Source of the DNA: a virus
Length of the DNA: 33,876 nt
Direction: 5' to 3' (one strand)
IMG/VR virus record: IMGVR_UViG_3300005581_000066
Location: 1 to 33,876 of that record
Of this stretch, positions 1-33,876 are shown one piece after another (positions within the stretch are counted from its first letter, which is position 1; each line of letters begins with the position of its first letter). Under the pieces are notes generated by a model. That model was not told the DNA's origin, searched no databases, and was given only the letters and a program-made list of their open reading frames with translations. A program made the position numbers and the translations under genes.

Positions 1-1
1 G

Positions 2-823
2 ATTAAAATCTTCCACGACACTGCTCACTACGGCAAAAGCTCAGAACAGATCTATGATGAGATCTATGAGCAGTATGATGATGAAGAATTAGCGGCACTT
101 GGCGAGTTGTTAGACGAACACATTGACTGGGAGAAAGAAGGCAAAAATGGTCAGCCTGCTTACTCTAAAGAAGAGCTCAAACAGATCCGTGATGAGATCA
201 AAGAAGCTATGATGACAGCGGCTCAGGCAGCGGGTGCGGGAAATGTACCAGCAGAAATTGGTCGTATGATCAAAGAGCTTACTGAGCCAAAGATGAACTG
301 GCGTGAAATTCTCCGGCAACAAATTCAAAGCACTATTAAAAACGATTATACCTTTATGCGTCCTAACCGTAAGGGTTGGCACATGACTGCTATTTTGCCC
401 GGTACTAACTACGACGAGACTATTGATATTTGTATTGGCATTGACATGTCTGGCTCTATTGGTGATGACCAAGCTAAAGATTTTATTAGCGAAATTAAAG
501 GCATTATGGACGAGTACAAAGAGTACAAGATTAAACTGTGGTGTTTTGATACTAAAGTCTACAACGAACAAGACTTTGACGGCTACGGCGAAGACATTAT
601 GGAATATGAAGTTAAAGGTGGCGGTGGTACAGAATTTGATGCCAACTGGGACTACATGAAACAACATGATATTATGCCTAAGAAGTTTATCATGTTTACA
701 GATGGATACCCATATGGCTCTTGGGGCGATGAGAACTACTGTGACACATTCTTTGTAATACACGGTAACAATACAGTTGTACCTCCGTTTGGTGCTCACG
801 CATACTACGAGTTTAAGAATTAA
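2..823 (+). CDS. VWA-like (DUF2201-type) protein, 5' end cut off
   Basis: The frame is open to the left window edge, so the start lies outside; at least 273 residues are visible. The C-terminal half looks like a von Willebrand factor A fold with a metal-ion-dependent adhesion site: DMSGS at bases 443-457 (DxSxS), the Thr of GGGGT at 629-631 and the Asp of FTDG at 701-703. An acidic and lysine-rich helical stretch precedes it. This arrangement fits the DUF2201 family (putative metallopeptidase domain plus VWA-like domain), in which VWA proteins commonly partner MoxR-type AAA+ ATPases; in marine T4-like phages such a gene is often found near one. No HExxH motif is visible, but its expected place is off the edge. 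The protein probably acts in the cytoplasm; its substrate is unknown. The next gene starts inside its stop codon (TAATG). Confidence 0.75.
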   Translation: MKIFHDTAHYGKSSEQIYDEIYEQYDDEELAALGELLDEHIDWEKEGKNGQPAYSKEELKQIRDEIKEAMMTAAQAAGAGNVPAEIGRMIKELTEPKMNWREILRQQIQSTIKNDYTFMRPNRKGWHMTAILPGTNYDETIDICIGIDMSGSIGDDQAKDFISEIKGIMDEYKEYKIKLWCFDTKVYNEQDFDGYGEDIMEYEVKGGGGTEFDANWDYMKQHDIMPKKFIMFTDGYPYGSWGDENYCDTFFVIHGNNTVVPPFGAHAYYEFKN

Positions 824-1101
824 TGAGTTTAAAAACCGGTAAGGTTAACCCCCTTAATGCGCTGGATTTGAGAAAGGTCTCATTTCCAGCGTTTCATTTC
901 CATTATACGTTGTTGCCTAAATATACTCCTACATTTCATAAAAATATAGATTCTTGGATTTACACCAATTTAAATAGTAGATATTATATAGGTCAAGCTG
1001 TAGACCTTGTTGATAATACTGTAGTCTATGTTACAAAGATAGGGTTTGAGCAAGAAAAAGAACTTAGTTTCTTCAAACTTGCATGCCCACATTTAATCTA
1101 A
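823..1101 (+). CDS. hypothetical phage protein, 92 aa
   Basis: A small protein whose ATG overlaps the stop of the VWA-like gene by one base (TAATG at 821-825), so it is probably translated by coupling. It is rich in aromatic residues and carries FHFHYTLLPKYTPTFH near residues 24-39, with IDSWIYTNLNSRYYIG in the middle. There is no signal peptide or membrane segment, and I recognise no family. Reading direction, coupling and lack of a better competing frame support it as a real gene. The only gap in the plus-strand block follows it: 41 bases holding a Shine-Dalgarno and an AT-rich stretch. Confidence 0.65.
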   Translation: MSLKTGKVNPLNALDLRKVSFPAFHFHYTLLPKYTPTFHKNIDSWIYTNLNSRYYIGQAVDLVDNTVVYVTKIGFEQEKELSFFKLACPHLI

Positions 1102-1142
1102 TAGATAATTAATATACATATATAATCATTTAAGGAGATCGT
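1102..1142 (+). promoter_or_regulatory. AT-rich gap with strong Shine-Dalgarno, possible promoter
   Basis: The only untranslated gap on the plus strand. AAGGAG lies at 1132-1137, five bases before the ATG at 1143, a near-ideal ribosome binding site. Upstream, TATATAATC could be a -10-like or phage-late-like element, but no matching -35 is obvious. The ribosome site is seen directly; promoter activity is a guess. Confidence 0.35.
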
Positions 1143-1376
1143 ATGACTGAAGAAACTAAAACACCAATGCCAGCGGCACAACCTGCACCTGCACCCGAGC
1201 AACAGGAATCTGCAGATTTAACTGTTAATGACCTCAATGCTCTTAAAACTATCATTGATATTGCTAGTTCACGGGGTGCATTTAAACCAAATGAAATGGT
1301 AGCTGTCGGACAAACTTATCAAAAGCTATTTTCATTTTTAGAAACAGTGTCAAAACAAACAAAACAAGGAGCCTAA
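1143..1376 (+). CDS. hypothetical phage protein, 77 aa, Pro/Ala-rich N-terminus
   Basis: The start is set by AAGGAG five bases upstream. Residues 8-22 form a flexible Pro/Ala/Gln-rich tail (PMPAAQPAPAPEQQ). The rest is a compact helical segment, LNALKTIIDIASSRGAFKP near residues 31-49, followed by VGQTYQKLFSFL. I have the impression that similar short proteins with an 'IDIASSRGAF' core recur in marine T4-like phages, but I cannot name a function. The next gene begins one base after the stop codon, with its own AAGGAG inside this gene's 3' end (1366-1371), so the two are co-translated. Confidence 0.7.
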   Translation: MTEETKTPMPAAQPAPAPEQQESADLTVNDLNALKTIIDIASSRGAFKPNEMVAVGQTYQKLFSFLETVSKQTKQGA

Positions 1377-1377
1377 T

Positions 1378-2040
1378 ATGGCTGTAAATTTAAAACACGT
1401 AGGTCGTATTAAAACTAATGGCAGAAAATGTCTTGTGGTTTTTAGAACGTTGCCTAACGATGCATTCAATTGTCTAATTGTACAAACAGAAAATTTGTCA
1501 GACAGCTATCATGATTCATTAATTAATCTAGTCGAATCGCCGGCTGCACAAAATGCAAATGAATTTGCTGAAGTACTAGCTCGTGCTGTTTTCTCCGACG
1601 GTAGTACAATGTTGCCTAGTCTCCATGCAAAAGGAAACTTAGTTAAAGTTCCTACTGACATGGTTGAAATGCTACCAAATAATTCTGTGGCGATTTTGTT
1701 ATCTGAATTAAATCAAATGATTGCAGAACAACAAGGAATAAGTGTTCAAGATCTAGCTGTTACAGATGGTAACGCAAAAAGCGAAATTAAAGAAATTGCC
1801 ACTGCTAAAGATATTAGTCCTAAAGACATCAGCACAGATCCAGTAATTGATCAAGGTAGAACAACTAGTGCAAGTGTTAATGACGCAGAACAGGTACTAA
1901 CAGTACCGTCTGGTACTCCAGATGATGTCGCTAAATTCTATCGTAGTCAAGCTGATAAATTAAGTAAGCAGGCTGCGGAAATGCGTAGAAAGGCCGAAGA
2001 TTTATCTCCTACAAAGAAAAAAACAGCAATTAAAGAGTGA
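1378..2040 (+). CDS. hypothetical phage protein, 220 aa, helical C-terminus
   Basis: The start ATG is six bases after AAGGAG (1366-1371). Residues about 1-120 look globular (KHVGRIKTNGRKCLVVFRTL, then a stretch around FAEVLARAVFSDGSTMLPSL). Residues about 120-185 are low-complexity and probably flexible. The last 35 residues (AKFYRSQADKLSKQAAEMRR, then lysine-rich) have the heptad spacing of a short coiled coil. The order beta-rich head, linker and coiled tail suggests a scaffold or assembly role, but that is inference. There are no enzymatic motifs. The following gene starts on a GTG overlapping this stop. Confidence 0.7.
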   Translation: MAVNLKHVGRIKTNGRKCLVVFRTLPNDAFNCLIVQTENLSDSYHDSLINLVESPAAQNANEFAEVLARAVFSDGSTMLPSLHAKGNLVKVPTDMVEMLPNNSVAILLSELNQMIAEQQGISVQDLAVTDGNAKSEIKEIATAKDISPKDISTDPVIDQGRTTSASVNDAEQVLTVPSGTPDDVAKFYRSQADKLSKQAAEMRRKAEDLSPTKKKTAIKE

Positions 2041-2357
2041 ACAAGGGAAAGAAGTTTCCCACCGATGTAGTAGAACACTGGCCTGAAGTATTTGGCGAAA
2101 TTACACTAAACGTAGTTCCACTAAAATACTTAGATTCCATTACGATTAAATTCAAGAATGGTAAAGTGTGGGAAATTAATATGAGAGCAAAGCAGGCACA
2201 AAGTGATTGGGACTCGTTTGAAACAAGTCTCAAAGATATGCTTTCCTCATACGAAAGCGAAATAGACAATGTCGATTTTAAATTAGATACAGAAAGAGTT
2301 AAAAAAGACATGATTAAACATACAAACAGATTTTTAAAGAAAAGACAGCTTAGATGA
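2037..2357 (+). CDS. hypothetical phage protein, 106 aa, GTG start
   Basis: It starts with GTG at 2037, overlapping the previous stop (GTGA). The only alternative Met in the N-terminal half (M50 of the GTG-started protein, base 2184) would discard the well-formed N-terminal domain, so GTG is preferred; the ribosome site is weak, which suggests translational coupling. It contains VVEHWPEVFGEITLNVVPL, then a beta-hairpin-like ITIKFKNGKVWEINM and a basic helical C-terminus (RFLKKRQLR). The short 'GxVWE' strand resembles small conserved proteins of marine T4-like phages, but no function is known to me. Its stop overlaps the ATG of thyX (ATGA), linking it to the nucleotide-metabolism gene. Confidence 0.65.
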   Translation: MNKGKKFPTDVVEHWPEVFGEITLNVVPLKYLDSITIKFKNGKVWEINMRAKQAQSDWDSFETSLKDMLSSYESEIDNVDFKLDTERVKKDMIKHTNRFLKKRQLR

Positions 2358-3028
2358 AAGTTAAACTTGTATCATACTCACAACCAACAGATGAGTTCCG
2401 CCAACAGAATATTACAGATGCACTAGACCTTGTTGCATACTGTGCTAGAGTTAGTAATCCTGCTAATCAATTTAATACAGAAACTAGTGAAAAACTAATT
2501 AAGTATTTGATTAAGCATCAACACTGGTCGCCACTTGAAATGGTCAGTGCCTGTATTGAAATTAAAACTACACGCGACATTGCTCGACAAATTTTACGTC
2601 ATCGTAGTTTTAGCTTCCAAGAGTTTAGCCAACGCTACGCTGATCCTACAGCAGAGTTAGATGAAGCGTTTGTATTACGCGAAGCAAGATTTCAAGATAC
2701 AAAGAATAGGCAAAATAGTGTTGAGTTGGACATGAATGATGAAAAACAAAAACTATTAGCTGTTGAATGGGAAAGGGCACAACGGCGGGTGTTATTTTCA
2801 GTTAAACAAGAGTATTCTTGGGCTATTAAGAATGGTATTGCCAAAGAACAGGCTCGTGCTGTTCTTCCAGAAGGTCTTACAATTAGTCGTATGTATATGA
2901 ATGGTACATTACGTAGTTGGATACACTATATTGATCTACGTAAAGAAAACGGTACACAAAAAGAACATATGGAAATTGCGTTAGCTTGTGCTAAAATTAT
3001 TGCAGAAATTTTTCCGTTAGATCGTTAA
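2354..3028 (+). CDS. thyX: flavin-dependent thymidylate synthase ThyX
   Basis: ThyX converts dUMP to dTMP using FAD, NADPH and methylene-tetrahydrofolate, supplying thymidine for phage DNA synthesis in the host cytoplasm. The family signature RHRX7S is present: RHR at residues 82-84 and Ser92 in RHRSFSFQEFSQRY. The C-terminal region GLTISRMYMNGTLRSW fits the nucleotide-binding part. The 224-residue length is normal for ThyX. The ATG overlaps the upstream stop (ATGA). Its stop codon overlaps the stop of the convergent radical SAM gene by four bases (3025-3028), so no intergenic terminator separates the two transcription directions. ThyX is common in T4-like marine phages, replacing the td/ThyA type. 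Confidence 0.97.
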   Translation: MKVKLVSYSQPTDEFRQQNITDALDLVAYCARVSNPANQFNTETSEKLIKYLIKHQHWSPLEMVSACIEIKTTRDIARQILRHRSFSFQEFSQRYADPTAELDEAFVLREARFQDTKNRQNSVELDMNDEKQKLLAVEWERAQRRVLFSVKQEYSWAIKNGIAKEQARAVLPEGLTISRMYMNGTLRSWIHYIDLRKENGTQKEHMEIALACAKIIAEIFPLDR

Positions 3029-4194
3029 TTTTCAAAAGTTGTATCGCCCGGCCACAGAGGTAACTTTGTTCCGGGCGCTCTCTTGGGTATTTTACTGTCG
3101 GCACTACTAACACAGCTTTCGCTGATACAGGGTTTAGGACCATCAAATAGTTTAAATCCTGTCTCAATGTTTCCTAGAGGAGCATCTCCACAACTGTAGC
3201 TACGTTTAATGCTGCCGTCGGGTTCACGAATAATAATTCCTCTATAACCACTTGAACATTCCCAATCTTTAAATTTGTTAAAATTAAAAGCATTAAAACG
3301 TTCTGCTTGATCTATATACCAAATTTTGTGTTCACTGTCTCTAAACTCTACTTGAAAGTGTTGTGGTACTTTACTCTGTGCTTCTTGGTATATAGGATCA
3401 GGAGTTTTAAAAAACTTAGGTTCAGGTCGTTTTACCAGTTTGGCGAGTGCGGATTTTGTCTCAGTAAATGCTCGTTGTGGCATTCCGTTGTGCAGACGCT
3501 TTAACATTTCGTCAGTATATCCATCTACAACACGACTGGCAGTAGGATCACTCTGCGGCTTTAGTGTAACGTTGATACCTTGATTGTGAAAGAACAATGC
3601 GTTATCAAAATCACGTTCAAACCATTTGGGAACCATAACCATGTTAATGGTTATCTGCACATCATGCTGTTGACATAAAATTAATTTATTTGCAAACTCT
3701 TGCATCTTTTCGGGTGTGTCTACATGTTCAGTATGTAGACTTGCTGTAATACTAGCACGATGAAACTTGCTAACGGCAGGGCAATACTTCTCTTCAAACC
3801 ATTTAAGTGGTCGACTCATATTGCTAGTCATATGCACACTAGTATAGTTTGTGTTATCTACATCATCGTTTAGGTAATTAAGGATGTCAATGTAACCAGG
3901 ATGGAAAGTAGGCTCTCCTCCACTAAGACTAAAATGGAAACTATTAAAATTACGTTCTCTAGCTTGTCGTTTGATTTCGTCTATTGTCTTTAAACACAGT
4001 TCAGTTGGTCTATGGTCCTTGCTGTCGCTTCGTGCATATGGCCAACAGTAGCTACAACGGTAATTGCAGTATCTGCCCAACAACCAACTAACTGTAAATA
4101 GGTCTTTGTACAACATTGTACGCTGTCCAACACGAACAATATCATTGTAGGGAATTTGTGTGAAGTCATAGGCACTCCAACTTAGGTCATTCAT
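3025..4194 (-). CDS. radical SAM protein with C-terminal SPASM-like Cys cluster (rSAM1)
   Basis: Radical SAM enzymes use a [4Fe-4S] cluster to cleave S-adenosylmethionine and start radical chemistry. The cluster motif CNYRCSYC is at residues 43-50 (Cys43/47/50) and the SAM-binding GGEP at 92-95. The C-terminal part has Cys in the SPASM-like layout: CSSGYRG, then a PDGS turn, SCGDAPLGNI, and CISESC, suggesting auxiliary Fe-S clusters. Such enzymes modify peptides, proteins or sugars; the substrate here is unknown. It is the last gene of the island, two bases after the SGNH gene upstream, and it overlaps thyX convergently. One 60-base line of its 3' end hand-counts to about 47% G+C, well above the adjacent SGNH genes, suggesting a different origin. 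Confidence 0.88.
   Translation of the reverse strand: MNDLSWSAYDFTQIPYNDIVRVGQRTMLYKDLFTVSWLLGRYCNYRCSYCWPYARSDSKDHRPTELCLKTIDEIKRQARERNFNSFHFSLSGGEPTFHPGYIDILNYLNDDVDNTNYTSVHMTSNMSRPLKWFEEKYCPAVSKFHRASITASLHTEHVDTPEKMQEFANKLILCQQHDVQITINMVMVPKWFERDFDNALFFHNQGINVTLKPQSDPTASRVVDGYTDEMLKRLHNGMPQRAFTETKSALAKLVKRPEPKFFKTPDPIYQEAQSKVPQHFQVEFRDSEHKIWYIDQAERFNAFNFNKFKDWECSSGYRGIIIREPDGSIKRSYSCGDAPLGNIETGFKLFDGPKPCISESCVSSADSKIPKRAPGTKLPLWPGDTTFEN
3045..3077. other. GC-rich inverted repeat at the convergent gene junction
   Basis: CGCCCGG (3045-3051) pairs perfectly with CCGGGCG (3071-3077) across a 19-base loop. It lies inside the last codons of the radical SAM gene (codons for APG and PGD), just beyond the thyX stop. 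Seven G-C pairs are notable in AT-rich DNA. Neither side has a clean U-tract, so it is not a classical intrinsic terminator; it might slow or end transcription from either direction. Confidence 0.35.
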
Positions 4195-4217
4195 AATTAA
4201 CTTTTTCTAAAATAATA
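4192..4217 (-). repeat. 26-base direct repeat, copy A
   Basis: Covers the last codons of the first SGNH gene (YYFRKS stop), the TT spacer and the ATG of rSAM1. It is identical at 24 of 26 bases to 4893-4918, the junction on the other side of the same SGNH gene. The pair frames one gene unit (period 701 bases) and marks a past duplication or recombination. Confidence 0.85.
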
Positions 4218-4895
4218 CTCAAATGGTTGAGTGGGATTAATAAACATACTTTTATCAAGTGTGGGATATATGTCATTTATAATACAATGATGCATATGTT
4301 TTCCTAAAATTAAATTGTTTTCTTCGCTCATATGGCATTTTCTAGCATCTTGGAATCCCTCTATTTCATGAAATTGTTGTTTGTTAAAATATTCAAGTTC
4401 TAATTCACTAACACCGCCTATTACAGAGCCATAGGCTACCTCAATTATAAATCCAATAGGACATTTACGTTTAATATCATCTATCATTAGTTGATGAAAA
4501 TGTTCATCAGATTCGTTATAAGTATACTTAAAAAACATATCCATTGCAGTTAAATGTGCTAATTTTTCCGGAGAATGTTTTTGTTTTTCTAACATATATT
4601 GAGTATTCGAAGGATTCCAATTACTACCAAATTCTTCATGATCGCCTGGCATATGAGCAAATCTTCTGCAAGAATTAGTTATTAAAAAAATTACTTTATC
4701 ATACTTAGACAGATCTGTTTTATCAAATATTCTTTTAGAAAAATATAAACTAGCTCCGCCTCCACAAAAGTTATCCACATTGTGAAATTGTCGTAAGTAA
4801 TCAATCCAGCTAGGCCCAACATCTAACCATCTATTTTTATCTTTCCAGTTTATATGATCGTCTCCAAAGCTATCACCAAATATTGCTATTTTCAT
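4197..4895 (-). CDS. SGNH/GDSL-type hydrolase paralogue 1, 232 aa
   Basis: SGNH hydrolases are esterases or acetylhydrolases with a nucleophilic Ser in a GDS block. Here IFGDSFGDD puts that Ser at residue 9, and DARKCHMSEENN near the C-terminus would supply the Asp-His pair. A glycine-rich turn (CGGGASLYFSK) fits block II. The usual block III 'GxND' is not recognisable; the matching strand reads IFLITNSCRR. In glycan clusters such proteins often add or remove O-acyl groups; the role here is inferred. It has no signal peptide, so it is cytoplasmic. It is one of three tandem paralogues, two bases before rSAM1 and 23 bases after paralogue 2. The flanking 26-base repeats suggest it was gained or duplicated as a unit. 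Confidence 0.78.
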   Translation of the reverse strand: MKIAIFGDSFGDDHINWKDKNRWLDVGPSWIDYLRQFHNVDNFCGGGASLYFSKRIFDKTDLSKYDKVIFLITNSCRRFAHMPGDHEEFGSNWNPSNTQYMLEKQKHSPEKLAHLTAMDMFFKYTYNESDEHFHQLMIDDIKRKCPIGFIIEVAYGSVIGGVSELELEYFNKQQFHEIEGFQDARKCHMSEENNLILGKHMHHCIINDIYPTLDKSMFINPTQPFEYYFRKS

Positions 4896-4918
4896 AATTA
4901 AAATTTTCTAAAATAATA
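4893..4918 (-). repeat. 26-base direct repeat, copy B (relic of an SGNH gene 3' end)
   Basis: In the gap between SGNH paralogues 2 and 1. Read on the minus strand it gives YYFRKF plus a stop, then TT and the ATG of paralogue 1, matching copy A (4192-4217) at 24 of 26 bases. It follows the TAA of paralogue 2 directly and in frame, so that gene's end reads HYFRKRLW-stop-YYFRKF-stop. Confidence 0.85.
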
Positions 4919-5680
4919 TTACCAAAGTCTTTTTCTAAAATAATGAGTGCGATCTCTAACTGGATTTACAAAATCATTTTTATTTAAGTAAACTGAGTCA
5001 CCTTGCAAAAATTTTAATATTTGATCTGCTAGTATTTTGTGATTCTCTTCATTCATATGGCATTTTCTAGCATCGTGTAATTCAGGAGAGTTTGGCATAT
5101 TTTCTCCTAATCCAAAATATAATGTGTCTTTTTGTGAGATATCTAATAATGTCGAAGACCCTGCCGTATCTAGACTAGGAATAGAACTAGGAAATGCAGG
5201 AATTAACACACTATCTGGTCTTTTTTCTTTAATGTCATCTAAGATTAATGAATGTATAGTATGATCAAATTGATCATTCTGTATGTATAGGTAGTAGTCC
5301 CTAACTGCCATTAAAAAGTTTTTTTCTATTAAATTATAATTATTAAATTTTTTCTTATCTTCTATAATAGAAAAAACTGAAGACAAGTTATAAAATGTCT
5401 TATTAATTTCATTACATCCGTCTGGTAATTTATCAAAAGTGATTCTGCGACAAGGAAAAGTTACTACAAAAATTATCTTATCAAAATTTTTATAATGTTG
5501 GTCAAATAGTTTTTTTGACCAATATGTGCTTGTAGCAGAACTAGCAAAATTTGTTATTTGATAGTTAGTAGTATTTCGTATATGATCTATCCACGAATGC
5601 CCTATATCTGCCCATTCAATATCCCATTGGGGACTAGTATCATGGGCAAAACTATCTCCAAAAATAGCAAGAGTGGTCAT
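4919..5680 (-). CDS. SGNH/GDSL-type hydrolase paralogue 2, 253 aa
   Basis: Same family as its two neighbours: IFGDSFAHD at residues 6-14 carries the candidate nucleophile, and DARKCHMNEENH near the C-terminus carries the candidate Asp-His. Block II is degenerate (NFASSATSTYWSK lacks the glycine run of its sisters). The strand that would carry block III reads IFVVTFPCRR, with no Asn, so catalysis may differ from classic SGNH enzymes or activity may be lost. The centre is longer than in paralogue 1. The ATG overlaps the upstream paralogue's stop (ATGA at 5677-5680). The end is odd: HYFRKRLW-stop is followed in frame by a relic YYFRKF-stop. The gene is very AT-rich; one sampled 60-base line counts 25% G+C. 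Confidence 0.75.
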   Translation of the reverse strand: MTTLAIFGDSFAHDTSPQWDIEWADIGHSWIDHIRNTTNYQITNFASSATSTYWSKKLFDQHYKNFDKIIFVVTFPCRRITFDKLPDGCNEINKTFYNLSSVFSIIEDKKKFNNYNLIEKNFLMAVRDYYLYIQNDQFDHTIHSLILDDIKEKRPDSVLIPAFPSSIPSLDTAGSSTLLDISQKDTLYFGLGENMPNSPELHDARKCHMNEENHKILADQILKFLQGDSVYLNKNDFVNPVRDRTHYFRKRLW

Positions 5681-6432
5681 AGTGTTTTTGGTCTCCAGTA
5701 GTGATCTAATTTCATAGGTGGCTTAACAAAATCATTAATGTCTAAATGTACTGGTTCTCCAGATAAAAATTTTAACATTTTGCGATAGAATATAAAATTG
5801 TTTTCTTCACTCATATGACATTTTCTAGCATCAACTCTTGTAGAATGTATTTTATGATATAGTTTTAAATATGTATTATTACATAGATATTCTAGTTCCA
5901 TGTGACCTATTTCACACATTGCTTTATGTGTTAAATTAGGTATACTATTGTGGAAACAAGGTATAATAACAGTATCGGGTCTAATTTTTTTTATAGCATC
6001 TACCATTAACCAATGAGAGTCTTGATCATACTCATCGTTTTTTACTAATAGAAAATAATTTTCAATAGCAGTTAATTGAGTAATTCCATGAGAATGCGGA
6101 TTTAATCGAAGTAATTCTTTTTTCCATCTTACTACTTGATCGTAGTTAGGATGGTGTTTTTGACTACGTGCTAGATTAGAAAAATCTTCAATTTCTATTG
6201 TTAGTCTACCAGGGCTTGTAATCATAAAGATAATTCTGTCGTGTTCGGCATGAGTATCCTTAAATTGATTAAAGCTGTAAAATAGTGAAGCACCACCTTC
6301 AGCATAATTTGAAACACTATTATGTCCAGTCATTCCTAGCAATTGTGTCCAGCCTGGGCCTACATCATTAAATCTATGTGGCCATTGTGAGTTATCATCA
6401 CCAAAACTATCTCCATAGATTCCTATTTTCAT
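5677..6432 (-). CDS. SGNH/GDSL-type hydrolase paralogue 3, 251 aa
   Basis: First of the three to be transcribed. IYGDSFGDD at residues 5-13 is the Ser block; NYAEGGASLFYS matches the glycine turn of paralogue 1; DARKCHMSEENN near residue 210 is the Asp-His block. The block III strand is IFMITSPGR, again without GxND. N-terminal FNDVGPGWTQLL parallels LDVGPSWIDYL in paralogue 1, so 1 and 3 look closer to each other than to 2 in these motifs. The ATG overlaps the stop of the dehydrogenase-like gene (ATGA). An esterase or acyl-transfer role on a sugar is plausible from context only. Confidence 0.76.
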   Translation of the reverse strand: MKIGIYGDSFGDDNSQWPHRFNDVGPGWTQLLGMTGHNSVSNYAEGGASLFYSFNQFKDTHAEHDRIIFMITSPGRLTIEIEDFSNLARSQKHHPNYDQVVRWKKELLRLNPHSHGITQLTAIENYFLLVKNDEYDQDSHWLMVDAIKKIRPDTVIIPCFHNSIPNLTHKAMCEIGHMELEYLCNNTYLKLYHKIHSTRVDARKCHMSEENNFIFYRKMLKFLSGEPVHLDINDFVKPPMKLDHYWRPKTL

Positions 6433-6983
6433 TTAGTCAATTCCTGTTTTATATCAATACTTATTTCGTTAATACAAATATCTTTAGGTTGATCAATTAG
6501 CCATTTAATATATTCAGCTGTTTTACTAATAGGCATGCAGGTTCTGTCAGGGTGCTTATGTTGTACATTAGATAAACTTCCAAAACTTATTAATGTTATT
6601 TTAGGAGCAGTCCCCCAAACACCATTTATTCCTAGTGTGTTGCAATAATCTCTAAGAGCTTTTTTTTCTGCATTGTACAACCAAGCACCGCCTTTTTTTA
6701 CACGATCGGTTGTTGATCCTACGCAAATAATATGAGGGTAATGTTTATTGTCAATACAAGATTTATAAATTTGATCAAGTAAGACCGTTTGATTAAATTT
6801 CCATAATGCAGAATTGTTTATAATTACATCATAATCAAGGACTAGCTTAGATAATCGTTGCTGGCCTTCTTGTGACGTTAAATCATATCCATTAATTCTA
6901 CTAACAAATGTTGCATCTGGATATAGAGCATGTATTTCTTTAGCTATTCCCGTCTGTGGGTTCCCGGTCATTAAGATTTTCAT
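6429..6983 (-). CDS. short-chain dehydrogenase/reductase-like protein, 184 aa
   Basis: Rossmann-type oxidoreductase using NAD(P). An N-terminal beta strand leads into TGNPQTGIA (residues 6-14), a variant of TGxxxGIG; NNSA at 56-59 corresponds to NNAG; Ser90 (VGSTTD) and Y103-x-x-x-K107 (YNAEK) form the Ser-Tyr-Lys active site. At 184 residues it is short for the family (usually about 250), with a reduced C-terminal substrate region but a complete catalytic set. The ATG at 6983 lies 44 bases inside the upstream radical SAM gene; a second Met at residue 5 would remove the first strand, so the upstream start is preferred. In this cluster it may oxidise or reduce a nucleotide sugar (inference). 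Confidence 0.8.
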   Translation of the reverse strand: MKILMTGNPQTGIAKEIHALYPDATFVSRINGYDLTSQEGQQRLSKLVLDYDVIINNSALWKFNQTVLLDQIYKSCIDNKHYPHIICVGSTTDRVKKGGAWLYNAEKKALRDYCNTLGINGVWGTAPKITLISFGSLSNVQHKHPDRTCMPISKTAEYIKWLIDQPKDICINEISIDIKQELTK

Positions 6984-8223
6984 AATTTAAAATGTTTTTA
7001 AGATCAGGAAATATTTCCCAGTAATTTTTATTTTTTAGGCGGCCTTGTTCTTCAAACCATCTAATAGCATCATCTATTTTAATTTTATTTCTCTGCTTGC
7101 CTATTACATGCACTTTAATTCTGTTTAAATAATTTATCTGCTGTTCTCTATAACTAGAATTAGGAAGTTGGCGCATTACTTCTGCTGCTTTATCTAAGTA
7201 AGTAGAATAATGAGTGGGCAACAATGCTGGCATTAATTCAAAAGGCCAGGTAACTAAATTAGTACCAATTTGCCAAGTATTACCATACTCCGAAACTGGC
7301 TTATATTCTTTTGCTAGGTCGATAAACCATTGCAAAACTTCATGGTAATGTTGTACATTTAAACAGCTTAATGTAGGCAATAGATCAAGTCTATGTAGTC
7401 TAGGTTCTGTCATTAAAAGTCGTAAGTTTTCTTCAAATCTTGAAAAATCTAATCCATCTCTTATTTCTTCACCTATAGTACCCAATGCATCTAAACTGAA
7501 TGCTACAGAAAATTTATATCTAGGATGTGCTTTAACATATTCAAGAAATTTTTCAATTGTTCGCTTCTTAACATTTAAATTAGATGTAAACTTAAAAGAA
7601 ATATATCGAGAACTATGTTTTCCCCATGTTTTATCATGGATAGAAATAATCTTTTCCATAATATCAAAAGTTTCTAATTCTAGAAAAGGCTCGCCGCCTA
7701 AAAAATTATAAGTTAACGGAGTAAAATCAAATGTTAATTTACATTCTATATACTCATATAACGCTTGTAAAGTAGCATCTTTCCACGCAGTATCTACTAT
7801 AGGAATTGTACCTTTAAGTTTAGCCCATTCACTACTTACTTGTTCTGTACAATACATGCATGTTTGATTGCAAGTTGTACTTAACATTATTTCAACGTTT
7901 CTTGTAAAGTCAGAATCCATTAAACTATCAAGTGCAACCGGTGACCATTCTCTATATTTCCATTCGTTCCAGTTTTGCCAAATACTAGCCGGGTGGGAGT
8001 GTTTACAATGGCTGCAAGTTTTAGGAAAATCATTGTTTTCTATAAAGTATTTTTTATCTTCCAACAATTCTCTATTTTTCACAAATACGTTTCTGCCATA
8101 AGATGTAATCTCATCAGGAGAAAGCATTTGCGGTTCTCTTTTACAACAATTTTTTATTTCTTTTGTTGGGACATTAACATTGATGTCAGTCCACATTTTA
8201 CTGCAAGCAAGATGTTTTGTCAT
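6940..8223 (-). CDS. radical SAM protein with N-terminal twitch/SPASM-like domain (rSAM2)
   Basis: The core cluster motif CNQTCMYC is at residues 118-125 and LGGEP at 175-179. The N-terminal 75 residues hold extra cysteines, C7, CC26-27 and CSHC at 70-73, the pattern of phage radical SAM proteins with an N-terminal twitch-type auxiliary cluster domain, which is also present in rSAM3 and rSAM4. LFWFEEQGRLK-like C-terminal features are not diagnostic. The substrate is unknown; a peptide, protein or sugar is possible. The ATG overlaps the stop of the nitroreductase-like gene (ATGA at 8220-8223), and the 3' end overlaps the dehydrogenase gene by 44 bases. It is AT-rich; one sampled line is about 27% G+C. 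Confidence 0.85.
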   Translation of the reverse strand: MTKHLACSKMWTDINVNVPTKEIKNCCKREPQMLSPDEITSYGRNVFVKNRELLEDKKYFIENNDFPKTCSHCKHSHPASIWQNWNEWKYREWSPVALDSLMDSDFTRNVEIMLSTTCNQTCMYCTEQVSSEWAKLKGTIPIVDTAWKDATLQALYEYIECKLTFDFTPLTYNFLGGEPFLELETFDIMEKIISIHDKTWGKHSSRYISFKFTSNLNVKKRTIEKFLEYVKAHPRYKFSVAFSLDALGTIGEEIRDGLDFSRFEENLRLLMTEPRLHRLDLLPTLSCLNVQHYHEVLQWFIDLAKEYKPVSEYGNTWQIGTNLVTWPFELMPALLPTHYSTYLDKAAEVMRQLPNSSYREQQINYLNRIKVHVIGKQRNKIKIDDAIRWFEEQGRLKNKNYWEIFPDLKNILNYENLNDREPTDGNS

Positions 8224-9332
8224 AGTCCTAAGTGGTACCTTACATATGTAGAAAGTTCTGGTTTGTTGTCAACATCTTTGTTAGGGATGCCTACCATTTT
8301 GTGTATTAACGGACTATAATACTGTGTTGCTCCTTGTTTTTTATGCCCGATTCCCATAAAAACTATTACTTCATTTTCAATGTCATGGCCTAACATTTTA
8401 GAAATACCTGGATGGTCTTGAATACAAGCACAAAATCCAGTATCTAATCCCTTAGCATGAGCACTGAGCATAGCAAACATACTTGCAATACCAATTTCAT
8501 TTTGCATTACTTGTTTGTTATAAGTTGCATTTTTCATTTCGTGATTAAGATTGATGCCGTCGTCATCTAAAAATCTAAAAGAGAATGCAAGTATCCACGG
8601 TGCTAACAATTGAGGATTCCTAATATCGTCCATTTTTCCTTTAGCCTTGCGATCAGCTGTTTCAAAAATTTTAAATCTTAATCTAGGAACTCCTGTAAGA
8701 GGAGTAGCAGTTGACGGACCTGTTTGTACAATATTAATAAATTCAGTTGCACACAAATTAAAATGATCTACTGAACCTTCTTCTGAAGAGTTAGTATTAT
8801 CAATTATTTGTAATGCAACACTTTGATTAGTGGGGGCGGCGATTTGTGGAAGTATATAATTAGCTATTAAATCTTTTAGATAATTATGAGCATCAATTTC
8901 TGCAAACTGTCTAACTCTAGAAACACCGTTCTTCCAGTATCTATTACCTATTTTTAAAGTTTGTTCGTTAGTGTCATATCTTAAATCATTAAGATAACCA
9001 TCAATTACATATCCAACATCTCTAGTACATTTTGCCGAATCATACTGATATCCAGAATACAATCCTTCAGCAGTTCGGGCATGTTGAGATACAAATGCAA
9101 CTACTTGTTCAACTGCAAAAGATTTATTTTTTAATAAAATGTCATGGGCATTAGGTCTTACATTAGGATCAGTATTGTCAATCACATCAATGTAATAAGG
9201 AACTTTACGCTGCTTACTAGGACAATGATCATGCAGTTCTTGAATTATTTCATCAATTAACTGCTTTGATGGTACAGTGTCTTCCCAGGCATATGTAGTT
9301 GATCTGCTTTCTAAAATTTGTTGCCATTCCAT
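8220..9332 (-). CDS. nitroreductase-like flavoprotein (tentative), 370 aa
   Basis: The N-terminus ILESRSTTYAWEDTVPSKQL has the 'R.S...f...pVp...l' look of the FMN-contacting start of nitroreductases. Near the C-terminus GIASMFAMLSAHAKGLDTGF resembles the 'G.a.qnl.LaA.alGLgs' helix, followed by a VFMGIGHKK strand. Members reduce nitro groups, quinones or double bonds, or do thiazoline/flavin chemistry, with FMN. At 370 residues it is much longer than the usual 180-250, and the middle (about residues 60-290) does not match what I know of the family, so assignment is tentative. It sits between two radical SAM genes, two bases after rSAM3 and overlapping rSAM2 by ATGA, suggesting a redox partner or a further step in the same pathway. 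Confidence 0.5.
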   Translation of the reverse strand: MEWQQILESRSTTYAWEDTVPSKQLIDEIIQELHDHCPSKQRKVPYYIDVIDNTDPNVRPNAHDILLKNKSFAVEQVVAFVSQHARTAEGLYSGYQYDSAKCTRDVGYVIDGYLNDLRYDTNEQTLKIGNRYWKNGVSRVRQFAEIDAHNYLKDLIANYILPQIAAPTNQSVALQIIDNTNSSEEGSVDHFNLCATEFINIVQTGPSTATPLTGVPRLRFKIFETADRKAKGKMDDIRNPQLLAPWILAFSFRFLDDDGINLNHEMKNATYNKQVMQNEIGIASMFAMLSAHAKGLDTGFCACIQDHPGISKMLGHDIENEVIVFMGIGHKKQGATQYYSPLIHKMVGIPNKDVDNKPELSTYVRYHLGL

Positions 9333-9334
9333 TT

Positions 9335-10528
9335 TTAATTTCCTTTATATGGTCTTAACTCAGGTACGTACACAAAAAAGTCTTGTTCTCTAAGCCTATC
9401 AAGTTCAGCTGTATAATCAAAAAACTCTTGTAGGTATTTTGTATTATCTTCTGCAAACATGTAATTAATCATGTCTTTAACTTTTGGCCAATCTAAAAAA
9501 GGTTCCAATCGTTGTTTAGCTAATTCTTTTAGTGCTGTTGGTAGTACTTGTATATTTAGTGAGCGTGGGTGATTCAATATATTTAAGTAGGGTTTTAATT
9601 TACACGTAGTATCTATCCATTCAAATAGTTTATCTAAATGCAAAATATTGTAAGTCTGTATAGTACAATGTATTTGCACAACAACATTCGGCATGTTTAA
9701 AAATTGATCTATATTCTTTTCAACCATAGACCATGCTGTCGGATATCGAATATATTTGTTTAACTCTCCGTGCGCATCTATAGATGCATTTAATTGAACT
9801 TGTTTAAAACTAGACCAATATTCTATCATCTTTTTTGGAATATTTGTAAGATTGGTATTATATTTTAATTTAATATTTTTTGCAAAACCTTTGTCAATTA
9901 AGATGTCAAATAACTTATATTGTTCTATTGCAAGTGTAGGCTCACCGCCTGTAAGATAGATTTCTTCAATTGTATTTGCAATTTCTGAAACACTATCCCA
10001 AGTTTTAGTGTCCGTTGGCCACGTTAATTTTTTAAGTCTATTTTCTTCTTCAATGTTTATTTTTGTATTCGGTACTAGCTCTGCTTTTACAACTACAGAA
10101 TTCCATTCTTCTATCCATTGATTACTTGCATAAGGATTACACATTCTGCATTTTAAATTGCATAAATTACCTAATCTTAAATCTATATATTCAATATCGA
10201 GAACTGCATCTACTGCATACTCTTTAGATTCGTCGTACCATCTTTTATTGTAGTTTAATCTAGCAGACTCAACTCCAGTGTCTTCTTCTTTAAAACACCG
10301 AACACACATTTCTGGTCTAGTACCAGAAAGCATTTCTTGTCTTATCTGTTGATATGTTGGACTATTCCAAACTTCACTAGGTTTGTTTTTAAAAATTTTT
10401 AAAGAGTTGCCTTGAGTATCTTTAATAACATTTTTTCCCGGAGTACTGTTACAACAAACTCTATATACCCCAGATGCATTAGTAGCAAGGCTATTCCAAG
10501 GAACTGTACAAAATGTATTTGATTTCAT
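9335..10528 (-). CDS. radical SAM protein with N-terminal twitch-like domain (rSAM3)
   Basis: The start is placed at the ATG at 10528-10526 because it forms an ATGA overlap with the upstream stop and begins MKSNTFCTVPW, matching the domain start of rSAM4 (TWCILPW). The longer frame from 10576 would add 16 unlikely residues. Numbered from this start, auxiliary cysteines are C7, CC25-26 and C75/C78, the core motif CNLKCRMC is at 123-130 and TGGEP at 193-197. The order DLRLGNLCNLKC is shared with rSAM4 (DLRFGTKCQLAC), so these two are close paralogues. Product about 397 residues. The substrate is unknown; its position between the nitroreductase-like and 2OG oxygenase genes suggests a shared multi-step modification. 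Confidence 0.88.
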   Translation of the reverse strand: MKSNTFCTVPWNSLATNASGVYRVCCNSTPGKNVIKDTQGNSLKIFKNKPSEVWNSPTYQQIRQEMLSGTRPEMCVRCFKEEDTGVESARLNYNKRWYDESKEYAVDAVLDIEYIDLRLGNLCNLKCRMCNPYASNQWIEEWNSVVVKAELVPNTKINIEEENRLKKLTWPTDTKTWDSVSEIANTIEEIYLTGGEPTLAIEQYKLFDILIDKGFAKNIKLKYNTNLTNIPKKMIEYWSSFKQVQLNASIDAHGELNKYIRYPTAWSMVEKNIDQFLNMPNVVVQIHCTIQTYNILHLDKLFEWIDTTCKLKPYLNILNHPRSLNIQVLPTALKELAKQRLEPFLDWPKVKDMINYMFAEDNTKYLQEFFDYTAELDRLREQDFFVYVPELRPYKGN

Positions 10529-11442
10529 TCTATCTCTTTTAAAAATGTTAATAGCAGACCCATTTTTACAGCCCATTGCTGTCCGGGATTAGTACCTTTA
10601 TTAGTTGCATGTAGCTGAACTGCATCAAACACATAGGGAGCACCGGGGCGCCATTCACCTGTTAATTCTGGTGTTAATCCTGTTAGTCTAGCTCTAGGAG
10701 TATAACTAAGATATTGCTTATAGTGTGCTTCATCATACTGTACTGAGTTTAATTCTCTCGGGATTAAACTACCATCATTGTTGTAAAAATCAACTGTCGT
10801 ATGATCACTGCAAATAGGATATGTAGTTGCAGGAGGAGGCGCACTACTAGCATGATTATAAACATGTGCAAAATCACAATGTCTCTGATGAAAAAATACA
10901 CCGTGACTTACTGTATCTGGGCTGTTACCTATCCACATAGGAATAAGAACATTTCTCCATGGCGTAAATTTTCGTTGTTCATGATTCTCAGGAATTTTTC
11001 TTAAACTATTTTCCCAATCAGTTCTGCGGGTACTATCATTATGTAACCCATATTGGCTAGGTGTAATTAAAAAATTCCCGCCAACTGCTGGGCTTTTACT
11101 ACAACCCGGGACAATTTGTTCTAACTTATCTAAAAATTTAGTAGCAACAATATCTAAATTACCGCTGGCAAAAATAGTGCCGTTTGCATTATGCCTTACA
11201 TTATGGCATCCAGCAAATGCAAATGCGTACATCCAAGATAATTCGTCTGCATCAAACATAATATCGTGACAAACAGCAGGTTCAAAATGTCTACGCATAG
11301 AATCCATTGCATCATCACTAGTTAGGTCCGGCATGTAAGATTCATACTGTTGTGTATTATCTGCCCACGCACTTTTAATTTTTTCGATTTCTTGACGAAC
11401 AGGTTGTATGTTCTTTTGGTCACCGTGTATTGAAATATACAT
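10525..11442 (-). CDS. 2-oxoglutarate/Fe(II)-dependent oxygenase-like protein, 305 aa
   Basis: Such enzymes use Fe(II), O2 and 2-oxoglutarate to hydroxylate, desaturate or otherwise oxidise a substrate. The iron-binding facial triad is visible as H134-x-D136 (YGLHNDS) and distal H278 (FDAVQLHATNKG). K293, 15 residues later (QWAVKMGLLLTF), is placed to bind the 2OG carboxylate. Spacing and the final beta strands fit the double-stranded beta-helix fold. I cannot assign a named subfamily. The ATG is set by AGGAGA (11449-11454) six bases upstream, in one of the few gaps (15 bases) of the island. The 3' stop overlaps the rSAM3 start. Its place between radical SAM genes suggests hydroxylation or oxidation of the same substrate. 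Confidence 0.72.
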   Translation of the reverse strand: MYISIHGDQKNIQPVRQEIEKIKSAWADNTQQYESYMPDLTSDDAMDSMRRHFEPAVCHDIMFDADELSWMYAFAFAGCHNVRHNANGTIFASGNLDIVATKFLDKLEQIVPGCSKSPAVGGNFLITPSQYGLHNDSTRRTDWENSLRKIPENHEQRKFTPWRNVLIPMWIGNSPDTVSHGVFFHQRHCDFAHVYNHASSAPPPATTYPICSDHTTVDFYNNDGSLIPRELNSVQYDEAHYKQYLSYTPRARLTGLTPELTGEWRPGAPYVFDAVQLHATNKGTNPGQQWAVKMGLLLTFLKEIE

Positions 11443-11457
11443 TTTAATTCTCCTAAT

Positions 11458-12858
11458 TTATTTAAAGATGTCAGACATTTCGGAAAAAGTAGTATAAAAA
11501 CTTATGTCTCTTTGTGCATCAATTTTTTCTAAATAATCTTTCATTTCTAGCAATCTTCCACTCCAATCTTCTGACTTCATGAAACTGATCATGCCTCTTA
11601 ATCTTTTTACACCATATTGATTATTCAACCACTGTTCTTTAGAAACCTTACCCTTGCTTTTTTCAGATAAACATAGTTCCCAGTTTTCTTCAAACCATGG
11701 TATAAATTCTTCATATTTCTTTTCACACGTATCTTTAAACCACTGTGGCAGTACTTTTACATTTAAAAATGCAGGCCAGTATACAAAATGATAGTTAATA
11801 CCACCTGCGCCTAATGGCCACATATTAATTTTCTTAAAATTCTGTTGTAATTTCCAACGTAAAAAATCTGGAATATAATAGATATTTAATGCATTAACTG
11901 CACAAGCTATAGTAACTTCTACATTGTCAGGTGTTTGCTCATCTAAAATTTTAAACACTTCTGTAGTTCTTTCCCACTTGCTAGGATAACGTATGTACTC
12001 ATTCATTGACCCTATACTGTCCACACTATAATGAAAGCGCACAATCTTAAAATGACTCCATAACTCAAATAGGTCTTCACGCCATTCAACTCCATTGCTG
12101 TTGTAACGTATCTCAATATCTTTAGCACGACCTTGACGAATAATTTCTTCAAGAATTTCGTAATGTTCGTCAATGATCAGCGGTTCTCCTCCGGCAAAGT
12201 AGACCTGTTGCATGTGGGGAATTTGTTCATAGAACTGCTGCCAGAACACAGGATTTTGTTTGTGCCAATTATAACTGCTGCCGTTGATGCTGCCTTTATT
12301 ATCCCATTGCCATATTTTTTTGACTCCCTCATTTTCTAATGTAGGAAATACTTTCTGCCAATCTTTGATCCAGCCACTGCTGTCATGGGGACTGCACATG
12401 ATGCAGGCTAGTTGGCACTTAGTCCCAAAACGCAAATCAATGTAGGCTAATTGTGGAGGAACACTGCCGTCTTCGTTAGTTTCATTAATCAACTTGTCTA
12501 CATCAACACGCTGTCTCCAATACTCAGTTTCCCACATTCTTTTACTGTTATGTCCCGCTGCTTCTTCTTTGTAGCATTTAGTGCAGCTAGGCGGTTGTTC
12601 TCCTGCAAGCATCTGCTTACGAACATTCTTCATGTAGTTGCTATTCCAGGCTGTTTGAAAGTCTGTGTTGTTGAGATTACTAGGTAAACCTTCATCGTTT
12701 TTAAGTACTCCAACTTGTGATCCGCCTACTTTTTCTTCGTTAGTGGCGGCGACACCGCTAGCATTAGCCGTGCAACATACTCGCATACTACCGTCAGGGC
12801 GTGTGCTAAGATGTACCCAAGGAAGGATACACCATGTTTTAGAAGGGTAATTATTCAT
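11458..12858 (-). CDS. radical SAM protein with N-terminal twitch-like domain (rSAM4)
   Basis: The largest of the five radical SAM proteins (466 residues). The N-terminal auxiliary domain has C10 (TWCILPWVHLSTRPDGS), CC28-29 and CTKC at 92-95. The core motif CQLACIMC is at 148-155 and AGGEP at 222-226. Paralogous to rSAM3. The C-terminal 150 residues are rich in Trp and charged residues and have no further Cys run. G+C is uneven: 60-base lines in the 5' half count about 48-52%, while one line near the 3' end counts about 28%, hinting at a mosaic gene. The ATG overlaps the rSAM5 stop (TAATG at 12856-12860). Substrate unknown. Confidence 0.88.
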   Translation of the reverse strand: MNNYPSKTWCILPWVHLSTRPDGSMRVCCTANASGVAATNEEKVGGSQVGVLKNDEGLPSNLNNTDFQTAWNSNYMKNVRKQMLAGEQPPSCTKCYKEEAAGHNSKRMWETEYWRQRVDVDKLINETNEDGSVPPQLAYIDLRFGTKCQLACIMCSPHDSSGWIKDWQKVFPTLENEGVKKIWQWDNKGSINGSSYNWHKQNPVFWQQFYEQIPHMQQVYFAGGEPLIIDEHYEILEEIIRQGRAKDIEIRYNSNGVEWREDLFELWSHFKIVRFHYSVDSIGSMNEYIRYPSKWERTTEVFKILDEQTPDNVEVTIACAVNALNIYYIPDFLRWKLQQNFKKINMWPLGAGGINYHFVYWPAFLNVKVLPQWFKDTCEKKYEEFIPWFEENWELCLSEKSKGKVSKEQWLNNQYGVKRLRGMISFMKSEDWSGRLLEMKDYLEKIDAQRDISFYTTFSEMSDIFK

Positions 12859-14030
12859 TATTTAAATTGTTCCTCAAATGCGTCATATTTTGTGCCGCAA
12901 GTTTTTGCACATACAGCAAGTTTGCCATCTGCGCAACTAGATTTTTTCCAACTATTAGGAATAAGGTCTTGCATAAATTTACCATTTACAATACTTTCTA
13001 AATTTAATTTAGTAGCATTGAGGTTGTCCTTGCCAACTTGTTCTATCAAGTTCCATATTTGTCCACCTTTAGGAGTCCAGTACCAAACATACATTTGTCC
13101 AGCTGTCCAACAACAAGGTTGCACAATACCTTCTGCTGAAATATAAAGACTTTTTTCTTCTGCTACTTTACATTTGATTGGAACTTCATCCCAATATTTT
13201 TCCATTGGTTTTTTCTTTTCAGTGTCTTTATGGAAGACTTGTGGAAAAATATACCCTGCTAAATCTTCTTGCTTACTTGGTAAAAATTTAATAGGGGCTT
13301 CTGATTTGGCAATCTTACTGAGTTCTTCTAAAGCAGCATTTCGATATTTAGGATTAGCAGGTGCTTGTAATAATGTAGTTGCGATTCCTTTACGATTAGC
13401 AGCTTGATGCATTTCTTTAGTAACACCGCTGGCATTACTAAAAAATCTAGCAGACTTTTTAAATTGAAATCGTTCAAACCCCATAGATTTTGACAATGCT
13501 TCTGCAGCATCTACTTGGTGTTCGTTATGTGCAAATACAATATAATCCCAACGTGCTCTGCCGCCGGCTGCAATAAATGCAGATGCATTTTCCATAATTT
13601 TAGACCAAACGGTATTTTGTCTATATAGATGATTAGTATCTTCTAATCCGTCTATACTAAAAGTAACGTATCCTTTAGGGCCTAATACTTGTGCAAGTGT
13701 TTTCCACCACTCAGGCTTCTTAGCCGACCCGTTTGTCATCATGCTGAGATTCATTTTAGGATTATGTTCTCTAAAATAAGCAAAGGCTTCTAATGTATCT
13801 CTTGCAACAATTGGATCACCATAGTTTCCACACATGTACATACGATCTAACTGTGCTATAAAGTTAGGTTCAAATATACGTTTAATATCTTCTATGAATA
13901 GTTCAGTACCCGGAAGTTGTGGATTTTCTTGACCGCCATTAATGTTACGAGCGCACATAGGACAGGCTGCATTACAGTTATCTGTAATTTCTAAGTGTAC
14001 TGCCTTAATTTCATTATATGTGTATAACAT
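12858..14030 (-). CDS. radical SAM protein with C-terminal SPASM domain (rSAM5)
   Basis: The core motif CNAACPMC is at residues 19-26, at the very N-terminus, so the twitch domain of rSAM2-4 is absent. The SAM-ribose/methionine region reads CGNYGDP (67-73) instead of GGEP, a variant seen in some radical SAM families, and FSIDGLEDTN (124-133) is the typical strand 5. The C-terminus has the SPASM layout: C287, then CC306-307 after an 'aeGiVqPCCW' turn, and C366, C374, C378. SPASM proteins bind auxiliary Fe-S clusters and act on peptides, proteins or aminoglycoside-type sugars. The ATG is coupled to the 72-residue gene (TAATG) and the stop to rSAM4. Confidence 0.88.
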   Translation of the reverse strand: MLYTYNEIKAVHLEITDNCNAACPMCARNINGGQENPQLPGTELFIEDIKRIFEPNFIAQLDRMYMCGNYGDPIVARDTLEAFAYFREHNPKMNLSMMTNGSAKKPEWWKTLAQVLGPKGYVTFSIDGLEDTNHLYRQNTVWSKIMENASAFIAAGGRARWDYIVFAHNEHQVDAAEALSKSMGFERFQFKKSARFFSNASGVTKEMHQAANRKGIATTLLQAPANPKYRNAALEELSKIAKSEAPIKFLPSKQEDLAGYIFPQVFHKDTEKKKPMEKYWDEVPIKCKVAEEKSLYISAEGIVQPCCWTAGQMYVWYWTPKGGQIWNLIEQVGKDNLNATKLNLESIVNGKFMQDLIPNSWKKSSCADGKLAVCAKTCGTKYDAFEEQFK

Positions 14031-14248
14031 TATTCCATCACTAATTTTATTTCTTTTGCAGGGCCAACACGACTAGGAAGGTCTCCGTACTTTTCTACAT
14101 AGTCTTTAATAACAGCTCGATACCAATTTTGACTGTTATGATAGGCTTGAACATTATACTTGTAGATGTTGTTATTTGTAGCTTCCATAACTGTTAATGC
14201 TCTAGCTGCTTCTTTTTGTAAGTCTCGTAATTCAAGATTGTCTATCAT
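14030..14248 (-). CDS. small hypothetical protein, 72 aa
   Basis: A short gene locked between the methyltransferase-like gene (ATGA overlap at 14245-14248) and rSAM5 (TAATG at 14028-14032), so all three are translationally coupled. The sequence is helical and charged: LELRDLQKEAARALTVMEAT, then NVQAYHNSQNWYRAVIKDYV and GDLPSRVGPAKEI. It has no Cys, no Gly-rich or Thr/Ser-rich core and no leader-peptide cleavage motif, so it does not look like a classic ribosomal-peptide precursor. A small partner or carrier for rSAM5 is possible, but only from position. Confidence 0.65.
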   Translation of the reverse strand: MIDNLELRDLQKEAARALTVMEATNNNIYKYNVQAYHNSQNWYRAVIKDYVEKYGDLPSRVGPAKEIKLVME

Positions 14249-15063
14249 GGTCTTCCTATAAGCATTACTCGCTTATACCCTTTAAGTTGAAGCTCACCTT
14301 CAAATAAAATTTCGTTCATTGGAAACTTCTTTTTCATATGGTTAACGCTATGCACACAATTAATATGGCCTTCACCATCAAACATATTATTGCTGTGTAT
14401 TGCCACAATAGGATTAGATTCTAGTTCTTTAAATCTAATCTGATGAAACCAATCTTCGCTCATGTGCTCTGCACTTGTGTTAATAATTAGGTCAGGTACA
14501 AATTTTTCTACATATTCTGTGTTTTCTTTAAAATTAGTAACAGGCCATTCGTATCCGTTTTTGTGCAATGTTAATTTGTTTATATCTGCACACACAGCTT
14601 TAACTTTATAATTTTCAAGATACTTTAAATTAAATGTATAATCGCTAGCTTCACAAAAAGATTTTTCAAGATCTAAAATTCTAATTTTGTCAAATTTTAA
14701 TATTTTATCATATATACTAACTAGCTGACCAAACCAGCCTCCCATAATTACAATATTGGAATATTTAATTCCTAATTTAGATAGTTCTTCTATAAGCCAT
14801 ATTTTACTTCGAATTTGACTTCTGCTTAACCCGTCTTTAATCGGTTGTATATCATTATTTTTAGAAAAGGAGTTAATTGAACTAAACAACTCGTCTCTGT
14901 TAAGTCGCTTAAGACAATAATTAAGCATAGACTCATTAACGTTTTCTGCTCTTAAGACATTAATGATATCATGTATAAACGCCCTGTCTTCTCCTTTTTT
15001 TAAAAACTCACAATAAGTTTCTAATCCAAATAATAACTCAACTGCATCGTTTTTATTTTCCAT
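14245..15063 (-). CDS. class I SAM-dependent methyltransferase-like protein, 272 aa
   Basis: The Rossmann-like core starts about residue 100: a strand with VIMGGWFGQL (105-114) is the glycine-rich SAM loop, RILDLEK puts an acidic residue (D132) at the end of strand 2 for the ribose, CADINKL follows about residue 158, and PDLIINTSAEHM (191-201) is motif IV. The 95-residue N-terminal helical extension is unrecognised. The substrate may be a sugar, protein or small molecule; context favours the glycan or radical SAM product. It overlaps the upstream glycosyltransferase-like gene by 11 bases and the 72-residue gene by four. It is strongly AT-rich, about 23% G+C in one sampled line. Confidence 0.7.
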   Translation of the reverse strand: MENKNDAVELLFGLETYCEFLKKGEDRAFIHDIINVLRAENVNESMLNYCLKRLNRDELFSSINSFSKNNDIQPIKDGLSRSQIRSKIWLIEELSKLGIKYSNIVIMGGWFGQLVSIYDKILKFDKIRILDLEKSFCEASDYTFNLKYLENYKVKAVCADINKLTLHKNGYEWPVTNFKENTEYVEKFVPDLIINTSAEHMSEDWFHQIRFKELESNPIVAIHSNNMFDGEGHINCVHSVNHMKKKFPMNEILFEGELQLKGYKRVMLIGRP

Positions 15064-15721
15064 ATTGTTTCTCTAACCATTCAAAATCATTGATCATTTT
15101 TAATGCGTCAACATTATTTGAATTGTTAGTTCCATATAATGCTCCTGCTTTAGCACCTGCTAATGCATAGTCTCCGTAAATTCTATCTGCACCTTTAGTA
15201 CACCATGCAGTTAATCTTTGCTGAGTTTCATCTGATTTTTGTCTATCAATTATTTTACTTGATAATTTACAACATTCTCTAAATGCACTCTTCCAAGTGT
15301 TAAAAGGATCACTGTTAAATGCTGTAATATTGCTAACTTCTAAAACTGGTTTAAACTTTTCACTAATACTAGTTGTCATATCTGGCTTTGTAACATCCAT
15401 ATTAATTGTCATACTTCTAGGTAATAACTTTACTCCGCCATTTCCATATTCTAAATCATTTATAGGATTGATACTTCTCCATACATGCACAGTGTCTAAC
15501 AATTTAGTTTTATAACTAAAATCAAAAGTATCAAGTATTACTGCATCACCATCTACAACCCAAAACATATGTGTGAAACATTTTTTTGCAGCCATTATAT
15601 GTGCTCGATGGATGCCTTTAACTCCATGCACACGTTTAGCCAAGGGAAATCTAGACGCTAATCTTTGCCAGTTTTCATCAGCATTAGGTTCATTATAACT
15701 TATAAAAACAATATCGTACAT
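15053..15721 (-). CDS. glycosyltransferase-like protein, paralogue A1, 222 aa
   Basis: N-terminal strand YDIVFISYNEPNADENW is followed by KRVHGVKGIHRAH and a VVDGDA motif (residues 55-60) that fits the DxD metal/nucleotide-sugar site of GT-A glycosyltransferases. YGNGGVKLLPR (92-102) is a conserved element shared with the next gene. GT-A enzymes move a sugar from a nucleotide donor to an acceptor in the cytoplasm. Donor and acceptor are unknown. It is about 85 residues shorter than its paralogue 15721-16647, mainly at the C-terminus. The start overlaps that gene's stop (TAATG); the stop lies 11 bases inside the methyltransferase-like gene. Confidence 0.65.
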   Translation of the reverse strand: MYDIVFISYNEPNADENWQRLASRFPLAKRVHGVKGIHRAHIMAAKKCFTHMFWVVDGDAVILDTFDFSYKTKLLDTVHVWRSINPINDLEYGNGGVKLLPRSMTINMDVTKPDMTTSISEKFKPVLEVSNITAFNSDPFNTWKSAFRECCKLSSKIIDRQKSDETQQRLTAWCTKGADRIYGDYALAGAKAGALYGTNNSNNVDALKMINDFEWLEKQYGK

Positions 15722-16647
15722 TACTCTATAACCCAGTTATTTTTCATACGAGGAGGATTTGTGTATAATGCTTTAAAAAATTTACTTTGATCAGCATCTA
15801 ATATGCTAGGTCCTGTAAGTATGCCTAACTGATCTCTTAGCTGTGTACCTAATTCTAACATTTCTGCAGACAAGTCAAAGTCAACACTTGTTTCTAAAGT
15901 ATTCCATAGACTATTGAGATACTTAAAATCTCGTACATTAGTATGATCCCAATCATCTTTAAGATTAGTCATCCAGCAACCCAATCTAGCACCGTACATG
16001 GCCCAAATACCGTGTTCAACATCTGCGCCAACATTCATCCATGTTACTAGTCTATGATAATTCTTCCAGTGAATTTGTTTGTCAAATGGTAAATCTTTTG
16101 AAGGCTTGCTACCTTCAAGTAAACTCATTTTTACACCTTCGCGGAATCCTGCTCGCCACGCCTGCTGGGGAGTAGCGTTATTATGTACATAACTCATACA
16201 GCTTTTTAACTGTAGATAGTTTATATCCCAACAAAAATCTACTTGAGTTTTATCATTTGTAGGATCAGCATTTTCATGAGTCTTCATGTTTAGCACTAAT
16301 TCTCTATCCCAGTTCTTAATTCCACCATTACCGTATTGTAAACCATTAATAATGTTTTCTGCCGCATATGATAGAACAGATTTAGACAGGTCTACTTCGT
16401 CAACAAATTCAACAGACTGTTGAATTAATTCAGGCTTAATAATATTGTCACCATCAATAATAGTAACACGGTCTGTTTCTGCAAGTCTTGCACAGGCCTT
16501 GTGTGCGCTGTCACTGCCGTCAACACCGTGAACACGTTTTGCCCAAGGAATCTTTGTTAGCAAGTCGGCATAATTTTTTTCAGCATTGGGTTCGTCATAG
16601 CTTAGATAAACAACATCATAGTCTATTAATTTAATTTTTTTAGTCAT
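15721..16647 (-). CDS. glycosyltransferase-like protein, paralogue A2, 308 aa
   Basis: Paralogue of the downstream gene: DVVYLSYDEPNAEKNYADLL, KRVHGVDGSDSAHKA, TIIDGDNII with Asp65/Asp67 as the DxD, and LQYGNGGIKNWDR (103-115) all line up with A1 in the same order. A C-terminal extension of about 85 residues (DFDLSAEMLELGTQLRDQLG and beyond) is absent from A1. Likely a tandem duplication with later divergence. The predicted role is transfer of a sugar to an acceptor; nothing shows which. It overlaps the unknown 190-residue gene upstream by eight bases. Confidence 0.67.
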   Translation of the reverse strand: MTKKIKLIDYDVVYLSYDEPNAEKNYADLLTKIPWAKRVHGVDGSDSAHKACARLAETDRVTIIDGDNIIKPELIQQSVEFVDEVDLSKSVLSYAAENIINGLQYGNGGIKNWDRELVLNMKTHENADPTNDKTQVDFCWDINYLQLKSCMSYVHNNATPQQAWRAGFREGVKMSLLEGSKPSKDLPFDKQIHWKNYHRLVTWMNVGADVEHGIWAMYGARLGCWMTNLKDDWDHTNVRDFKYLNSLWNTLETSVDFDLSAEMLELGTQLRDQLGILTGPSILDADQSKFFKALYTNPPRMKNNWVIE

Positions 16648-17212
16648 TTACTATTCCATAAGAATTAAAAAAGTTCTTAGTAAGTATGGCAATATTTTCA
16701 AAGTTATAATTTAAAGATTTTTCAACAATTCCATGCAGTTGAATGTCTTCTAAACTTACCTCTAAAGTTTCAAATAACCAATTATAATCGTTTTTATCAA
16801 CAATAAAAAATTGTAAGTTTCCGCTATATCCTGTAATGTCAGGATTAATTTTAAAAACTATTTTTTTGTCTTTAATAGATACTGCTAACTCAGGAGTAGT
16901 TTCACAAGCTGTTATTACAGAAAAATCTTTATAAACAGATTTAACATGCACAGTGTTTTCAACAAATTGTTTATTTCTACTACCTTTAACTTTAAAATTT
17001 TTATAATCTTTTTTACCTTCAAGGAAATCTTTAACTAAAGCTTCAGTAGTTTCAACAAAGTTTCCAGACTCTTTTTTTTCATTTGTAATTGAATATATGT
17101 TATTGTTTTCGTCATAATATACATAAAACATATTAGGAGCAGAAAACATTGTGTTTGTACGCAAGCGGTCTTCTTCACTTATAAAGTCAATGCCTTCAAT
17201 ACCTTGATTCAT
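16640..17212 (-). CDS. hypothetical protein, 190 aa
   Basis: Not recognised. The N-terminal half has a strand pair MFYVYYDENNNIYSITNEKK around residues 28-47, then a charged helix and a lysine-rich turn (EGKKDYKNFKVKGSRNKQF). The C-terminal half alternates short strands (FSVITACETT, KKIVFKINPDITGYSG, NLQFFIVDKNDYNWLFE) and ends in an amphipathic helix. There are no Cys clusters, membrane segments or nucleotide motifs. It looks like an all-beta plus helix cytoplasmic domain. It overlaps both glycosyltransferase-like neighbours (8 and 17 bases), so it is part of the same translational chain and may be an accessory subunit. Confidence 0.6.
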   Translation of the reverse strand: MNQGIEGIDFISEEDRLRTNTMFSAPNMFYVYYDENNNIYSITNEKKESGNFVETTEALVKDFLEGKKDYKNFKVKGSRNKQFVENTVHVKSVYKDFSVITACETTPELAVSIKDKKIVFKINPDITGYSGNLQFFIVDKNDYNWLFETLEVSLEDIQLHGIVEKSLNYNFENIAILTKNFFNSYGIVND

Positions 17213-18032
17213 ATACAGCCTCTAATTTTTTTATAATATCGTCAGTAAGAAAATCATTCTCAGTGTAATGAAAAACACCTGTTTGTAAAAAATTTGATAT
17301 TTTAAGATCGGCATGATCAGTAAACTGCATAGTAGTTGCCGATTGCCATGTATCTGGAATATCATGCCAGTTTTGTATTGCCGGCTTCATATGCGTAAAA
17401 GTTAAAGGATTACCTGTGCCAAATTCTTCTTTGGCATCTAATATTGTTGCTGCAATGGCCGATGATACATCCATACTACAAAACTTTTGAGGATTATTAG
17501 GAGTATAAATGCTGTAGTATTGTTTCCAGTTTTTTACAATAATTTCTAACCATTTGTAAAATTCATAAGATCTTTTATTTTTTTTAATGTAATGTATTCC
17601 AAAATACAAATCTGGTAGATTGTTTTCAACAAAAGATTTTCTATAAAAATTGTTAGTCACAATTTCGCCTTTGTATGTTTGTACATTTCCGGCTAATGCA
17701 ATATTTTTATTTTCTAAATAGTCCCACCAGTGATCATTAGAAGAACATACTAGCATGTCTGAATCGTAAACTAGTGTTTCCTGATAAGGGCTTGCATAAA
17801 TTATCTTCCATCTGTTTTCAATTTTCCATTCAGATTTTTCGGCAGCATCTCCCCATGGAATTGAAACTATGTGATCAAATGCTTTTGTATATTCAAACGG
17901 CACTGAATCATTTGTCATTAAACAAACGTTGTTTATTTTATTATGTTGTTTAATTGACAATGCTAATGCATAGGCTTGTCTAACATAATCAATATCAGAA
18001 TTTTGTGCAAAAATTAAATGTCCCTTAGTCAT
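17196..18032 (-). CDS. GT8-like glycosyltransferase, paralogue B1, 278 aa
   Basis: The N-terminal strand GHLIFAQNSDIDYVRQA is followed by a helix and VCLMTND, then SPYQETLVYDSDMLV (81-95), where Asp90/Asp92 is a DxD in the context typical of GT8 and related nucleotide-sugar transferases ('e.vlylDsDmlv'). FCSMDVSSAIAATILD and THMKP further on suit the later acceptor-side elements of that fold. Paralogue B2 upstream shares the order NSx...PYxETLVxDxD. The sugar and acceptor are unknown. It overlaps B2 by eight bases and the 190-residue gene by 17. Confidence 0.68.
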   Translation of the reverse strand: MTKGHLIFAQNSDIDYVRQAYALALSIKQHNKINNVCLMTNDSVPFEYTKAFDHIVSIPWGDAAEKSEWKIENRWKIIYASPYQETLVYDSDMLVCSSNDHWWDYLENKNIALAGNVQTYKGEIVTNNFYRKSFVENNLPDLYFGIHYIKKNKRSYEFYKWLEIIVKNWKQYYSIYTPNNPQKFCSMDVSSAIAATILDAKEEFGTGNPLTFTHMKPAIQNWHDIPDTWQSATTMQFTDHADLKISNFLQTGVFHYTENDFLTDDIIKKLEAVYESRY

Positions 18033-18849
18033 TCAACACCCTTAAAATACTGTGCTTGTTCATTACATGCACATCAACATCGGAAATTTTCAAGGCAGTA
18101 TATTCACCCATTGCATGTTCTTTTTCAACTAACAAAGTGCAGGATGTGGGTGTTGCGGCAATTAGAATATCCTTATCTGTAACATAATACATTCTTCCAG
18201 GAATTGTGTCAACATTATCGGTAACATAACCATTTAAGATATGTAACGAAATGCTAAATGCATAATCGTTTCTAAATTTCTTTTCAGGAATTTGATAGAT
18301 TAATCTATAGTAGTTCCAGTTTTGTCGTATGAAATCAACTAGATCGAACAGTATACGAGTATTGGGTGTTTTCTTAAAATATAACACTGTTGCCCAGTAA
18401 AATGGTATAGAATGTTGATTTACATATTTGAACTCGTTACCTGTTCTCCATCCTGTTAAGTCATATGAGTCTTTGTAAATTAAAAAATCTTTTTCTAACT
18501 TAAAACAATTTAATAAAAAATTACTGTTAACAAGATAATCTGCGTCAATAACTAGTGTTTCATCGTACGGAGTTAGATCATAACTTTGATATCGATTTGC
18601 ATTTTTCCAAACGTAAACATTTGATGCAATAGCACCATCAAAAAAGGTTTTAGTTTGTGTAGAAGTATCTTGAGAAAAAATTATTTTATCAAATACGGAT
18701 GTAAATATTTCTGGTAGCAAGGTCGTTGCATCAGTTACCAAACTAACTGGTAACTGTAAATGTTCTTTGACTCGTTTAGCTGCTGCCAGTGCAAGTTCTT
18801 GATAATTGAACTCACTGTTAAATGCAAAAATTAAAACTCCCTGTGTCAT
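18025..18849 (-). CDS. GT8-like glycosyltransferase, paralogue B2, 274 aa
   Basis: Opens with GVLIFAFNSEFNYQELAL, parallel to B1, then a VSLVTDATTLL strand and TPYDETLVIDADYLV (93-107) with Asp102/Asp104 as the DxD. FRNDYAFSISLHILN resembles the conserved downstream region of B1. Length is nearly the same as B1, so this is a full-length duplicate with substantial divergence. It is probably a cytoplasmic nucleotide-sugar transferase. The start overlaps the stop of the 114-residue gene by one base (TAATG), making it the second gene of the island in transcription order. Confidence 0.67.
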   Translation of the reverse strand: MTQGVLIFAFNSEFNYQELALAAAKRVKEHLQLPVSLVTDATTLLPEIFTSVFDKIIFSQDTSTQTKTFFDGAIASNVYVWKNANRYQSYDLTPYDETLVIDADYLVNSNFLLNCFKLEKDFLIYKDSYDLTGWRTGNEFKYVNQHSIPFYWATVLYFKKTPNTRILFDLVDFIRQNWNYYRLIYQIPEKKFRNDYAFSISLHILNGYVTDNVDTIPGRMYYVTDKDILIAATPTSCTLLVEKEHAMGEYTALKISDVDVHVMNKHSILRVLND

Positions 18850-19193
18850 TATGCTAGGATACTTTCTACAGATCTAGATTTTTTTAAATCTTCGTATTTT
18901 GTAAAATACAAATTATTAGCTCGTACATGACAATCTAATAGTTGTTCTAAAAAGTTAGAAAGACTTTTTACAAGAATTGGAATTCCATTACTATCAACTA
19001 TTACAGTTTCTTCTAACTCTAATAATTTTAGACTTTGAACATAGGAAATTAATACAGGAGTAGCTTGAAATGTGCCACCGTTATGAAAATAAAACAGTGT
19101 TTGTTCAAATTCTTCTTTTAAAATACGTTTTTGATTGGCCATAGTAGCCATTAAGTTGGCTATATTGAAGGCCTTAGTAACTTGCTCATTCAT
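18849..19193 (-). CDS. hypothetical protein, 114 aa, first gene of the island
   Basis: Unrecognised. It is mostly helical with two hydrophobic strands: FNIANLMATMANQKRILKEE, FQATPVLISYVQSLKLLELE, VIVDSNGIPILVKSLSNFLE. It has one Cys and no membrane segment long enough to span. GGAG precedes the ATG. It is the first gene after the only sizeable gap on the minus strand (62 bases, with a perfect hairpin), so it may head its own transcript. Being placed between tail genes and glycosyltransferases it could belong functionally to either. Confidence 0.65.
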   Translation of the reverse strand: MNEQVTKAFNIANLMATMANQKRILKEEFEQTLFYFHNGGTFQATPVLISYVQSLKLLELEETVIVDSNGIPILVKSLSNFLEQLLDCHVRANNLYFTKYEDLKKSRSVESILA

Positions 19194-19203
19194 GTAGATA
19201 CTC

Positions 19204-19231
19204 CATAATTACAATCTATACTGTAATTATG
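19204..19231. promoter_or_regulatory. perfect AT-rich hairpin in the tail/island gap
   Basis: CATAATTACA (19204-19213) pairs with TGTAATTATG (19222-19231) over an eight-base loop, a flawless ten-pair stem. It lies in the 62-base gap between the last tail gene and the 114-residue gene. There is no U-tract, so it is not a standard terminator. It could be an operator, an RNA stability element or a processing site. Confidence 0.5.
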
Positions 19232-19252
19232 CAACGATCTACTGGGTTAGAA

Positions 19253-19260
19253 AATTTATG
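19253..19260 (-). promoter_or_regulatory. possible T4-type late promoter element
   Basis: CATAAATT on the minus strand is one base from NATAAATA, the late promoter consensus reported for T4-like cyanophages. It overlaps the stop codon of the 319-residue tail gene and lies 59 bases before the island's first ATG. AT-rich DNA makes chance matches likely. Confidence 0.25.
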
Positions 19261-20215
19261 AGCCGCTGAAAGTTGGGGAAGCGATGGTCGGACCAGTAAC
19301 GGATACGTTACTACCTGATGGTCTAAACATAGATACAGTACTGGTCAATGTACCTGTAACGAATTCGTCGACAGGTGCTCCAAGGCCGGTTTGATCACCA
19401 GTATCTGCATCAGTAAATTCTATGGTGAATATAATAGATGTAGGTTCTGTTCCAGATCCAAATGCTGTATTAAGTTTAGCTAATACGCGATAATAATTTT
19501 CAGCATACGTACCAGCAGTGGCATTTTTAATATAAATTTGTTGATTAGAAGTTGTTAGATCAAAAAAACCTATACTAGTTGAAGTACCAAATGAATTAGA
19601 AGGAGTGCCAGCAATTGCTTGGCCTGTTCCAGTATAGTCCATAAATACTGTGCCTTGTTGTTGTAACAGATTAGTCCAGCTAGTATCTTTAGTAGATGCT
19701 GCAGTTCCTACTCTACTTCCACTGAATCTAATTTGTCCGCCTGCATTAAAGAAATACCTTGCTGCTAATGCCGAAGTAAATTCGGTAGTTACGGAATGTG
19801 TAATGTTTACTCGCCAATTTGTTGATCTAGTACCTACCCCATTAGCAATAGCTTCTGGAGATCCTTGTCCAACTGCACACACTCTTTTATTCGTAACACA
19901 AGAATCTGCCATTGTATCATATTGGGCCCTAACTGCTTCTGATATAATTTGTACCTGTCCTGCACTAGGAGTTGTACTAACCGGCTCTGATAAGTTTAAC
20001 AATTCGTTACTGCCAGTTTGGTGGCCACGACATTTAGCAATATCTATTCTTAAATTATTCCAAAATGTTGCAGTTTGTGTAGAACTAGATGTAGCATCAA
20101 TACTAGATAATGCTTGGCCGTAACCATCTGTACCTGTTCCCATAACATTATTAATTTTAGTTCTAATAGAGTTAAAGTCATTAACTTGTATTAGTTGTCC
20201 AACACCTGCTGTCAT
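19256..20215 (-). CDS. phage tail/virion structural protein, 319 aa
   Basis: The opening VGQLIQVNDFNSIRTKIN followed by MGTGTDGYGQ is the style of short structural proteins that follow the fibre genes of marine T4-like phages. The rest is Ser/Thr/Gly-rich and beta-prone (RYFFNAGGQIRFSGSR, FFDLTTSNQQIYIKNAT, TSIIFTIEFTDADTGDQTG), as in fibre or adhesin shafts. There is no enzymatic motif. It starts ten bases after the 483-residue fibre gene and is the last structural gene before the accessory island. A distal fibre or receptor-contact role is inferred. Confidence 0.7.
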   Translation of the reverse strand: MTAGVGQLIQVNDFNSIRTKINNVMGTGTDGYGQALSSIDATSSSTQTATFWNNLRIDIAKCRGHQTGSNELLNLSEPVSTTPSAGQVQIISEAVRAQYDTMADSCVTNKRVCAVGQGSPEAIANGVGTRSTNWRVNITHSVTTEFTSALAARYFFNAGGQIRFSGSRVGTAASTKDTSWTNLLQQQGTVFMDYTGTGQAIAGTPSNSFGTSTSIGFFDLTTSNQQIYIKNATAGTYAENYYRVLAKLNTAFGSGTEPTSIIFTIEFTDADTGDQTGLGAPVDEFVTGTLTSTVSMFRPSGSNVSVTGPTIASPTFSGS

Positions 20216-20225
20216 TTTCTATCCC

Positions 20226-21677
20226 TTATAGTATTACTGCTTCAATTAATTTAACACCAGTGTCGTCACTAGACTCTAAAGCTATTGCAAATATATCATT
20301 TGCATGCGGAACTGCAGCCACTGCCGTACCGTTATTAGCTGCAACTAGTCTTTGTCCTTTGCGCACTGCACCTTGTACTTTAACAGGTACACGGCCCTTT
20401 AATGCTATATATGTCCCGCCTTCTAAATCTTTGTTCATCATGAACGCTGGACTAGCACTTACTGCGCCTAATGCACGATCACCATATTTAGCAGCAGTAA
20501 CTTCTTTATCGCCGCCTACTGCAACAACTGTGCCTACGTCGTACTCGGCATCTGCAAGATATTTTTCTGCCAAGTCAGCAAATCTAGCTGCCGTAGCAGT
20601 ACCTTGAAATAAATTGGCGTAAACATCACCGCTAGCATCACGAGCAACTATTGAGTTAGCTGTACTGGCATTGCCAACCGCCGATCGATACCCTCCGTTA
20701 AAAAACAAAGTGGTCGATTGAGTTGCTACACCATCAAACGATGCTGCATATACCGTTGCATATTTGTATGTATTTGACCCAATATTAGAAACAGCAGTCG
20801 TTCCTGGTAAAATATCATTTGCCACTAGTGTTAATGGAGTCTTTATACCCGAGCTAGTAGTTTGAAACTTAATTGTATTGCTAAGAACATTTCTAATAAC
20901 TGGTGTAATCCCGTCAACATCAATGAATACTGCTAGATCATCACTGTCCCCTAGTGTAAATCCTATGTCATCAAATCCGCCATAGTCTGCAACTTTAAGA
21001 TATGCTGAATCGGGCAACCCGGCAAGTTTTAAAGAATTGCTTGCAGTGCCCCAATATCTATGATCGGAAGTAGTTATTCCGTCTGATCCAGTGTTTACAA
21101 GAGTTAACCCTTTCTTGATCACACTAAATCCAGTTATAGGATTTAATGCTCCATCTAACGTAAATTCATCAGACGAGATAATATGAACAGTGGCATCATC
21201 TACGATGGCTTCAATAATCGCATGGGCTCCGCCTATGGTATCTGACACTGTTCTAGAACGTAAGAGTGTAGTTCCTTGACCTAATGCTGCTTCTGGACCA
21301 ATTAGTACGTATTCTGAACCGTTCCATGCATACAGCTGATCTGTGCTTGTTTTAAACCAAAAATCACCAGTAGATAATGCTGTTGTAGGCTCGCTTGCAC
21401 CAACCTCAGCGCCGCCTGTTGTTCTCCAAGCATTGTTTTTATCACGGAATTTTAACTTATTAAGATTGCTGTCAAACCAAATTTGTCCGCTTATAGGGCG
21501 AGGGGGCTCTGTTGTTCCTGAAAAATTTTCTAGTAGGTTTACAAAATTTTCATTTTGTACTTCTCCGTAACCGGCATAGTTTTTTCCGATAAGTTTAATA
21601 TCGAGCGTACTATCAATGGTCCCGTCTTCAACAACGGTTAGTAACGTATTATTATATCTATTAATGCTGTATGGCAT
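20226..21677 (-). CDS. tail fibre protein, paralogue F3, 483 aa
   Basis: Residues 1-128 are the shared anchor module: IGKNYAGYGEVQNENFVNLL, SGQIWFDSNLNKLKF and GDFWFKTSTDQLYAWNG, ending LIGP. The middle is Gly/Ser/Thr-rich beta sequence. The C-terminal 115 residues (from about 366) form a distinct domain: FADLAEKYLADAEYDVGTVV, a GAVSASPAFMMN strand and ALKGRVPVKVQGAVRKGQ, a type found at the ends of phage fibre proteins and somewhat like the autoproteolytic G2-type appendage domain. Cleavage is not shown. AAGGGG (21686-21691) eight bases before the ATG sets the start, in a 41-base gap with a possible late promoter. Confidence 0.82.
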   Translation of the reverse strand: MPYSINRYNNTLLTVVEDGTIDSTLDIKLIGKNYAGYGEVQNENFVNLLENFSGTTEPPRPISGQIWFDSNLNKLKFRDKNNAWRTTGGAEVGASEPTTALSTGDFWFKTSTDQLYAWNGSEYVLIGPEAALGQGTTLLRSRTVSDTIGGAHAIIEAIVDDATVHIISSDEFTLDGALNPITGFSVIKKGLTLVNTGSDGITTSDHRYWGTASNSLKLAGLPDSAYLKVADYGGFDDIGFTLGDSDDLAVFIDVDGITPVIRNVLSNTIKFQTTSSGIKTPLTLVANDILPGTTAVSNIGSNTYKYATVYAASFDGVATQSTTLFFNGGYRSAVGNASTANSIVARDASGDVYANLFQGTATAARFADLAEKYLADAEYDVGTVVAVGGDKEVTAAKYGDRALGAVSASPAFMMNKDLEGGTYIALKGRVPVKVQGAVRKGQRLVAANNGTAVAAVPHANDIFAIALESSDDTGVKLIEAVIL

Positions 21678-21700
21678 GCAAGCAACCCCTTAACTCGTTG

Positions 21701-21708
21701 TATTTAGC
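21701..21708 (-). promoter_or_regulatory. possible late promoter element before fibre F3
   Basis: GCTAAATA on the minus strand differs at one position from the NATAAATA late consensus and lies 23 bases before the ATG of the F3 fibre gene, in one of the few true gaps (21678-21718). AAGGGG follows downstream as ribosome site. Plausible by position, weak by sequence. Confidence 0.3.
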
Positions 21709-21718
21709 TGTATTATAA

Positions 21719-23557
21719 TCATGTTATTGTCGGGCCGCTGATAGTTGAAACATATGTCCATACGCCCGTAATAATGTTAATTTCAAATAATTTTGTAGTT
21801 CTTTCAACAGTCACTGTTGAATTTCCTAAGTTTAATGTCACTGCAATATCTTCTAAAACTGGCTGATTTTCTGAACCGCCTACTTTATCAACTGCTACAT
21901 AAGTTTTAACTATATTGCCGCTAGTGCTAGGATATGTACTAGCTGTTAACGGAGTTGATGCATAAGTAGATATTTGTCGTGTACAATGTATTCTAGCCTG
22001 TGTTCCTAAAACATAATTAGCAGCTGGGGCAATTTCTTGCAAATAGTTTGATATTTGTAAATCATTTAACCCTGTTGTATCCATACTAAGTGCAAGAGCT
22101 TTTGCATTTACAGTATTATCAACATAGGTTTTATTGGCTGCATCTGTACCCGTTGTTGGGGTAGCAAGACCTGTAATTTTAGGACTACCGTAAAGTGCAA
22201 CATTCCCTAATCCGTTTGGTTCTAATTCAATATCACCGTCAGTGTTAATTGACTGTATTCTATTAGAATTTAGATATAAGTTATCAACTGTGATTTCTGT
22301 TTGTGGGCCAAACGCTGTAATTCCCGGAGCACTAGTGATTCCACTACCCAATGCACTACCTGAAATAACAGTAACTCCATTAATTTGTAGTGTCTTACCC
22401 GAAGCAAGATTGATAGATTCAGAAATATTAAATCTATTATTAGACTGATTATACACAATTGTTTTATCAGTAGATCCTTTGATCGTTATGCCGCCGCCAT
22501 CAGCTGTAAAATTTGTCGGGGAAGCAACATTTGCTATAACAATGTTTTTATCTTCAATAATTAAATTAGTACTTTCAATACTAGTAGTTACACCTTCAAC
22601 TGTAAGGTTACCTGTAATTCTTGCATCGCCATTTACATCAAATGTGTATGCAGGATTATCGTTAAAAATACCAACACGTTCAGTAGTTGCTCTTACCGTG
22701 ATTGCATCTCGTGTCCCGCCGGCATTTTTAATTTTAATTTGATAATTTTGTCCAGCATTATTGCTAGTTATTGCCAGTGCAGTTGTAGTTGCGGTTACTT
22801 CGTAGTTTTGATTAGCACCAAGAATTAACGGTGTTGAATTTTGAATTCTAATCTGTCCAGTAGTCGTAGTATTAGCAGTTGTACTCATAAAACTATTAGA
22901 AGTATATAGATTTCCTAGAGTATCAACTAGTGCATCAGCTTTACTAGAAGTTACATTAAATTTCATTCCTGCAAGTGTACTTGCATTAAATCCAGGTTTA
23001 ATTGTTCCTGAAAAATCAGTAATTGTAACCTTAGGCGTAAATTCTATAGTGTTTCTGCTGAATATTCCTAACAATATACCATTAACCCATAGCTTCAATA
23101 CAGTTTTTTCTGAGTTATTAGAATCAATAATTGTGTCAACAGTAAATCCAGAAACATCTTGACTTGCTTTATATATTGGGCCGGCGAGTTGTCTATCAGT
23201 TCCGTCATAAAAATACAATTGATTTTCTAAACTGTCAATCCATAAATCTCCTTGCACTAAGTTAGATGGCACTGCACCTGATACTATAGGGCCGCTGCCT
23301 TGTCTAAACCCTGCGCCGTCGTAGACCTTTAATCTATTCTGACTGGTGTCATACCATATTTGACCAGCAATAGGATTATTTGGGGAACTAGTGGCTGCAA
23401 AATTTTCAAGAAGTTTTACAAAGTTTTCATTAATAAATTCGCCGAAGCCGGATACATTTTTACCTATAAGTGTAAGGTCGCTAGCTGTTTGATCAATCGT
23501 GCTGTCTACAATTTCAGTTAATAATGAACCGTCAGTTTTGTTTATTTTATATGCCAT
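21719..23557 (-). CDS. tail fibre protein, paralogue F2, 612 aa
   Basis: Residues 1-127 carry the shared anchor module (LIGKNVSGFGEFINENFVKL, AGQIWYDTSQNRLKVYDG, GDLWIDSLENQLYFYDG). A strand-rich shaft follows, with 'FTPKVTITDFSG' shared with F1. Around residues 305-345 the run YTFDVNGDARITGNLTVEG is a common fibre repeat ahead of a trimeric beta-helix. The region DAANKTYVDNTVNAKALAL (473-491) is a helical knob typical of fibre C-terminal parts. The last 120 residues probably form the tip. No collar domain. Its ATG overlaps the F1 stop (TAATG), so the two are co-translated; the 3' end leaves a 41-base gap before F3. Confidence 0.82.
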   Translation of the reverse strand: MAYKINKTDGSLLTEIVDSTIDQTASDLTLIGKNVSGFGEFINENFVKLLENFAATSSPNNPIAGQIWYDTSQNRLKVYDGAGFRQGSGPIVSGAVPSNLVQGDLWIDSLENQLYFYDGTDRQLAGPIYKASQDVSGFTVDTIIDSNNSEKTVLKLWVNGILLGIFSRNTIEFTPKVTITDFSGTIKPGFNASTLAGMKFNVTSSKADALVDTLGNLYTSNSFMSTTANTTTTGQIRIQNSTPLILGANQNYEVTATTTALAITSNNAGQNYQIKIKNAGGTRDAITVRATTERVGIFNDNPAYTFDVNGDARITGNLTVEGVTTSIESTNLIIEDKNIVIANVASPTNFTADGGGITIKGSTDKTIVYNQSNNRFNISESINLASGKTLQINGVTVISGSALGSGITSAPGITAFGPQTEITVDNLYLNSNRIQSINTDGDIELEPNGLGNVALYGSPKITGLATPTTGTDAANKTYVDNTVNAKALALSMDTTGLNDLQISNYLQEIAPAANYVLGTQARIHCTRQISTYASTPLTASTYPSTSGNIVKTYVAVDKVGGSENQPVLEDIAVTLNLGNSTVTVERTTKLFEINIITGVWTYVSTISGPTIT

Positions 23558-25704
23558 TATGCAATCCTACCAGTAAAAATAATATAATTAATTGTTAGAT
23601 ATGGGTTCATTACATTTAATGGTACATCAGTTGACGTTGCTCCCAGTATGCCGCCACTATTAGGTAAAAATTTTGCGTTACCACTAATGCTTCCACCAGT
23701 TGTTGTATGGTCCACTGCATCAATGTCAGGAATAATTTCAGAACTTGTGTTATCTCTAATAGCATAAAACTGTGTACCAGCAGAGCCTTTCATATCGTGT
23801 TGGTGTTCTGGAAGATTACTAGTAATAATAGCACGTTCTTCAACCCCGTTGCCTTCACCGATTGTATCAGCCGTAACATCAGTTACTCGATTTGCAGTTA
23901 AACTAGAATTATCATCTACGTCTACAGTAGTTGGTCCCGAAGTTGCACCGGTTGGTAATAATGGAACTTCTATTCCATTATTCATGTTATCAGCGCCTAA
24001 CGGAAATCTACCCCTTAAATCAGGTAATCCAAACGTAGCAAGACCTACTAGACTACCTACTGCTTTATAAGTATATCCAATAACGGCATATAACTCTGGA
24101 TAATTACTAATTAATATTTCAGCGCCATCACATAACAAGTATCCATTTGGTACTGCAGTTTCTGCGCCTGCAAATGGAAATATTGCTGCTGTAGGAACCG
24201 TTGCCACCTGAGCTAAAAATGTAGTTTTTGTTATTTTTCTTAGGCCAACACTAGGTCTATTAATAAGAATTTGATCAGTTGCTAAAGAATCCGTAGCTGT
24301 TGTTTTATTATTAATAAAATCTGCACTAAGTTCTGTAATAAAAGTAGCAACACCACTAGGTTGCTGACCTGTAAAACTAATAGCATTGGTACTAGCAACA
24401 TCCCCAGTAATACTAAACACCGTAGGACTTGTTAATCTAGACGCGGTACCAGTAACAGATCCGGCAAAACTTCCGGTAAATGTTCCTACAAACTGTGTTG
24501 AATTATCAACATTGCCTACCGCATCGGCGTAAATTCTGTTAAACGATTTTGTAGAGCTACCTAGATCATACACACTAGTTGTTTTAGGAATAATATTGTT
24601 CGAGTCAATTGTTCCAGTAACATCAATACCCTGTCCTACAAACAAACTTTTAGTTACACTTGCTCCACCAACAGTTTTGATACTACCTGTTAATAAGTCT
24701 GTTGCGTTTGTTGTTGATGTTACTGTTAACCCGTCACTAGTTACAATTTTTCCAGTTACATCTAACGCTTCTGTAGGATTAGTTTTATTAATACCTACAT
24801 TAGTATTAGTGACAGTTATAACTCTTTCAACAGCACCAGATTGTGTTTTTAATTTAACAAATAAACTTTTTCCAGCAGTACTGTTATAAAGTACAGTATC
24901 TCCACTTTCTGTACTTAGTGATACATTTAAATCTGAACCAAATGTAAGTCCAGAGTTATTTCTAATACTAATACCATAATTAGTTGTACTAACTTTGTCA
25001 CTTCTAAGGAAATTTGCAGCAGGAACTATTTCATTTGATACTGTTAATGCGTCTGATGATTCTGCTGTTCCCCATAGTTTGTTTAACATATTACCGTCAA
25101 GATCAAAATCTTTTTTGGATATATTAATACCTTGGTTAACAACCGCAAATCCGTCAATTGTGACCTTAGGCGTAAATGCATCCTTGCTAATAATAACAAC
25201 AATTTCTCCGCCTACAATAAATTTTATAATAACATGTGGTGAATTTAATGTATCAAATACACTTTCAACCACAGGTCCAGATTGTGTACCTTCACTAAAT
25301 TGAGGTCCTACTAATATCCAAGTTGATCCTGACCACAAGTATAGTTGTTGATTAGCAGTATCTACCCATAAATCCCCAATTGTTGCCGAGGTTGGCTGAT
25401 TAGGTTTACGTTCAACGTTACCGGCTGCTACCCATTTAGTGCCATCGTATACTTTTAACTGAGGTTGTGAAGGATTTGCTGTAGAATTAGTGTCATACCA
25501 TAGTTGTCCAATTACTGGATTTGTTGGTGCAGTAGCTTTTGCAAAATTTTCTAATAAGTGTAAAAAGTTTTCACCAAAAGTTTTTGCATAACCTGTATAA
25601 TTTTTACCAACAAACCCTAGACTTGTTTCTTGATTAATTTCTTGATCTGCTACAGTAATGCTACCATAGTTTGTTTTATCAGTACGGTCTATTTGATATG
25701 ACAT
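23557..25704 (-). CDS. tail fibre protein with tail collar domain, paralogue F1, 715 aa
   Basis: Residues 1-134 are the anchor module (FVGKNYTGYAKTFGENFLHL, IGQLWYDT, LKVYDGTKW, GDLWVDTANQQLYLW). A shaft follows with FTPKVTIDGFAVVNQG and VTGTIDSNNIIPKTTSVYDL. Residues about 503-572 match the phage tail collar domain: AIFPFAGAETAVPNGYLLCD, then FGLPDLRGRFPLGADN. LPEHQHDM (631-638) is an HxH like the metal-binding histidines of T4 gp12, and the end PYLTINYIIFTGRIA is typical of collar proteins. It is likely a receptor-binding short-tail-fibre-like trimer. TAATG overlaps link it to the 203-residue gene and to F2. Confidence 0.88.
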   Translation of the reverse strand: MSYQIDRTDKTNYGSITVADQEINQETSLGFVGKNYTGYAKTFGENFLHLLENFAKATAPTNPVIGQLWYDTNSTANPSQPQLKVYDGTKWVAAGNVERKPNQPTSATIGDLWVDTANQQLYLWSGSTWILVGPQFSEGTQSGPVVESVFDTLNSPHVIIKFIVGGEIVVIISKDAFTPKVTIDGFAVVNQGINISKKDFDLDGNMLNKLWGTAESSDALTVSNEIVPAANFLRSDKVSTTNYGISIRNNSGLTFGSDLNVSLSTESGDTVLYNSTAGKSLFVKLKTQSGAVERVITVTNTNVGINKTNPTEALDVTGKIVTSDGLTVTSTTNATDLLTGSIKTVGGASVTKSLFVGQGIDVTGTIDSNNIIPKTTSVYDLGSSTKSFNRIYADAVGNVDNSTQFVGTFTGSFAGSVTGTASRLTSPTVFSITGDVASTNAISFTGQQPSGVATFITELSADFINNKTTATDSLATDQILINRPSVGLRKITKTTFLAQVATVPTAAIFPFAGAETAVPNGYLLCDGAEILISNYPELYAVIGYTYKAVGSLVGLATFGLPDLRGRFPLGADNMNNGIEVPLLPTGATSGPTTVDVDDNSSLTANRVTDVTADTIGEGNGVEERAIITSNLPEHQHDMKGSAGTQFYAIRDNTSSEIIPDIDAVDHTTTGGSISGNAKFLPNSGGILGATSTDVPLNVMNPYLTINYIIFTGRIA

Positions 25705-26315
25705 TATGCTACCTCACTTAGACCTGTTAGACTTTGAATACGCACAGTATAGTCAATTTGAATTAAACGATTTAATGATTTCTGCACAGGATGGAAGATA
25801 ACATGCGTTAACAATCTACCAGTACCCGTTGTACTATATGCACGTAGTCCTAATTCATCAAATACATAAGCACTTTCGTTATTATTTGTATTATCAAAAG
25901 CTTCTTGAGCTGCAGGCTCGCCGTAGTCTAACAAACAAGTAATAAAGACATCAGTATAGTTTGTACCAGTTACATGTCGTGTTTCTATTTTATTTCTTGT
26001 AGGATCTAAATTTACAACTGCGCGGTCATCAACCACTTTACTATAAGTTTCGTTGTATAAACTAGCGTTTGTTCCAGTGCTATTAGGGGTCAAGTAGGTA
26101 ATAATACCAGTTGGGTCTATTGTGGTTCCACCGTTGCCAAATGACATTTCATAGATGAATCCTTGCCCAGCATTGGCAATGCTTTCTGCTAGAGAAATAC
26201 TCATATTTTCATAATGGATAGCATTACGTTTATTAATGAATACTTCTCCGCTCTTTGGATCATGTATCTTTATATGACCTTCGATGTGGATTCCGGATAA
26301 ATCTTTACCTTGCAT
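25704..26315 (-). CDS. phage structural protein, 203 aa
   Basis: GHIKIHDPKSGEVFINKRNA opens a beta-rich protein, with IHYENMSISLAESIANAGQG and FGNGGTTIDPTGIITYL following, and RLIQIDYTVRIQSLTG near the end. The pattern fits small baseplate or fibre-attachment proteins that sit beside the giant structural gene in marine T4-like phages; I cannot name a T4 counterpart. AGAGAG precedes the ATG. The gap before it (26316-26345) holds a candidate late promoter overlapping the giant gene's stop. Its stop overlaps the F1 fibre start, so it is translated together with it, and it may connect fibre to baseplate (inference). Confidence 0.7.
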   Translation of the reverse strand: MQGKDLSGIHIEGHIKIHDPKSGEVFINKRNAIHYENMSISLAESIANAGQGFIYEMSFGNGGTTIDPTGIITYLTPNSTGTNASLYNETYSKVVDDRAVVNLDPTRNKIETRHVTGTNYTDVFITCLLDYGEPAAQEAFDNTNNNESAYVFDELGLRAYSTTGTGRLLTHVIFHPVQKSLNRLIQIDYTVRIQSLTGLSEVA

Positions 26316-26343
26316 AATTGCTCTCTTTAGTATATTTAATCAT

Positions 26344-26351
26344 ATTTATTC
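26344..26351 (-). promoter_or_regulatory. late promoter element AATAAATA
   Basis: A perfect match to the NATAAATA late consensus of T4-like cyanophages (T4: TATAAATA), overlapping the stop codon of the giant gene and ending 28 bases before the ATG of the 203-residue gene. The distance is right for a short leader. It is the best of the three candidate late elements here. Confidence 0.45.
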
Positions 26352-29300
26352 CACAGGATATTCTGGGAAATTAGTCTCAGTGTCTTTTAAGAACTTAGCT
26401 ACAGCGCCATTAGACTGCTGTAACGTGCGTCCAGGATCTTCCCAAACTTGTCCAATTTTCTTAACAACAATTACTTCAAACTTATTCTCTGACGAATCTT
26501 CTAATAATATTAACGGTAGTTCTGTTAGTTGTAATGTAGATGTTCCATTAACTGCAAATTCAGCAGCAAATGTTATGTCACCCTCAGAACTGTCAGGATA
26601 ATCTTTGTCATTGCTAGCTAACGTAGCATCAAGTTTACCTTGACGTATTGCTTCTTGTTGGAATAACTGGTAACTAGATTTTTTAAGTCTACGGCCCGCT
26701 ACAAATACTTCTATATCGTTAATGTTTGGTACATACGGCAATTCTAAAGTTCCATTAGTATATAACTGAGGAGTATCTATTGGGTCGCCTTTCTTGACAA
26801 TAGTTTGATCAGCATAAGGTATAGTTTCAGTAGGCCCAATATCTTGAACTAGTGTACCTGCAACATAGGTTGTTTTTACGCCAGTACCTAATGTACCTCT
26901 ACGAAGTCTACTTAATGTGTTTCCAACTTTAGACATGTACTCAATTCTTTCTCCAAGTATTTCTACTACACCTGGTAAGTTTAGAGTAGGATTAGGCGGT
27001 GCTAGAGTTGATCCATCTTCGACTGTTATCTGAATGTCAAACTGTCCAAGATCTGCTGCTAATCTAGTACTCTTAGCTTTAGAAATTCTCTTGTAGTGTG
27101 TACGATTTAACATATCTTTAAACTGCATCCAACCGTAACCTTGCGTTATGTGATCATCACTAAACAATACTATATCTAGTACGTCTGAATTTATTAACGG
27201 AACAGCCAATGTAATACTACGTAGATTTGAATTTAAATGATAATCAACGCTATGTGTTAGCATTTGATTATTTTTAATAACCCAAATATAGTCATCAAAT
27301 TTTACAGACTTAAACAATTCTAATTGATTTCCAGCTAGGCTGTGATATCTGTAGTAGTCGGGAGTATCGATATCTAACGAGCTAGTAACGCCTACAAATT
27401 CATTAGTGCGAATGATATTTTCTACATTGTGATTGTAGAAAGTAACAACTTCAACTGTGCTGTTTGCAAGAGGAGCAGTTGCAAAAGTAATTTGAGCAAC
27501 AGTACTATCATTATCAATAGTATATTCACTATCTCTGTAATTGACAATAGCTAACACGCTACCTTCATTGTAAACTGAAGGATCTAATGTTATTGACACA
27601 ACTGACAAATCAAACACATATTGAGAACTATAAGATAGTAGTTCTCCATCAATGTAAACTTTACAATCAACTGGGTTAATTACAAAAGGTTCGCTCTTAA
27701 ACTTAGCAAGATTGTACGTTAAAGAATTATCTTTCATGGTGAAATATTCTGTCATAGACGGTATTAATATTTCTCCGTCTACTAACACAAGAATATTATT
27801 TTCATACGGCAATGCAAGCCCCACCGGGTTCACTATATCAAATACTCTAGTACTACCATCTACTGCTAGTTCTTCAGTCTTAATAACAGATGCAGAAGAA
27901 TTAGCATCACTAGTGATCATATATGTTATTAATGCATCAACTGCCGGAACAGCAGTTAAATTAATTCCTACACAATTTGGTCTAGCATAGCTGTTGTCTG
28001 TTCTAAATAATTCATATGCTACTGTTGCTCCGTTAACAAGAACAATGCTACCAAACGCAGTAGAATCATCATTAGACCAAGGTGCATTTGTGATATATTC
28101 CAAAGTACTACCATCAGAAACAAAATAATTTGTATCTAATAAAAATTCTGAAGCAATACTAAATGTAATTACACTGACGATTTTCTTATTAGCAGGGGCT
28201 ACAGAAAGTACAACTTTCTTCTGTGCCCAATTAATTATATAATCAACACCTTGTGTTAAAATTAGATTGTCTAATTTTACAAACACACTTGCTGATTGCA
28301 ATGGAATCTGTGCTAGACTAAATTCAGTATTAGATCCATTGCCAATATAATTTTTAAACAATATCTTACTAGATCCAGACGTTGGTAGTTGGAACACTTT
28401 GATGGCCACTGTATCTACAATTTGACCAGGAACAACTTCTTCTGGGGCATTACTAGTCATTGCAGTTACAAATCCGTCGCCATCAATATTAATGTCGTCT
28501 GTGGCTAGGCCAGTAGCAGTAGTGTATGCTAGATTTCCGCCACTTAGTTGTGTATCGTATTCTTCTGGACGAGGAGTAATACTTCCGTCACTAGTATTCT
28601 TACGGAATATAATTCTATCTCCTTCATTTATGTCAAGATAAGTACCATCACTGTTGTTTGGCAAATAGAAAATATCTGTTGTGCCGCTGGCAGTGATAGT
28701 TTTCATCACTGCTCCGGCTGGCGCAACTTTTCTGCCATTAGGTTGTACAGTAGAACCATCATATAGATCAAAATACGGATCATCAATTCGTTGTTCATTT
28801 ACATAAACATTTAAAATTGTTCCAGCAGTAGGAGTATAAGGTAGTTGGTGCTCGTAGTGTGCATCACTGTCTGATCCTACAACTTTAATGTAGTCGTCAA
28901 AGTCTGCATCAAATCCGTCCCAACTGTCAGTAAAGAAAGGAAGAGTATCCCATCCACCGCCAATGTTAAATCCTAATCCAGTTAGGCTTACTCCGCCGTA
29001 GTCAACACCTGTCATTAGTTGAGCATAGAAGTCGTCTGCGTCTTTGCCTAACATTCCAGTTGTTGGGTTATAATAGAATTTAATTCTATCAGTTGCAGAT
29101 AGGTGGTTAAAATCTTTTGTATAAGTTATTCTAATTGTTTCGCCTACTGCAGGAGCAGTAGCTAAAGTTAACAATCCTGAATAACTTGTGTAACCTTTTG
29201 CAGTTGATTTTTTACTAGTTAATGTATAATCTTCTCTAAGAACATCAACCCCCGTAACTGTTGCATTATCGGGATCTAATCCTACTTGATATAACTTAAC

Positions 29301-32300
29301 AGACGACGTACCAATCTTAGTTAATGGGCTGAATTTTAAAGCAAATTGTAGTCTTGAACCAGTTCCTACAAATGTTTCTGTTTCTGTAATTTCAGATACA
29401 AAATAAGTTTTGCTAGTTCTATCAAATTTAATACTAATTTTATTAGCACGTACAACTTCACTTTCAATAATAGCCACAGCTCTAGCTTGAACTCCGTCGA
29501 CTGCAAGACCACCGTCAATTACAATTTCAGGAGCTTTTAAGAAACCAGTTCCAGAATTAACCAATTGTATTCTGTTAACTTTACCATTAGATATATAAGC
29601 CTTAGCAACTGCGCCGGTCCCAAACCCACCATTAATCCTAACTACCGGATTGTCGATGTATCCCGAGCCTCCGTCAACAATTTCAATAGTGGTAATTTTA
29701 AATCCAACATGATCGTACCAATGTTTCCACGGATACTGTTGTAAAACAGCGTACCCGCTTTCAATTGCTCCGGTAGGAGAAATTTTAACAGTTAACGGAT
29801 CAACTGTAAAGTTTTCATTAATTAATGGAGGTAAATCAAAGTCAGTTACACTATTTGGATTAGGATCTACTTTTGAATAAGAGCTGATATACTCTCTAAC
29901 TTGAGTTCTATAAGGTTTAACTTCATTAACATAGTCTTCAAAACTTTCAAGGTTGTCACTATTGTAGGTAACTTTTTGTTTTAAATCTCCAACATTGTGT
30001 GTAGCTTTAACAAAACTTGTTTTAAATGCCCAATCAACAAATGCTTGTTCTTGCAGAGCATACCTTACACTAGAAAAGAATAATTTTAAGTATTCAACTT
30101 TTAAATCGTCAACTAGTATTTTAGTTTTAATAGTATCAATAATAATTCTTAGCTCTTTAACAGCTAAATTATCATAATATGTACTGTCGTACAAATCACT
30201 ACCATATCCTATAATAGAATTACTAAAATTGTATAGGCTGCTGGAAAACTTTATTGTTCCATTTTGTCTACCAATAACTTTATAATTTTCAGTATAATCA
30301 ATTGTTGCTATATTAGCGTATTTTTCTAATAGTAACCAGCCGCCTGTACCTATATTGTTAACTTTAACAATTTGATTAATTTCAACATCGAGAGTGGCTA
30401 ACTCATAGGTGTTTTCAACAACATGGTCAATTTTAGTAAACTGATTGTATCCGGCACTATACCAGTCTTGATAAGACCAGTATTTTGTAACATCGTACCC
30501 CTGACTTCTAGTTCTTTCCCATGTTACTGTTGCCGAATTCCATTCATATATACTCCACTTGTCAAAAGTAGTAGAGTCGCTGAGTACCAACGCTGAGAAT
30601 GGTCTAATTTCAAATATTGTATTATCTAAGTAACCTTCACCTTTATTGATAATTTCTATACCTGTAACTTGTCCAGTGGCGTTAATAATTGTCTTAACAT
30701 TAGCATTCTTTCCTTGCCCTGTTATATGTAAGTATGGTGCATTAATATATCCGTACCCAGAATCAATAATTGTAACTCCAAAAACTCTACCATCAATGAT
30801 AATAGGTTCTAAGATTGCAGCTCTAAGATTAGCAGTACCTATAAATCTTAATTCAGCTTCTGTATCAACTGAAGAATCCCATAATCCTAATACAGGACTA
30901 GGTGAAGGATCTACTAGTAATAAATTGCTTGTATCATAGTCATCAGCAATTAACCGTGTAGCTAGTACAGAATTTACACGTTCGATATATTGTTTTAATG
31001 CTTCAGTTCTATTAACAAACATGCTCTGTCTAGGTCTAAACAAAATGCCATATTGTTGTTTAATAGGCAAACTAGGGTCAGGAACAACTCTATCAAACGC
31101 ATCTTTACCCACTAAACTGTCAACCCATTTCTTTTCTATTTCTCTAGGAATAACAGTATTAAGATTTTCACTAATAATTTTCCACTGACTATGAGCATTT
31201 TGTTGTGTGTAATCAGCATCAACAATCCAGTATTGAATATTTAAATTTGAACTAGTACCTTCAATTAAACTAGTAGCATTGATTAAACTAAATGTGTTGG
31301 CGCCAGTTAACGCTATACAAGAATAATTTTGTCCAGTTGGGTCTGCAATTAAATTTGAAACATTAAATGCAGATAGTTTTCTGTCTAAAACATTAGGAGT
31401 AATTGTAGGATTTTTAACCCAATAGTAATAAGTGTTTATAAAAGTTTTCGATACATTATCGTATCGTTTTTTTACACTGTATACTGCACTACCATATTTT
31501 GATGTTCCGCTAATACCGGCAGCAGTTCCTTTATCAGTACCTGATAAGATGTCCCAGTCGGCAGGTAAGAATTTGCTTTCAACCCACTCGTAAATATCAA
31601 TACTGGCAGTTTCATACAACCTATTCCAAGTAGTTGACCTATAAATTGTTTCCCCAATTTGATTGTCTAAGAACTTGGCGCGAGTTAAATCCCACCATAA
31701 CATACCAACTTGCGATTTTGTCCAGTTCATACCAACGTCAACATTAACCGCGCTAGTTCCTACTGAATAAACAGCAGGGTCAAAATATGTTTTAAATCTA
31801 ATTTCTTGATCTGCTGGTCCGGGGATTTTTCCCTGTATAGGATCAACAACATCAAGATAAGAAATTAACTTACTAGTAGTTGTGTTGTATAGATATGATT
31901 TTTTAATCTTACGAACATTTGGTTTTTTAACTTCTTGGTGTAGTACAGACCAAGATGTAGCATTAGCAAGTTTATAGTATGCATAAACTTTACCTTCTCT
32001 TTGTACAAATGTAGATGTTGATCCATCGTCGCGTTGGGAACTAACATAGATGTTATTATTACCTACTGCAATAGATGCACCATATCTATCAGTGTCATCA
32101 TTTGTTACAGAAGTGTCAAGGCTTTCACCGTAGATATAATTTTCGTTGTATTTGTCAAAAATATCAACTCGGCCAGTGTCAACTTGTAAGTCAGCAATTC
32201 TAAGCGTATCATTATCAATAGTTAATTTGCCCAGGTCAAATGTAGTAACACGTTCAACATCACCATTACCTGAGAATACTACTAGAGTTTCATCGTCATT

Positions 32301-33876
32301 CATGAAGTCTACAAAAGCACCAAATCTTTCAAAAGTTTCTTTAGTATAACTGTATAGTAGTTGATTCTTAGTGTAGGTTGTACCTTTCTTAAAAATAATA
32401 ACTCGGCCTGCATCGCGTTTGTCAGAATCATATAATGAGGTACCTACTGCAATGTATCCACCAGTTGCAGACACTGCAATAGATTCACCAAACTGGTCTT
32501 CTCTTTCAATGTCCACGTTGTCGCTGGTTAATGTCTGTGTTAGTTCGTATCCAACACCGTTGTAAGTATAGATAAAGACTTTACCCGAATTTATACTTCT
32601 AGTTTCTGTAGACACTTTATCCCAATGTGTAGTATTAAAAGAAATAATAGGATCTGCACTAGCTGTTTGATTAAACTTATAGTAGTATCCGTTGTAATAA
32701 ACTACATCATTTTCAAAATATTTCAATGATGTTCTAAACGGTCCTTTATAATTTTCGTAGGTATCCTGGTCAGCTCCTGGAGCAGAAATTATTAGTGTCT
32801 GTCCGTCACTGGACATGTCAATTGCTGCGCCAAACTTATCGCCAGGCTGAACAGATTCAATTGTCTGTCCTTCTAATGCTGCCAACGTTAGATCGTTATT
32901 GTTAACATCAAATAAACTTGATTCTTGAGGGAAATATCCTAGAATATTTGACTTTGTTACTGGGGACCAAAGACTTGATTGGTCAGGTGCAGGATTTTGA
33001 AAATCTGTATTACCAACACACTCATATAAATTGTAATCATAGAATACAATATCACCTTGCAGATAACTTCTAGAAGAATCAAATGCTCCCTGATAATTTC
33101 TATCATAATCCATTTGCCATCTAACAGAACTATCGTCGCCGGCGCCAGTACCGTATCTATACATGTAAACACGCCCTTGAACTACAGTAGAATCAACGGA
33201 TTCTGTATCTGTTCCTGGACTAGTAACTGCTAGTACATACTCACTGCCAGACTGAGCCATTACCATTTTAGAACCAAAGCGTTCGCCCTGTGTTGGATTA
33301 GGGCTTACGAAACTATGAGCTAGATCGTACGATCCAGTCGACGAACTTCTTCTATATAAATCAACATATCCAAGATTTTCATAACCGGTTGTAAGGTAAG
33401 CAGCGTCTGCAAATTGTTTATTAACTGTGATTAAATCAGTTGCTGACCAATCTTGACTAAAAGAATTTATAGTACTCCAGTCTGCTACAGGAATGTTTCC
33501 TCTAGCTGTCCAATGAGAATTTAAAGAACGCTCAGTTGTAAAGTTTGTTCTAAGCTGTACAACATCTCCGGCGTTGTATTCGTGGCCGCCATCGTAGTCG
33601 CCGCGCCAGGCCGAACGAACGTTACTTGCTCTAGGAGCAGCAATGGCCAACCATTCAGCATCGGGACTAAAACACATTTCTGCACCGTATTCTAATTTAA
33701 GATGAACATTCATGTTAATAGAATTAGAAGTTAGTGCAACTGTAGGGCCGCCCGGAGTTTCAGATATTGTAAATGTAACATTACTGGGCTTCGTCTTAAC
33801 AAAATATGTTCTACCACTAATAATACTACCGACAGTTACTCCCGAAAACATTACAGGATCGTTTAATTCAAAACTA
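26346..33876 (-). CDS. giant tail/baseplate structural protein, N-terminus beyond the edge
   Basis: The frame is open to the right edge through FELNDPV before the first internal Met at 33851, so the true start is outside; at least 2509 residues are visible. Residues below count from that Met. Residues 55-609 hold six FG-GAP-like blades (for example KFGAAIDMSSDGQTLIISAP at 339, QFGESIAVSATGGYIAVGTS at 453, RYGASIAVGNNNIYVSS at 589), probably a beta-propeller. Three inserts at about 82-119, 254-298 and 369-413 resemble CBM5/12 carbohydrate-binding modules. Residues 1024-1078 and 1386-1448 share a GxGY...P repeat. From about 1490 to 2500, 'DY' and 'VxVxxG' beta repeats dominate, with EILGERIEYMSKVGNTLSRL at 2297-2316. 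No enzyme motif is seen. It is likely a long tail or baseplate fibre that contacts glycans. Confidence 0.85.
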   Translation of the reverse strand, partial: SFELNDPVMFSGVTVGSIISGRTYFVKTKPSNVTFTISETPGGPTVALTSNSINMNVHLKLEYGAEMCFSPDAEWLAIAAPRASNVRSAWRGDYDGGHEYNAGDVVQLRTNFTTERSLNSHWTARGNIPVADWSTINSFSQDWSATDLITVNKQFADAAYLTTGYENLGYVDLYRRSSSTGSYDLAHSFVSPNPTQGERFGSKMVMAQSGSEYVLAVTSPGTDTESVDSTVVQGRVYMYRYGTGAGDDSSVRWQMDYDRNYQGAFDSSRSYLQGDIVFYDYNLYECVGNTDFQNPAPDQSSLWSPVTKSNILGYFPQESSLFDVNNNDLTLAALEGQTIESVQPGDKFGAAIDMSSDGQTLIISAPGADQDTYENYKGPFRTSLKYFENDVVYYNGYYYKFNQTASADPIISFNTTHWDKVSTETRSINSGKVFIYTYNGVGYELTQTLTSDNVDIEREDQFGESIAVSATGGYIAVGTSLYDSDKRDAGRVIIFKKGTTYTKNQLLYSYTKETFERFGAFVDFMNDDETLVVFSGNGDVERVTTFDLGKLTIDNDTLRIADLQVDTGRVDIFDKYNENYIYGESLDTSVTNDDTDRYGASIAVGNNNIYVSSQRDDGSTSTFVQREGKVYAYYKLANATSWSVLHQEVKKPNVRKIKKSYLYNTTTSKLISYLDVVDPIQGKIPGPADQEIRFKTYFDPAVYSVGTSAVNVDVGMNWTKSQVGMLWWDLTRAKFLDNQIGETIYRSTTWNRLYETASIDIYEWVESKFLPADWDILSGTDKGTAAGISGTSKYGSAVYSVKKRYDNVSKTFINTYYYWVKNPTITPNVLDRKLSAFNVSNLIADPTGQNYSCIALTGANTFSLINATSLIEGTSSNLNIQYWIVDADYTQQNAHSQWKIISENLNTVIPREIEKKWVDSLVGKDAFDRVVPDPSLPIKQQYGILFRPRQSMFVNRTEALKQYIERVNSVLATRLIADDYDTSNLLLVDPSPSPVLGLWDSSVDTEAELRFIGTANLRAAILEPIIIDGRVFGVTIIDSGYGYINAPYLHITGQGKNANVKTIINATGQVTGIEIINKGEGYLDNTIFEIRPFSALVLSDSTTFDKWSIYEWNSATVTWERTRSQGYDVTKYWSYQDWYSAGYNQFTKIDHVVENTYELATLDVEINQIVKVNNIGTGGWLLLEKYANIATIDYTENYKVIGRQNGTIKFSSSLYNFSNSIIGYGSDLYDSTYYDNLAVKELRIIIDTIKTKILVDDLKVEYLKLFFSSVRYALQEQAFVDWAFKTSFVKATHNVGDLKQKVTYNSDNLESFEDYVNEVKPYRTQVREYISSYSKVDPNPNSVTDFDLPPLINENFTVDPLTVKISPTGAIESGYAVLQQYPWKHWYDHVGFKITTIEIVDGGSGYIDNPVVRINGGFGTGAVAKAYISNGKVNRIQLVNSGTGFLKAPEIVIDGGLAVDGVQARAVAIIESEVVRANKISIKFDRTSKTYFVSEITETETFVGTGSRLQFALKFSPLTKIGTSSVKLYQVGLDPDNATVTGVDVLREDYTLTSKKSTAKGYTSYSGLLTLATAPAVGETIRITYTKDFNHLSATDRIKFYYNPTTGMLGKDADDFYAQLMTGVDYGGVSLTGLGFNIGGGWDTLPFFTDSWDGFDADFDDYIKVVGSDSDAHYEHQLPYTPTAGTILNVYVNEQRIDDPYFDLYDGSTVQPNGRKVAPAGAVMKTITASGTTDIFYLPNNSDGTYLDINEGDRIIFRKNTSDGSITPRPEEYDTQLSGGNLAYTTATGLATDDINIDGDGFVTAMTSNAPEEVVPGQIVDTVAIKVFQLPTSGSSKILFKNYIGNGSNTEFSLAQIPLQSASVFVKLDNLILTQGVDYIINWAQKKVVLSVAPANKKIVSVITFSIASEFLLDTNYFVSDGSTLEYITNAPWSNDDSTAFGSIVLVNGATVAYELFRTDNSYARPNCVGINLTAVPAVDALITYMITSDANSSASVIKTEELAVDGSTRVFDIVNPVGLALPYENNILVLVDGEILIPSMTEYFTMKDNSLTYNLAKFKSEPFVINPVDCKVYIDGELLSYSSQYVFDLSVVSITLDPSVYNEGSVLAIVNYRDSEYTIDNDSTVAQITFATAPLANSTVEVVTFYNHNVENIIRTNEFVGVTSSLDIDTPDYYRYHSLAGNQLELFKSVKFDDYIWVIKNNQMLTHSVDYHLNSNLRSITLAVPLINSDVLDIVLFSDDHITQGYGWMQFKDMLNRTHYKRISKAKSTRLAADLGQFDIQITVEDGSTLAPPNPTLNLPGVVEILGERIEYMSKVGNTLSRLRRGTLGTGVKTTYVAGTLVQDIGPTETIPYADQTIVKKGDPIDTPQLYTNGTLELPYVPNINDIEVFVAGRRLKKSSYQLFQQEAIRQGKLDATLASNDKDYPDSSEGDITFAAEFAVNGTSTLQLTELPLILLEDSSENKFEVIVVKKIGQVWEDPGRTLQQSNGAVAKFLKDTETNFPEYPVE

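Follow-up and report, generated by a model that had tools for sequence, protein, structure and literature searches.

Why would a phage carry five radical SAM (rSAM) proteins in one gene run beside its tail fibres? Phage islands with glycosyltransferases are already known, and radical SAM genes of marine phages have been noted before. The stretch analysed here, called the window, comprises positions 1 to 33,876 of IMG/VR record IMGVR_UViG_3300005581_000066 (33,876 nt). In it, an island of 19 ORFs, all on the minus strand, extends from 3025 to 19193 and adjoins the tail-fibre genes of an uncultured giant T4-like phage. The original prediction, made from the sequence alone, had described a minus-strand run with these limits but counted 18 genes; its tight gene coupling was confirmed, with 14 of the 18 junctions overlapping or abutting and a widest gap of 23 nt. 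The predicted T4-like assignment comes from sister records, as a gp23-type major capsid protein (PF07068) was found in five of ten of them, the larger ones, and is absent from the window fragment itself.

The five proposed rSAM proteins were all recovered by profile searches. rS1 (3025..4194; PF04055, 50 bits), rS3 (9335..10576), rS4 (11458..12858) and the SPASM-like rS5 (12858..14030; PF04055, 38 bits; SPASM, 17 bits) exceed the PF04055 cut-off, and rS2 (6940..8223), a twitch-type cassette protein whose PF04055 score lies under that cut-off, was recognized through NF033640 (158 bits, E=3.6e-46). At the curated NF033640 membership threshold of at least 170 bits, the N-terminal-twitch proteins rS3 (385.8 bits) and rS4 (418.6 bits) are members, their matches spanning nearly the whole model, whereas rS2 falls just below it and rS5 (46.6 bits) and rS1 (41.7 bits) are not members. 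The NF033640 family name assigns no reaction. Alignment of 17-30 homologues per family showed that the catalytic cysteines are invariant in the rS1, rS4/rS3 and rS5 families, in rS1 as a CxxxCxxC motif (C43/C47/C50) accompanied by an invariant C-terminal Cys.

The labels proposed for the accompanying enzymes fared less evenly. SDR (6429..6983), a core gene for a short dehydrogenase-like protein, keeps S90 and Y103xxxK107 invariant in support of its name, with weak SDR profile matches and a weak PDB sequence search. NR (8220..9332) joins a tail-fibre-like N-terminal half, in which residues 47-160 match phrog_5342 and phrog_4527 (tail fiber), to a nitroreductase-like C-terminal half whose PF00881 score is slightly below the Pfam cut-off (22.6 versus 23.5 bits). 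SGNHa (4197..4895), in a variable slot, and its paralogues SGNHb (4919..5680; about 34%) and SGNHc (5677..6432; about 32-34%) are tentatively called SGNH-hydrolase-like: they gave no Pfam match, their GDS is invariant, and an unusual D-x4-H, D-x-RKCH in SGNHa, stands where SGNH hydrolases have DxxH. The oxygenase and methyltransferase labels found no profile support. OG2 (10525..11442), a possible 2OG/Fe(II) oxygenase with HxD...H seen by eye, gave no match in profile searches and has homologues in four sister islands; the core protein MT (14245..15063), Rossmann-like and possibly a methyltransferase, gave a weak PDB sequence search and no methyltransferase profile beyond a weak MJ0882 match (E=0.28).

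The glycosyltransferase (GT) labels held best for one of two paralogous pairs. GTb (15721..16647) has a confident AlphaFold model (pLDDT 90.7), which Foldseek matched to SunS, PcManGT, RmlT, WrtF, K4CP and ppGalNAcT with low TM-scores (0.25-0.36), therefore indicating a distant relationship to GT-A structures, and its PDB sequence search was weak. With D65xD67 invariant among homologues, the modelled GTb combines a predicted GT-A fold with an acidic DxD, in support of a GT-A/GT2-like enzyme. Its paralogue GTa (15053..15721) is GT-A-like, with an invariant DxD. GTc (17196..18032) and GTd (18025..18849), paralogues sharing one alignment, have an invariant D90xD92 and no convincing GT profile or PDB sequence match, and are tentatively assigned. 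Three small or unassigned proteins accompany them: o14030 (14030..14248; 72 aa), a conserved partner protein; o16640 (16640..17212), a fast-evolving protein (27-28% identity to sister versions) in a fixed slot that sequence groups F21, F27, F33 and F35 fill in other islands; and o18849 (18849..19193), constantly beside GTd in 14 records.

Is this assembly more than a heap of accessory genes? Single-protein IMG/VR scans with NR and OG2 returned only the identical contig and one or two relatives, and the relatives had to be recovered through alignments of conserved genes. The same island was thereby found in 21 uncultured phage records, each with 5-12 rSAM genes and up to 12 of them in 17 kb. 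Its frame reads tail genes, GTd-GTc-x-GTb-GTa-MT-o14030-rS5 ... rS4 ... SDR ... rS1, thyX. These ten genes (GTd, GTc, GTb, GTa, MT, o14030, rS5, rS4, SDR and rS1) form the constant core and hold order and orientation in most of the 21 records, with rS4 in all 21, rS5 in 18 and SDR in 16; rS1, the best-conserved island gene, is 63-97% identical in other phages. Within the frame, rSAM, SGNH, oxygenase and sugar genes are exchangeable cassettes, here rS2, NR, rS3, OG2 and the three SGNH genes. Such wide swapping between records would suit an unlinked pile-up in a hypervariable spot with no joint function. This reading is very unlikely in view of the constant ten-gene arrangement and of Bdellovibrionota chromosomes, in which rS1, rS4 and rS5 stay with GTs or MT and co-occur far beyond chance. 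The genes proved neither scattered nor unconserved in their motif residues in related phages, and the order kept in 20 other phage records places the island far from chance. The single pathway originally envisaged is partly supported, with the qualification that exchangeable cassettes accompany a constant core. Searches of INPHARED found the core in no cultured phage: rS1 and GTb had no match, and rS4 had only 24-29% matches in three records.

The right boundary allows the site to be compared among relatives. thyX (2354..3028, plus strand), opposite in strand to the island, anchors it in 17 of the 21 records, and also anchors 60 relatives collected by CobT without regard to rSAM genes. At the thyX-adjacent site, 3 of these relatives have tail genes only, about 41 have GTs only and 8 have rS1; given these three states, the rSAM block is an optional addition to a GT module of the tail locus. 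The adjacency of thyX also bears on the possibility that the phage escapes restriction through the island because its thymidine or cytosine would be hypermodified and glycosylated, since GT, 2OG-oxygenase-like and rSAM enzymes all occur in known DNA-hypermodification pathways. However, thyX is kept without adjacent rSAM genes and is replaced in one sister island by thyA-like and folA-like genes, profile searches of the window found no TET/JBP or hydroxymethyl-pyrimidine family match, and the core recurs on Bdellovibrionota chromosomes and lies here in a late-promoter context. DNA hypermodification is accordingly disfavoured and would be extremely improbable.

That late context lies at the opposite end. 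The tail-fibre-like genes tf20226, tf21719, tf23557 and o25704 (20226..26315, minus strand) read into the island, tf23557 matching minor-tail and tail-fibre proteins by tblastn. The T4-late-promoter core ATAAATA at 26343..26349 (minus strand), 28 nt before o25704, is the only minus-strand match in the window, which has 2 matches where 22.3 would be expected. Such cores sit about 18-30 nt before tail genes and are otherwise strongly avoided (47 observed versus 221 expected for the strand of the island). Scans for sigma-70 promoters and terminators gave the same results as shuffles. As no further exact motif occurs, one 23-kb late transcript probably covers both regions. Some islands, however, contain internal promoter-like motifs or opposite-strand cassettes.

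Between the fibre genes and the island lies str19256 (19256..20215, minus strand), a tail-locus protein with a good model (pLDDT 86). It has no annotated relative and no match in INPHARED or in the PDB fold search, and shares its fold with only three entries of a viral fold library. A botulinum-toxin fold, suggested by the top PDB matches, was rejected as noise (probability <0.1, TM about 0.12).

We therefore give about an even chance to a cytoplasmic glycan-modification system that uncultured jumbo T4-like phages express late and direct at a tail-locus protein. GTa-GTd would put sugars on such a protein, most likely str19256 or a neighbouring fibre, and rS1, rS4 and rS5, with SDR and MT, would use radical chemistry to remodel the acceptor or its sugar; dehydrogenation, deoxygenation, epimerisation and cross-linking are candidate reactions. 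Exchange of cassettes (nucleotide-sugar genes and genes for additional rSAM, oxygenase and nitroreductase-like enzymes and for SGNH enzymes that would act in acyl transfer or as esterases) might diversify the product in the manner of O-antigen loci. The decorated fibre may bind receptors differently or serve as a shield for the virion. The glycan role that had been predicted gains support from the GT fold and from nucleotide-sugar genes of the sister islands, which encode GDP-mannose dehydratase, DegT aminotransferase, a GDP-fucose-synthase-type NAD-dependent epimerase, cytidylyltransferase/mannose-P isomerase and UDP-glucose dehydrogenase, besides carbamoyltransferase and FkbM genes. Modification of a virion protein, which the original prediction also considered, is favoured by the tail-locus position and the late-promoter layout.

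Alternatively, the island could remodel the surface glycan (LPS/O-antigen) of the infected host to exclude competing phages, which is the published reading of related islands in the available part of PMC7029224. GT-rich, cassette-variable islands with nucleotide-sugar genes do look like O-antigen loci, and polysaccharide genes lie near some Bdellovibrionota clusters. Nevertheless, hydropathy analysis found no multi-pass membrane protein among the 417 ORFs of the island stretches, and hence none of the usual flippase, polymerase or initiating transferase of an O-antigen/LPS assembly cluster; the island sits with tail genes behind late promoters, and relatives without GT or rSAM genes have a plain tail gene beside thyX. 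We regard host-glycan remodelling as unlikely.

The same core also occurs outside phages. In chromosomes of the predatory Bdellovibrionota, rS1, rS4 and rS5 are found with GTa, GTb and MT, the core orthologues being about 42-65% identical to the phage proteins (rS1, 56-65%); rS1 is present in 22 of 369 genomes and co-occurs with rS5 (Fisher p=2e-26). These clusters usually have neither SDR nor o14030, which was not detected in any of them. Most also lack str19256; its homologue (28% identity) occurs with homologues of o18849 (36% identity in L172), GTd and GTc in one cluster, L172/L179, beside housekeeping genes. Neighbours include prepilin-like proteins, adjoining the core in L182 and L183, Flp/Tad proteins and Tat-exported proteins, with pilin-like neighbours in only some clusters. 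Four contigs labelled as other bacteria, L082 (Gammaproteobacteria), L088 (Chloroflexi), L089 (Acidimicrobiaceae) and L073 (Neisseriaceae), were rejected as hosts and treated as probable phage contigs, because the last three have phage-like island order and L082 has phage anchor genes. Bdellovibrionota were considered as hosts of the phages; the shared core is no proof of this, and in the trees the sequences from phages and from bacteria fall mostly apart.

These neighbourhoods bear on a further possibility, that the island makes a RiPP-type modified peptide or small molecule, its rSAM enzymes maturing a short precursor (o14030) or a secreted protein. SPASM/twitch rSAM enzymes are peptide maturases in many cases, rS4 weakly matches SkfB, o14030 adjoins rS5, and small Tat- or lipoprotein-like proteins lie near rS1 in Bdellovibrionota. 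Against this, o14030 is conserved along its entire length (56-94% identity), lacks both Cys and a variable core, and was not detected in the Bdellovibrionota clusters; because of this conservation pattern it was rejected as a RiPP precursor, which would have a leader and a variable core, while longer precursors are conceivable. The 417 ORFs also include no membrane exporter by hydropathy, and GT and sugar genes are numerous. Peptide maturation is distinctly unlikely.

Returning to fibre glycosylation, the same core may decorate a surface fibre or pilus of the predators. More tentatively, and with considerable doubt, we suggest an undescribed three-rSAM glycan- or fibre-modification pathway common to jumbo T4-like phages and predatory Bdellovibrionota, in which a novel type of radical-made decoration would sit on the fibres by which both recognize Gram-negative prey and exchangeable rSAM cassettes would vary the recognition chemistry. 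Since the constant three-rSAM core is present at a single defined site in some phages and missing there in others, and recurs on predator chromosomes, the pathway is defined and testable. If true, oxygen-sensitive radical chemistry would be used in the assembly of virions or predator surface fibres, part of the rSAM abundance of aquatic viromes would be explained, and a large natural set of variants would be available for discovering new sugar or peptide chemistry.

Among known systems, the host recognition cluster of pelagimyophages likewise belongs to T4-like aquatic phages, and its GTs were proposed to remodel host surface glycans against competing phages; it lies between VrlC and gp14 (Zaragoza-Solas 2020, PMC7029224), whereas our island is bordered by tail-fibre genes and thyX. 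The island is also built on three constant rSAM genes, can hold as many as 12 in all and has its counterpart in Bdellovibrionota, no such core being described in the available part of PMC7029224. KVP40-type Vibrio phages, including Vibrio phage K566 with at least five rSAM genes within about 17 kb, share twitch-type rSAM genes with the island, but their rSAM proteins are only about 18-26% identical to those of the island, and no rS1, rS4 or rS5 orthologue or GT-module match was found in them. The Bdellovibrionota clusters, in contrast, have the orthologous core with GTa, GTb and MT, in a chromosomal setting with different neighbours. Finally, the mosaic adhesive trimeric fibres on the surface of the predator Bdellovibrio have relatives among phage tail fibres (PMC10769870, which reports no link of these fibres to rSAM or GT genes), and, by analogy only, they represent a conceivable acceptor type common to predator and phage.

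The island was originally predicted to comprise 18 consecutive minus-strand genes (3025-19193) of this 33.9-kb IMG/VR virus fragment; its strand and span were confirmed, but 19 ORFs were found, overlapping or abutting at 14 of 18 junctions. All five predicted radical SAM (rSAM) proteins, rS1 to rS5, were recovered among these ORFs. The N-terminal-twitch family NF033640 includes rS3 and rS4; rS2 falls slightly under its cut-off, and rS1 and rS5 are outside it. The SDR, SGNH, methyltransferase and 2OG labels of the original prediction derive from residues and not from profile matches. One half of the nitroreductase-like protein resembles nitroreductases and the other is similar to phage tail-fibre proteins. 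Among the glycosyltransferase-like (GT) proteins, DxD is invariant in GTa and GTb, and likewise in GTc and GTd. The predicted structure of GTb (pLDDT 90.7) is GT-A-like, and every one of its best PDB matches is a glycosyl- or nucleotidyl-transferase, among them the peptide S-glycosyltransferase SunS.

Alignment searches with rS1 retrieved 37 loci (63-100% identity to rS1), including contigs of 383 kb and 400 kb. Annotation of 21 records revealed a common frame: tail genes, o18849, GTd, GTc, a fast-evolving slot, GTb, GTa, the methyltransferase-like gene MT, o14030 and rS5, followed by exchangeable cassettes, rS4, more cassettes, SDR, SGNH or other cassettes, and rS1, beyond which thyX and then five further genes lie on the opposite strand. 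As these records were selected by rS1, its presence is not counted as evidence, but the co-occurrence of other genes is: all 21 records have an rS4-family protein and 18 have rS5. The 21 records encode 163 CxxxCxxC proteins (5-12 each), mostly sorting into two dozen subfamilies, and the 383-kb contig has 12 within 17 kb. The slot at 16640-17212, between GTc and GTb, is fixed in position in all records, and its protein is the fastest-changing (about 28% or unrelated by BLAST); it may be a virion or acceptor protein subject to diversifying selection. In one record (G017; L043, 11713-13070), thyA-like and folA-like genes stand in the place of thyX at the island boundary, a non-orthologous replacement. 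Record G018 (L045/L068), from another phage lineage, has a divergent rS1, SDR and rS4-like set adjoining tail-sheath-like and several 2OG-oxygenase-like genes.

The thyX-adjacent site was further examined in loci retrieved by CobT, a gene flanking thyX on the side away from the island, rather than by rSAM; 60 of these loci had sequence past thyX. GTa or GTb lay immediately beside thyX in 39 of the 60, and two further loci (L217 and L224) have GT genes there within longer ORFs. A tail-fibre gene occupies this place in three and rS1 in eight, the remainder being other; in at least two records classed as other (L202 and L212) rS1 is present but outside the flank. An rSAM gene above the Pfam cut-off was found in only 4 of 20 CobT-anchored records searched, which are fragments. 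The counts therefore define three site states: tail genes; tail genes with a GT module; and both with an rSAM block. Thus, the rSAM block is an optional add-on to the tail-locus GT module.

ATAAATA, the T4 late promoter core, has two copies in the window where 22 would be expected, and across the 21 records it is depleted on both strands (47 versus 221 expected on the island strand, 38 versus 192 on the other). Many intergenic copies lie about 18-30 nt upstream of the tail-locus genes o25704, tf20226 or str19256, and the sole island-strand copy in the window is 28 nt upstream of o25704, preceding every tail-fibre gene as well as the island. The island is therefore likely expressed late, jointly with the tail genes, and we infer a single continuous transcript for both. 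The sole longer gap, immediately before o18849, holds an AT-rich 9-bp inverted repeat (19200-19235; ATAATTACA ... TGTAATTAT), a possible hairpin or operator where tail genes meet island.

Full-length rS4 orthologues (53-61%) were found by alignment against GTDB genomes on Bdellovibrionota contigs, adjoined by varying combinations of rS1, rS5, GTa, GTb and MT. Of 369 Bdellovibrionota genomes, 22 contain rS1, compared with 1 of 398 from the phylum to which G033 belongs, that one on a phage-like contig. rS5 occurs in 25 Bdellovibrionota genomes, and 20 of the 22 with rS1 have both (Fisher p=2e-26, related genomes not being independent). These MAG clusters look chromosomal, because housekeeping genes adjoin them on several contigs (for example, tRNA-synthetase and ribosome-related genes on L172). 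The L172/L179 cluster also encodes homologues of str19256 (28%), o18849 (36%), GTd and GTc in phage order. Elsewhere, the neighbours of the rS1/rS4/rS5 core, named by eye, are prepilin-like (L182, L183), Flp/Tad-like (L085) or small exported proteins (L174, L181, L079). A small protein with a Tat or lipoprotein signal (157-215 aa) recurs near rS1 on L174, L079, L181, L182 and L183, a candidate substrate in Bdellovibrionota. Further twitch-type rSAM genes are numerous on Bdellovibrionota contigs (L184, L091, L100 and others), with at least eight in 19 kb of L184. In trees, phage sequences form a single clade for rS4 (83/65), where L172 adjoins the phage side, and for rS5 (99/99); the rS1 tree agrees except for the divergent G018. 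This separation suggests few transfers between phages and Bdellovibrionota. Contigs L082, L073, L088 and L089 (13-161 kb), on which the island has its phage-type order, were assigned to Gammaproteobacteria, Neisseriaceae, Chloroflexi and Acidimicrobiaceae MAGs in GTDB and are probably mis-binned.

Sister islands encode GDP-mannose dehydratase, DegT aminotransferase, epimerase, cytidylyltransferase/mannose-phosphate isomerase, UDP-glucose dehydrogenase, carbamoyltransferase, FkbM methyltransferase, nucleotidyltransferase and Asp-hydroxylase, a set that reads as glycan biosynthesis plus oxidation of peptides or sugars. Hydropathy analysis found no multi-pass membrane enzyme among 417 ORFs, a result that disfavours O-antigen assembly and favours an acceptor in the cytoplasm. 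A tail-locus protein is indicated as this acceptor by the island's position at the tail locus, by the late promoters, by the three-state site and by the str19256 homologue found within a bacterial cluster. The str19256 model has a confident yet isolated fold, matched only by three viral fold library entries, one named as coming from an uncultured Caudovirales phage.

The three-rSAM core, its Bdellovibrionota counterpart and the three-state site were not found in the open-access literature. Among 50,697 cultured-phage records, rS1 and GTb were absent and rS4 had nothing beyond 24-29% matches. Their gp23 marks the sister phages as T4-like, and their CobT is closest to that of jumbo myophages such as Phosso, PA5oct and Atu_ph07. 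Some viromes are enriched in rSAM and GT genes (PMC7150976), and pelagimyophage host recognition clusters carry GTs and radical SAM cassettes, interpreted there as modifying the host O-chain (PMC7029224). In the cultured, KVP40-like Vibrio phage K566 (L265, 161548-178915), five or more twitch-type rSAM genes are present, of which one or more is annotated only as hypothetical.
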